Assembly: GCF_000003815.2 (NCBI RefSeq)
Contig: NC_049990.1
Span: forward strand, 12,653,443 to 12,717,442
Source: Branchiostoma floridae
Lineage: Eukaryota > Chordata > Leptocardii > Amphioxiformes > Branchiostomatidae
Direction of reading: 5' to 3'
Length of the DNA stretch: 64,000 nucleotides
The notes under the pieces are model-generated. The model made no database searches, was not told the DNA's origin, and saw only the letters and a program-made list of their open reading frames with translations. This document shows, piece after piece, positions 1 to 64,000 of this stretch (position 1 is the stretch's first letter; the number at the start of each line of letters is the position of its first letter). Made by a program: the position numbers and the translations under genes.

Positions 1-1345
1 ACAATGAATGAATGAATGAATGAATTTTATTAACGTGTCATGCGTTAGAACGCCCAGCCCACGTGGGCTTATAAGACACACACAGTATAGATTATAGTTG
101 AACATAGGAATTGTAACATAGAAGAACGTCAGGAACATAGTCAGTAACTAATATACAAATCGGATAACAAGACCAGAAATCAAATCATAATCACATAAAT
201 CAAAACCATCAAACAAACGTTTCACAGATCTAGACAGAGCTGAGTTTATACAGGAGATAAGGAAAACAAATTAGTAGACAGGAACATAATTGGTAACCAT
301 TATATAAATTGGATAACAGAACAGATATCAAATCATAATCACATAAATCAAAACCATCAAACAAGGGTTTCGCAGAGCTAAACAGAGCAGAGTTTATACA
401 GAAAATAAAGAAAACGTAATAGTACAATAATAGTTGTACATAAGTGGACAGGTTGTGTATTCATGTGTATAATTGCCTTCTTCTTTTGTTCCAAGCTTTG
501 CGTATGAAGTTAGAAATTTCGGAGACCCCCTCTTCAAACAACCATTTCATTCTGAATTCATCCCTTTCCCAGATGACCTCTGGACATTTGTCGAACATTT
601 TGCAAAAGATACTTTCTCGTAAGTCGTCATAAAAAGGGCAGTAGAAAAGAAAGTGGGCCTCGCTTTCTACCTCACCCAGGCTACACATTGTACAAATTCT
701 ATTTTCCTCAGGTATAGCTTGATACCGCCCGGTTTCAATGTACAATGGTAATATCCCTGCTCGGAACTGCGCACAGAGGGATCTTTGGCTTTTACATAGG
801 TTCATTGTGACATAACGTTCTGTACAGTAAGCATCCTTAAATAATCTATAGGTTCTGAGTTTGGGCTTTAACCATATGTCAGAAGCCCAGTCTTCTTGGT
901 ACAAGTCAAACAATTTCTCTTTTATTTGCTTTGTATTAGCCCTTAGGTTGTTTAGGAAAATGTGTTCTTGCTCAACACTACCGTAGTATTCTCTGTACAT
1001 CCCTGCTCCAAGGGCCATGGTTTTGCAAATCCCACATAAAGACTTTTTTGGTAAGTCTGTCATTAGACATATTTATAAGTCTATTCCACAAGGAGATTAC
1101 TGCTCCTTTCCCTCTTATTTCACATGGCATCCAGCCCATGTCTCCTGTTATGGCAAGGATGGGTGCAAATTTGTGTACACCTAAGAAACACCGTATTGCC
1201 CTATTCTGGACCACAGAATACTTATCATATTTCTTAAATCCCCAGACACCTGCGGCATAGTCAAGAATAGGGCAAACACACGACTCATAGAGTTGTGTAT
1301 AAGCGTGGTAACCAAGTTCTTTCAGAGCCTTAACTTAACCCAGAA
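1..1345 (-). mobile_element. 3' part of a CR1/L2-group LINE, frameshifted
   Basis: On the minus strand this reads as the C-terminal part of a LINE ORF2 downstream of the reverse-transcriptase core. From about 1310 down it gives a stretch with CPILDYAAGVWG, then RAIRCFLGVHKFAP and RLTKKVFMWD. After a frameshift near 960-1000 it continues to about 461 with a CTMC...EAHFLFYCPFYDDLR segment, the Cys/His region typical of CR1, L2 and Crack-type elements. The plus-strand start of the window is a run of TGAA units, which is the microsatellite tail at the element's 3' end. The copy is dead: frame broken, 5' end missing. It lies in what should be intron 4 of the JmjC gene copy 1 and is absent from the matching intron of copy 2. 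The exact clade is uncertain. Confidence 0.8.
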
Positions 1346-1377
1346 TACTGCCTAGGGCTCTTGTACATGTTCAGTAT

Positions 1378-1525
1378 ATTATTGTTATTGTTATTGGGTG
1401 GTCTGACTACACCTTCTTGGCAGCCAGGGGCTGAATTGCGAGGAGCTTACAATAGGCGGGGCTAACTCGCAAGGGTCTGGAGTGAGCTGCCATTCAGCAC
1501 AACTCAGGTGACCTCAATACGACAG
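1378..1525 (-). repeat. SINE-like interspersed repeat, copy 1
   Basis: This segment is the reverse complement of 44703-44858, sharing for example the CCTCGCAATTCAGCCCCTGG core. It ends in a TTATTG-rich tail, which on the minus strand is an AATAAC-type 3' tail. On the minus strand the 5' part carries ATGGTAGCTCGCTCC, which resembles a tRNA box A; I see no clear box B. The flanking text around GTTCAGTATATTA is shared with intron 4 of JmjC copy 2 (near 49393), where the repeat is absent, so it inserted after the gene duplication. Confidence 0.6.
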
Positions 1526-1796
1526 AAATTGTCCCAGGTGCAGCCAAGGAGCTGTAGGTTTGAGTTTGTTGTATGACATTGCACAATTGTTGACTATTGA
1601 ACATTGTAGAACAGCCCATATTGACACACAACAGAAACACACACACTCACACATACATGTACGTGCAGGTAACACAGATCTAGACAAGCCCAAAACAACA
1701 TTTCACTTCCTTAGCCTGGAGGTTTTGAGAAACTTCAAGACATTCTGTGTAGTTGTTTTTTATGTTTCATACTTACAGTCAGTGTTTGTTGTTTAG

Positions 1797-4700
1797 GCTT
1801 GGGAGCCATCACGAGAGATCGGAGGGTACTCAGAAGTTAATGTGCACCAGGTTGATCTACTGCAGCACCCCAACATGGCCAAGGTTCGCTGGTCCAACTT
1901 CACTATTCACGCAGGGGACTGCCTGTATCTACCCAAGAGTAAGTGTCACCAGTTCAGCTGAACTCCATTCATGAAGAGTGTTAAAGCCCTACCCACAAAC
2001 GTAAGATGGCGCCCATCTCCGCTTCAAAGGCCTGGGCCACACATAGTTGCGTGCACTACAGCAGGGGGCTAGCTATAGTCCACCGGTAGTGTAGTGTGTT
2101 TAGCTTCAGGGCTATAATCCATACTCTGCCTCTTAGCAGAGAAAGAAGTAACCATCTTTGGTATTGACTTGGTCACAACATCCAGTCTTCCTTTTTAGTC
2201 TCCCATCCAAGGACTGACCCGACTGCATGTTGCTCAACTTCCGAGATCAAGGGATCAGGTGTATCAACGCACCACAGCTGTAGCCTACCCACCTACCTAC
2301 ATTTGTACCTACCTAAAAAGTGTTATAGCTCCTCCCAAACTTTGATAATACAGCAACCCGATGAAACTCTTTTCGAGCGCTAAAACCTGTCCTCTTCTTT
2401 GGCAATAACTGCAAATGCTGCACCAATGGACGGTGCTCTATCTAATTTTCATCCCGACCCCATCAACCTAGCCAGAAACATTGCCTCTGTGTGCGCTCCC
2501 AGGTTACTGGCACCAAGTGGAGTCAGTAGGAGATGTGAACCTTGCCGTGGCTCTCCTGTTTGCTAGGCTAGAGGAGTTTGATGACTCTGACTGTGACACA
2601 CAGAAGGTGGAGTACACACCCCTCAGCGACTTTCAGGTTAGTTTCTATGAATGTTATATCAAATGCTTGTTTTCCATTTTAGTCTCATACATGTAATGTT
2701 GTAGTACAGTATGTAGTCTAGCTACTCAGGCTATTTTCCTATAGATAAGATTTGACTGAATCTGTGTTGATGAATTGAGGTCCCAGACTAAGTAAGACCT
2801 ACCTCCAACTGGCGCGGAAGGACCCAACTATGAGGGCGGTCACGACAGCAAAAACCACTCAGGTGGCCTCTAATGGGATTTTCTTCAGGAGAAACTCCAG
2901 GGTCATAGCCAGCACCACACCTTTAGCATAGCCCACCTTTTCTGGAAACCCTAAAAAGTGTGAACTACATTTTGTATTCCAATACTAGGTGATGTGGGAT
3001 TGGCCAGGGTTTGGAAACATGACCATGGGACATATGGATTTGGAGATGGGGGCCAGGGAACAGCTGTATGAAATGGTGGAAGAGAGTGATGAAGGCCTTA
3101 CTCAAGATTTCATCTTTCAACTACTCAAGTTGGTAAGTGTCGAGGCTCACTAATTCATGTACTTATTGTCAATGTTAACTAAATTTGTATGTCAATATTC
3201 GTCATTACACGTCCACTCTCTCATCTCAGCCAGGTCTCATGTAAATTGAAGTAACCCCCAATATAACCCAGGCAGCCATAAACAACCCAGGTAGACAGCC
3301 CAGCCTTTTCCATAAACCTGTGACCTTATAAACAGCTGTATTGCACCAAGGCAAAGTGTTTTTTTCTGTTGTGAGAAATATGACTTTTCTAGTAGGATAT
3401 ACTTAAAATTTGTGTTATGTCCTCTACTGCTTGGTGTACACTTAATTTTTTTTGTGAGAAAAATGGAATAATTATATCTCCCTCACCTTTCGTCAATGTA
3501 TTTGTATTTTTCTACACAGGAGATGCCTGAATTTGATGACGAGTTTCTTCTTGAGAAGGCTGAAAGGGTGAGTAGAAAGAGGTGCATATAACTGCATGAA
3601 AAGACACAATGGACAGGCGACCTAAGCAATGTTCGAGCATTAAACGTGGGAAAAAATCTGGATAAGGCAATTGGTATGAAACTGATATCTACTGAACTAT
3701 ATTTCCAAATTTACATCATTATTTCATACTTTAAGCAGTTAAAAATACAAACAAGCCATGCTAGGATTCCCTACATTCACAGTGTCCTTGCGCCATTAGG
3801 GCATAGAATATTTGCTCCTTGAATGTTGGTATGGAATGGAATAGAGTTGCTTTATCTTACTACGTAGAAAAGTGCCCACAAGATTTATTATATTCGCCAG
3901 CGAATATTATGAGATTGCTTACTTGGGTCTGTATGTAGGTCAACAGCATATAAGTCGAGAAATTGTGGATGGAACTTTTTGATTTTTTGTAGGTGTGTAG
4001 CGGTTGTCGAAAGGCATGCCTAGTTTGAAAATGGTTTACCTGGCGTTTTCCTACGGTACAGCAGCGAGCTTTGTATTTTTTCGAGGTTTGTTTCGAGAAG
4101 CATAACTCAAAATGCAGCTGGGCGATTTCTACGATATTTGGCAGGTGTGTAGCGGTTGTGTAAAGGATTGTCATGTGCGAGAATGGTTTAGCTAGCTTTT
4201 ACCTATGGTGCTGTATCGGGATTTGTATGTAATTGCGTTTGTCTGTTAACACGATAACTCGAGATGTTCTACATGGATGCTAATGATATTTTGTTGATAG
4301 GTAGGGGACACAGAAAGGAAGGTCAAGTTCGATAATGGGCCTCCTGGCGACTTGTTTTGGTACTGCAAGTGAGCGTCAAAGCTTGCGCCTAAATTTTCCA
4401 GAAGTGCCATGTTCATGATTTTTAAGTGGTGGATAGCTGTTGGGACTAGGAGTGAATGGTGTAATTTTGGGCCCCCTAGCAGCTTGTTTGGAACTGCAGT
4501 GGGTCTTATAGTTCGTAACTTTTAAGAAGGATAACTTCAGAGGGGATTGATGGATATTCTTTGCTCTTGGTAGGTAGGTACTTAGGGTGATTATCAACAT
4601 AATGAGATGCTAATTATGTAAACCGCGATCTACTTAATATAATTACTTTAACTTATACTGGAGAAGAATATCCCTTACAAAAGTGTCACCCTAGCCTGAT

Positions 4701-7700
4701 CTCCTTCCCCTAAAAGGGCCAGTCACAGCAAATTAACCCCCTGCCCTCAGCCTCCTGGCCTCAGCAGGGAGATGACCCCTCAACTCAAAGACAAATCAAA
4801 GGTGGAGCAGAACTAATCGCCATGGCAGACCGTGGCAGGGATGTCAGTTCCCAGTAATTGGAGATGCCTTGAATTTACAAGTTTGGATCTTTGGTAACCT
4901 AAATGCTGTTCATAGAATTTAGTTTTGAATAGCTAATGGTGAGCATGACATAACTTTGAGACAATCAAATGTAAGGAACTTATTCCTATGTACTAAATAG
5001 AGGATTGCTTCTGTTACCAATCTAATCAGAGATGTGATTAACAGATTAGCCTGATGATGCACATGTCATTGACCTGTTAATTGTTTGCAGTGGAGAGAAG
5101 CATGAACAAGTGTCTTTAGGCTCCGAGGTTTATATTCAAACCAAGTAAGCTCATCAGAAGTCTTTCTGCTTGGAGCAAAATATATTTCTGGTGACATTAT
5201 AATATGAGCCAGTGGTCAAGTGGCATTTTCAGTCAAGGCTGGGAAGATTAGCAGTGTTAATAGGCAATCAAACAGTCCTTCATTCTGATCATTATTATCC
5301 ATGCTATGATATTGGTAGCACATTTGTTGTAAGTAGCTTAAAGAGCATGACGCTAGTACTTTTTTTAGAGTCCAAATACCCAGGTCTAACAGTCAGTCAG
5401 TCAATTAGTCGACACCGGACATCAACTCGGGAAGCTTGCTGGACCCTTATAACAGTGATCCATTCATTATACTCCAAAAAGGCTCTGAGTATCTAGAGAT
5501 TATTTTGTTTGCGCATAGAGAAATGTCTCGGTACCAGAGTGATGCATGCTAGTTCTAAGAGCTTGGCCAAGTTTTATAGCAGATGAGAGGAGTTACACAG
5601 AGAAATATCTGACCATCTATTACTTCAAGCCATACCAGAACTTCAAATGAAGAAGGTGAATCCTCGGGGGGGGGGGGGGGGGGGTCATATACCGCCATGG
5701 CTACTGTCCAACTTCTATGAAGAGCTTGCTCCTGCAATGTGCAATATCTACAATGCATGCTTACAACATTCCCTTACAATGGACAGAAGAACTGGTAGTG
5801 CCAGTACCGAAGGTGACCAGGCCCAAAGGTCTTGAAGATTTCAGGTGCATTTCCCTAACGAGCTATCTGGGTAAGGTGTACGAGGTGTTTCTCCGGGACT
5901 TATTGCTACAGGACACAAATCACCTGATTCATGACTCTCAGCATGGTTTCAGAAAGTCTCTGCACTCATCCAGACAACGCAATCCTGGTTTGATGCGGTT
6001 AACAGTTCTCCTAATGCAAGTGAGCATCACTTAGAACTAAATAGGTTGGTATCGTAGGGTAGAGTGACAGCAATTAGTTAATGTGCCTAGCAACCGCCGG
6101 GTCCTCTCAGTTCTGTGATATCCTTTGTCAGCTGGCCGAAGAAGGCTTGCACTGGGAGATCGAATAAACACGATATTTCGCTGTTACTCTGTTTTATAAT
6201 GTTTTTACAGCGCTTTTCTATAGTGTCATTTTTAATGACACAGTCTTGTGAACACGTTTTTTTGCTATTGCTCTGTTTTATTAAGTTTTTACTGCGCTTT
6301 TCTATAACTTTGTCATTCTAAAGACACAGTCTTCTGAACACGTATTTTTGCTATTACTGTGTTTTATAAAGTTTTTACAGCGCTTTTCTATGTGTCATTC
6401 TAAAGACACATTTACTTAACAGACATATACATGTATGGATATCTATAGGACCTGGTATGAATAAGTCAACATATTGAGTATAGCATGTCCTTTACACTAT
6501 TGGTTCTACAGTATAAGCATTTGTGGATATATTTTCCTATAACATGAACACACAGTACTGGTGCTGGTGTTCCTGCAATGAAACCCTCCCAGAGGGTCAG
6601 CCAGCCAGCAGACAGGCCGACCTGGGGTCACTGGTAGGGTTGGAGCAATTACTATGCCTGTCAATCAGCTATTTTGTCTTTGCGGGGCTATGGATGGGGG
6701 GATCTGAGTAGCCTGGCGTGATAGCCAGCCAGGTAGACTGTGTAAAATACCTCTGACTTAACTCGCGATTGCAAAACTTTACTTACTATTTTCATGAGAT
6801 GGACACAAACATTCACCAAGGTAGGGCCGTAACAATCCTTACGTATGACCCTTAGATAACCCTTAGATGACCTATTATCTAATACATAGGCCAGTCACTC
6901 AAAGTTTGTTCATTACTGCAATGTACATTTTGTAGAGTGATATCTTATCTAAAACTAAAGACCTAGCCTAACCTAGCCTAACTAAAGACCTTACATCCAG
7001 CTTTGCTATATTAACATCTCGTATTAAGCTGTATTTGGTGCTTAGCTGGCCCATTATAGCCATAATTACATACATTAATCATTGAGAAACAACGACCTTC
7101 GATAAAAAATGTTTATTTGGCGAATATGTGTGTTCGAGGAACTCTAGTTTATTTATTTATTTATTGATCTTATAGGGTGGTCCCTTCAGTCAAAAAAATT
7201 GAACTTTGACAGTTGAAGTTCCTCTAAAGGCACAGACTTACAAATATGCAATATTAGACATCTTGAGAAAATCTTTGAAGTTGGTCAACTTTTACGTTGG
7301 CTTTATAGCCATATACATTTCTCCATTCCAGACAGAATATGTAATATTGATGTTCTGAAAACCTCTTGCAGGGGTTTGCAGCTTTGGACGTGAACTCTAA
7401 AGGCAGTCTTGACTCTGACGATATCAAGGCCTTAGACTGGGACACACTTCGGGCCTTTATCCTGGAATTTGAAAACCAGGAGCCTTCCAACACAGAGCTG
7501 TTTGAGTACTCTTACACAACGGCCGAAGAAATCATGTAAGTAAGAATTCAGGGTAATCTGTTGTAGCCTTGAGGAAAATGCTGCACCAAAAGAATTGTTT
7601 GATTGTAACCTTTAGTCAAAGCTACAGGATTGCAGCAACAGAAAAAGGTGTTAGATGTGTCATTATTTGCACTACAAAGTATCAGTAACCTGCCCGCTAT

Positions 7701-8843
7701 GATTTTAAAACAAAAAGAGAGAAAATCATGTTCAGAAATTTAAGTGTTTAATAGGTTTATATTTTGCTAATCAATCATGTGCCACTTTTTAGGTGAAATT
7801 TTCTTTACCACATGTCCTTTATTGTGTACATGGATATTGCAGTTGTCCAATATGCCTTATCTTTTACCATGTGAATTATAAGTATATGTATGTTGTGTGT
7901 GTGTGCGCGCTGATGTTTCTCTTGTTCTTGTAGGGACATGATTTTAAAACTGGTCAAGAAGAATGGACAGCTGACCAGGTCTGACTTCATTCATGCCTAC
8001 ATGACCCAACTTGGGGGCACTGAAAAGTTTGGAACAGAGGTGGGTGTGATCTTACAAACATGGACTCATCAACTCACTCATCAACTCTCATCAACTCACT
8101 CACCAACTCATTCACCAACTCAATCACTCATCAGCTCACTCTCATCAGCTCACTCATCAACTCGTCAACTCACTCACCAACTCACTCACTCATCAGCTTA
8201 CCATCCCACTAACTCACTCTCATTAACTCACCCATCAACTCACTTCAACTCACTACCTCACTCATCAACACTCACTCCAACTCATCAACTCACTCCCTCG
8301 CTCATCAACTCACTCTATTACTCATCAACTCACTCCAACTCACCATCTCACCAACTCACTCCAACTCACTCATCAACTCACCAACTTCTCATCAACTCCT
8401 CATCTCACTCCGTCAACACTCTCACTCTTGAACTCACTCATCAACTCTCTCTCTCTTTAACTCATGTTCTCTCACTCACCCACTCACACATGAGATGACA
8501 GTCATGAGCTCCATAATTGTAACCTTTCAGTACAATCTGACCATGGCACCTGTCAATCATTGTTCTCCATTTGTGTGCAGATTTTTGACAGGTTGATTGA
8601 CTGTTTCCCATTTGTGTGCAGGTTTTCGACAGGTTGGTTGAGGGTCAGGATGAAGACATGATAAAGATTCAAGACCTGACAGTGGAAAAACTGGAGTACG
8701 CCTTGGAGAACTGGCTCATCCGGATTAAACCTGAGATGACTCCTGAGATGGACGAGGAATATCAAGAGCGGATGAAGGAATTTGACCGAAAGATTGGTGT
8801 ACCTAATGTAGCCGGTGATGCTCAAAAGCATACAGAGCTTTAG
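1797..8843 (+). CDS. JmjC (cupin_8)/EF-hand-like oxygenase, paralogue 1, 5'-partial
   Basis: Seven exons are visible: 1797-1938, 2503-2636, 2989-3132, 3520-3567, 7372-7535, 7934-8039 and 8622-8843 (stop included). Each is bounded by GT-AG and has the same length and phase as exons 5-11 of the intact paralogue at 47075-53937. They encode the second half of the JmjC fold, including the distal iron ligand in SYWHQVES. They also encode a D-rich EF-hand-like loop (DVNSKGSLDSDD) and a C-terminus ending in HTEL. Exons 1-4, with the HxD motif and signal peptide, are not in the window; they may lie to the left or be lost. No frameshift or stop breaks the seven exons, so the gene may be functional. Intron 8 is expanded to 3.8 kb against 0.6 kb in the paralogue, by repeats and a LINE fragment. 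The 3' flank is cut 145 bp after the stop by the large insertion starting at 8989. The substrate is unknown; 2-oxoglutarate- and Fe(II)-dependent hydroxylation is inferred from the family. Confidence 0.85.
2010..2287 (-). repeat. 5S rRNA-derived SINE in intron 5 of copy 1
   Basis: Read on the minus strand, about 2287 to 2198 resembles a 5S rRNA head. It has a GTTGATACACCTGATC stretch, then TTGATCTCGGAAGTTGAGCA and CAGTCCTTGGATGGGAGAC, which cover the internal promoter region of 5S genes. The rest, to about 2010, is not 5S-like. The same element sits at the same place in intron 5 of copy 2 (50330-50610), so it predates the gene duplication. It is too diverged and truncated to be a working 5S gene and fits the SINE3 (5S-derived) class. 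Confidence 0.6.
3880..4600. repeat. Diverged repeat of roughly 150 bp period
   Basis: Similar blocks recur near 3990, 4145 and 4300: GTGTAGCGGTTGTCGAAAGG, GTGTAGCGGTTGTGTAAAGG, then a weaker copy with GGGGACACAGAAAGGAAGG. Each is followed by a GAATGGTTTA-like and a GATAACTC-like stretch. It lies in the enlarged intron 8 of JmjC copy 1 and has no counterpart in copy 2. I do not recognise the family. Confidence 0.4.
5640..6034 (+). mobile_element. LINE reverse-transcriptase fragment, frameshifted
   Basis: Plus-strand translation gives a split RT N-terminal region. First comes SNFYEELAPAMCNIYNACLQ in one frame (from about 5706), then after a one-base shift VPVPKVTRPKGLEDFRCISL, TSYLGKVYEVFLRDLLLQ and HDSQHGFRKSLHSS. 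The order VPVPK, then FRCISLTS, then QHGFR matches RT motifs of non-LTR retrotransposons, and the catalytic FADD part is missing. A run of 18 G precedes it (5668-5685). The fragment is inside intron 8 of JmjC copy 1. Confidence 0.75.
6178..6415 (+). repeat. Three tandem copies of an 83-88 bp unit
   Basis: Units begin at about 6179, 6262 and 6350 with variants of TGCTATTACTGTGTTTTATA. Each continues with GTTTTTACAGCGCTTTTCTA and a TGTCATTCTAAAGACACA hairpin-like stretch. The tract lies in intron 8 of JmjC copy 1 and is AT-rich. No coding potential is seen. Confidence 0.7.
7140..7200 (-). repeat. LINE 3'-tail-like fragment
   Basis: Four TTTA units are followed by TTGATCTTATAGGGTGGTCC. The same start recurs at 34125, with GATCTTATAGGG replaced by AATCTTGTAGGG. 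A short tandem-tail plus a conserved GGGTGGTCCCTTCA block fits the 3' end of a minus-strand LINE or a LINE-mobilised SINE. Assignment is tentative. Confidence 0.4.
8047..8500 (+). repeat. Intronic CTCATCAACTCA minisatellite, copy 1
   Basis: This is an irregular tandem array built on ACTCATCAACTC and ACTCACCAACTC units with interspersed variants. It fills intron 10 of JmjC copy 1, starting directly after the splice donor. The same intron of copy 2 carries a related array (53094-53560). Long open frames across it rich in Ser, Thr, His and Leu are only a product of the repeat. Confidence 0.85.
8566..8648 (+). repeat. Duplicated 3' splice acceptor (41-bp unit x2)
   Basis: A 41-bp unit holding CCCATTTGTGTGCAG and the first bases of the last exon is present twice, with AG dinucleotides ending at 8580 and 8621. 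Only the second acceptor keeps the frame (VFDRLVEG...). Using the first adds 41 nt and runs into a stop. The paralogue has three such units. Confidence 0.8.
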
Positions 8844-9090
8844 ACACAATGGTTGCCACTGGTACGGAGTACACAGTCCTGTAGTTGTTGGGTTGTCATT
8901 CCAAACCTTATACCCAAAAAGTAGTTTAAAGGCTTATTTGTAGGGGTATTTGTATAGGTGGTAGGTAATAGTTGTCTAAACTGATATACAGTCATACCTG
9001 TCCTGAGCAACCACTCAAGGGACCGAGCAAAAATGGTTGCTGAGGACAGGTGGTTGCTCCCGACAAGTTGGTCAGTTGGCAAGCAAAAAT

Positions 9091-9096
9091 AATAAA
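9091..9096 (+). promoter_or_regulatory. Candidate polyadenylation signal inside the insertion
   Basis: AATAAA lies about 250 bp after the stop codon of JmjC copy 1 and 100 bp inside the inserted element. I see no canonical AATAAA between the stop codon and the insertion point. If used, the transposon would supply the 3' end of the host transcript. This is inference only. Confidence 0.25.
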
Positions 9097-9316
9097 TGAT
9101 ATGGTTTACATGATATATACCTTTCAGTTTGTTCTCAGGAAACATATCTACAAGAGATGCACTGAGTTTTTAATCTCCATGCTGTTATGTAAACAAATTT
9201 CAAGAAACCATTGTTTAACAATCAGAGCTGAGTTTGTCTAACAATCAAACATGGTTTGTTTTGTAGTTGTCTGTTTCCTTGAACAGCCCAAACAAGTGCT
9301 TTCAATTTCTCTTCCA

Positions 9317-10460
9317 GTATGAACGGATTCAGATGCAACTTGAGACATTATTATTGTCTCAAGTTGACATGATTTTTAGATCTGGGTACTATTTGTACAT
9401 AATATGATGTTATGTACTCCTAAACCCTACTCAAGACTGGCTTCCCTGGCTGGAATTCCAGCGCCTTACCCTAGGCTTTTGTCTGGCTGGATTTCCAGCG
9501 GCTTCCATTTGAGATACTCTGGCTGGAAATCCAGCGGCCAGAGCAAGACTGCCACCCTGGCTGGAATTCCAGCGCCTTACCCTAGGCATCTGTCTGGCTG
9601 GATTTCCAGCGGCTTCCATTTGACTGCTTCTCTGGCTGGAAATCCAGCGGTCCAGAGCAATCCAGCGGTCCAGAGCAAGATTGCTTCTTTGGCTGGAATT
9701 CCAGCGGTCCAGAACAAGACTGCCAGCCTGGCTGGAAATCCAGCGGCACTGTTTAACAGTGCCTCCCTGGCTGGATTTCCAGCGGCTCTGTTCAACATTG
9801 CCAGCCTCGCTGGAAATCCAGCGGCCCTGTTCAACACTGCCTCCCTCGCTGGATTTCCAGCGGCCCTGTTCAACATTGCCTCCCTCGCTGGATTTCCAGC
9901 GGCCTGTTCAACACTGCCACCCTCGCTGGAAATCCAGCGGCCCTGTTCCACACTGCCTCCCTGGCTGGATTTCCAGCAGCCTGTTCAACACTGCCACCCT
10001 CGCTGGAAATCCAGCGGCCCTGTTCAACACTGCCTCCCTGGCTGGATTTCCAGCGGCACTGTTCAACACTGCCTCCCTGGCTGGATTTCCAGCGGCACTG
10101 TTCAACACTGCCTCCCTGGCTGGATTTCCAGCGGCCCTGTTCAACACTGCCTCCCTGGCTGGATTTCCAGCGGCACTGTTCAACACTGCCTCCCTGGCTG
10201 GATTTCCAGCGGCCCTGTTCAACACTGCCTCCCTGGCTGGATTTCCAGCGGCACTGTTCAACACTGCCAGCCTTGCTGGAAATCTATCGACCCTGTTCAA
10301 CATTGCCTCTCTCAATGGATTTTCAGCGACACTGTTTAACACTGCCTCCCTCGCTGGAATTCCATCGGCCCTGTTCAACACTGCTTCCTTTCAAAACAGG
10401 TATACTCCTTACCTAGTGCTTTATTCGGTACCTTATATATACACGATGGCTGAATTTTGA
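9317..10460 (+). repeat. 39-bp palindromic minisatellite with conserved flanks (left block)
   Basis: Roughly 25 units of a 39-bp repeat occupy about 9440-10385. Each holds GCTGGATTTCCAGC, GCTGGAAATCCAGC or the perfect palindrome GCTGGAATTCCAGC, with a spacer like GGCACTGTTCAACACTGCC. The block starts with a hairpin (9336-9366: 12-bp arms CAACTTGAGACA and its complement, 7-nt loop) and a conserved lead-in to 9440. It ends with TGCTTTATTCGGTACCTTAT and GATGGCTGA. The whole block reappears inverted at 36390-37772. Because 39 is divisible by 3 and the unit lacks stops, open frames run through it on both strands; they are not genes. It resembles the minisatellite families reported in amphioxus DNA, a link I cannot verify here. 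Confidence 0.85.
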
Positions 10461-11849
10461 CGATGGCTGAATTTATTGTAATATAGTACTTTTATAGTAG
10501 AAATATATTTGTATATGTGTCTACAGTAAATGTCAACAGTAACTTACTTTTATAAGCGTTTTCTGTCCGATTTATAACTGATACAACATCATTGGTGCAT
10601 TTTGCGGGTTTTAGCGACCCGGAGACAAAAAAGTTAGGGCCCTGTGCCACCCCTGCTTTAGGTACGCAAGACCGTCTTAGACATCCCTCATCCATCGTCT
10701 TCCGGTCACAGAACGTCCCGCAATCTTCTGCAGAACACGTAAATAGCTCTGAACATCCCGCAATCATCCGCAGAACTTGTAAAAAGTTATGCAAGAGCCT
10801 TGTCAAAACAAGGCGGCAGGCGGCGATTTTAGCCGCCTACTTACATTTTTCCAGTCGGCTACTTTGGGTTAGAATTTCAAAAAATAAAAGTTTAAGTCCA
10901 GTGTTCCCTGTTACAAAATCCCCCAGCAATTTGTTTTGATAAACCTCTGGCAGTTTTCTGATAGTTGGCCCCCGGTTAGGGGTCATAGCGGGGAACCTAT
11001 GCCGATTTTTTTTGAAATTCAGGATTTTTTTGTCAATTCAAAGTTTAAAGATAACAGTAAAAGTTACCCACAATACACCCCCAAACCATATTTAGGGGTC
11101 TAAATTTAAAAATTTTTCCAGGGGGAGGCCCCCCCAGACCCCCCCTACAGGACGGGGGGACACCCCTCCTGTACCTACCCCCCGGTTGCCACTTCGTGGC
11201 TTGCCGCAAGCCGCTATGCGCCTTGCCTGCTACTTTCATATATTAGCCCCTTAGTCTAAAAGTTTGTGACAAGGCTGAATTAGATGCCCAAAGCCTTCTG
11301 CAGAGATCCACAAATTCCTACGAATTCACAATAAACAGCTCACAAAACTACAATCTATGATGATACTCATTGGTAGCTGAGTGTATGATTGTTACGTAGT
11401 ATGAAATGCTACAAATAAAATAATCCGGCGTTATAAAACTATGTTGGCATACACGTAATATGGCAAAATGTTCAAGAACACTGGCGTCTGTCAGTGGCTG
11501 CATGTGTAAATAAACATCCCTTCAGCAGCACAACTCTTCTATAGCACAGGTACAAACTGCAATTTGATTTGGCCAAAGTTAAGGAAAAAATAGAAAGAAC
11601 AACATTTGCCCTGGAGCACAGAAAGCATATTTCGATCCATGGTCATCCCCATTCGCAAATGTACTGTTCTATATCAATCTTAAGCATAAATTGTTTTGAT
11701 TATCCAACAACATCATCCCACTCCAATTTTTAAACTGGATGTCTAAAAGTTGCCCCTTAATACAAGAATGGACTCTTCCAGAACACCCCCATCTATGTAA
11801 AATGGACTGGTCTATGTGTCCCATTTCCCATTTCTAGTTAACAGCTACC
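10461..11849. other. Intergenic DNA inside the insertion, no gene recognised
   Basis: No coding region is supported. The part at 11097-11230 is very C/G-skewed (blocks of C and G around CCCCCAGACCCCCC) followed by a GTTGCCACTTCGTGGC hairpin-like stretch. It has the look of a short dispersed repeat, but I see no second copy in this window. Confidence 0.4.
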
Positions 11850-13640
11850 CTTATACCAAATTCTAGATCGGTTGACTATTTGAGTATTTCATGACAAAGG
11901 AAGCAAAAATATAGATTTTTGAACCAAAATCGCAAAAAAGTCTAAATGTAAGTGGGCACATACGTTCTGTATGCATCCTCATACCAAATCTCAGGTCCTT
12001 TGGTTTTCATACAAATGCATAGGAGGCAAACCAATAAATATTGTGGCTAAAATGACAAAAAAATCCAAAATTTCAACAATTTCATGAAAGGTGTTACCAA
12101 AGTGAAAATGACGGGCTGTCGGCACATGTGCCACACCCCTTCATATCAAATTTCAGGTCATTTGGCTTTAGGCTCGTTCGCATTTAAATGTCGAAATGCT
12201 GTCGCCTGACTTTACGCCTTGATATGGAGCAAATTATAGACAACATCACTGGTCCCTTCATTTTTCTATAACCCCTGTAATGTTTTACAAAAGATGCACC
12301 ACAACATTCTTATAGGTTGGTGGGTTAGAAGATTGATATAGCCACGGGTGGGATTTCACACCCTAAAAAATGGCTGTCGCCTAAGAAGAAACGAAGAATC
12401 CAAAGAGTACCCAAAAATGTAATAATTCAGTTCCCAGAATGACTGTTCCGCAGGTGAAACCAGCTGACCAGGCCCTCTGACCGATCACGTCAGATCGCTA
12501 CTAATAGTACTATCACTGATCTTGGAGGCTGTGTGAGGAGGTTTATGCCTGTCGCCAGATTCTGTAACAAACGTTACCACCACTAGTACGATGGTTGCCA
12601 CGGTTATATTATCCACGTATAAGACTAGAAATGGCCATTTTTGTGACGCTGTACAGTTTTTTGGCTTTCTAAAGAAACAAGAAAGGGTTGTTGACTGTCA
12701 TTTGTATCCCACCTTGCTTAACAAAATGTTGTACAGAAATGACTGTAACAAACGTTACCATTGTTCGATGCTGTCTAAGCTTTCTATTTGACCTGGTGTA
12801 AAAAAGCTGCACACTTTTCAAATGTCCCTAGGGACATCCACTTATACCTAAATGATGTAGTCAATAAGGTAAGTCCTTTCGAAGAAAACAGGGTAAAGTC
12901 TACTGTTGTAACAAGCGTTACCGGTAACGTTTGTTACCTGCCCTGTAATGCATTACCAATGGGACCGAAAATAATAAGTTTCCATTTTTTGGCTATGGTT
13001 AAAAGAGGGATTTTTCTTAACAACAACATAGTTTTCACTAAATCAAGCCGATTTATTGTTCCACCAAAAAATGCCATTTTCGACATTTGAATGAGAACGA
13101 TTATTTAATACAAGGCATGGGAGCCAAAAATATACATTTTTTTGTCACAAAATGGCATCAAATTCAAACCCCAACTCATTTTTGAAGTGATGTATACACA
13201 AAGTGTCGATGGCGTCCTAATGGGCATATGTCCAATGCAAACTGCAGGTCATTAGGTTGTAATACAAGAGCACAAAGGCCCAAAATATCCATTTTTGGTT
13301 TAAAAATGACCCCCCAAAAATAAAGTTTAAAGTTTAAGGCCTCTATTAAAAAGTGAAAAAAAACGCCTGGGGTATTTACTATCTCTAACTCCTCGGCAAA
13401 TAAATTTCAGTTCATTTGGCCTCAAAATGAAAAAGATGATTCCATTTGAAAATTTGGCAGGTGATGAAGAAACATGACAAAACACAATATAATTTAATCC
13501 AAAACACAATATAATTCAATCCATGTGTGGATTGAAATATAATTAGAGCGCTGTGACAAAAAAAATAGCAAGAACAGTCTGGGACCGAACTATAGATTAT
13601 GCGGTTTGATACACGCAAACGGCAGCATCGAGGCCACACT
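11850..13640 (-). repeat. Dispersed-repeat tract with recurring CAAATTTCAGGTCATTTGG motif
   Basis: Variants of CCAAATTTCAGGTCATTTGG occur near 11985, 12146, 13238 and 13404, separated by AAAAATCGCAAAA-like stretches. The reverse complement of this motif (AAATGACCTGAAATTTGGTA) is the hallmark of the repeats at 35160-36312 and 42477-43288. This tract is therefore probably an old relative in opposite orientation. No Helitron-type end was seen here. Confidence 0.4.
12908..12937. repeat. Palindrome GTAACAAGCGTTACC / GGTAACGTTTGTTAC
   Basis: Two 15-bp arms abut at a GGTAACC-type centre with one mismatch. The half-site TAACAAACGTTACC also occurs singly near 12568 and 12747 within 400 bp, so it may be an internal repeat of a decayed element. 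No regulator can be named. Confidence 0.5.
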
Positions 13641-16600
13641 AAACTTTCTCACGGTGAGTGGTCTTGAGTCATATCACACATCGCAAATTTTTGAAAATCT
13701 TACCGCTACCTCCGGGCAGTCTGAAGTTTCGAGGGACGTAAATCCAATCATTTCAGCATTTTAGCAAATAGAAATACTGACAGCAAACAATTTTATATTC
13801 GTCGCCAATAAACGAGGTTCTTTCATTTGTCTTTGAAGAATACCGAAACATTTATTGCAAAGGCATGTTATTGTGCTAAAGAAATAAACGACTCGCGCTT
13901 CCAAATCTGAAATCGGTAAGACGCGTGATTTGTGGAACCGAGGCAAATCTAAGCTGGACTAGCTTATGTACAAATTATATATGTTTTTGTCCACCAGCCG
14001 CCGCGACCGTGGTCACGACAAGCTAGCGCAAGCGGTACAAAAATATTGTAACAAACAAGAGTGTTGCCTGACGTATTCAACACGTTTTCTCCGGTGGAAC
14101 GCAGGAGGCCCGTTACAGGTCAGTCAGAAAACTTTTGTATTTCAACAACAAAGAACAACTTGTACTTTGAGAGACTAGTATGTCGGTCCGCCGTTTGATT
14201 CAAAATGTCAGAAACGCCGACAAGAGCATAATACGTCTATCGGGTTATTTTACGCCCGGCGTTACAGCCAACGTATTCTAAATGTATTCTAATCTAAACA
14301 GGGCCGGTACACTCCCTTAGTAACGTATATATTCCTCTCCCGCCATTTTTCATTTCCAGGCATACTTTCCTTTCCCGTCGTATTCCCGGATAGAAATGGC
14401 AAATCGACGTCCACCCCCCCACCCCCCACACCCCCACACCAAGAAAAAAAAAAAAACTTTCGCCAAGGTCCTAGAGACGACGGTCGGGTGAAGGAGGCTA
14501 CTTTGAAACCCTGTGTCTGTCCCAAAACACCGTCAGACACCGACCTAAAAATAGATGGAAATTTGACACCCACATGCGCGAAAACGTGGGCTTGTTCTGG
14601 AGAAAAACGTACCGAATGCTGCAACAGATCGACGGTAAATTGGTATTATCAGTGCCGAGAAAACTCTTAACTATAGAAATTGAGACAATTGTGAATCTAT
14701 ATCTTTGTGGTTGCAGAGCTAGTTTCCGACCTACACTGGAAAAAAGTGAAACGGTCTCCCGTTGGGCAAGGGCGGCGCCGCCACGTGCCTGGAAGCAGTG
14801 TGAAACCAGTGTAGGAAACAGTGCGAAACCAGTGTAACAAGCAGGCGAAAAGAAGGAAAAAACAGGCAAAAATTACGACTACACAACATATTTTGTCATT
14901 CATGATCAGAAAACATTACATTCCAAACGTAGCCTTTGCCGACCAAATTTCCGGCTTCTTACTTAGAAATGACACGTGCTGAAGTCATGGCTGGGCGTGA
15001 GGTCTTTGATTACTCTGGTCTTTAATTGACATACTCAAGCACGTCGTGACTCCGGCGGCGTGAATTCCAAAACGTGCTGTGATATAGTCACTAGATGAAA
15101 TAACTTCCACACGAGGCAAAGATATGTATGCACCAATTGTATAGAAAATCAAATGCAGATGGACAAATGGATCGAAGTTTGAATATATAACCTCCACGTT
15201 TAGTTTAGATAATAATAGATTATATGAAAGTGAAGTCGCGGTTAGAATACAATTTGTACACATACCCCCTATGCGGGCATGCTGCCGTAAGGAACTCAAA
15301 ATGAAAAGAAGAAAAAAATCCAGAGAAAATCACTTTGCCCTTCTCCCCTTCCTGCAACTGTCAAGGACGTCCTATGTCCACAGAGACCACGCTGACGCAA
15401 AAAAAAAATTAATTAGGCAAGTGATAGCCTCGAGTCCAGCCTTGTACTGTTGATGAAAGCTTGATACGTTTTGCAGGGAAAACGTTATAAAGTTTCCTAT
15501 TTATAAGACGAAAAGTTGGGCACGCATCCCCAAAAATTCCACAATTCACCTACATTAAAGCGCCTAAACAAGTGTACATGTACTCGAGGACGCCCTTGAT
15601 GTACTTTAGAAATGGTCGCCAGCGTCCTCTCCCGCGCGTCATATTTTCTTCCCAAATAAGGAAATCTACGGACACTGCAGGCATCTCGCTCGCAGTTCGG
15701 GCAGTCTTCGGCCAGCATCGGAGTGCGTGACGTCATAGCCGGGAATCTTTTTCATGAATTTTGCAGATTTGGGCCAAATACAGACTACTGGCATGCCATC
15801 GAATACAAATACACAATACTGTGCTGTGCTATGCTAGTAACCGGGATGGCACTGGATCCCTGCTGATCGTTCATCAAGATAAGAGGGTCACTCAACAGGC
15901 CGCATGTCAGGTCTGGACTGAACACGTGATTACAAGATTGATAAGGAAAGGACACCCTGGGACCTACAGAGCCTGGCGTAGTTGGAGACCTAAACCAGAA
16001 CAGTTACGGGTACTAATTTGTGAATCAAAAGGAGTGATGTACAACATAAACACGTACAGTAAGGTTAATTTTTTTCCCAATGAAGAGTAGTTTCAGCCAG
16101 GTCATCAGCACAGAGGTCAACTAGAGGTCAAAGATGAATTCTAGTCTCTATCAGAATCCCATCAGCTGAAAAGGAGTGAAACTGTTTAAACGACACTTGA
16201 CTAGCCTGGTAAACAACTTTCAACTAAAAGAAAACTAGACCGAAATCTTAGCGATCCTTAGCACGGATATACCAGACCCCAACACGATCTCAAAGATGTT
16301 TTTGAGATCGGGCTGGGCCGGGCTATCGAAACCTCTGCTTGATTTTCCAACCCACCCAACATCTGCTTTGGCCTTCACGACTCACACTAGTCAAGTCAAT
16401 TCAACTTGAAGGGGCAACTCAGCGATTAAAATAACTTGGGTCTTACCAGCTCACGGTAAATGTCGGCCCTATATGTGTAATGAAATGTAGGTTTGATCAA
16501 AATAAGTGATTTTCCATTTTTGCCAGCTCACCACACATAAACAGATCATAGGAATCAAATTACTAGTAATTTGCAACCTTCTTTGTGTACGACTAGACTA

Positions 16601-19473
16601 ATACACATGTACAATTCTGGTGATATTATTAATACGATGGAATCTGAAGCAAAAGTCTGCAAACCTTGTTGCGTGTATAACAAGGCACTCAAAAAATGGC
16701 GCCAAAACTTCAACAGCTCCCCACCCCACCCTGTAACTCGATCAACTCATCTCACCTTAACTGTGCAAGTTCAGTATCAACAACCATAATCTATTACCAT
16801 ACCATGATACTAGCACTGCATACTCGACAATATCAGCATAACACGATTTCCTACCTGTATTTGTTGTCTCTTCATTTCTCATAAACAGGCAGACTGTTTT
16901 CCCCCGTACCGTCAGGGGTGGTCGTTAAAATACTTCCCCATCAAGTCCCACAGATATGTGTTTTCCGTTCCTTTCCCCTCTGTGTTTGGAACATCTGTTG
17001 TGGCGACTGGACTCCAACACTCCTACTCCCATAGTTTCTATACTAAGCTTAGCCATTGGAGAACGTATTTCGGAAAACACGATACAAGACGGTTCCAGTC
17101 CCTGCGTTTCAGTGAAGCATGATCAACTTTTGGAATTTCCGCCAAAGAACCCCGCGGTGCTGCCAGCCAGTGAGCGAGCTAGCTCCCAGCAGTGCCATAA
17201 TGTTTTCCAGCTGACCGGGCGTTCGTCTCTGGCTACGATCTAGTGGCAGTGAATCGTGAATAGCTTTGAAATACTGTACTGAGTAACATATAGCGACGTA
17301 CGTCTAATCGCCGTAATAAAATACACTGAGACTGAATTGTATTCTTGTACATGCTTCGAGATTTGGCGCCTCACGCGATGTTGGTAGCCTTCCTGTCTGA
17401 AAGTTTTTTAACAACTTTGTCCCAAAGCAGACGTGTCAACTGGATGGATGACGAAAGAGAAGGCCAAAAAGGACAAATACGTTGCCATGGGATTTCAGTC
17501 AGCTATCCAACAAGCTATCTGTCGGCCGGTCAGTTCACTCATCCTGGGCCAATTAAAGCAAAGGGTCGGAATTCCATTTATGTTTCTTTGGTGATCTTTG
17601 GTGGACACCGACAAAAATTGATTTCTAAATTATAACCTTGTAATAATGGGTTTTTATTCCTAACTTGGCCATAGTCCCCTATTGCTAGTATTCGGCCAGG
17701 TCGCGGGACTTCCCCTCGAGCTCGGCCGCTGGCCGAAACCATATGGTGAGCAAACTCCCGGGACAACTGCGAGAGATGTAGGGTTTGTTTTATTTCGAGC
17801 AGCTTCTGTGGCATTTTGCGCGTCTTTCTTGAAACTTGTGTGTATCTTTCTGTACTGTCGGCACATCGAAAAAAGCAAAGTGCCTAGACCCTGGAACCGA
17901 CTTTCAGAAAAGAAAACGGCCGGGTGCCTGTAGGATCGATAGAAATTTAAGGGACGAGATAGAACGAGGGCACAAAGTAAGAAACACGTACAAGCATTTC
18001 CAAGGGGTTGAATATAGCCTTGCATTCCATATCTAACATAAACTGTTGAAAGAATAACAACTCTATTGAAAAAAAAGAACAACTCTTAGGAGATTTATGT
18101 AAGCCCACAGTTTAATCCCTGTCATTCATAGAGCGACATATTCTCTTGTGATAATCTGTCAGTCTAAGAAAACGGTCGTGTAAAGTGGGTGTCAGACTCA
18201 CTCACACAATTCTCCTCTGGGTCTAATCCCTTCGATAATGACCTCCCTGACGGAGTCCTTGTTTTAATTCCTTATTATTTTTAGCCTTAAGGGGTACTGT
18301 ATATGACTGATTTGCCGTACTGTCATAGTGGGGTTCAAATGCCGTCAAACTGTTTGGGGTTACGGAGATCTTGTGAGCTGGCGGCCCGGGTTCGGCGCGG
18401 GTTGGAATCCCGGGAGCCAGGAGACTGTTTCTACTCGCCTCTCGTGTTCAGACGTACCTTCGCGGAACCTCGATGGCTTTAGAGGTGCCGTGAGCAGGCG
18501 TTGCGGTAAAGACAATGAACTAATCTCCAAGCACACACTCCTAGCCGGTTTCATTGCTCTGCCAGCTACTTTGATACTATCTTATGTAACCGTAGGATGT
18601 AACAGATCCGGATCTGTTTGGAGATAAACCACTGAACCCCTGTCTGCCAGTTGCAAGCGAATTGGGCAGATTCCACCCCACCCCCCACACTCCGACGGGC
18701 GGCGCATTTGCGTTTCAAGCCCAGATAAGCAGATTATTGGAAATCGCAGCATTCTCAATTAATTGAATATCAATGTTAATTTATTGATTGAAATGCGTCA
18801 AAAAATACACTTGCAATTAAAGAATGTACGTACACTTATAATACAGTGACGTCACATGTAACAATTCGTGAAATATACAGAAATGACCCAAATGTACCGC
18901 ACAATCCATATTTCACTCTATTGATATTATATGTTTTGTATGGTCGACGGTGTCCACGGTACGGTGACGGTACGTTGGTGGCGTCAGACGCCAACATGCC
19001 CCTTTAGTGTTGAAATAGTCAAAAGGTTCTGGATTCGTATCCCCAGTAGACCCTAATCATTGTGCCATAGGGAACAGCGCTTTTCACACATTTCCTCACT
19101 CGAACAGGTGAGAATGAGTGACTAGCTTCGATTACGGACGTCTTCTCCGATGGGATATGAAATTTGTGTTTGAGGAGAGCCACATCTCAGGCGCGACAAA
19201 CAACCGTCCACACTTAAAATATCAAAATGACGAGGTTCTTCCCGGTGTGAGTGGATAAAACCTTACAGTTCAGTCTTAAAAAGCTTTACCTAATGCACAA
19301 AACTGCACAATGTACGAAGCAAACAAAAGTGATTCCTAGGTGTACAGGTGTATAAACTTTATATACTAGTATATCGACCTCCCTTGTAAACCAGTCAATC
19401 ATGGCAGAAGTGAATCAAACAGTTGGTCTCAACAAAACAAATAATTTCACCTGTCTGTACTATCACTATGTAA
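13641..19473. other. Intergenic DNA inside the insertion, no gene recognised
   Basis: Short open frames occur but none shows recognisable protein motifs, codon bias or splice-linked continuation. Low-complexity spots include a C-run followed by poly-A at 14411-14457 and a C-rich tract at 18668-18690. A GC-rich stretch near 18365-18420 contains GGTTGGAATCCCGGG, faintly like a tRNA box B, but no box A or cloverleaf could be placed. Confidence 0.4.
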
Positions 19474-19925
19474 AGCCCCCTTCACACGGGAGCACGAATG
19501 AGCCGGAATGCCGTCAGAACGAAATTGATTTTCTATTCCTGACAATTCCTGGCAATTCGTACTGTATTCTAAACATTCGTCCTGCATTCCAGATATTCGT
19601 CCCCGTTCTTTTGGCCAGCTCGAAAGTTTTTGACATGTCAAAAACTGTCGAGGTGCATTCGAAGTGGAGAAATATCGATTGGCATTCCACTGGTGGATTC
19701 TAAATGTATTCTAACTGCAGTCCGACCGCATTCTGTGGCATTCTAACATCATTCGAAACATTCTTATCTCATTCGATGGAGAACCGAAACGGCAAGCCAC
19801 TTCGAATCCGGTCCGAATGTGACCAAAAGAGTATCTGGAATGCAGTACGAATTTCCAGGAATGGAAAGGAATTTTCATTCTGACGGCATTTGGGCTCATT
19901 CCTTCTCGTGTGAAGGGGATATAAG
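19474..19925. mobile_element. MITE with ~60-bp terminal inverted repeats
   Basis: The left end CCCCCTTCACACGGGAGCAC is matched by the inverted right end ATCCCCTTCACACGAGAAGG. Inner parts of both arms share GAATGAGCC and AATGCCGTCAGAA up to a common CATTCCTG or TATTCCTG. About 450 bp long, with no open frame. The interior repeats many GAATTC/CATTC-like words, giving a partly palindromic body. Superfamily not assigned. Confidence 0.7.
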
Positions 19926-21941
19926 GCCCATTTGGAATTCCCACTCAGAATGGCCCCGAATGTGGCACGAATTTTACAAATACTTCATTCGGGCTGGTTC
20001 TGCTTGATTCCTGCTAACTTCGGTTTCAGCTAGTCTGAAGGTCCTATGATTTGATTTGATTTGATGAAGGTCCTTTTAACAGTGCGATAGTCCTGTATCA
20101 TTCGTAGTAGTCTACAATTTTCGCCACGCTACACAGGTGTTACACTTCCAAGTTTTCTTCAGCGGACGAATCGTCCTGCTACTACCGTGATCTGATGCCT
20201 GATATTTTCGTCCACATGTATAATGCATGTCATGCATCGCTGGAAACTGGGGCTATTGGAACATGATAGCAAACAACGAGGATCGTATATCCCAAACAGA
20301 CCTAGACCTACTAGTGGAACTTAATGTGGAGAGGCTACAAAAATCGTACGACGACGGGGTCATGTGATAACCTCCAAGCAGATCCTACGGTACCATAAGA
20401 TAGTATCAAAAGGAGTAAAGCGGGCATAGAAGTATGTTTAGCCGACCAAAATGCCTATAAACACGTAAAAAATACAATTGTAGCCAAACCTCTGATTGGA
20501 GAGTACATGCGAGTCACTTCTCCTGGCTCGTCTGATCAACAAACGCCAGCCTTCAGGAAACCTGGTGTACTTAGCACAGAGACAGAGACCGGAGACTACA
20601 TGTATAAAGTAGACAGAAGGAAAGAAAGAAAATGCGTACCAGTAATTCCCAAATAAAGAACAACCCCTTTCAGACAGATTTCTTTTGTTATATTTTGTAA
20701 AGTAGAGTTGACTCATTACGGAAGCTACGCTTTTTTGTAAGTTTTGATTTTTAAGGTTTTCCCTTGTGATATTCAGGTTTGCCCGCTTTTATCGACTTTT
20801 GAAACGTGCATGCTTTGCCCGAAACGTGCACACTTCGCATTGTTCAACAGACTGAAAGTTTTGTTCCTTTTCACGTTCAGATGTCGAGTTCTCTTGCCCC
20901 CAATTTGTTATGTTATGTTTTATTTTTACAGAAATGTTTATTATTGAAATTCAAGTTAAAGCAATATAAGGTGAAAGAAAGAAAGCTTTTGCGAGAAGTG
21001 TTGTTCTGCCACACGCCTACGCCTTGGGGAAGACCAAGATAGGAGACCAAATGTACAGAAGGGCTTTGGAAATTCCTGGTAAGAAGGTGGAAAAAGACGG
21101 TCCGATGTGCCTCAGCAGAGGAACGGGAGGTAGGTAAATACTTTTCATTCTGCACCTTATGCCGAAAAGGTTCTCAACTCTGCTTTCTTACCGGAAGCCA
21201 AGGAGAATGACAAATATGACATGCTGCAGCGAACATAAATCGTAATAATGACAAAAGAAGACCTTCTGAACATCTGTGGAATATGAGTAGGATCATACCT
21301 GTTTTTTTCTACTAATCATAACCTACTGTTTGAAGCTCTAATGCAATCCTCCGTCAGACATGCTGCTGTTGCGCTCTAACCTCTGCTTGGAGAGTAGATA
21401 CACCGACAATATGTAGGCAGAGCTGTTGTATCACCTAATCGATTTTTGTTGATGTGTTTGCTTTGTTGAGATACTATCCGTGCGTTATGGACCTATTAAC
21501 TATGTGGGACACGAAATACCGGTAACACGAGTGACGACACGTACCAGGTAGTCTGTGCGGTAGGTGTTGCTGGAGAAGAAATGTTGAGAATCGTTTTAGG
21601 ATTAAATTCCCATCTTCAAATATCTGTCGACCTCTAAACGTAACAGTAACACTTACCCTTACTTGTGAATTGTGTTTACTTAAACGATTTAACGATTTCT
21701 AGGACGCTATCGGCCTATATGAAAACACCACTCAAATCATAGCACGGCTCAAATAAGACCTCCTGTCAGATCGGACAACCTCGACTACCGCGCGTTAAAG
21801 GCGCTATTACATAAGACCTCAATTAAACTTTAGCAATTTGAAATTGCATCAAATTCGAAATTTGGCTGCATTTTCTCCGTGGGTTTGGATGCCCATATTG
21901 GAATTTTTCAAGGAGAAGCTCAACAAACGCAGAGCCTTCGG
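19926..21941. other. Intergenic DNA inside the insertion, no gene recognised
   Basis: No gene is supported. One stretch (about 20970-21128) stays open in a frame reading PHAYALGKTKIGDQMYRRAL and ends at a GTAGGT donor-like site. It could be a chance or decayed exon; I see no acceptor with a pyrimidine tract and no partner exon. Confidence 0.35.
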
Positions 21942-22093
21942 TAGAAGTACTTGAATTAATGCGTAGTACTGCTTATAGAAGTCTGACTGTAGGAGCATCC
22001 GCGACAGGTAGTCTGAGCACCTTGCTATATATAGTTCCAGTCAAAACCTGCATGCTCAATTCAAATGCCAATGTACATCTTATACACTGATCT
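21942..22093. repeat. Direct repeat, copy A
   Basis: Shares TAGAAGTCTGACTG, TAGTCTGAGCACCTTGCTAT and CAGTCAAAACCTGCATGCTC with 25553-25727, in the same orientation and 3.6 kb apart. The pair encloses the nested elements at 22705-24690. It may be a local duplication or two copies of one dispersed element. Confidence 0.7.
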
Positions 22094-22704
22094 TTGAAAT
22101 ATGAGTTTTTTTCTTTAACTTTTCCGTGTCCGCCACGGCACTTTATGCTTCACTGTCAACCCTGTAAAGAGAACGGATTTGGGAGCACGGGGACGCCGTT
22201 GAACTCTACGTGCATGTCGATCTTTCTCTGCGTTCGTGCTGTGGAAACGTCCCCCGTACGAGCCAGTACGGGCGACGTGCGTGCCCCTTACAGCGAATAA
22301 GGAAACCGTACGTACGCAGCACGTGTAAGTAGGGCCTACATACGGTAACGTGGCAATAGCACAGAGATTGTAAGCAGCACTTGCGCAACGAACGATACAC
22401 GCAACCGGCTCACGGCCAGGCGTGGCATGTAGACCACATACTTACACCTTGCGCAACCGTGCAAGTGACGTGCGTTAAGACGTACTCCCTCCCTGCTCTT
22501 GTCATTCCTTCCTCACGTTTTCAGAAAAACGGATGTGGCCTCCAAAAACGTACGAACAAAAAGCACGTACGGCGGGTTGTGCCCTTAACTTAAGTTAGTC
22601 TGAATACGGATACAAGTTACGTCTTGTGGAAATCGCAGTGTTATAACTGAATTAAAAAAAAACGCTGTAAATGATTAGAAATTCATCCCAAATAGCTTGT
22701 CTGT

Positions 22705-24690
22705 GATAAAAGGTTTTTCACTTTTGATACTTGGTGCAAAATAAGCATAATATAACCTTGATACTATAGATGGCATGGTGGCGGTACTGTTGGGGCACTG
22801 TTGGGGCACTGTGGGGGCATCTTACCACTTGCGTTATTTTTTTATTACTTTCAAAAAACGTCGCGCTTGCAACCGTCACCTCTAGATTCGCTTGCGTCAC
22901 CTCTAAGTTCCGTGGGGGCACCTCTAGGTTCCGTGAAGGTACATGTACATCTGCGTTATCGAACCCCGCAGTGACGCAAGCGTGACCCAAGTGCAGTGAG
23001 ATACCACATTTGGAGTACTCTATTGTGTATAAGAAAACAAGTCTGACACTCCCAGATAGATTTCCAATATTAATGCAGGTTTTGGAATACGGAATCCCAA
23101 TATACATGGGCAGTTGGTCTTACAGTATTATGAGATACATACCAGTATGTTGAATATAAGTACCTACTTGTGAACATATTAGCGATTCTACACTGTCCAT
23201 TATAATGGAGTAAATTGTTTTGGTAAGAAGGACTAACAATACATTCTTCAGCAAGACATGTTCGTCCTATAGATCTTTTTGCGCATGTGTACGAGGGGTG
23301 ATCAATAAGTTCTCGGCCCCACACAGAAATAACAAGCACAACTCAAATATTCAGGCACAACATCATAGTATGAAGCCTTTTATCAATACCCGCCAAATTT
23401 CAAATCATTGCAGTAATTACTTTACAGACATTCGTTTACTGCAAATAAGAAGGTAAGTGGCGAGAAAAAAGTGGGTGGTGTGAATTGTGATCAGACATGT
23501 GTGGGTCGAGTTCCCCATGCCGTAAATTAACAAAAGACATTGTCAAAATGTTTGATAATGATTCTCTTCCTATTTCAAGCAAAATAAAAAAATTGGTCTG
23601 GTCAATTGTCCACGTTTTTTTTTCCTTCTCCCCTACCTTACATTACTGGGTGTCGCCTGCAAAGTAATTATCACAATAATTTGAATTTTGGTACATATTT
23701 ATATAAGACTTTATACTTGATATCTATGCATTTCTCGGTAAAACCGAGGACTTATTGATAATCCCACATACACGTATAAAGTCTTTTATAAATGTGTACC
23801 AAAATTCAAATTATTGTGATTATTACCTTGTAGGCGACACCCAGTAACGTTAGGTAAGGGATAACGAAAAAAAGTGGACAATTGAGCTGCGACCTGAGGG
23901 GTGCGGGTCAAATTGTCTGATCACACTTCACCCTTTTTTCTCGCCACTTACCTTCTAATTTAGAAAAAAACGAATGCCGGGAAAGTAATGACTCCAATGA
24001 TTTGAAATTTGGAGGATATTGATAAAAGGCTTCATACTATGAAGTTGTGTCTCAAAATTTGAGTTGCGCTTGTTATTTCTGGACGAGGCCGAGGAATTAT
24101 TGATCACCCCGTGTACTCACATAGCCAGTTCTGTTCAGTAGTTAGTTTTCCCTGTAGAACCACGGATGTTATAAAGTCTGTATTGCCACAGTCTATCCAA
24201 TGTTTATAGTACATAGGTTTGTTATTCAACCTAAAGTTTTCATTACACCAAATGATTTATTTTGTACATGTGCAAGGTCGGTCTTCCCTCCTCCCAGCTC
24301 ACGCCATGAGAGGATTACACCTCTGTAGAAAGGTGGAAGGGTTAACAGAGGAGGCGGTGCATCTGTTTTTTGACTGAAAGTAAACGGAAGACCAAAAGTT
24401 TTCCCTATTTTGTTAATGAAGTGTTAAGGCCACTCTCACCAAGCTTAGGCACTTTTGATTTCGACAACGCAAACGTGCCTCCAACGAAATCCAACATGCT
24501 TCCAACAAAGGCACGGTGTTTTTGAAATCTAAAAAAATAACGCAAGTGGTAAGATGCCTTCGCCGTGCCTCCATCATGCCATCAACATACCAGTCAGAAT
24601 ACGCAAATGTCAGTTTCAATGTTATACGTATACTTATGATCTGTTACCTATATTGCACCAAGTATTATAAGTAAGTATCAAAAGTGAACA
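22705..24690. mobile_element. Inverted-repeat element interrupted by a mariner foldback
   Basis: The left part (22712-22860: TTTTGATACTTGGTGCAAAA, GGCATGGTGG, GGGGCATCTTACCACTTGCG) is matched in inverted order by 24525-24690 (CGCAAGTGGTAAGATGCCTT, CCATCATGCC, TTGCACCAAGTATTATAAGT). Related words (GTTACCTATGTTGTTCCAAG) recur near 24870-24890. The middle is occupied by the mariner-type element at 23290-24113. I see no open frame. Confidence 0.6.
23290..24113. mobile_element. Foldback element with mariner-type ends
   Basis: The left end ACGAGGGGTGATCAATAAGT is mirrored by ATTATTGATCACCCCGTGTA at the right end. Homology between the two arms continues for about 400 bp on each side (for example AAGGTAAGTGGCGAGAAAAA against its complement near 23940, and ATCACAATAATTTGAATTTTG against its complement near 23800). 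The element is thus almost entirely an inverted repeat with a loop around 23700-23790. The CGAGGGG...CAATAAGT ends and the TA context are typical of mariner-like elements. No transposase frame remains. Confidence 0.75.
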
Positions 24691-25129
24691 TCCTTTCAAC
24701 ACTAGAAATCTATTTCCGATGCAGTTCTAATCATTTTTACATTGGTGCACAATCTACAGTGAACGAACTCCAGCGTACCTCAACAGTACCTCCGCTCAGT
24801 ATAACAGGAGATTTATGTCATTTCCTTTACTGTAAGGGTATTTTGGTTAAGGTAGGACATATAGTTAATGATGTTACCTATGTTGTTCCAAGTATCATAT
24901 TAAGTGAATATCCTTTTATATTTTCAAATCTCTTTTTGATGATGCATCGTATTTTTATTTATAAATTGACAACGCTGTGATTTCCAATAACCCGTTCATT
25001 TGGACTTGAAACGCAACAGTGCCTCGAGTGCAAGAGAAAAGTGGCTAAAATAGCGCAAAAGTGCCTCCGTGAACAAAGTCTACAGTGCCTCCGCTTGGTA
25101 AGGGTATTGACTGCCATCTACAATTTCTG

Positions 25130-25580
25130 CTAGGGGCCAGCGGAGTTTTCATAATCCTTCGGACCCACGCAGCTTGTAGGTTTTTGGTTTTGCATGTATA
25201 TCTAGCATCTTTAACCCTCCACCCTGGCAGTTTAAATACAATGTATTCCTCTTTATTTTATCCGATTTGCCATCGCTTTATAACACCCACTCAGGATGGG
25301 TACTGCAGACATACACAATCTGGTTTATTTCTAAGGATTAAACCTAGTTCTAGTTATAACGGTTAATTAACCGTGTCGAAAGCTTTTTCGCAGTCTAAAC
25401 AAAGAACTGCACCTGGCAGGTTATAGAAATTGTAGTAATAAATGACGTCCTGCTGTATCAAGGATACATTCTGTCCTATGAACCTGGACTTAGTGTACGC
25501 AGTCTGATCTTCCGATATGAAACTCATGAAACGCCGAGGTAAATACTTGAAAATATGCGTAGTACTCCCTTGACAATGTA
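25130..25580 (-). mobile_element. L1/Tx1-like LINE fragment, internally deleted
   Basis: On the minus strand 25540 to 25371 translates without a stop through KYLPRRFMSFISEDQTAYTK, SRFIGQNVSLIQQDVIYYY and LPGAVLCLDCEKAFDTV. The DQ...GQN...D-x-EKAFD order is the classic RT motif 2 to A of L1-clade elements, with the first catalytic Asp present. Immediately downstream (about 25225-25150) comes GGLKMLDIHAKPKTYK, a motif normally found far C-terminal of RT. The stretch with the FADD motif has therefore been deleted. It is a pseudogene. Confidence 0.75.
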
Positions 25581-25727
25581 CGCATTTATCCCAAACAACT
25601 TCAGGTACAAATATAGAAGTCTGACTGCAGGAGCACTCGCGACAGTTAGTCTGAGCACCTTGCTATATTTCCAGTCAAAACCTGCATGCTCATTTCAAAT
25701 GCCAATGTGCATCTACACTGATCCTGT
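25553..25727. repeat. Direct repeat, copy B
   Basis: Second copy of the sequence at 21942-22093, in the same orientation. It overlaps the start of the minus-strand LINE fragment, so the pair could be two copies of the LINE's upstream region. Confidence 0.6.
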
Positions 25728-25740
25728 CGTTAAATTCTGC

Positions 25741-26849
25741 AGGTGACAAAAAGATTGCATCCGCTCTGAACCCATCCCCACCCCCACCCCCGGCCCGCGA
25801 ATATTTACTATATTTGGCCACCACATTCCAAGTATTTGAATGATAGATTGCTACAGGATCGAACGCGGTGTTCTTGCGAAAATTACGTTTGTTACATTGC
25901 AATTGAGGAAAGAAAGATTACTACATGGGGCGGACTCCGCGTTCTTACAAAGATTGCAAAAGTTCCGCAAAAAAACACTGAACCTGAATATTTTATACTA
26001 TAGTTGTCTAAATCTTGTTGCATTACAGATATCTAAAAGCTCCTGTAGTGTAATCAACTAACGTTACACACACGGAACCCCAGTCATAGGCAATGCGCAA
26101 ATGAGGAAATAAAGGTTCGTACAGGGGCGGACGCCGTGTCCCTACAAAGATAGCACCGGCTCTGTAAAAAAACCTGAATCCTTGTGACTAATCAATAAGA
26201 ATCATTACGTCCTATTTTACTGTATTATCAGTCCATCAGTTAGCGGACGGATAAGATAGAGGATTTTGTTACACTTTCAAATGTCGATATAAAAAAACGA
26301 TCGACTGACAATGTGGTATTATAAAACTACACAAATACCGATGAAGTTGCCTTGGACTTAAGTGCAATCTAAGTATTCTGCGACACCTATAATGTTTGAT
26401 ACGCAACATTTTTTGTTTCATTTCAATATAATGAGCTAGCCAAAAACAGCATTACCGGCAGCTGAAATACTCCGGTATGTCTCGATACGCACGTCAATAT
26501 CGTTTCATATCAAACTTTGGCCTAATCCCATGGAAAATGTACAACGGAATCACAAGTTCTTGATTTCATTTGTCTAAAGGTTATTGCAGCCACAATGCCA
26601 CACTGGAATTAAGGAACGTGATACGCCGTGTCCGAGTGTGTCGGTTTTACAGTGGCGTGCTTTTATATGTCCAGCTGAAATTTGCGGGGTGTTTTCATTG
26701 GCTCGAATGCATCTAAGATACATCGAATCGTTTAAGACAATGCAATCCGCAAGTGTGATTAAATATGGTTGTTCAGTTAAAAGGACAACAAACGGTTGGG
26801 AATGTAAAAAGAATCATACAACAATTCTCAACATTTTTGTCTTCAATAG
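25741..26849. other. Intergenic DNA inside the insertion, no gene recognised
   Basis: No supported gene. Two similar words occur (GGGGCGGACTCCGCGTTCTT near 25927 and GGGGCGGACGCCGTGTCCCT near 26124), each after a GAGGAAA stretch, suggesting a decayed duplicated repeat of roughly 200 bp. Confidence 0.4.
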
Positions 26850-26955
26850 TCTGTGAAACACAAACTCTACTGTCCGGGCTGTACCTAGTCCCTCCCCACT
26901 AGAGGCCAGCAATGTTGGGCTGGCTGTATAGAAGCGTGATTAAATCAGGCTAGAG
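26850..26955. repeat. Dispersed repeat, copy A (CTGTCCGGGCTGTA...AATCAGGCTA)
   Basis: Shares an ordered series of words with 29032-29128: a GTCTGTG-like start, CTCTRCTGTCC-GGGCTGTA, a GGCCAGC or GGCCGGC block, TTGGGCTGGCTGTATA and GATTAAATCAGGCTA. About 105 bp, in the same orientation. It may be a short MITE; no function is seen. Confidence 0.55.
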
Positions 26956-27826
26956 TTTCAAAGGTTGGTAAAGGCAAATTAAGGTTAATAATGTTTATTT
27001 CATACCACCACACAGATGGTTATGGGTGTTTTATTTTATGTGATCAATATATAAGCACGCTGCAAAGTTTATCAGATTTAATATCAATTCGCAACATTTC
27101 TAAGACGTACGATGTTCGCCTAAGCGTTACCCGTGGGTACCGTACACAGCGCTGTAGTTTTATTCTGAAGTCCCACTTTGTAAAGAGCAATATACAACTA
27201 ACCAAACCCTACAAATATTTAGCTAATTCAGACGATCTAAACTGTATTGAAATCTCACTGCAGTCTCACTGTTGAAGTTGCCTGTAGTCAGGTCGCCCAT
27301 GCAACAGGTGGTCCAACTGGTATTGTTCACACGGACAGTTACTTTACGGCCAAAGCATGGGCTTTGACCCCAAAAGTCGGTCTTTTTGAAAAGTGAGAAA
27401 CATTCAAAATACCGCACTTCGCAAATCATTTTAGGTATTGCCCACAAGGCGAGGCGATGGCAAACGTCACGAAAGGCGATAAAACGATCCTAAATATATT
27501 TTCAACATTATCTCCCGTATCATTGCACATCACGACAGTCATTGGAACGTAGCGCTACCCAATGTCGTCCTATTTGTAAAAAGCACAGAGACATTTAACC
27601 CAAGGGTAGAGAGACCAGTTCTACAAAGAATAATGGTGGTCTGTAACTTTCCTCCGCCCGTTTTAACGTCGTGTGAGCGTGATCTACCGGAATCCTGAGG
27701 TGTGCCGTGACTTATGCCCGGGTGACCTACATGCTTTGTCTGAAACACTCTATTTTGTCGCAGAATTTGTAGTGAATTTTGTCGACAGCCGACATACTGA
27801 CGCGTGCGCGCGCACATACTAAAGCA

Positions 27827-27829
<3 letters not shown>

Positions 27830-27880
<51 letters not shown>

Positions 27881-27897
27881 AACACACAAACGTAGAC
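27830..27897. repeat. (CA)n microsatellite
   Basis: Nearly pure CA dinucleotides with four CAAACA interruptions, followed by a short (CG)n stretch around 27904-27915. Open frames read from the other strand (VCVCVCV) are artefacts of the repeat. Confidence 0.95.
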
Positions 27898-27951
27898 AGT
27901 CACACGCGCGCGCGCAAATAAATAAACGCGTGTACATTCACAGACCACTAT

Positions 27952-28466
27952 AAGGTGGGGTCACACCTGCGTATATGTTTAAGTCCGTGTGAGGCGCGCA
28001 TGGGAGTATTTACCTCCACCAGGCTCCACAGGTCGTTGGAAAAAATAGATATTGGACAAACATAAACAGGTTACAAGTCAGACGAGTTAGCTTGGTCGCT
28101 AACCATACTTCTCGGTCAGCTAACTCATCTGGCATGTTATGTATCTATTTTTGTCCAATTTCTACTATTTTCACCACGACCTGTGGAGCCTGGTAGAGAG
28201 TAAGAGCTTCATACGCACCTAAAACGGACTTGAATATATACGCATGTGTGACCCCACCTATAAAAGATACATAACATGCCAGATGAGTTAGCTGATCGAG
28301 AAGTATGGTTAGCGACCAAGCCAACTTGACTCTGACTTGTTACCTGTTTACGTTTCTCCAATTTCTATTTTTTTCCAACGACCTGTGGGGCCTGGTGGAG
28401 GTAAATAATCCCATACGCGCCTCACACGGACTTAAATATATACGCAGGTGTGACCCCACCTATAGG
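27952..28466. mobile_element. Foldback MITE with one left and two right ends
   Basis: The outer ends are AGGTGGGGTCACACCTGCGT on the left and the complementary ACGCAGGTGTGACCCCACCT on the right, with arms of about 200 bp. The centre (28146-28261) contains a further right-type end, ATACGCATGTGTGACCCCAC, preceded by another ACGACCTGTGGAGCCTGGT block. The structure therefore looks like overlapping or nested copies of one element. A related left-type end, AGGTGGGTTTACACCTGCGT, begins right after it near 28464. No open frame. Confidence 0.75.
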
Positions 28467-29031
28467 TGGGTTTACACCTGCGTATATTTCCAAGTGCGAA
28501 TGAGGTCCGTGTGAGCTTCTGTCAATACGCAGCCGTACGCCCAACGTGAAATTTTGTGGAATGAATCAAATTATACGTCACGCCCATCTGGTGTATGAAT
28601 TACGACTTTAGCGTCTTCATTTCGCCATGATGAGGTGCGTATGATTTGCATATGAAGTGTGCAACACAATTTTCCTTGCCGTGAATAGCTGTGTGTGAGT
28701 TACGTATGCTGAGCGTAATCCGGACGCACACAACGTCTGCCGACCGCATGTCTGACGCACCTGGCGTTAATTGCTTTCCGAGCGTATTTCAGGTGAGTAT
28801 AACCGCAACTGCAGCCCGCTTTGTTTTCATTACCAATGCAGATTTCACAGAGTTGACATCATGCCCCACACGAAACGTGTATCTGCTACCGGCACTGGCC
28901 GTGGCCGTAGCTCCTTAGTTATAGACCGCCTGTTGATGCTGTACATGTAGTTGGCTGTGATGGCCGTAGTGACCACGGAGACCCTGCCACCGCCCCAGAA
29001 GAAGCGCCAGTTGCGTTAGACTTCGCCGCCC

Positions 29032-29128
29032 CTAGTCTGTGTAACCCAAACCCCTCTGTCCAGGGCTGTAACTGGGGGCCGGCGGATGTTTGGCGGGCTG
29101 CTATAAGCGAGATTTAATCAGGCTACGC
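29032..29128. repeat. Dispersed repeat, copy B
   Basis: Second copy of the family at 26850-26955, with CCCCTCTGTCCAGGGCTGTA, GGCGGGCTGCTATAAGCG and AGATTTAATCAGGCTA. Confidence 0.55.
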
Positions 29129-29933
29129 CGCCCCGTATACTCATACTTTTGTTCACGAGCATTGACAATTGAGCATTTTGTGTCAGAGGAACACTTTGTA
29201 CTACGTATACTTTTGTTTGGGACCAGTGCAAGCAGAACATTGAAAGTCAAAGTCAAAGAGATAACAGTGAAGAGGTTTTTTTTCTTATTTATTTGTGACC
29301 CTCGCTTTTACAGTTATGTGGGCCATCATTTACATTAAAAGTTATATCGCACTGTTAAGATTTCGCTGACAGACAAAGCTAAGTTTAATAACATATTTAT
29401 TAAGATATCCAGGGTTTCGGTCTTCCTTTTGTGAGGATGACGCCACCCAACATATTTTACCATGTCAAGCGCAGGCACAGGGCGTCGCAAGTGAGGTCCG
29501 GGGAATTTTAAAATCCTGACCCTCTGAAACACCATTTTCTGAATTTTGCTGGCTATCATATAAAGCTAAATAAGATGACATTTCTATATACGACAAAAAA
29601 GTGTTTGAGGGCACACCGTCCCATCCTACCCCCACCGTATTCAGCATCTGGAGCGCCGGAGGGACGAGATGTCGCAAGGAGGCCTAGAAAAAATTTGAAA
29701 TCTTTCCCCTCTAAAACGCTATTTCCTGTATTATCATGGGGTAATTTTGCTGGCAGACTAGGTTCAATGACATTTCTATTAGTAAAAAAGACTTTTGAGG
29801 GCGACGCCCCCTACATTTTGTTTTCAACATGTCGATGGCCAAAGGTGGCGTTGCAAGGAAGATATGGCGAAATTTGGAAATATTGTCCATCTAAAATGCC
29901 ATTCCTGTATATTGATCGGGAAAATTAGCTCTA

Positions 29934-30050
29934 TGTTCGGAAATCTCTATGTTCCGAAATCCCTATGTTCCGAAATCTCTATGTTCCGAAATCTCTATGT
30001 TCCAAAATCTCTATGTTCCGAAATCTCTTTGTTCCGAAATCTCTATATAA
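29934..30050 (+). repeat. 16-bp minisatellite AAATCTCTATGTTCCG, left array
   Basis: About seven head-to-tail units of AAATCTCTATGTTCCG with few changes. An inverted array of the same unit lies at 30862-30962. The two arrays face each other 0.8 kb apart, as if they were the arms of one element. Confidence 0.85.
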
Positions 30051-30861
30051 ATGGTTCCTGCAGCCTGCAATATATTCCGACATACATGCATGTAGGCGGC
30101 GGTCAAAGTACGCGATCGTTGAGGGAGGAAAGGCTAGCTCCTTGCTCACGGCGATTTACTCGCCGGGAGAAACATCCTACAAGTATCTAACACGGACCAT
30201 GGCGGCGTTTCCTATTCTTAGATCAAATATCTTTGCATTTTATTCTCCTTTTCTACCATTTGGGTGAACGAACTCCAACTCCATCGTGGTTTCAGACGAA
30301 TTTTCGTCAAACTTGGGAAGCGCTATTTAATGACCTGTAATGACCTCGCACCAACTTGATAGCATCGTAATGAAATTTTTTGACGAAGAATGAAAAATAT
30401 ACTCTCATTCATCAAAAATACATATCGATAACAAGTTACATAAACCAGTAAATAGATCTAATGATGTATGCATACAAAGTAAACATTCTTTTGAAATATA
30501 CATGCGATTATACACGAGACCAGATAAATGGTTCAAATGCGGTTAGAAAATCGTGTGTTTTTAGAAATGAAGAAAATTTTCCGCTGATATTTGCGATCGA
30601 GTTCAGACTCTGTTTCAGATAAACAGTCCAAAACTTCTCCATTTGCACAAGACTTAAGTACAATGTATTAGAAGAAGGTACATGATCTAAAACAAGAATT
30701 TGAATGTTTTCAACTCAGGGGGGCCACGCACGTGCACGCTACGTCGGAATCGGGTCGTTCAGGAAGGGTATCGGAAGCTTAGTTTGTGGGTATGAGTTTA
30801 GTACGAGTACTATAGACTTGAATACCATTCCTCGTTGTATGTACATGATTATACATTTCGG

Positions 30862-30962
30862 AATTATGTACATGATTATACATTTCGGAATATAGAGATT
30901 TCGGAATATAGAGATTTCGGAATATAGAGATTTCGGAACATAGAGATTTCGGAACATAGATC
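30862..30962 (-). repeat. 16-bp minisatellite, inverted right array
   Basis: Units of CGGAATATAGAGATTT and CGGAACATAGAGATTT are the complement of the array at 29934-30050. A TACATGATTATACATTTCGG unit is duplicated just before (30841-30890). Confidence 0.85.
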
Positions 30963-33743
30963 CTGTAATAACATGAAAACGATAGAAAAAAAAGCGGAAA
31001 ACAAGCCCCACTTCTTGCACTTGTGCATATTTTTATATGCCTTGTGAATATCACCAAGGGGGTTTCTAAACTCCCATTGTGGGTGCGCATTCTACGTCTT
31101 ACACAACATCTGCTTGGAGATTAGGCCAAAATAATGCCCAGCTGGGCTCTTGGAGTCGGACCTCGAACTGTAGGGTGGAGAGTGACCGTTGTTCAGGGAT
31201 TCAAGTGGGCGTGGCGTTATGCATGAAAGAAAGGCTGGAAATCGTTGGTCCACACTCTCACGATGGTTCTTATGAAGACAGCTGTTCATGTTTTTGCAAG
31301 GCCTTTGGTTAATTTAAAATATACTCTTTGATTTATCACCAGTATGATCACTTGACTAGAAATTCAGTACAATGAATGATGAAATGTAAAGTAGCATTTA
31401 ACTGATTCAGTTGGTTTTAATATGGATTTGGATATAACGATAGCCGAAGTCACGACTTGTTTATTCTTCAAATCGAAGGCTTAATTCTGGACAAAAGTGA
31501 TATCAGATATATCATCGTACGGAATATTTCGAGAAACAGAGCCAGTCAGTCCATTCGCGATTTTTCACTGGTAATACGCCGGGAGGGGAAAATATGTAGA
31601 TCTTCTTCTGTTTTTCCTTGGTTTGTTGGTGTATGAGTAGGACTCTGTAGAACCCGAAGGAGGCTGAAAAAGGAAGGCAGTGCTGGGCGAGGGGACACCG
31701 GTGTGTCCATATCAAGTCTGATACCAATTAAGCCCACCCGAACATTGCTGATAAGACGGTATCTCTTGGGGTGCGTTGCCAGGGAAACCGAAGTCTCCTA
31801 TGGCTTTTCAGGAATGCGGGCATGCGCTTTGCCAACATCGTCTAGAAGCGCCAAACTTGAGAACAGCTTCGGGGTCGTGTTTTGTATCACATATGTTTTC
31901 TCCTGTACTTTGGTGCTGTTGTGTTCTCGACACGCACCCGGGACTGGGACAAATAGGACTGCTGGGTGACCTTGTATACATCGGCGGGGGGAGGCAAACT
32001 TACACGGAAATATTTCTACGACCCGATGTCGCGAATTTTCGTGAGGCTGAACTTGTGAAGATGTTTCATTTAGCCAACGGGATCTCGGGGTGGCGATCAC
32101 TATTGAACATGGAGTATGGTGGTTTGGATGGACCTTTGAACAACAGAGACGTTCACGAAAAATCGTTCACGAAACCTCCTTAGATAATTTACCCACGAAC
32201 AGAAAATACCGTTTCTGAACTATCATGACTTCTAGCTATTAGACTGGAGAACGCAAGGTACGTAATCATCCTATTTTTGTTTAAATATTTTGGTTGAAAT
32301 CTCTGAAATAGCACAGTTCCTCGCGTATAGATATTTTGGCGCGCATGACAGGGGTGGTGGGAGGGGGGCAACTCTTCAATGTTTTGGCCTTTCCTGTACT
32401 GCCAGCATATACGTACACAAGCACTAATTTCCACTAGAATTCTATATTCCATAATTTCAGCTTCCCATGACTTTTGTATTTTATTTGATTTGTGTGTTGT
32501 GTTTGAAATAAAGGGCACCCGGCAAAAAACATTACGATTTTCCCTCCATAAACCATGCGTGCCACATGTGTTTTTGATCATGAGTGCCACTAGCTTTCAA
32601 CACGTCAAGCAGAAGTGCGGTTCCGGCTGTTTTTTTCAACGTGCTTTAGTCGTTTTTATCGGGCTTCCTTTTTGAAAACGGTACAAATTGAAATTTGACA
32701 AACGTCTAAAAACTGTTAACACGTCCAAAGTCCGGATCCGCCGTCTGCTTGGAAAGTATCTATACGATATCGATGTTGCGCAACGCGGCCAAACCAAATA
32801 GAGGAAGGCCTCATGGACACATGATCTACATGCAATTACATCTTTATAACAGATTTTTCCGTGGAATTATCAGCATAGCTGGTGACAACTTCTGCAATCT
32901 ATAATTTCCCGGTCCCGCTGGCAAAGTTAAATCTGGGCCACTGACGCGTGCACGTGTCGCAAGTCACTAGTTTGCTCCGCCCCTCCCCCATTTTTCACCT
33001 CCATCGGTTGTGAAGCATGCAACATCAGGATGTCCCTCTTCCTGTCTTCTACCATTGATGGCAGGGGTTAAAAAGACAACGTGCTAGATTCAAAATGGAA
33101 TTTATTTTACAACCTGAGTATGTTTTATGCAAGAAGTTCCACATTAAAAGTTACTCATTCGTTTAGAGAACTGTTGTTCTTGTCGTTTGTTATTGTAGTC
33201 ATGGTTCGTGAGTACTAATTAACCAATTACAGCTGAATTGGCGCCTTTTTGTGTCCTCTTCCAGGCTTCCCAGGTCGCTGGAAAAAGGCGAAAAATCAGT
33301 GAAGCTAGCCATTTTATACGAAAAGCACAATATGGCTGTTGCTCTGTAGATCTAACCCATGGTCCGACATTTCTCATGGGAGCGTGGACACCTTTGACAG
33401 CTTGTCCCTCCCCTTTGGGCTAATGATGTAACTTACACCAAGAACCTCTGTCTGATCAGATCATCAGATGTGTGTGGCGCTGGCTTGTATGTCTTCTTGT
33501 GCTTTGAGTTTTCGTCTCTCTTTGAAGGTATCACCAACGCGCGTAACGAGGAAGACAACAAAACAAATGACAAAATAATGTGCAAAGCAAGCCAAAACCT
33601 TGGCCAAAACCGTACATCTAAAACCGTACATCAATAAAATACTCTGCTAAATAGAGGCAATTAGCGAGGTGTCAATCAACTAAATCATTGAAGTCTGAAG
33701 TCTGAACCCTGCTGTTATTCTCTGAAATTACATTTAACCATAA
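30963..33743. other. Intergenic DNA inside the insertion, no gene recognised
   Basis: Several overlapping short open frames at 31500-32200 on both strands show no known motif. I see no splice-linked gene, tRNA or clear repeat here. Confidence 0.4.
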
Positions 33744-33913
33744 TACTGTAAATGCAGAAATGTTCGCGGTGGATTAATGTTTGCGGTTTTCGCGGCAACC
33801 ACTTCACCGCGAACTTAAAACCACCGCGAACATTTTTCTATTATGGTATTAGACTGCAGTCTATGTTGTTACCACGAAATTAAATCCCCGCGAACTTAAA
33901 TGCATTTACAGTA
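33744..33913 (+). mobile_element. TA-flanked MITE (ACTGTAAATGCA ends), copy 1
   Basis: Begins TACTGTAAATGCAGAAATGT and ends AACTTAAATGCATTTACAGT, giving terminal inverted repeats of about 14 bp. The interior is rich in TTCGCGGTGG / CCACCGCGAA inverted words. Two further copies occur at 39178-39388 and, inverted, at 48286-48482. Confidence 0.8.
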
Positions 33914-35159
33914 ATATTGCTGAATATCATAGAAATTTGTACAAAATGAACACCCTTCTGATATAATTGAACTGCAAAAAAATGTACCTCGTGCCCTTGA
34001 GTCTTCCGAAGTTTTTTTTTCCACCAGGTAATTCATCCAAACTGAGACTTTGGTGATCTATACACCGGGTATGACGTTATAAGGCTCATTACAGCTGGTT
34101 TGGAACTTCGCACTGTTTTTATTTATCAATCTTGTAGGGTTGTCCCTTCAATTGTTAACGATTTCCAAGGGAGCTCTGCAGAAAATCAACATGAACTTAA
34201 CAATAATCATATACTAGTAACATAAAACGTAAGTAATCGAACATTGGGGTAGTAACTTACCTGATCAACTCAAAACAAGTTAAACAATACCAACTCATAA
34301 TCATTAATTGCAGAACTCAGCACAGCAATAGAACAAAACATAACTTAACTTCGGCTCTTAAGAGAAGCAAACAAAGCAAATATTACGTTTTTTCAATTAT
34401 ATAATTACGATAATTAAGCTCTAGTTATCAAACAATTTTTTTGAAAGCTGTGATGCCAGGTTCCAAAGCAGCTACCATGTTGATTGTGATGTCATACCTG
34501 ATAAAGAGCTGGATGTATACTAGTAGTGCTCAATAAGGCGGAAGGGTGTGTATTTGGTGTAAATGTTATGTTGAACAGTTCATTGAATGATAATATTCTT
34601 GTTACAAACAACAAGGAAATGTTGTATTTTTGTGTCTACCCTTTAGTTTCAAGTATGAGGGCACTGCTTGTAACCTTCAGCCTCAAAACATGAAAGATTG
34701 TAAACAACAAAATCTTCATAATGTTGGTTGACAGAATCATTTTTGTAATTATTTTTTTTACTCTTATGAAAGCAATGTGTTTAGAAAGAAAGGAACACGT
34801 GTATCCTAGTTGTTTGGGCACCAATTTTGTACACAACTACTTATACCAGATAAACCTCATTCCTGCACAAACCCAATTACAATGATACAGATCAGGCCAA
34901 AGCACTTTTGCATTCAGAGGCTGAAATTGCTACAACTTGTACAACACACTTCCAGCTGCTATGAGGCATTTGTAAACTTTACAATGGCTGCAATGCCCAT
35001 GTAATATCTTGACCCCTGACCTCCACTTCAACTGTTGAATTTACTGTTGAATTGGTACCCCTGGTTGAAAGGGTGAAATTGAACACGTTAGTGACTGTAC
35101 ACAAGGCAGTTCGCCTTGTAGGTGCAGATGTGCCTTGATAATCCCTTCATATAAATTCA
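33914..35159. other. AT-rich intergenic DNA, no gene recognised
   Basis: Apart from the LINE-tail-like block at 34125-34340 nothing is recognised. Short open frames lack motifs. Confidence 0.4.
34125..34340 (-). repeat. LINE 3'-end-like repeat
   Basis: TTTATTTATCAATCTTGTAGGG followed by TTGTCCCTTCAATTGTTAAC and TTCCAAGGGAGCTCTGCAGA, then an A/C-rich tract. It resembles the block at 7140-7200 and is probably the 3' end of a minus-strand LINE or SINE. Confidence 0.4.
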
Positions 35160-36312
35160 ATAACACTTTTGGTGTACAGTGCAACAAAATGCTTATTTTT
35201 GCGATTTTTGGCCAATTTTTGACCAAAAAAGGACACTTTTGGCTCCTGTACCCTGGTATTACAATTAAATGACCTGAAATTTGGTATAGATAGGCATTAG
35301 ATACTTGGTAACAAGATTCAAGTAAAATTTTTGACATAAACAACTTTAAAATGATTAATTTTGGCACTTTTCTGAGGGGAAATTTGTTTTCTTTTGGCCT
35401 CCTGACGTGACCTTCCGTGACCCCGCACAGAGCCACACCTGTGCGCGTCAGCCGGAGAGTTAATTGAATCAAAGACCTAGCCAATCAGCGAAGAGGAGGC
35501 CAAAGGCTAATTAATATTCATAAGCGGGGCCTCATGATCCCGTATATAGCAGTGTTCCCGCCAGTGGGAGCGAAGCCCGCCTAAGGCTCTCGCATTTTAG
35601 ACTATTCAGAAGGCTTTATATTGTATCAGTTCTTAGGGGCATATCTATGATAATCGCAGCAGTCACTTAACTTCTCTTCAGGAGTTTAGCGTAACACTAT
35701 TTCAGGTCAAACCGTCAAAGGCAACTAAAAACAAACTTTAACGTTACTGAGTTCAACAGTACTTATAACTTGTTATCCGAAGTTGAAACGCTAGCGATGG
35801 TATTTTCGCTGCGCTGTTAGCTCCGTGCGACTGTTGTTGACGGTCTTATAACGGTATATTTTGCACCCCTGTACCCTGGTATGAGTGGCATTTGGTATAG
35901 ATAGGCATAAGATAGTTGGTAAAATGATCCAAGTAAAATTTTTGGCATAAAGNNNNNNNNNNNNNNNNNNNNNNNNNNNNNNNNNNNNNNNNNNNNNNNN
36001 NNNNNNNNNNNNNNNNNNNNNNNNNNNNNNNNNNNNNNNNNNNNNNNNNNNNNNNNNNNNNNNNNNNNNNNNNNNNNNNNNNNNNNNNNNNNNNNNNNNN
36101 NNNNNNNNNNNNNNNNNNNNNNNNNNNNNNNNNNNNNNNNNNNNNNNNNNNNNNNNNNNNNNNNNNNNNNNNNNNNNNNNNNNNNNNNNNNNNNTGAACT
36201 TGATACGCATCCATTTTGCGCAGGGGTGATTTGGAACAGTCCAATGTTGCGTGGGAAGGGGTATGGCTGAAATATGCTGTATTTGCTCTTAAGCAAATGT
36301 CGGCCTTTCTAG
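35160..36312 (+). mobile_element. Helentron-like non-autonomous element, copy C, with assembly gap
   Basis: The right end has GGCTGAAATATGCTGTATTTGC, a hairpin ATTTGCTCTTAAGCAAAT, then GTCGGCCTTT and CTAG (36309-36312). The same end occurs at 43253-43287 and, inverted, at 45676-45720. The body carries CCTGTACCCTGGTATTACA and AAATGACCTGAAATTTGGTA words as in the 42477 copy. The left boundary is not defined, and 242 N interrupt the element. Confidence 0.55.
35953..36194. other. Assembly gap (N)
   Basis: A run of 242 N. Open frames crossing it consist of unknown residues and are meaningless. Confidence 1.
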
Positions 36313-36389
36313 TTTATGTAATAACCTCTATGAGCAACCAAGACTTTCGAATAACACAGTCGATAAAGTACTAGCGCTCGTTTACATGT

Positions 36390-37772
36390 ACTGGATCAGC
36401 CATCATGTATATACTATATATCTGGAAAATAAGGTACCGAATAAAGCATTTGGCAAGGAGTATACCTGTGTTGCAAAGAGGCAGTGTTGAACAGGTCCGC
36501 TGGAATTCCAGCGAGGGAGACAGTATTGAACAGTGCCGCTGGAAATCCAGCGAGTGAGGCAGTGTTGAACAGGGCCGCTGGATTTCCAGCCAGGCTGGCA
36601 GTGTGGAACAGGGCCACTGGATTTCCAGCGAAGGAGGCAGTGTTAAACAGTTTCGCTGGAAATCCAGCCAGGTTGGTAGTGTTGAACAGTGCCGCTGGAT
36701 TTCCAGCCAGGGAGGCAGTGTTGAACAGGGCCGCTGGAAATCCAGCCAGGGAGGCAGTGTTGAACAGTGCCGCTGGAAATCCAGCCAGGGAGGCAGTGTT
36801 GAACAGGGCCGCTGGAAATCCAGCCAGGTTGGTAGTGTTGAACAGTGCCGCTGGATTTCCAGCCAGGGAGGCAGTGTTGAACAGGGCCGCTGGAAATCCA
36901 GCCAGGGAGGCAGTGTTGAACAGTGCCGCTGGAAATCCAGCGAGGGAGGCAATGTTGAACAGTGCCGCTGGATTTCCAGCGAGGGTGGCAGTGTTGAACA
37001 GGGCCGCTGGATTTCCAGCCAGGGAGGCAGTGTTGAACAGTGCCGCTGGATTTCCAGCGAGGGAGGCAGTGTTGAACAGGGCCGCTGGAAATCCAGCCAG
37101 GGAGGCAGTGTTGAACAGTGCCGCTGGAAATCCAGCGAGGGAGGCAATGTTGAACAGTGCCGCTGGATTTCCAGCGAGGGTGGCAGTGTTGAACAGGGCC
37201 GCTGGATTTCCAGCCAGGGAGGCAGTGTTGAACAGGGCCGCTGGAAATCCAGCCAGGGAGGCAGTGTTGAACAGTGCCGCTGGAAATCCAGCGAGGGAGG
37301 CAATGTTGAACAGTGCCGCTGGATTTCCAGCGAGGGTGGCAGTGTTGAACAGGGCCGCTGGATTTCCAGCCAGGGAGGCAGTGTTGAACAGTGCCGCTGG
37401 ATTTCCAGCGAGGGAGGCAGTGTTGAACGGTGCCGCTGGATTTCCAGCGAGGCTGGCAGTACTAAGTGTTGAACAGGGCCGCTGGATTTCCAGCGAGACT
37501 GGCAGTGTTGAACAGGGCCGCTGGATTTCCAGCCAGGGTGGCAGTCTTGCTCTGGCCGCTGGATTTCCAGCCAGAGTATCTCAAATGGAAGCCGCTGGAA
37601 ATCCAGCCAGACAAAAGCCTAGGGTAAGGCGCTGGAATTCCAGCCAGGGAAGCCAGTCTTGAGTAGGGTTTAGGAGTACATAACATCATATTATGTACAA
37701 ATAGTACCCAGATCTAAAAATCATGTCAACTTGAGACAATAATAATGTCTCAAGTTGCATCTGAATCCGTTT
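36390..37772 (-). repeat. 39-bp palindromic minisatellite with conserved flanks (right, inverted block)
   Basis: This is the reverse complement of 9317-10460 in the same order. It runs GCCATCATGTATATA and ATAAGGTACCGAATAAAGCA, then about 30 units of the 39-bp repeat (36475-37640), then TAGGGTTTAGGAGTACATAA and the hairpin at 37727-37757. The array differs from the left one in unit number and in the order of ATTT- and AAAT-centred palindromes, so the two have diverged by unit turnover. Confidence 0.85.
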
Positions 37773-38115
37773 ATGTCAAAATTCTCACTGATAATCATTT
37801 TTGCACGGTGCACATTGTCAATATGCTTGATTGATATTCCCTTACATAAAGAAAATAAGTCTCTAAGTTCAGGGTAACTGTGGCTACATAATTCTTCATA
37901 TAAAATGGCTGCTAGCTGCTGTTAGTCAATTTTGGTTGTTCAGGGCAGGTTGAATGCCCCTTTGGGACTGTAAAAAAGTGGTTGCCGGTTGGGGAAGACA
38001 GGTGGTTGCTTGGGAGGGGGTCTTAACTATGTAAAAATGAACGGGACTGTTTCAATGTGTCCTCTGACGGCAGGTGGTTGCCTGCGCCAGGTGGTTGCTC
38101 GGACAGGTTTCACTG

Positions 38116-39177
38116 TACCAACACAAAATGATGTGCGCTAAACAAAATTTTGACAGAACCTTGTTGTGCATTCCTGAGTTGTGCATTATTTTGTGTCTAG
38201 GTTTTTTAAGCCGTATGGTTAAACAACTCATGCCACAACAATTTTTGCATTTTCAAGGAAAAAATTTGGCTGAAGCAATTCTTATTCATTTTTGCAAAAA
38301 GTCTGGGGTGAAGGTAGAATAAAAAGTAACAAAAAGTAAGTTTTCAGATTCTCCCAAGGCAAGTTTCATGCAGTAAATCTCTTCCCTTGATGTACAGTTG
38401 TATAACAATTTTGGATGTTTACTTATGGCTTTGCCAATGAAATAATTTTCCAATTTCTTTAGTAAATGGAAAAAAGTCATCAAAATAAGCTATATATGTA
38501 TATATTTCAAGATATTGATAAGATGTGACCATTTTATAACATGTTTGTTCAGGTCCATAGTCTATTTTGCTAGTCTATATAATTTTTCTAAAAGCAAATA
38601 TTGAAGCAAATGTTGATGAACACATTGATTTGGATTAAGATAGGATTGTGATTCATGAGAAGTAACAGATATAAAGTTAGTGTGGCCGTACAATATCATT
38701 AGGAAAAAAACTTTTCTAGGGCTCTAGCATATAGATTGGCTTTTCTGGGTGAAAATTTATTTGGATGATTGAGATTAAGATAGATACAATACTTACTGGT
38801 GTTTTTTCTTGAAATGTTGTCAATTGGTAACTTGAGGTGGATGATTTATCTATGTCATATGCATTGTTGTTTGTTACAAGAGTAATTATGTATCTTTATC
38901 TTTCTATGCAAAATAACCCACGGGCATTCACGGTGCAATAGTATAAAGGCTGCTATATTGCTGTAAAAATAGCATGACAGGTCTGCTATTCTATAAAGAT
39001 TCATCACTTATATTTGATATATATACATAATGTTTCTACTAAAAGACTCTCGGTGTGGAATAAAGGACTTTCTGTGTCATACTTGCAGACTGTGAATTCA
39101 TAACGTTACATGAAATTTGATATTGTATGCACCAATAAAGAAGTACATATAGTAGGAGCAGTCTATAGTGGAAAAAG
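38116..39177. other. Continuation of the JmjC copy 1 3' flank
   Basis: Directly after the inserted block, AACACAAAATG, TTTTGACAGAACCTTGTTGT and TTTTTTAAGCCGTATGGTTA match 54085-54200 downstream of JmjC copy 2. Weaker similarity (GGTGTTTTTTCTTGAAAT against GGTGTTTTTCCTGAAAT) may continue further. No gene is seen. Confidence 0.6.
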
Positions 39178-39388
39178 TACTGTAAATGCAGAAATGTTCG
39201 CGGTGGATTAATTTTTGCGGTTTTCGCGGCGACTACTTCACTGCGAACTTAAAATCACCGCGAAAATTTTTCTATGATGGTATTAGACTGCAGTCTATGG
39301 TGTAAACGCGAATTTAAAACCACAGCAAAAAGTCCTTTTCCCGCTGCCGCGAAATTAAATCCGCACGAACTTAAATGTATTTACAGTA
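39178..39388 (+). mobile_element. TA-flanked MITE (ACTGTAAATGCA ends), copy 2
   Basis: Same family and orientation as 33744-33913: it starts TACTGTAAATGCAGAAATGT and ends TTAAATGTATTTACAGTA. It is about 40 bp longer, with an extra AAAAGTCCTTTTCCCGCTGC block. Confidence 0.8.
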
Positions 39389-40184
39389 ACTGATGTTATA
39401 TTTGTTTCCTGATGACAAAATGGCACTTACAGACCCTCCTGCGCCAAAATCTGCTACAAAATCATGCCTCCCTGATCATACAAACACGAATTGCATTTGG
39501 TATATGGGGTTCAGGGCTAGAGACAAGTTTGTTTACCTGTGTGCGAATGGTGTTCAGCACCAAGGACAGGTCCACTGTATAACAAAATCTGCCTTGTGTA
39601 GACAATTGATGGATGCAGTAATCACTTAACACAGCTAGCTGCAAGCAAGATAATCTGCTACAACAGTCAACACGGTTATCTAATATAGTTCTCAAGATTT
39701 GATGTTGCCCCAAACCTCACACACACACTAGTGCAACCCAGCTATCGGTTTAATTCTAGCTCAGTACTAACGAACAGAGGAGCAAATCAGCAAACAATAA
39801 ACTTCAGGAAGGTTAAAACAAAACCATGCCTAATAGCCGCCTTTATCACCTTGTCTGTTGGATTGCTCATGGTCTCACAGCGCCCCCTAGTGATCAGCAG
39901 TCAAAATGCAGGTCATTCGTTGACATACGAAGAGAAAACGTGAAAATCATTGGCTAACTAACGTCTATAGTTGATATCACTGGATAAAGCTAACTAATGG
40001 CAGGCAGGTGAATTTAATAGAGAGGGGAAATATACCGTAGGCGTTCGATTGGTACACTGACATTGGTCAATGTGGGTAGCATCTCTACACTGAGAATGAT
40101 TATAAGACATTGTCAAATAACTGACATACTTTTACACAACGTGAACCGCTCTGGGCACCAATGGTCTGAAGCACTTGTCGTTGC
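39389..40184. other. Intergenic DNA before the SDR pair
   Basis: No supported gene. The frame at 39393-39629 has no recognisable domain. Confidence 0.4.
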
Positions 40185-40575
40185 CGTCACGTGACTTCTA
40201 CCCATCTGTCACATGACTCATTTCGACCTTTAGTTCTCATCAAGATACATGGACATGCTATTGTCAAATAAAAACACTTTTAGCGCTAGACTTTTTAGTA
40301 GCGCTGGCAATCTTTCCTCTGCATGCTACATTTTAATTTCATGCTGCGTGTCTTCGTCAATATGATAAATAAGATTATTTACAATCTGTGTCATCCCTTG
40401 CACGTTACTTCACCCGCTATCTTCAAAACAGTCGACTACTTAACAGTTATGTTTTGTAAGATGACCTTTGGAGTCAAAGAAGGGGAGACGACAGTATACC
40501 AAAGGTCATTTATTGTCCTCCCTACAAAAACGATTGTGGGAATTTTGTCGGACAGTCTTCCAACGCCGTACCAAC

Positions 40576-41373
40576 ATGTCGCACAGCAAGACCGCTCTCG
40601 TCACCGGTGGGACCCGAGGAATCGGCTACGGTATAGCCGAGGAGCTCGCCTCTGCCGGGTACGACCTCGTTCTAGGCTACCAAAAGAACCAAGAACGCGC
40701 CCAAGACGCCAAAGGACACCTGGAGGGTACGTACAAGGTGCGCGTATTCCTGGTCGGCGGCACGACAGAAGAAGAAGCCACGGTGGACGCTTACTTCGCC
40801 TGTATCGACGAGAACTTCGGCGGCAAGCTGACTGCGCTCGTCCACAATGCTGGTGCCTACTATGGAGGCATCGCACCCGGCAAACCCGACGACAACGGCA
40901 GCTGGTTCCAGGGCTGGGAGGCGTACGAGTACTACCAGGGCATGTACCCGAAATGTTTCATCAGGCTCGTGGAAAAGGCAGTCACCCGTATGGAGGACGA
41001 GCGAGGATACATCGTCGCCGTGTCCTCTCCTGGATGCAATAATAACCAAAGCCCATTTCTCAGCTACCTTATGCCTGGCATCTCCAAGTCCAGTATGGAG
41101 TACTTGGTTCGGCACTACGCTAAGCAGCTGGCGCCCAGGAGGATCACTTGTAACGTCATCATCCCTGGGTTTGCCAAAACCGAGGCCTGGGATCCGATGA
41201 TAGAGAGGATGGGAGCAGACCGAACGGAAGGTATGGTGAAATCCTACGGTATGAAACGGTGGAGCTCTCCACGTGAATATGGCGGAGTGGTGGCGTTCCT
41301 GTGTTCGGAAAAGGCGGCGTTCGTCACCGGGGTTACCCTTCCCGTGGACGGCGGTTTGCATCTCGGCATGTAA
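40576..41373 (+). CDS. Short-chain dehydrogenase/reductase, FabL/FabI-like Y-x6-K type, copy 1
   Basis: A 265-residue NAD(P)-binding Rossmann enzyme with no intron. The dinucleotide motif TGGTRGIG lies at about residues 11-18, HNAG replaces the usual NNAG (near 94), and SSPG follows VAV in the catalytic region. The active site reads Y-L-M-P-G-I-S-K: the classical Y-x3-K tyrosine position is Pro, but a Tyr stands seven before the Lys, the Y-x6-K spacing known from bacterial enoyl-ACP reductases. The C-terminal FVTGVTLPVDGG is the standard SDR cofactor-loop end. The start at 40576 is preferred over an in-frame ATG at 40468 because the paralogue starts at the same MSHSKTALVTGG and its upstream frame is not conserved. 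The gene is the left member of a tandem duplication with 43507-44304. Upstream lies a CACGTG-containing block (40189). The substrate is unknown; enoyl reductase activity is inferred from motif spacing only. Confidence 0.92.
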   Translation: MSHSKTALVTGGTRGIGYGIAEELASAGYDLVLGYQKNQERAQDAKGHLEGTYKVRVFLVGGTTEEEATVDAYFACIDENFGGKLTALVHNAGAYYGGIAPGKPDDNGSWFQGWEAYEYYQGMYPKCFIRLVEKAVTRMEDERGYIVAVSSPGCNNNQSPFLSYLMPGISKSSMEYLVRHYAKQLAPRRITCNVIIPGFAKTEAWDPMIERMGADRTEGMVKSYGMKRWSSPREYGGVVAFLCSEKAAFVTGVTLPVDGGLHLGM

Positions 41374-41560
41374 TCCTGAAGAAGATGTATACTGCCTGCC
41401 TCCTGGGCTGCAGAGTGCAGACCTGTTGACTTTTTACAATCTTGTAACGGTCAGACTGGCTACTGGCAAGTACTGTGGCACACAATGCAACCACGAAGAG
41501 GTTAATTCCTTGTTACAGTAAGGGCGAATCGTGTTTTTTTAATTGTATGCATATAACGTT

Positions 41561-41566
41561 AATAAA
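41561..41566 (+). promoter_or_regulatory. Polyadenylation signal candidate, SDR copy 1
   Basis: AATAAA 190 bp after the stop codon. A second AATAAA at 41811-41816 lies in a block (CCAGAATAAAGCATTCAAAC) conserved downstream of SDR copy 2 at 44949-44954, so the distal site may be the ancestral one. Confidence 0.45.
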
Positions 41567-42000
41567 AGATATCATACTATGACAGTGTAGTTTGTTATGT
41601 AAACAAAGCCAGAATATGTTAAAGATATACTCCTGGTTTTATGACTGACTCTGCTGTATATAACAACAGTAAACTAGAAGCATCTCTCACGACATACACC
41701 ACGTGTGACAGTTTGATCAACAAACGCTAACATTACGACGCTGCCTCTAGTATTGGTAGCATCTAACATCCCGACTGTCATATTCTAAGCTCGTTGGTTG
41801 GAAGAACCAGAATAAAGCATTCAAACGAGATCTAACTTGTTTTTTTAAAACTGTATATAGAACCATAAGTTATGCTTAAAAACAGGATACAAGAGTTGTA
41901 GAATTGTGACCCTTGGCTGGTTCTTCGTAATGACACATACAAACCTTACAGGTTCAGCTTAGAGTCTTAGACTACCTCTTTCTAATTGTCTATTCTACAT

Positions 42001-42063
42001 TGTGAACCGGTATCTGGGGTATGTGAACCGGTATCTGGGGTATGTGAACCGGTATCTGGGGTT
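42001..42063 (+). repeat. Three tandem 21-bp units
   Basis: TGTGAACCGGTATCTGGGGTA repeated three times. The matching place downstream of SDR copy 2 (near 45155) has a single degenerate unit, TGTTTACCGGTATCTGGTGTA. Confidence 0.85.
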
Positions 42064-42476
42064 AGCACGGCAGGGCAACTTATTCACGTGCTCACGGATC
42101 AAACTGATAACATTCGCTAAAGCATCCCATGTAGGGGTGGGCACCGGTACAGAAAATTCAGGTCCAGGTACGGTCCAGGTCCAGAGGATCAGGTCCAACC
42201 CCTACCGGTACCCACCCCTAATCCCTGAATTAGTCCATACACAAGTGGAGATGATAAAAACCGCCACGTGACTTAGAACAACCCGCCAGCCACGTGACTC
42301 ATTGTGACCCTGAAGTCACCTCTAGATACATGGACATGTTATGGTCAAATAATCAGCTATGCACTGTTGTCGTTATACCTGTTTGATAGGGATGGCGAAT
42401 TTGTTGACGGGGTAGCACTTGCGTCTACCTGCCCGGCGCTAATTATGATGCTGCGGGTCTGCACCAATATGATTAT

Positions 42477-43288
42477 ATTTCAGCCATACCATAGGTATGG
42501 TGAAATATATTGTATTCGTAATGTTTCTTTCTTTCTTCTTCTTTCTTTCTCCTGCCAAATCTTCAAATCGAATCAACTCCGCCGTTTTTTAATCGATTGA
42601 CTTGAAATTTGGCACAAAGGTAGAGTAAGCCAATACCCTCAGGTATTTTTTCATTTTTTTTCATATCTGCCTTTGATATGATTTTATTGAGGTTTTTGTA
42701 AATTTTTATGTATATTTTGGGGTCCTGTACCCTGGTATTACAGCCGAATGACATGAAATTTGGTACAGAGGTGCCCTGATCATATACCCACCCAGATTTA
42801 ATAACAGTTTTGGTATACGGTACAACAAAATGCTTAATTTTGCGATTTTTGGCCATTTTTTTGACAAAAAAAGCACATTTTTGCCTCCTGTACCCTCGTT
42901 TTACAACCAAATGACCTGAAATTTGGTATAAAAGTGCCCTTCAATTTTTTGCGCATGAATTCTATAACAGTTTTTCCATACAGTACAACATAATGCTTAA
43001 TATTGCAATTTTATGGCCATTTTTAGACAAAAATTTGACATTTTTGGCTCCTGTTCCCTCGTTTTACAACCAAAGGACCCGAAATTTGGTAAAGGGGTGC
43101 TCTAGATATTTATCCAAATGACCCATGTATAATTTTTGGCATGGAACACTTTAAAATGATATATTTGGGAATTTTTGGGTCATTTTCCAATGGCTAAAGG
43201 GATCAACGACCTCAAGGCCTATTGTTGCATGAGGGAGATGGCTGAAATATGCTGTATTTGCTCTCAAGCAAATGTCGGCCTTTCTAGT
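42477..43288 (+). mobile_element. Helentron-like non-autonomous element, copy A
   Basis: The element interrupts the upstream region of SDR copy 2 relative to copy 1. The left end holds ATTTCAGCCATACC paired with GGTATGGTGAAATAT (hairpin). The right end holds the inverted word GGCTGAAATAT, then the hairpin ATTTGCTCTCAAGCAAAT, then GTCGGCCTTT and a terminal CTAG at 43284-43287. Subterminal inverted repeats at both ends plus a 3' hairpin 10 nt before CTAG fit Helitron/Helentron-derived elements. The body repeats CCTGTACCCTCGTTTTACAA and AAATGACCTGAAATTTGGTA three to four times. No Rep/helicase frame. Confidence 0.65.
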
Positions 43289-43506
43289 TACAAGATGATT
43301 TACAAATTCTCTGCTTTCGTAGATGCCTCATCTCATACTCGCTACTTCACCACTGTTCACCCATTGTATTCAAACATTGGTCCACTTATACAAGTGACCT
43401 TTGGAGTCATAGACGGCGAGACGACAAAGGTCATTCATTATCCTCCCTACAAGAACGATTTACACGTCACGAATTTTGTCTGACAGTCTTCCAACACCGC
43501 AACAAC

Positions 43507-44304
43507 ATGTCGCACAGCAAGACCGCTCTCGTCACCGGTGGGACCCGAGGTATCGGCTACGGTATAGCCGAGGAGCTCGCCTCTGCCGGGTACGATCTCG
43601 TTCTAGGTTACCAAAAGAACCAAGAACGCGCCCAAGAAGCCAAAGGACACCTGGAGGGTGCGTACAAGGTGCGCGTGTTCCTGGTCGGCGGCACGACAGA
43701 AGAAGAAGCCACGGTGGACGCTTACTTCTCCTGTATCGACGAAAACTTCGGCGGCAAGCTGACTGCGCTCGTCCACAATGCCGGTGGTTACTGGGGAGGC
43801 ATCGCATCCGGCAAACCCGACGACAACGGCAGCTGGTTCCAGGGCTGGGAGGCGTACGAGTACTACCAGGGCATGTACCCGAAATGTTTCATCAGGCTCG
43901 TGGAAAAGGCAGTCACCCGTATGGAGGACGAGCGAGGCTACATCGTCACTGTATCCTCTCCTGGATGCAATAATAACCAAAGTCCCCATCTCAACTACAT
44001 CATGCCTGGCATCTCCAAGTCCAGTATGGAGTACTTGGTTCGGCACTACGCTAAGCAACTGGCGCCCAGGAGGATCACTTGTAACGTCATCATTCCTGGG
44101 TTTGCCAAGACCGAGGCCTGGGATCCGATGATAGAGAGGATGGGAGCAGACCGAATGGACGGCTTTGTGAAATCTTACGGCATGAAACGGTGGAGCTCTC
44201 CGCGGGAATATGGCGGCGTGGTGGCGTTCCTGTGCTCGGAAAAGGCGGCGTTTGTCACCGGGGTTACCCTGCCCGTAGACGGGGGTTTTCACCTCGGCAA
44301 GTAG
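43507..44304 (+). CDS. Short-chain dehydrogenase/reductase, FabL/FabI-like Y-x6-K type, copy 2
   Basis: 265 residues, intronless, nearly identical to the enzyme at 40576-41373, with the same TGGTRGIG, HNAG, Y-x6-K (YIMPGISK) and FVTGVTLPVDGG motifs. Replacements are few and conservative in place (for example GAYYGGIAPG becomes GGYWGGIASG, FLSYLM becomes HLNYIM). The flanks are also duplicated. Upstream, TGACCTTTGGAGTCA...GACGACA and TTGTCTGACAGTCTTCCAAC match copy 1. Downstream similarity runs to about 45280. Both frames are intact, which suggests both genes are in use or the duplication is recent. As a cytosolic reductase of unknown substrate it probably shares its function with copy 1. Confidence 0.92.
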   Translation: MSHSKTALVTGGTRGIGYGIAEELASAGYDLVLGYQKNQERAQEAKGHLEGAYKVRVFLVGGTTEEEATVDAYFSCIDENFGGKLTALVHNAGGYWGGIASGKPDDNGSWFQGWEAYEYYQGMYPKCFIRLVEKAVTRMEDERGYIVTVSSPGCNNNQSPHLNYIMPGISKSSMEYLVRHYAKQLAPRRITCNVIIPGFAKTEAWDPMIERMGADRMDGFVKSYGMKRWSSPREYGGVVAFLCSEKAAFVTGVTLPVDGGFHLGK

Positions 44305-44702
44305 TCCTGGAGAAGTTGTATACCGCCTGTTATCTGGACCGCACGGGATAGACCTGTAGCAGTCAAACTGGCCATTGCCAAGTGGAATGACTGTAATTGT
44401 AATTGTAATGCTCAATGCAACCACGAAGAGTTTTTTTTTAATTCTTTGTTACAATAATATGGACGCATCATTTGTTCGGATTGCATGCAAATAACCGGTA
44501 CGCGTAAATATACCATACCGTGAAAGTGTAGCACAACTGTGGTCCGTTATCTGGGTGATAAGTTACCGCTGTTGCATTACTGAGCCAGAATACTAATATG
44601 TGAATTACATGTTGAGTTATGATTTGCTTGGCTGTATAAACAAGTAAAGGGCAGTATCTCCCAAGATATATCGTCTGTGACTCTTTGATCTACACAACAC
44701 GT

Positions 44703-44858
44703 TGTATTGAGGTCACCTGAGTGGCGCCGAATGGTAGCTCGCTCCAAACCCTTGCGATTTAGCCCCGCCTATTGTAAGCTCCTCGCAATTCAGCCCCTGG
44801 CTGCCAAGAGAGAGCAGTCGGCTCACCCAATAACAAATAATAAATAACAAACAACAAC
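44703..44858 (+). repeat. SINE-like interspersed repeat, copy 2
   Basis: Reverse complement of the copy at 1378-1525. In this orientation it runs from TGTATTGAGGTCACCTGAGT through ATGGTAGCTCGCTCC (tRNA box-A-like) and CTCCTCGCAATTCAGCCCCT to a tail of CAATAACAAATAATAAATAA. It is absent at the equivalent site of SDR unit 1. Confidence 0.6.
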
Positions 44859-44948
44859 GTTATGTAACTGATCTCTTACCAGTATCATCTAACCTCCGTA
44901 TCTTCCTACTGTCACGTTCTGAGCACGTTGATTGACTAATGTAATCAG

Positions 44949-44954
44949 AATAAA
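44949..44954 (+). promoter_or_regulatory. Polyadenylation signal candidate, SDR copy 2
   Basis: AATAAA inside CAGAATAAAGCATCCAAAC, conserved with 41811-41816 downstream of copy 1. Confidence 0.4.
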
Positions 44955-45257
44955 GCATCCAAACTGACTTCAAGTTGTTCTTTTTTTAAAGTTTGGTAAC
45001 TACATGTATCATAAGTTATGCTTACCAGAGAGCAATTGTACGAAGTTGCAGAAATTCCCCCTTTGGCTAATTCTTTATAATGACATAAAAACTTTACATT
45101 ACAGCTACAGCGCAGATTAACCTTTGTATTTATTTATTTATTTATCATCTATTGTTTACCGGTATCTGGTGTAAGCACAACAAAGTAATTTGCTCACTGG
45201 TGACTAATTTCTCAAAATAGCATTCAACAAAGCATCTAAGCATTACCATACACAGAT

Positions 45258-45455
45258 GGAGATGACAAAACACTATTCAGAACTATGACAGAAAGTATTC
45301 ACAAACTGTTGGAAATTTGGCGACACAGAAAGAAGCCAGAAAGCGTGGAGATGACCAAGGAGCTCCTTGAGATGACAAAACACTATTTTGACAGAAAGTA
45401 TTCACTAACTGTTGGAAATTTGGCGACACAGAAAGTAGCCAGATAGCGTTGGAAA
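45258..45455 (+). repeat. Tandem duplication of about 110 bp
   Basis: GAGATGACAAAACACTATT, GACAGAAAGTATTCAC and TGTTGGAAATTTGGCGACAC occur twice in order, starting at 45260 and 45369. A third partial unit ends near 45465 (GTTGGAAATTTCGCGGC). Confidence 0.75.
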
Positions 45456-45675
45456 TTTCGCGGCATAATTAGGTAAAAGACCACATTCTCTCAGTGGTCA
45501 GAAATAAGTAGGATGACCTTTGGATTATGCGTCCCCCCATCCCCATGTGTAAGAGCGGAAGGTCAGGAGTTGCATAACGATTTCTTTTAAGAGGGTGTCC
45601 ATGGGTCTAAGTATTGACATCTTTTTAGATTAGGTATTGGCATGGCATGTAGAAACATGAATTTATATACATCTA

Positions 45676-46172
45676 CTAGAAAGGCCGACATTTGCTTGAG
45701 ATCAAATACAGCATATTTCAGCCATCTCTCTTCAACAATAGACTGTTCCAAAATCGCCCATGTGCAAAGATGGAACACTTTTGCTTAAAATGACTCTCTT
45801 AAGCCCAAAAAATTAATCTTAGAAAATCTTAACATGCAAGAATGAACTCCTCCAGTGCGCCACATGTAGAAAGGTAAAATAGACCAGTCCAAAAACACTT
45901 CCGCTAAAAATGGAATTTTAAATCATCACCCGTCCAAAATTGAATTTTCAAAACATCCCCCTCCATGCAAGAATGGACTGTTCCTGTGATATCCTTATGT
46001 AAGTGTAGCAGTCCAAAAATACTTCCGCTAAAATATGACTATGACATAATCACCAAAGTCCAAAAATGAATTTAAAACGACGGAGATAGTGTGTTTTGAA
46101 GATGTGATAGGAGAAAGAAGAAATATTACGAATGCAATATATTTCAGCATATCTGTGGTATGGCTGAAATAT
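45676..46172 (-). mobile_element. Helentron-like non-autonomous element, copy B (inverted)
   Basis: The left edge CTAGAAAGGCCGACATTTGC is the inverted 3' terminus seen at 36312 and 43287, with the hairpin TTTGCTTGAGATCAAA. The right edge, ATATATTTCAGCATATCTGT then GGTATGGCTGAAATAT, is the hairpin-forming 5' terminus. The interior is different and shorter than in copy A, with CAAAAATGGACTG-like repeats. Confidence 0.6.
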
Positions 46173-46324
46173 AAAAATAACATAATAATTGCCGTGAAGA
46201 AGAGTCGAATTGTTTAGATCACAGACCTTTGAACACAGCTCGACAACTCGTTCGACCGGTTAAAGTTGTCGTAGCTCAATAGCAGGTGCCACTTGTTACA
46301 GAGGAGACAGCAGCAACAGCGCAC

Positions 46325-46625
46325 TACGAGGGTGAGTCAGAAAAGTATTCCCATTTGTGTCATAGCATGTTTTTGTAGCCTACTTCGCCAATACCTATTA
46401 AGAATGTTTAACGAACAAGAAGTGTGCTAAGTTTCGCTTGTTTTGGTTTATGAGAAATTAGCCAACACAGCGCATATTTAGGACACGGACGACCGATCGA
46501 CAAGCTTTTATAACAAAGGGTACATGATGGCGGCACTGTTCCGACATTTCCTTTCACCTTAATTTCCCGTCCGTATTCACTATAACTTGGCGCTTCTGTA
46601 ACTAGATTCAACTCATACCTCACGC
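46325..46625. mobile_element. Possible mariner-type fragment
   Basis: TACGAGGGTGAGTCAGAAAAGTATTCCC resembles a mariner terminal repeat with TA target. I could not place a matching inverted end. The minus-strand frame at 46408-46623 shows no clear transposase motif. Confidence 0.3.
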
Positions 46626-46908
46626 CACTCTAGATGTGATTAAGAAAACTGATTGGAGTTCATCAGAAATGAAAAAAAATTGATGTAGAAATATGCATTT
46701 TTATCCATGTGCATTTTCAATAATTGTATGTGGGTCGCGGACGTTTTAATCTAACCTCCCCTGTGCGCTGCTCTTTGCTTCTGTAGGACCTACAAGGGAA
46801 CAAGTCGCTAAATCTGAACAACATATTCAGATATTTCAGTCCCAATGAGACATTGTGCCCGTACCTTTATGCCACATTTAAACTATGTGGAAAAAGACCC
46901 TCCTACGA

Positions 46909-46916
46909 TATAAATA
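46909..46916 (+). promoter_or_regulatory. TATA box candidate for JmjC copy 2
   Basis: TATAAATA, followed by GCG, stands 166 bp before the start codon of the JmjC gene, with no other strong core-promoter motif nearer. It would place the transcription start near 46940. It is a prediction from one motif. Confidence 0.4.
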
Positions 46917-47074
46917 GCGTTACTTTTGGACTCCCTCTCGTCGTATATTCGAGAGGTTTTGAATAGATGCGTATTTGTAATGCATTCTACGATGATTTTC
47001 TTCGTTGTGACTCATGAAAGATTGCTTTTCACTGAAATTGCCCACCCACAGTGCAGACAACTGCTTGAATCAAG

Positions 47075-50000
47075 ATGGATCCAGTTTGGAAGTTTGTCGT
47101 GCTGCTGGCTGTGTGTGGATCTGTCACTGGTGACTCCGTCATCCCCGTGGGACACCTGCAACCTCTGGGGGGTCATCGACCTCCTGATGTTCCCATAGAT
47201 GAGCTGCACACCATCCCACATCCACGGGTAGGTTTCTGTAGTATTATATTCTCCTGTTAACAAATAGGATACTAGTACGTATTGTCTGTTCCTGCAGTCA
47301 TTGTCTGCAAAAAACTGTTATGTACAAACGACATGGAAGTTATATACAGATTACAGAAGCAAAGGTTTTATGCACAGGCTGAAAATGATTGATAATAATG
47401 GATCATAATAATATGAAATATTTTGTCTGTCTAATTGTAGGAGTTCTGGGACAAGTACGTGAAACATGAGAAGGCTGTGATACTGCGAGGTGCTGCAAAA
47501 AACAGCCCTTCCTTCACGTTATGGACAGATAAATACCTGAAGGACAAATATGGAAAACTAGAGGTAAGAGCATACCAATTTGATAAATTGGTTTCACTGA
47601 TTTGCGCGCTCCTATTTTTCAGAAAATCCACACAAAAAATTACCACACCTTCCACTCAAAATTTTCACTATTATTATGAAGGCATGATTCAACAGCTTTC
47701 CAGCTTAATTGACCTAAGAGTCTTTATAAGCTGCTTACATTACATAATGTGTTATTGTCATTGCAGTAAAATCTATGAACGATATATAAAAACTATTTTG
47801 GATAATTTTCAACAAACGGGCGGTTACTGTAGAGTAATAGTTTGTTTGCTTTTTCTAATTAAGCGAAAAACTTATTTTTTATGTTTTGTATTTAATCTAT
47901 TCTAATAGCCCTTATTTTCACCCCAGAGATTTTGCAAATTTTAGTTTTATTTTTTTCGCCCTGTCGCTCCATAATTCTTTAAAAAATCTGAGAACCAAGA
48001 AATTAAATTGGTAAAAATGAGTCAACAAAGCATGAAATGCCTTTATTTCTTTATGTTCAGGTTATTTTTGTTGTGTGTCACATTAATAACTACTGTACAG
48101 GTATAAAGCTTCTATTATCATATGTGTATGAAAATAGCATGATTGCTAGCAACATCTCACGCATAAATGAGAGCTTAGGATTTCAAACAAACTGTATCAA
48201 GTCTTTGCCAAACAACTTTTTAGAAGCTGTTTGTGTGTCTTGCTTGGCAAAGTTCAGATATTGTTGTCATCTTAAAGATTTCTTGTACTGTAAATGCATT
48301 TAAGTTCGCGGGGATTTAATTACGCGGTAGCAGGAAAAAGGACTATTCGCGGTGGTTTTAAGTTCGCGGTAGCACCTGCACTGTAGTCTTTTAGTTACTG
48401 CCATGGAAAAATGTTGCGCCGAATTTTGCAACGAGGAAACCACGAACAGTAAACCACCGCAAAAATTTCTGCATTTACAGTATAGTTATTAAAGTAATTA
48501 TATGATCAATAGGTGAATTGCATAAAGCAAATCTTTTCTTTTATTTTGCTTGAAGGTTCGTTTAGAAGGAAAGAGGGAAAAACACAGCTGGCTTCCCATT
48601 GGAGTAAAGGGAATAGGACGAGACACTATAGAACACTTCCTGGACACTTATCACGACAGTGATGCGTACATCGTGTCACAGTTACCCACGGACATGTACC
48701 ATGAAGTCCTGGTACAGCCTTGTCTCACATGTGGCAGCTTCAGGAACAGTCTTGTGGAGGTAAGGCTTCTGGAAGCTAACCATAATGATTACGACATTTG
48801 TTACATAATTGAGGAACATCGCTAAGTTGTCTTCTTTATCGCTTCAGTTGTCAAAGTATGACACTGTAGATATAGGCTAATCTCCTAGCAGATTTATCGA
48901 CTGGCCGAGCATTGTCCAACCACCAAAACTGGCCAAGTTTTTATACAACCTCATGCCACTGGTAAATCTGCTGGATCAGGTATAGGTGATCTACAGTCAT
49001 AGTTCATAGTTTGTCTGACTACAAAGGATGCAGAGACATCTAGTGAGTCCTGCATAGGTTTGTACATTTGTAATTATCAGAAATATGTTTTACTAATAAG
49101 CTTAATGCATTTTTCTTGCTGTGTTTCAGATTGATCTGTGGATGAGCTCTAATGGTGGCAGCAGCATTCTCCACAAGGATGCCTTCAACGCCATCAACTG
49201 TCTGTACAACGGCACCAAACACTGGAAACTGATCGAGCGCAAATATGAACCTCTCTTACACAAGGTAAGTGTTTTCTGGTCTAAACAGTGTAAAAATAAT
49301 CTACAGCTAGTTTGGCCAACTGAAGACCTTTGGTGTAGTCCACTAGTCAGGACAGGATAGACATACCCTGTTTATACATGTACATGTATATGTTCAGTAT
49401 ATTAGTTTAGTTGAATGACAAGGCACACTTGTTTATTGAAAATTGTAGAAAAGCACATATTGACACATACACACAAGCCACGCACATTCATGCATATTTG
49501 TAGGTAATGTTAGTTCACCTTTATCCGCGGGGTATCCTATATCCGTTGTGTTGCTAAACAGGGTCTCCAGGGATGTCAAGTCGATGAACGGTAGTTTCAA
49601 ATTGTACTATTTTCAAAATATTGCAGTTTGAAACCATCATCTGTCGACTTAATATCCCTAAATACATTGTTCTTAAAAAGAACGAATGAAGGGTACCCTG
49701 CGGATAAAGGTGAAGTAGCGTTAACACAAATTTAGATAAGCCGCACTTCACTCCATCAGCCTGAAGGTTTTGAAAAATCTGATCACATAATATGTGTAGT
49801 TTTTTTTAAATTGTTTGTCAGTGCTGTCACTCCCCCAACCACTGATGTTTTCGGAAATTTTATCACAATAATTTGATTGTGTATATCATCATTATCTGTC
49901 ATCCCTGGCGGGCGGGGTAAGGTGATGCACGACATCTGTGTATTGTGTATATACTATATACTATGTACCCAACACCTCTAAGAACAGTTTGGTAACTACG

Positions 50001-53000
50001 CTATTTGCATGTTTTATAGGCCTGGGAGCCGTCACGAGAGATCGGAGGGTACTCAGAAGTTAATGTGCACAAAGTTGATCTACTGAAACACCCCAACATG
50101 GCCAAGGTGCGCTGGTCCAACTTCACCATTCATGCAGGGGACTGCCTGTATCTGCCCAAGAGTAAGTGTCATCAGCTAATTATACTTTCATAAACTCCAT
50201 TCATGATCGGTGTTAAAGCCCTACCATTCATGATCGGTGTTAAAGCCCTACCCACCTACCTACGAGCTAAAGTTGCCCATACATCAGAACAAGGGGGTCA
50301 AACTCCTTGACTAGAGATGCATCGGGCCTGGCGCCCATCTCCGCTTCAAAGGCCTGGGCCACACAAAGTTGCGTGCACTACAGCAGGGGGCTAGCTATTA
50401 GTCCACCGGTAGTGTAGTGTGTTTAGCTTCAGGGCTATCATCCATACTCTGCCTCTTAGCAGAGAAAGAAGTTACCATCTTTGGTATGACTCGGCCACAA
50501 CATCCAGTCTTCCTTTTTAGTCTCCCATCCAAGTACTGACACGACTGCATGTTGCTCAATTTCCGAGATCAAGGGATCAGGTGTATCAACGCACCACAGC
50601 TGTAGCCTACCCACCTACCTACATTTGTACCTACCTAAAAGTGTTATAGCCCCTCCCATACTTTGATAATACAGCAACCGGATGAAACTATTTTCGAGCG
50701 CTAAAACCTGTTCTCTTCTTTGGCAATAACTGGAAATGCTGCACCAGTGGACAGTGCTCTATCTAATTTTCATCCCGACCACATCAACCTAGCCTGAAAC
50801 ATTGCCTCTGTGTGCGCTCCCAGGTTACTGGCACCAAGTGGAGTCAGTAGGAGATGTGAACCTCGCCGTGGCTCTCCTGTTTGCCAGGCTAGAGGAGTTT
50901 GATGACTCTGACTGTGACACACAGAAGGTGGAGTACACACCCCTCAGCGACTTTCAGGTTAGTTTCTATGGAGTTTAAATGCTAATCACAGTTTTCCATT
51001 TCAAGTCTCATATAATGCAATGTTGCAGTGTAGTAAGATAATGTAGTCTAGCTGGGTCATTTTCCTATAAATAACATTTGATTGAATCTGTTTTGATGAT
51101 GTCCTTTGTCTTCTGTATTTTGAGTCAGATACAGAATCTGATGTTTAAAGTTACAGGCTAAGATATTAACATTAAACTTGTAGGGTCATTAACATTAAAC
51201 GCATAAGGGTCGTAGCCTGCTGAGGTAGTCCACCCCACCTATAGCATAGCCCACCTTTTCCGGAAACCCTTAAAAGTGTGTACTACATTTTGTATTCCAA
51301 TACTAGGTGATGTGGGATTGGCCAGGGTTTGGAAACATGACCATGGGACATTTGGATTTGGAGATGGGGGCCAGGGATCAGCTGTATGAAATGGCGGAAG
51401 ACAGTGAAGAAGGACTTACTCAAGATTTCATTTTTCAACTACTCAAGTTGGTAAGTGTCAAGGCTCACTATTTCATGTACTTATTGTCAATGTCAACTAA
51501 ATTTGTATGTCAATATTCGTCATTACACGTCCACTCTCTCATCTCAGCCAGGTCTCATGTAAATTGAAGTAACCCCCAATATAACTCAGGCAGCCATAGA
51601 CAACCCAGGTAGACAGCCCAGCCTTTTCCATAAACTTGTGATCTTTACTGAAAAAATACTCCCTTTAATAAGTAATTCATTATAAATAGCTATATTGCAC
51701 CAAGGCAAAGATGGCATTGATATGTAGCGTTTTTTCTGTTTTGAAAATATGTATTTTCTAATAGGATATACTTTTGTGTTATGTCCTCTACTTCTTGGTG
51801 TGCACTTAATTTTTCGTAAGAAAAATGGAACAATCATATCTCCCTCACCTTTCGTCAATGTGTGTGTATTTTTCTACACAGGAGTTGCCTGAATATGATG
51901 ACGAGTTTCTTCTTGGGAAGGCTGAAAGGGTGAGTAGAAAGAGGTGTAAATAACTGCATGAAAAGACACAATAATTAGAGCACTAAACGTGGAAATAATC
52001 TGGATAAGGCAATCGGTATGAAACTGATATCTACTGATCTATATTTCCATCATTATTTCATACTTTAAGCAGTTAAAAATGGCACACAAGCAACAGTTGT
52101 TGTTAAGTCGATTTATCCTGATTTGAGCTTTGCGTTGATTATGATATTTGTTCTTGTATTTATGTGTACTATTTTATTAAGATTATTATTGTTATGATTT
52201 CGGTATGGCGGCTTTGAAAAGGTGTCCTTTGACACCTGTTCCGCCATACCCTCCATTTGTCATTGTTCAAAATGTTAATGGAGAATCCTGATAAATAAAT
52301 AAATATTACTTAGAAAAGTACCAAAAAAAAATAACTTTGATAGTTGAAGTTCCTTTAATTTAGGCACAGACTTACAAATATGCACAGAGAGGTATTAGAC
52401 CACATCTTGAGAAAATCTTTGAAGTTGGTCAACTTTTACGTTGGCTTTATAGCCATATACATTTCTCCATTTCAGACAGAATGTGTAATATTGATGTTCT
52501 GAAAACCTCTTGCAGGGGTTTGCAGCTTTGGACGTGAACTCTAAAGGCAGTCTTGACTCTGACGATATCAAGGCCTTAGACTGGGACACACTTCGCGCCT
52601 TCATGCTGGAATATGAAAACCAGGAGCCTTCCAACACAGAGCTGTTTGAGTATTCCTACACAATGCCCCACGAAATCATGTAAGTTAGAATTCAGGGTGA
52701 TAGAATATGGTTATTCTTACTGCATGAGTCATATTGTCATTAACAAAAGCCCACAGACGGGAATGTAGCTCTTGTTACATACATGGTGCAACAGATCAAC
52801 ATTACGGTTACAGCCAATTTCAAGAGCAGTCATGGATGTATGTAAAGTTTCCTTTCCATACACCATTTGTTATGTAAATAGACGTTGCAATGAAGTGTCC
52901 AGTATGTCTTATCTTTTACCATGCAAATTATCAGTATATATGTATGTATGTGTGTGTGTGCTGATGTTTCTCTTGTTCTTGTAGGAAGGTGATGTTAAAA

Positions 53001-53937
53001 CTGGCTAAGAAGAATGGACAGCTGACCAGGTCTGACTTCATTCATGCCTACATGACCCAACTTGGGGGCACTGAAAAGTTTGGAACAGAGGTGGGTGTGA
53101 TATCATCAACATCGACTCACCATCTCACTCATCAACTCATTGATTCACCGCAACTCATCAACTTACCATCTCATCAACTCACTCCCCCACTCATCAACTC
53201 ACTCATCAACTTTCAACTCACTCATCAACTCACTCCCTCACTCATCAGCTCACCCATCAACTCTTGTTGCCTCACCCTCTCATCAACCCACTCATCAACT
53301 CACTCATCAACTCTTGTCACCTCATCCTCTTATCAACTCACTCATCAACTCGCTCATCAACTCGCTCATCAACTCACTCATCAACTCATTCATCAACTGT
53401 TGTCGACTCACCCTCTTATCAACTCACTCAATAGCTCAAAATCTCATCATCTCAGCTCACTCACTCAATAAACTCTCTCCCCCACTCATCAACTCACTCA
53501 AACTCATCAAGTCACCATCTCATCAACTCACTCCCTCACACATAAATTCAGTCATACGCTCAGCCATAATAGTGACATTTCAGTAGAATCCAGCCATGGC
53601 ACTTGTCAATCATTGTTCTCCATTTGTGTGCAGATTTTTGACAGATTGGTTGACTGTTTCCCATTTGTGTGCAGATTTTCGACAGGTTGGTTGACTGTTT
53701 CCCATTTGTGTGCAGATTTTCGACAGGTTGGTTGAGGGTCAGGATAGAGACATGATAAAGGCTCAGGACCTGACAGTGGAGATACTGCAGCACGCCGTGG
53801 AGAACTGGCTCATCCGGATTAAACCTGCGATGACTCCTGAGATGGACGAGGAATATCAAGAGAAGATGAAGGAATTTGAACGATGGATCGGTTTAATCAA
53901 TGTAGCCGTTGATGCTCAAACGCATACAGAGCTTTAG
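47075..53937 (+). CDS. Predicted ER-lumenal JmjC (cupin_8) 2-oxoglutarate oxygenase with EF-hand-like segment, paralogue 2
   Basis: Eleven GT-AG exons join in phase: 47075-47227, 47441-47563, 48556-48759, 49130-49264, 50020-50161, 50824-50957, 51307-51450, 51882-51929, 52516-52679, 52985-53090, 53716-53937. They encode 524 residues. Residues 1-20 form a signal peptide (MDPVWKFVVLLAVCGSVTG). The JmjC fold (about 60-290) has the iron ligands H175 and D177 (ILHKD) and H256 (YWHQV). K190 in NGTKHWKL is the likely 2-oxoglutarate-binding lysine. C148-x-x-C151 may be redox-active. NxT sequons at 187, 239 and 307 fit a lumenal protein. A loop at 367-378 (DVNSKGSLDSDD) is EF-hand-like, but with Lys at position 5 and Asp at 12. 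The C-terminus HTEL resembles KDEL-type retrieval signals such as KTEL. The protein is much longer than JMJD7 or JMJD8, so no specific name is given. The substrate is unknown. Confidence 0.88.
48286..48482 (-). mobile_element. TA-flanked MITE (ACTGTAAATGCA ends), copy 3, inverted
   Basis: Starts TACTGTAAATGCATTTAAGT and ends ATTTCTGCATTTACAGTA, i.e. the inverse of copies 1 and 2. It lies in intron 2 of the JmjC gene, 74 bp before exon 3. Confidence 0.8.
50330..50610 (-). repeat. 5S rRNA-derived SINE in intron 5 of copy 2
   Basis: Equivalent to 2010-2287. On the minus strand the head carries TTGATCTCGGAAATTGAGCA and CAGTACTTGGATGGGAGAC, which is closer to the 5S consensus than in copy 1 (AGTACTTGG kept). 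It is followed by TAAAAAGGAAGACTGGATGT. Confidence 0.6.
52200..52308 (+). repeat. LINE 3'-end fragment
   Basis: GGTATGGCGGCTTTGAAAAG with the complementary CCTGTTCCGCCATACC forms a hairpin, followed by GATAAATAAATAAATA, a short tandem tail as in CR1/L2-type LINEs. It is inserted in intron 8 of JmjC copy 2. Confidence 0.55.
53094..53560 (+). repeat. Intronic CTCATCAACTCA minisatellite, copy 2
   Basis: Irregular array of ACTCATCAACTC units filling intron 10, the counterpart of 8047-8500. Unit order differs from copy 1, so the arrays have turned over independently. Open frames across it are artefacts. Confidence 0.85.
53617..53745 (+). repeat. Triplicated 3' splice acceptor (41-bp unit x3)
   Basis: Acceptor AGs end at 53633, 53674 and 53715, exactly 41 bp apart, each preceded by CATTTGTGTGC and followed by ATTTTYGACAG. 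Only the last gives the conserved frame (IFDRLVEG). The first two lead to stops within 35 codons. Confidence 0.85.
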
Positions 53938-54550
53938 ACCCAATGGTCGCCACTGGTACGGAGTACACAGTCATGTAGTTGTTGGGTTGTCATTCCAAAC
54001 CTTATACCCAAAAAGTAGTTTAAAGGCTTATTTATAGGGGCATTTGTATAGGTGGTAGGTAACAGATGTCTAAACTAATATACTAGCACAAAATGAAATG
54101 CAATGATTTTTTGACAGAACCTTGTTGTGAATTCCTGAGGGAACATTATTTTGTGTTGGTACAAGTCTTTTAAGCCACATGGTCAAACCTAGAGCCACAT
54201 CGAATTTATTTATTGAATCTATGAAGAAAAATACGGGTGTACATAATGCTAACGAGCATACTGAGCTTTAGATCTAATGGTAGTAGAACACATATAGTTG
54301 TTGCTTTTTCAAAGAATGTTTGACAGACAAATCGGTATAGCTCTAAGTATGTCATTATTTAACACTTGTACAGGTGGAAGGTAACAATGATTTTAATTTC
54401 TTTCTTTTCAAAGCAAAATGATTTGAAGACTCTCTAAAGTGTTCAGTAACTTCATTATATTTTGTTGGTCTTATCATCACAAATAATGACACTGTTAATA
54501 TATAAGGGAATCACTTTTCAAGGAGCTGCAATGTAAAGATATGCTATATA

Positions 54551-55129
54551 CGAGGGGCATTCAATAAGTAATGTCCCTGACCCATTTCCCATGGCAGGAG
54601 ATTAATGAAACTTGGCACAATTATTAGTCTGTCTCTTCATAGGAACCACCCAGAGTTTTGCATTTCTCCCATCATTTGATGTAGCTCTGGACACCGTTTT
54701 TGTAGGTCACCCCAGGTTGGTCCTCCAACAGATGCCTCATCAATGGCAGATGAGGGACGACCAGGTCTGGGAGCTGTTTCCACAGACTTCCGACCTTGTT
54801 TGAATTCAGGATGCCAGCGTTTTACAAGGTCATGTAATGGGGCATCATCACCATAAGTTTTTTTTTCATTTCATCAAAAGTCCCCTTTGGTGTGCGTCCT
54901 TTCAAATCCAAAACCGGATCACTGCACGACACTCAACTGGTTCCATTTTACACCTGGTCCATTTCACACCTGACCCAGTTCAAACACCAGTAAATCAATA
55001 ACCACAATTAGTTCAGAGCTGTTTTTTGCAACATAACCCATAGAGATATGACTCATTACACATGCAAAATTTCATCTAGATCAGACAACTGGAAGTGGGT
55101 CAGGGGCATTACTTATTGAATGCCCCTCG
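54551..55129. mobile_element. Mariner-like element with TA duplication
   Basis: The ends CGAGGGGCATTCAATAAGTA and its complement TACTTATTGAATGCCCCTCG-like right end flank about 580 bp. TA stands at 54549-54550 and 55130-55131, and the inverted match runs for about 33 bp. It holds an antisense remnant of the transposase DNA-binding region (54727-54825). It lies 610 bp downstream of JmjC copy 2. Confidence 0.85.
54727..54825 (-). pseudogene. Mariner transposase N-terminal remnant
   Basis: On the minus strand this reads VKRWHPEFKQGRKSVETAPR, then PGRPSSAIDEASV. This is the linker and second helix-turn-helix region of mariner-type transposases (KRW-x2-EFK-x-GR...PRPGRPS). Frames on both sides are broken and the catalytic domain is absent. 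Confidence 0.75.
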
Positions 55130-55338
55130 TAGATCAGTTTTTCTGTGTGTAGTGTTATTTGAAAGATTCATAAGACTTATATCATAAGAAATAAGATGCT
55201 TGTAGAGGTGTTTTTCCTGAAATAATGTAATAATGTCAACTGAAAACTTCATATGTAATGATGGTCTGAGATTATATGTATTGCTGTTACAATACTAATT
55301 TTGGAAAAGCGTCTCAAATAGGCAATTGTTTCATTAGA

Positions 55339-55600
55339 AAGGTCTCTTGGTGGCGAGTTGAAAACTGAAATCCGTTTTCAGATTACTTGCATTGTTAGCG
55401 AGGTATGAGCGATTAAAGTTAAGTCCATGTAACGTTGCGACCTAACATGAAGATTTTTAAAAAGAAACTGAAAAAGGCAAACTGTGTTATCATTGGATAG
55501 TATCTTGGTGGCGAGTTGAAAACTGAAATCCGTTTTCAGATTGCTTGCGCATTGTTGGCGAGGTATGAGCGTTTAAAGTAAGGTCCCTGTGAGGGCTACG
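55339..55600 (+). repeat. Direct duplication of about 167 bp spacing
   Basis: CTTGGTGGCGAGTTGAAAAC, TGAAATCCGTTTTCAGATT and GCGAGGTATGAGCG occur at 55339 and again at 55506. The layout (GGTCTCTTGG...ACCGTTTT-like...CGAGATATGA-like) recalls the satellite units to the right and may be a distant relative. Confidence 0.6.
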
Positions 55601-55959
55601 TCACATTACCCAGGGGTTCCGCACTGTGTCTGACCGATCTAGGCCCCGACCGGGCTCTAAAGCCGGGTGGATATATGCTCACACAGTCACAAATCGTTCT
55701 TTCTTCACTCGTCCCGTTACAGATCCCGGGGGGGGGGGGCTCCGGTGGGCATTTCGGCAGCTTTCGTTGAATAGTCGTATGCTTTCATCCTTTATCGCTC
55801 GATGTCCGTCAGGCACCAGTAAGCTCCCCTGGGGGTGTCTCCGGGTACCCCGTAGAGGTCTGACAGGGGGTCGGCCGATTAACCCCGTGTAGATAATTGT
55901 ATGGTCCCTGTCGTAAGTGTGGCACGTGGAATTAGTAGAAGAGGAAAATACGATAATCA

Positions 55960-56292
55960 TTGCACTTCAACCGACAGACGATTGCTCAGATCACTGTCCG
56001 AGGGTGGCGACGGCTTTGCCACCGTTGCATCCTTGTTCAGGCTACATGGGTAGCGGAAGAAGAAAGACAAGCAGAACATCAGCGCCAGAGAAGTAGATTG
56101 TGGTGGGTTCGGCTCTGGTTTAGGCGCCGACCAATGTTTGGGTTCTACGATACGCTAAAGAGCAAGCTAATGCCAGAACATTGTTGCGACTTTAAATCGT
56201 TTATGCTCATGGAGCCCCAAATGTTCTATGACATGCTCATGCTTGTGGGACCTTCCATTGAGAAGAGTTTTTTACTGCTGATAATTTCCTAA
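55960..56292 (+). pseudogene. PIF/Harbinger transposase N-terminal fragment
   Basis: The frame reads RSRLWWVRLWFRRRPMFGFY, DTLKSKLMPEHCCDFKSFML and MEPQMFYDMLMLVGPSIEKS. The R-x-WWVR...RR..FG.Y, L...L, F..F.RM-like..F..LL..VGP order is the N-terminal region of ALP1/HARBI1-like nucleases. The frame stops right where the DDE domain should begin. Next come a poor-quality hairpin (GGGCCCCTG / CAGGGGCCC) and poly-A. Probably a dead Harbinger copy. Confidence 0.7.
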
Positions 56293-57044
56293 TGTTTTCC
56301 CCGCCGGGCCCCTGGTTCATTTTAAGTCTGACTTAAAGTCAACAGGGGCCCCGCCCGAGATAAAAAAAAAAAAAAATAACACGGCAGGCAGGAGATCCAC
56401 AGGACCCCGACCGGGAATGCCAAAACAAGGCCGTAAATTACCCGCCCGGGTCCCTATGTGGAAATGTGACCATGGCCCAAATTGTCTTGTTTATTGACCG
56501 AGGGACCCATCAGTTTCCTGGTAACCAGATACAATCTGAAAAAAACGTTTCCAAATCGGGTGCTTTCCTCTCGAGAAATGAGCTAAGCACTATCCTAACC
56601 CTAGCAGTAAGGGTTACGGTTAGGGTCATGCTTAGAGCCAAAGTGGCTAAGAACAGGCTTTGATCGGTCAAACTTGGTATCATTGGAAGGTTCTCTTGAT
56701 AGCTATATGTAACCTGAAAACCGTTTTGAAATCGGATTCTTTTTTCTCGAGAAATGAGTTAAACACTACCCTAACCCTAGCAGGTAGGGTTAGGGTTAGG
56801 GTTAGAGTAGTGCTTAAGGCCTATATATCTAAGAACGGATTCTAGTCAATCAAACTTGGTATCGTTGGAAAGGTCTCTTGGTAACTAGATGTAATCTGTA
56901 AACCGCTTTGAAATCGGGTGAATACATCCGGAGTAAAACCTAGGCACTAACTGCTAGGGTAAAGGTTAGGGTTAGGGTTAGGGTAGTGCTTAGAGGCAAC
57001 ATGGCTAAGAGTGTATTCTAGTCGGTCAAAATTTGTATCATATA

Positions 57045-57432
57045 CAGGGTTCTCCCCAGAGAGTGGAATAAGGGAGGCCCTCCACTATACTCTCAGCCAG
57101 CTCCACTATACTATTTTTCAAGTTTAGTGTGTTTCTTCCCTATTTTCTTTGTTAGTTTTGCTAAGATAAATGACAATTCACAGATTTTTGTACCAAGTGG
57201 CATCACTTTTCCAGTCAGCATTGTCTGCAAAAACTTGTGAATGAGCAATGATCAAAACAATAGTAGTTTTGCCACTTCAAAACAAAGGAATAACAACAGT
57301 ATATTATACTTGTAGTATTTGACACCCTCTGTCATTGCAAAATGAACCCATTTTCATGAAAGTGCAGCGCGTTGGTGCGGGTTATTTTTGCCAGCCCCTC
57401 CACTATACTAAAATATTTTGGGGAGAACCCTG
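57045..57432. mobile_element. MITE in the satellite, ATATA target duplication
   Basis: The ends CAGGGTTCTCCCCA and TGGGGAGAACCCTG are perfect complements, flanked on both sides by ATATA (57040-57044 and 57433-57437). It is 388 bp long with CTCCACTATACT words near both ends and no frame. Superfamily not assigned. Confidence 0.85.
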
Positions 57433-58801
57433 ATATAAAAGGTATCTAGGTACAGAGTGGTAATCTGCAAACCGTTTTGAAATTGGGTGCTTACTTGCCG
57501 AGATATAACTTAAGCACTAACCACTAGGGTTAGGGTAAGGGTTAGGGTAGTGCTAAGAGGCAACATTGCTAAGAGTGTATTCTAGGCAGTCAACCTTGGT
57601 ATCATTTCAAAGGTATGTAAGTGCAGATTTGTAATCTACAAATCGTTTTGAAATCGGGTGCTTACTTGCCGAGATATGACTTAAGCACTGAACGCTAGGG
57701 TTAGGGTTAGGGTTAGGGTTAGGGTAGTGCTAAAAGGCAACATTGCTAAGAGTGTATTCTAGGCGGTCAAACTTGGTATCATTACAAAGGTATGTTGGTA
57801 CAGATTTGTAATCTGCAAACCGTTTTGTAATCGAGTGCTTACTTGCCGAGATATGACTTAAGCACTAACCGCTAGGGTTAGGGTTAGGGTTAGGGTTAGG
57901 GTTAGGGTTAGGGTTAGGGTAGTGCTTAGAGGCAACATTGCTAAGAGTGTATTCTAGGCGGTCAACCTTGGTATCATTTCAAAGGTATGTTAGTGCAGAT
58001 TTGAAATCTGCAAACTGTTTTGAAATCGGGTGCTTACTTGCCGAGATATAACTTTAGCACTAACCGCTAGGGTTAGGGTTAGGGTTAGGGTAGTGCTAAG
58101 AGGCAACATTGCTAAGAGTGTATTCTAGGTGGTCAACCTTGGTATCATTTCAAAGGTATGTTAGTGCAGATTTGAAATCTGCAAACTGTTTTGCAATCGG
58201 GTGCTTACTTGCCGATATATGACTTAAGCATTGAACGCTAGGGTTAGGGTTAGGGTTAGGAATAGGGTTAGGGTTAGGGTAGTGCTTAGAGACAACATTG
58301 CTAAGAGTTTATTCTAGGCGGTCAAACTTGGTATCATTTCAAAGGTATGTTGGTACAGTTTTTTAATCTACAAACCGTTTTGAAATCGAGTGCTTACTTA
58401 CCGAGATATGACTTAAGCACTAACCGCTAGGGTTAGGGTTAGGGTAGTGCTTAGAGGCAACATTGCTAAGAGTGTATTCTAGGTGGTCAAACTTGGTATC
58501 ATTTCAAAGGTATGTTGGTACAGATTTGTAATCTGCAAACCGTTTTGAAATCCGGTGCTTTCTTGCCGAGATATGACTTAAGCACTAACCGCTAGGGTGT
58601 GGGTTAGGGTTAGGGTTAGGGTTAGGGTAGTGCTTAGAGGCAACATTGCTAAGAGTGTATTCTAGGCGGTCAACCTTGGTATCATTTCAAAGGTATGTTG
58701 GTACAGATTTGTAATCTGCAATCCGCTTTGAATTCGGGTGCTTACTTGCCGAGATATGGCCTAAGAACTAACCGCTAGGGTTAGGGTTAGGGTAGTGCTT
58801 A

Positions 58802-59900
58802 CACAGGCAGTTTAAGGCCTGTGACAATTTTGGTCGAACATGAAATTCGAACCACTGCGTGACCTCAGGTAACCCCGCCGGGCCGGAGCGTTTTTAGAAC
58901 GGTCCAATGTCAGTACCTAATGTTACATTGCGAAAACAGGAACTTACGATGCACGGGCCACACTAACTACTTTTCTTGAGACTTATTAATGTTGAATGCT
59001 AAAGATATTGATCTAGTATTTATCAAATATCGGCATAACTAGAAGCAGTTAACAAAAGGGCACCCCCGCGAGAGCTGCAAGTGGTACAGTCCGAACATGT
59101 GTTCCGACCCCCCGGGGTGTGGAGTGGCGGGAAAACAGCGAGGCGCTCATACTTCAAGGAAACAGCAAAATGATGCTATAAATCGGTATTTCTAGCCCAA
59201 AATGATTGTATGGCAGTTGACTGATGCCTTATAAGGCTAACTGCTTGCGAAATTTCGCATTGATACAACAGCGATTTAACAGATACAGCCATAAAACATT
59301 CATATTTTACTATCGGTTAACGTTATGTACAGTCAAACATGTCTTACTTGGGCGCAGTTCTTGTAGGGTAAGTAGTGTTTCGTCGGCCCCTGCCCACATC
59401 AGGGCACCAGTTTTATTACGAGTTTTGGGCAGATTTAGGTTCATTAAGCCTTAGACCTTCAGAAATCAAGCGGGTCTTCTTGCAATATCTTTAATTTCCG
59501 TGGCTGTATTGATATTTGTACGAAAAATACCAAAAAATTGTCAAAAAATTCTGTTTTTGGCCCAAAATTGAGCCTTACCTAGGTATAGCGGCACGATCCC
59601 CAGGCATATTAGATATCACAGAGATATAATCTATTACTCCAGAAAATATGACTCAGTTAGACAATCATTTCATAGTGGGCACAGGCCCATTTTAATAGCA
59701 TCCCTATTTTTTACCCAAAAATGTTTTTTTAAACCCAAAATATTGAGGATGCACAATTTTCTTGTCATCATATTTTGAATATGGGTGAATTACGTTAACT
59801 GGCCAAAAATTGTTGAAAACAGATGGTTACATCGAAAGTTATGGCCATATAACTGCTCGACTGAGAATCTACAGGTGTCACAGGCCTTAAACTGCCTGTG
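58802..59900. mobile_element. 1.1-kb element with perfect 25-bp TIRs inserted in the satellite
   Basis: The left end CACAGGCAGTTTAAGGCCTG continuing to TGACA is exactly complementary to 59876-59900. TA flanks both sides (58800-58801 and 59901-59902). Removing the element restores the satellite text GTGCTTAGAGGCAACATTG, which proves a precise insertion. No transposase frame; the interior is AT-rich with a GC-rich patch near 59100-59130. TA duplication suggests a Tc1/mariner-type mobiliser. Confidence 0.9.
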
Positions 59901-62900
59901 TAGAGGCAACATTGCTAAGAGTGTAGTCTAGGCGGTCAAACTTGGTATCATTTCAAAGGTATGTTGGTACAGATTTGAAATCTGCAAACCGTTTTGAAAT
60001 CGGGTGCTTTCTCGCCGAGATAAAACTTAAGCACTAACCGCTAGGGTTAGGGTTAGGGTAGTGCTTAGAGGCAACATTGCTTAGAGTGTATTCTAGGCGG
60101 TCAAATTTGGTATCATTTCAAAGGTTTGTTGGTACAGATTTGTAATCTGAAAACCGTTTTAAAATCGATTGCTTACTTGCCGAGATATGACTTAAGCACT
60201 AACCGCTAGGGTTAGGGTTAGGGTAGTGCTTAGAGGCAACATTGCTAAGAGTGTATTCTAGGCGGTCAAACTTGGTATCATTTCAAAGGTATGTTGGTTC
60301 AGATTTGTAATCTGCAAACCGTTTTGAAATCGGGTGCTTACTTGCCGAGATATTACTTAAGCACTAACCGCTAGGGTTAGGGTTAGGGTTAGGAATAGGG
60401 TTAGGGTTAGGGTTAGGGTAGTGCTTAGAGTGGTGCTTAGAGGCAACATTGCTAAGAGTTTATTCTAGGCGGTCAAACTTGGTATCATTTCAAAGGTATG
60501 TTGGTACAGATTTGTAATCTGCAATCCGCATTTAATTCGGGTGCTTACTTGCCGAGATATGACTTAAGCACTAACCGCTAGGGTTAGGGTAGTGCTTAGA
60601 GGCAACAATGCTAAGAGTGTATTCTAGGCGATCAAAGTTAGTATCATTGCAATAGTATGTTGGTACAGATTTGTACTCTGCAAACCGGTTTGAAATCGGG
60701 TGCTTACTTGCCGATATATGACTTAAGCACTAACCGCTAGGGTTAGAATTAGGGTTAGGGTAGTGCTTACAGGCAACATTGCTAAGAGTTTATTCTAGGC
60801 GGTCAAAATTGGTATCATTTCAAAGATATGTTGGTACAGATTTGTAATCTGCAAACCGTTTTGAAATCGGGTGCTTTCTTGCCGAGATATGACTTAAGCA
60901 CTAACCGCTAGAGTTAGGGTTAGGGTCAGGGTTAGGGTTAGGGTAGTGCTTAGAGGCAACATTGTTTAGAGTGTATTCTAGACGGTCAACCTTGGTATCA
61001 TTTCAAAGGTATGTTAGTGCAGATTTGTAATCTGCAAACCGTTTTGAAATCGGGTGCTTACTTGTCGAGATATGGCTTAAGCACTAACCGCTAGGGTTAT
61101 TGTTAGGGTTAAGGTAGTGCTTAGAAGCAACATTGCTAAGAATGTATTCTAGGCGGTCAAACTTAGTATCATTACAAAGGTATATTGGTACAGATTTGTA
61201 ATGTGCAAACCGTTTTGAAATCGGGTGCTTTCTTGCCGAGATATAACTTAAGCACTTACCACTAGGGTTAGGGTTAGGGTTAGGGTAGTGCTAAGAGGCA
61301 ACATTGCTAAGAGTGTACTCTAGGCGGTCAACCTTGGTATCATTTCAAAGGTATGGTAGTGCACATTTGAAATCTGCAAACTGTTTTAAAATTGGGTGCT
61401 TACTTGCCGAGATATGACTTAAGCACTGAACGCTAGGGTTAGGTTTAGGATTAGGAATAGGGTTAGGGTTAGGGTAGTGCTTAGAGGCAACATTGCTAAG
61501 AGTTTATTCTAGGCGGTCAAACTTGGTATCATTTCAAAGGTTTGTTGGTACAGATTTGTTATCTGCAAACCGTTTTGAAATCGGGTCCTTACTTGCCGAG
61601 ATATGACTTAAGCACTAACCGCTAGTGGTAGGGTTAGGGTTAGGGTAGTGCTTAGAGGCAACATTGCTAAGAGTGTACTGTAGGCGGTCAAACTTGGTAT
61701 CATTACAAAGGTATGTTGGTACAGATTTGTAATCTGCAAACCGTTTTAAAATCGGATGCTTACTTGCCGAGATATGACTTAAGCACTAACCGCTAGGGTT
61801 AGGGTAGTGCTTAGAGGCAACATTGCCAAGAATGTATTCTAGCCGGCAAACTTGGTATCATTACAAAGGTATGTTGGTACAGATTTGAAATCTGCAAACC
61901 GGTTTGAAATCGGGTGCTTACTTACCGAGATATGACTTAAGCTCTAACCGCTAGTGTTAGGGTTAGGGTTAGGGTAGTGCTTAGAGGCAACATTGCCAAG
62001 AGTGTTTTGTAGGCGGTCAACCTTGGTAACATTTCAAAGGTATGTTGGTACAGATTTGTAATCTGCAAACCGTTTTAAAATCGGGTGCTTATTTGCCTAG
62101 ATATGACTTAAACACTAAAAGCTTGGGTTAGGGTTAGGGTTAGGGTAGTGCTAAGAGGCAACATTGCTAAGAGTGTATTCTAGGCGGTCAATCTTGGTAT
62201 CATTTCAAGGGTATGTTATTGCAGATTGGTAATCTGCAAACTGTTTTGAAATCGGGTGCTTACTTGCCGAGATATGACTTAAGTACTAACCGCTAGGGTT
62301 AGGGTTAAGTTTAGTGTAGTGCTTAGAGGCAACATTGCTAAGAGTTTATGCTAGGCGGTCAAACTTGGTATCACTACAAAGGTATGTTGGTACAGATTTG
62401 TAATCTGCAAACCGTTTTGAAATCGGGTGCTTACTTGCCGAGATATGACTTAAGCACTAACCGCTAGGGTTAGGGTTAGGGTTAGGGTAGTGCTTAGAGG
62501 CAACATTGCTAAGAGTGTATCCTAGGCGATCAACCTTTGTATCATTTCAAAGGTATGTTAGTGCAGATTTGTAATCTGCAAACCGTTTTGAAATCGGGTG
62601 CTTACTTGCCGAGATATGACATAAGTACTAACCGCTAGGGTTAGGGTAGTGCTTAGAGGCAACATTGCTAAGAGTGTATTCTAGGCGGTCAAACTTGGTT
62701 TCATTACAAAGGTATCTTGGTACAGATTTGTAATCTGTAAACTGTTTTAAATACGGGTGCTTACTTGCCGAGATATGACTTAAGCACTAACCGCTAGGGT
62801 TTGGGTTAGGGTTAGGGTAGTGCTTAGAGGCAACATTGCTAAGAGTGTATTCTTGGCGGTCAAACTTGTTATCATTGCAAAGATATGTTGGTAGAGATGT

Positions 62901-63756
62901 GTAATCTGCAAACTGTTTTGAAATCGGGTGCTTTCTTGTTGACATATGACTTAAGCACTAACCGCTAGTGTTAGGGTTAGGGTTAGTGTAGTGCTTAGAG
63001 GCAACATTGCTAAGAGTGTATTGTAGGCGGTCAACCTTTGTATCATTTCAAATGTATGTTGGTGCAGATTTGTAATCTGCAAACCGTTTTGAAATCGGGT
63101 GCTTACTTGCCGAGATATGACTTAAGCACTAACCGCTAGGGTTAGGGTTAGGGTTAGGGTTGTGCTTAGAGGCAACATTGGCAAGAGTGCATTCTAGGCG
63201 GTCAAACTTAGTATCATTTCAAAGGTATGTTAGTGCAGATTTGTAATCTGCAAACTGTTTTGAAATCGGGTGCTTACTTGCCGAGATATGACTTAAGCAC
63301 TAAGGGTTAGGGTTAGGGTTAGGGTAGTGCTTAGAGGCAACATTGCTAAGAGTGTATTCTAGGCGGTCAAACTTGGTATCATTACAAAGGTATGTTGGTA
63401 CAGATTTGTAATCTGCAAACCGTTTTGAAATCGGGTGCTTACTTGCCGAGATATTTCTTAAGCACTAACCGCTAGGGTTAGGGTTAGGGTAGTGCTTAGA
63501 GGCAACATTGCTAAGAGTGTATTCTCGGCGGTCAAACTTGGTATCATTACAAAGGTATGTTGGTACAGATTTGTAATCTGCAAACTGCTTTGAAATCGGG
63601 TGCTTACTTGCCGAGATATGACTTAAGCACTAACCGCTAGGGTTAGGGTTAGGGTTAGGGTTAGGGTAGTGCTTAGAGGCAACATTGCTAAGAGTGTATT
63701 CTCGGCGGTCAAACTTGGTATCATTACAAAGGTATGTTGGTACAGATTTGTAATCT

Positions 63757-63836
63757 AATGATACCAAGTTTGACCAACTAGAACACACTCTTAGCCACAT
63801 TGCATCTAAGCACAACCCTGACCCTAACACTAACCC
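63757..63836 (-). repeat. Inverted satellite piece within the array
   Basis: AATGATACCAAGTTTGACC, ACACTCTTAGC and CCTAACACTAACCC are the complement of the normal unit. The surrounding unit lacks about 28 bp (the AACCGTTTTGAAATCGGGTG part), so an inverted fragment replaced it. Confidence 0.8.
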
Positions 63837-64000
63837 TTGCCGAGATATGACTTATGCACTAACCGCTAGGGTTAGGGTTAGGGTTAGGGTAGTGCTTAGA
63901 GGCAACATTGCTAAGAATGTATTCTAGGCGGTCAAACTTGGTATCATTACAAAGGTATGTTGGTACAACTACATCAATAGTCCTGTTCTCCACTCCTGTT

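Follow-up and report, generated by a model that had tools for sequence, protein, structure and literature searches.

Non-autonomous DNA transposons are usually short, and the giant transposons known as Polintons or Mavericks make 6-bp target duplications and carry genes for PolB and an integrase. Other giant eukaryotic transposons, such as Teratorn, measure tens of kilobases and are moved as a unit; Teratorn carries a transposase together with about 90 other predicted genes (PMC6431247). Among foldback elements, Tetris of Drosophila virilis has inverted-repeat arms of up to 1,735 bp, in which a flanking domain is followed by tandem units of ~220 bp, around a middle without apparent coding capacity. 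It is apparently non-autonomous, and its three complete copies have 8-9-bp duplications (PMC4079207). Galileo, of the P superfamily, has variable inverted repeats, which internal tandem repeats lengthen in part of its copies; it makes 7-8-bp duplications, has a known transposase-encoding segment, and no giant middle is mentioned in the abstract (PMC4168063). Kolobok elements have 5'-RR...YY-3' ends and TTAA-specific duplications. KolobokP, which is present in Branchiostoma, has long direct terminal repeats and a total length of 1.7-4.7 kb in the described oyster families, and its solo terminal repeats are flanked mainly by 3-4 or 4-5-bp duplications (PMC9587614).

The locus described here lies in a window of 64,000 nt, the whole stretch of DNA that was analysed, from Branchiostoma floridae (GCF_000003815.2, NC_049990.1:12,653,443-12,717,442, forward strand); all positions below refer to this window. 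The block between 8989 and 38115 is two nested insertions, not one. Its outer CAGT ends and TA duplication belong to an ordinary ~672-bp MITE and not to a giant element. A first-pass annotation had described a 29-kb block inserted as a unit, which has to be corrected: the CAGT-ended unit is ~672 bp long, and the sequence at 9322-37771 entered it in an insertion of its own.

The inner element resembles Tetris in its long inverted repeats, with an outer domain followed by tandem arrays, in its middle without apparent coding, in its few complete copies and in its apparent lack of autonomy. However, its tandem units are of 39 bp, its copies measure 27.6-33.8 kb, and its duplications are of 4 bp instead of the 8-10 bp or so of foldback elements such as Tetris, so that it is only called foldback-like here. 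Its arms recall those of Galileo, from which the duplication length, the transposase-encoding segment and the giant middle set it apart. The terminal bases, AA...TT, agree with the RR...YY ends of Kolobok, a weak match since many sequences would pass, whereas the duplications in the giant family (TATG, TTTT, GTAG and CAAC) are not specific for TTAA and the long direct repeats of KolobokP are unlike its arms. No Kolobok-like protein was seen, and no Pfam family was found between the arms, although families without a Pfam model could escape such a search. The element is moved as a unit of tens of kilobases like Teratorn, but without a detectable gene, and it differs from Polintons in its 4-bp duplications and in having no Pfam domain between the arms. 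In the literature, mostly that outside subscription journals and including passages of PMC5802833, no giant non-autonomous element was found to have been described from amphioxus.

Architecture of the nested insertion

Table 1. Features of the locus, in window positions. Letters A to D denote copies elsewhere in the genome.
Feature	Position	Strand	Detail
TA duplication of outer MITE, left	8987..8988		right copy 38116-38117; single TA 54081-54082 in second paralogue
Outer ~672-bp MITE, left half	8989..9321	+	CAGT end; ends in TATG duplication of inner element
TATG duplication of giant element, left	9318..9321		
Giant inner transposon	9322..37771		28,450 bp; ends AACGGATTC...GAATCCGTT
Left inverted-repeat arm	9322..10388	+	87.9% identity with right arm (alignment of 1,083 columns)
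Outermost 119 bp	9322..9440	+	same sequence, inverted, at opposite end (37653-37771)
Left-arm tandem arrays	9441..10388	+	37-39-bp units on palindrome GCTGGA(A/T)(A/T)TCCAGC
Stretch missing from copy A	10797..11280		484 bp; flanking core continuous in A
Core common to other copies	11281..35047		collinear except for nested repeats; each copy aligns at 15,835-21,222 of the 23,769 positions
Nested insertion, ~933 bp	12171..13103		place empty in copies B, C and D, core continuous
Nested insertion, ~818 bp	23293..24110		place empty in copy D; present at another site in B
Stretch among best-conserved of core	31715..31842		
Assembly gap	35953..36194		242 N, within giant element
Right-arm 39-bp tandem array	36478..37662	-	28 units at 36478-37574 (tandem-repeat program)
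Right inverted-repeat arm	36711..37771	-	
Outer MITE, right half	37772..38115	+	starts with second TATG
TATG duplication of giant element, right	37772..37775		
Empty site of outer MITE, second paralogue	54081..54082	+	single TA

The giant element, with ends and a 4-bp duplication of its own, splits the MITE at TATG (Table 1). The inverted repeats are ~1.06 kb long, and 39-bp tandem arrays are present in both arms. In a computed fold as single-stranded DNA, the outermost 119 bp form two hairpins (z = -4.86). A core segment at 31710-32025, somewhat wider than the well-conserved stretch of Table 1, has a 70% match in a diverged relative. B and C have copies of the 12171-13103 insertion at other places, in the opposite orientation to their core.

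The arrangement is very probably that of a giant, non-autonomous, foldback-like DNA transposon nested in a MITE and moved by a transposase supplied in trans. A ~672-bp MITE with CAGT ends would have inserted beside the first paralogue with duplication of TA, and a DNA transposon of ~25-30 kb, bounded by foldback-like arms and lacking detectable protein genes, would then have entered the MITE, duplicating TATG. The element would be cut (or copied) and pasted by this transposase, which would make the 4-bp duplications and may recognise the conserved outermost ~119 bp, where the two hairpins form, perhaps also the 39-bp palindromic arrays. We infer movement in trans because neither a transposase nor an autonomous partner was found. 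The copies are proposed to differ in size because other elements inserted into them or stretches were lost. The first-pass annotation had offered a giant non-autonomous transposon or a foldback element with nested insertions. The giant element, the foldback-like arms and some nested insertions bear this out, while its bounds are not the CAGT ends and TA duplication but 9322 and 37771, with AACGGATTC ends and TATG.

It is possible, if on balance unlikely, that the element is of composite origin, a pair of short foldback elements with about 24 kb between them having been moved together by their outer ends with host DNA as cargo. Foldback-like arms do flank a non-coding middle, and the gene-less core resembles trapped genomic DNA. 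However, no inner AACGGATTC ends exist in the window within three mismatches, just the two outer ones, and two core probes revealed no single-copy donor locus: what they matched outside the six copies was limited to fragments and a single 70% match. Such an origin would be compatible with the nested, trans-mobilised transposon preferred here.

Coding capacity and RNA searches

No transposase was found inside the window copy of the giant element. The longest frame is of 147 aa, against a mean of 150 in simulated sequence, and in the codon-position test none of 56,238 overlapping windows reached p < 0.001. A Pfam search of the six frames of 11280-35951, between the arms, returned no family, in agreement with the earlier statement that the block holds no recognisable transposase. 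In the gene-bearing left flank, used as a control, the JmjC/cupin gene appeared as one sub-threshold fragment (E 0.00038, 20.9 against 27.4 bits), so single exons can be missed by the Pfam scan. The giant element is thus apparently without a transposase of its own, bearing in mind that small exons or families without a Pfam model could escape.

Between copies D and C the codon-position test gave low p values, the five lowest of which lie in the arms, whose 39-bp period is a multiple of three. For B and C and for D and B, however, the lowest values of all, 3.6e-4 (among 160,842 overlapping windows) and 3.4e-4 (among 116,668), fall outside the arms. None of the coding tests points towards a gene.

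An autonomous partner was sought by inspecting by eye the frames around 15 other ends, and none was found; by this inspection, frames close to other ends resembled those of retrotransposons or of the host. After frames of the 39-bp arrays had been filtered out, 34 frames of at least 130 aa were listed near other copies or ends, and nine were given to Pfam. Neither these nor one further frame exceeded the cut-off (best E 0.079).

The same searches bear on a decayed autonomous or virus-like element, large once and with its genes rotted away. Its size would fall within the range of giant transposons, and several copies exist. But the core, gene-less as it is, is identical in kind between copies just 1.4% apart, no Pfam domain turned up in the six frames of the window copy or above cut-off in the nine frames of other copies, and the 4-bp duplications are unlike those of Polintons. 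We consider this history improbable.

For structured RNA, the two matches that reached gathering score, both 5S-like, lie outside the block, and nine weaker ones inside it are all below their gathering scores. The best of the nine, to a microRNA-precursor model at 23646-23844 (E 2.6e-12), was rejected: it is below gathering score, fits both strands and lies within the nested, hairpin-like repeat 23293-24110. No tRNA was found in the 64-kb window.

Copies elsewhere in the genome

The ends of the giant element occur as pairs. Ten of their 26 genome matches make up five inward-facing inverted pairs, 27.6-33.8 kb apart, and at least four two-ended copies exist in the same genome besides that of the window. 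A 24-base end pattern gave 43 hits, against 0 for the reversed control. The four fully readable two-ended copies have exact 4-bp duplications (TATG, TTTT, GTAG and CAAC); in the fifth the right flank is ACAT, with which the single readable base on the left, T, agrees. Two 501-bp interior probes, 15 kb apart, find the same six loci. The first matches at nearly its full length in all of them; the second is matched completely at five loci, whereas at copy B the match runs over 430 bases. Only one end is present in copy E, the core of which breaks off close to the position equivalent to 15605, near about 1 kb of N.

Copy A sits inside another repeat, which provides a second empty site: its joint is crossed by all 38 long matches listed, A's own two halves excluded (40 candidates scored of 1,574). 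For copy B no relative was found across the joint, and hence there is no third empty site. Inverted ends, target duplications at independent loci and two empty sites are together those of a non-autonomous class II element with terminal inverted repeats.

That the arrangement is an assembly artefact is highly improbable. The giant element does contain a 242-base gap and other copies have gaps too, but the two halves of the MITE, the two TATG copies and the two arms all fit one insertion, and the structure recurs at independent loci. Segmental duplication in place of transposition is more improbable still. Three of the six copies lie on one chromosome, where about 63 kb separates two of them, and the common flanks of two diverged single ends on C6 (L021 and L022) show that the wider group includes duplications as well. 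The two-ended copies, however, differ in their flanks and in their exact 4-bp duplications, and two sit inside repeats with uninterrupted relatives; for the four readable ones this contradicts segmental duplication. Other diverged ends (L028 with L029; L030, L033 and L034) share sequence beyond the end motif and may therefore be parts of other repeats. A ~540-bp sequence shared near some ends is a dispersed small repeat, not a gene.

Pairwise identity of the core between copies is 89.9-98.6%, which indicates several separate moves of the element. Two-ended copies are few (5), and several of the copies have assembly gaps. An apparently gene-less unit of ~30 kb has been mobilised repeatedly in an animal, over about 10% to 1.4% core divergence. 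A 28-kb stretch without detectable genes has jumped as one piece, and four or more further copies with both ends exist; DNA that is very large and apparently gene-less can thus be mobilised. If confirmed, this would be a natural example of a cut-and-paste-type system moving very large cargo, with exact ends at hand for finding the enzyme. More tentatively, and with considerable doubt, the family might represent a DNA transposon superfamily not yet described, of which ~25-30 kb of apparently gene-less DNA would be the normal, long-lived form and whose conserved non-coding core segment may aid its spread. It would be marked by AACGGATTC ends, a pair of subterminal hairpins, palindromic arrays with a 39-bp unit and unspecific 4-bp duplications.

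The outer MITE and its empty site

The outer element starts with CAGTCATACCTGTCC at 8989, directly after TA, and its opposite end, CAGTGAAACCTGTCC in reverse complement, stops at 38115 before TA. The junctions at 8989 and 38115/38116 in the first-pass annotation proved exact to the base, and the reported TA duplication with its single-TA empty site was reproduced: joined without the block, the flanks are identical to the second paralogue near 54081 at 226 of 251 aligned bases, gaps apart. A short element with CAGT ends, a TA duplication and many copies has the features of Tc1/mariner-type MITEs, and we take it to be a CAGT/TA MITE of the Tc1/mariner-pogo type, a superfamily assignment made from its ends only.

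A genome search with 8950-9250 (40 matches scored of 237 candidates, window included) gave 39 scored matches outside the window, of which 36 start at query base 27-41, the boundary being base 40; the CAGT ends are therefore not due to chance. Short versions of these ends, which the annotation had proposed to look for, do exist as uninterrupted ~672-bp MITE copies. Nor does each CAGT end come from a separate complete element, the case held against the original reading, since the two are halves of one MITE. A single giant TA-duplicating CAGT element spanning 8989-38115, for which the TA duplication and the clear empty site at 54081 would speak, is contradicted by the uninterrupted copies of the MITE whose halves form its ends, and by an interior that has its own ends and 4-bp duplication and is present elsewhere with other flanks. 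All seven MITE relatives fetched run uninterrupted across the interior point, and between the left and right query pieces they have just AT of TATG (7/7; six aligned). One of these insert-free relatives, L002, is 98.1% identical to the outer MITE end to end.

A giant element within a split MITE

The block at 8989-38115, which adjoins the first of the two JmjC paralogues of the window, had been described in the first-pass annotation as one inserted unit. Its CAGT ends, its TA duplication and its empty site in the second paralogue (54081-54082) were all recovered exactly as described, and when the flanks of the block were joined, 226 of 251 aligned bases (gaps apart) were identical to the second paralogue, which has a single TA at the joint. 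The junctions thus stand, but the block is not one unit with CAGT ends: these ends belong to the halves of a split MITE, and a giant element lies inside it.

The genome (513 Mb in 431 contigs), in which the window occupies C12:12653443-12717442, was searched with 8950-9250, and 40 of 237 candidate matches were scored, the window's own included. Among the 39 others, 36 begin at query base 27-41, the element boundary being base 40. The left piece (8989-9318) and the right piece (37775-38115) were contiguous in all seven relatives fetched, which were the best-scoring ones, with a spacing of exactly two bases, the AT of TATG. Identity to the joined pieces was 98.1% for one relative (L002) and 92.7-94.4% for five others, each across all 671 query bases, and 89.2% over the first 590 for the seventh (L008). 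As all seven join both pieces across AT, 8989-9321 and 37772-38115 are the halves of one MITE of about 672 bp.

The MITE without insert has the sequence ...CCAGTATGTCAAA.... In the window, the left TATG leads into AACGGATTC...; 28,450 bp on, the right joint reads ...GAATCCGTT and then a second TATG. Compared with the empty MITE, TATG is therefore present on both sides of the insert, and the inner element, flanked by this 4-bp duplication, spans 9322-37771. The two arms are 87.9% alike across 1,083 columns, and the outermost 119 bp are identical at both ends; as single-stranded DNA these form two hairpins (z = -4.86; none of 200 shuffles was as good). Further inward are arrays of 39-bp units built on the palindrome GCTGGA(A/T)(A/T)TCCAGC. 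A tandem-repeat program counted 18 units in the main left array, which is preceded by a shorter stretch of 37-bp period, and 28 in the right arm.

Copies, ends and possible mobilization

A terminus probe gave 26 matches in the genome, of which ten form five inward pairs (see table) and 16 are single or diverged ends. A 24-base end pattern allowing up to three mismatches had 43 genome hits, versus none for its reversed control.

Two-ended copies of the giant element and their flanking 4-mers
Copy	Location	Distance between ends (bp)	Flanking 4-mer
Window	9322-37771	28,450	TATG
A	C12:10785899-10819714	33,816	TTTT
B	C234:3610-37206	33,597	GTAG
C	C3:540605-572491	31,887	CAAC
D	C17:15519165-15546715	27,551	right ACAT; left N apart from one T, which agrees

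When the flanks of copy A were joined, 38 of 46 genome matches spanned the joint at 91-96% identity, two were A's own halves and six were short; this flank repeat is high-copy, and 40 of 1,574 candidates were scored. A genome search with the joined flanks of copy B found no relative across the joint. Three loci with diverged end motifs (L030, L033 and L034, around 1344-1500) have about 156 bp in common outside the motif, which suggests that an older repeat may carry the end motif internally.

An enzyme supplied in trans would pair the two identical outer ends and insert the giant unit with a stagger of 4 bp, its candidate binding sites being the hairpins and the 39-bp palindromes. As to origin, the element could have arisen as a composite, when two foldback elements captured the genomic DNA between them, but the window retains no inner ends that match the end pattern with up to three mismatches.

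In architecture, Tetris-type foldback elements come closest, and both have a non-coding middle, while the 4-bp duplication and the size of the giant element differ (PMC4079207). The RR...YY ends and short duplications resemble those of KolobokP (PMC9587614), but the element fails the TTAA specificity described for Kolobok and no protein was found, and it is assigned to no superfamily. Teratorn, according to a review of giant transposons (PMC6431247), bears many genes.

The common core

The core between the arms (11281-35047) moves as a unit. Probe 16750-17250 matched near full length at six loci (the window, A-D, and a further copy, E, at C12:12754346), with fragments on C13 and C17 (ten matches in total). 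Probe 31700-32200 matched the same six loci, five in full and copy B across 430 bases, and also C3:683285 at 70% (seven in total). The last match sits in a region that terminates in a further instance of the end motif (C3:700116), a diverged relative. Similarity to the core is scattered there, at 70-95%, over C3:680200-690199 (L055) and C3:698500-701616 (L025), the interior being partly read.

Core identity was highest for window-A (98.6%), A-E (98.5%) and window-E (97.9%), lower for B-D (95.0%), C-D (93.5%) and window-B (90.4%), and lowest for E-B (89.9%). These values are window-anchored, exclude gaps and use best local matches only, so that internal repeats may blur some positions; 15,835-21,222 of 23,769 core positions were aligned per copy. 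Large blocks are collinear among the copies, the exceptions seen being nested repeats, and B and E lie in opposite orientation. The clearest nested case is a repeat of about 933 bp at 12171-13103: the site is continuous, with no insert, in B, C and D, and other copies of the repeat lie inverted at a different place inside B and C. It may be a mobile element favouring this family. Copy A lacks 10797-11280 (484 bp) and has a nested insertion of about 7.7 kb near window position 21750 (L036:2291-10000), and copy D lacks 23293-24110 (818 bp). Copy E has a single end; its core breaks off around the position equivalent to 15605, and roughly 1 kb of N lies nearby. Assembly gaps amount to about 2.2-2.5 kb in all in B and C; the window copy has one of 242 bases.

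Coding tests and conserved stretches

The giant element appears non-coding. The longest stop-to-stop frame in 10440-35950 is 147 aa, against a mean of 150 in 100 simulated first-order sequences, 49 of which reached at least the observed length. In the window-anchored alignments, codon-position bias was assessed in windows with at least eight variable sites; among 56,238 overlapping windows the best p was 0.0018. In pairwise tests, p < 0.002 was reached in 1,041 of 124,051 windows for D-C, 213 of 160,842 for B-C and 133 of 116,668 for D-B. The five lowest D-C values fall within the arms, whose repeat period of 39 bp is divisible by three and can imitate a codon pattern. Outside the arms, the lowest values (3.6e-4 for B-C, 3.4e-4 for D-B) are not read as coding because of the many overlapping windows, though coding there is conceivable. 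Translated in six frames, 11280-26281 and 26200-35951 yielded no Pfam families; the power of this search for short exons is limited, since in the three forward frames of the gene-bearing left flank the cupin/JmjC gene appeared only as one sub-threshold fragment.

Mean variation among copies B-D is 0.14 changes per base, and some 90-base windows are far lower, with three changes each at 31732-31821 and 16071-16160. A very conserved non-coding stretch lies at 31715-31842; the wider interval around it, 31710-32025, is retained at 70% in the diverged relative as well. The latter interval holds motifs that we take to resemble X-box and NRF1 sites and may be promoter-like.

Elsewhere in the window, 5S rRNA-like matches on the minus strand at 2170-2285 and 50492-50607 (43.4 and 44.3 bits; gathering threshold 38) sit in a stretch duplicated upstream of both paralogues (2007-2773 and 50329-51099, 92.5%), and possibly represent a 5S-derived SINE. 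A satellite occupies 57438-63967; its units measure about 159-207 bp, and many of them contain runs of the telomere-like hexamer TAGGGT.
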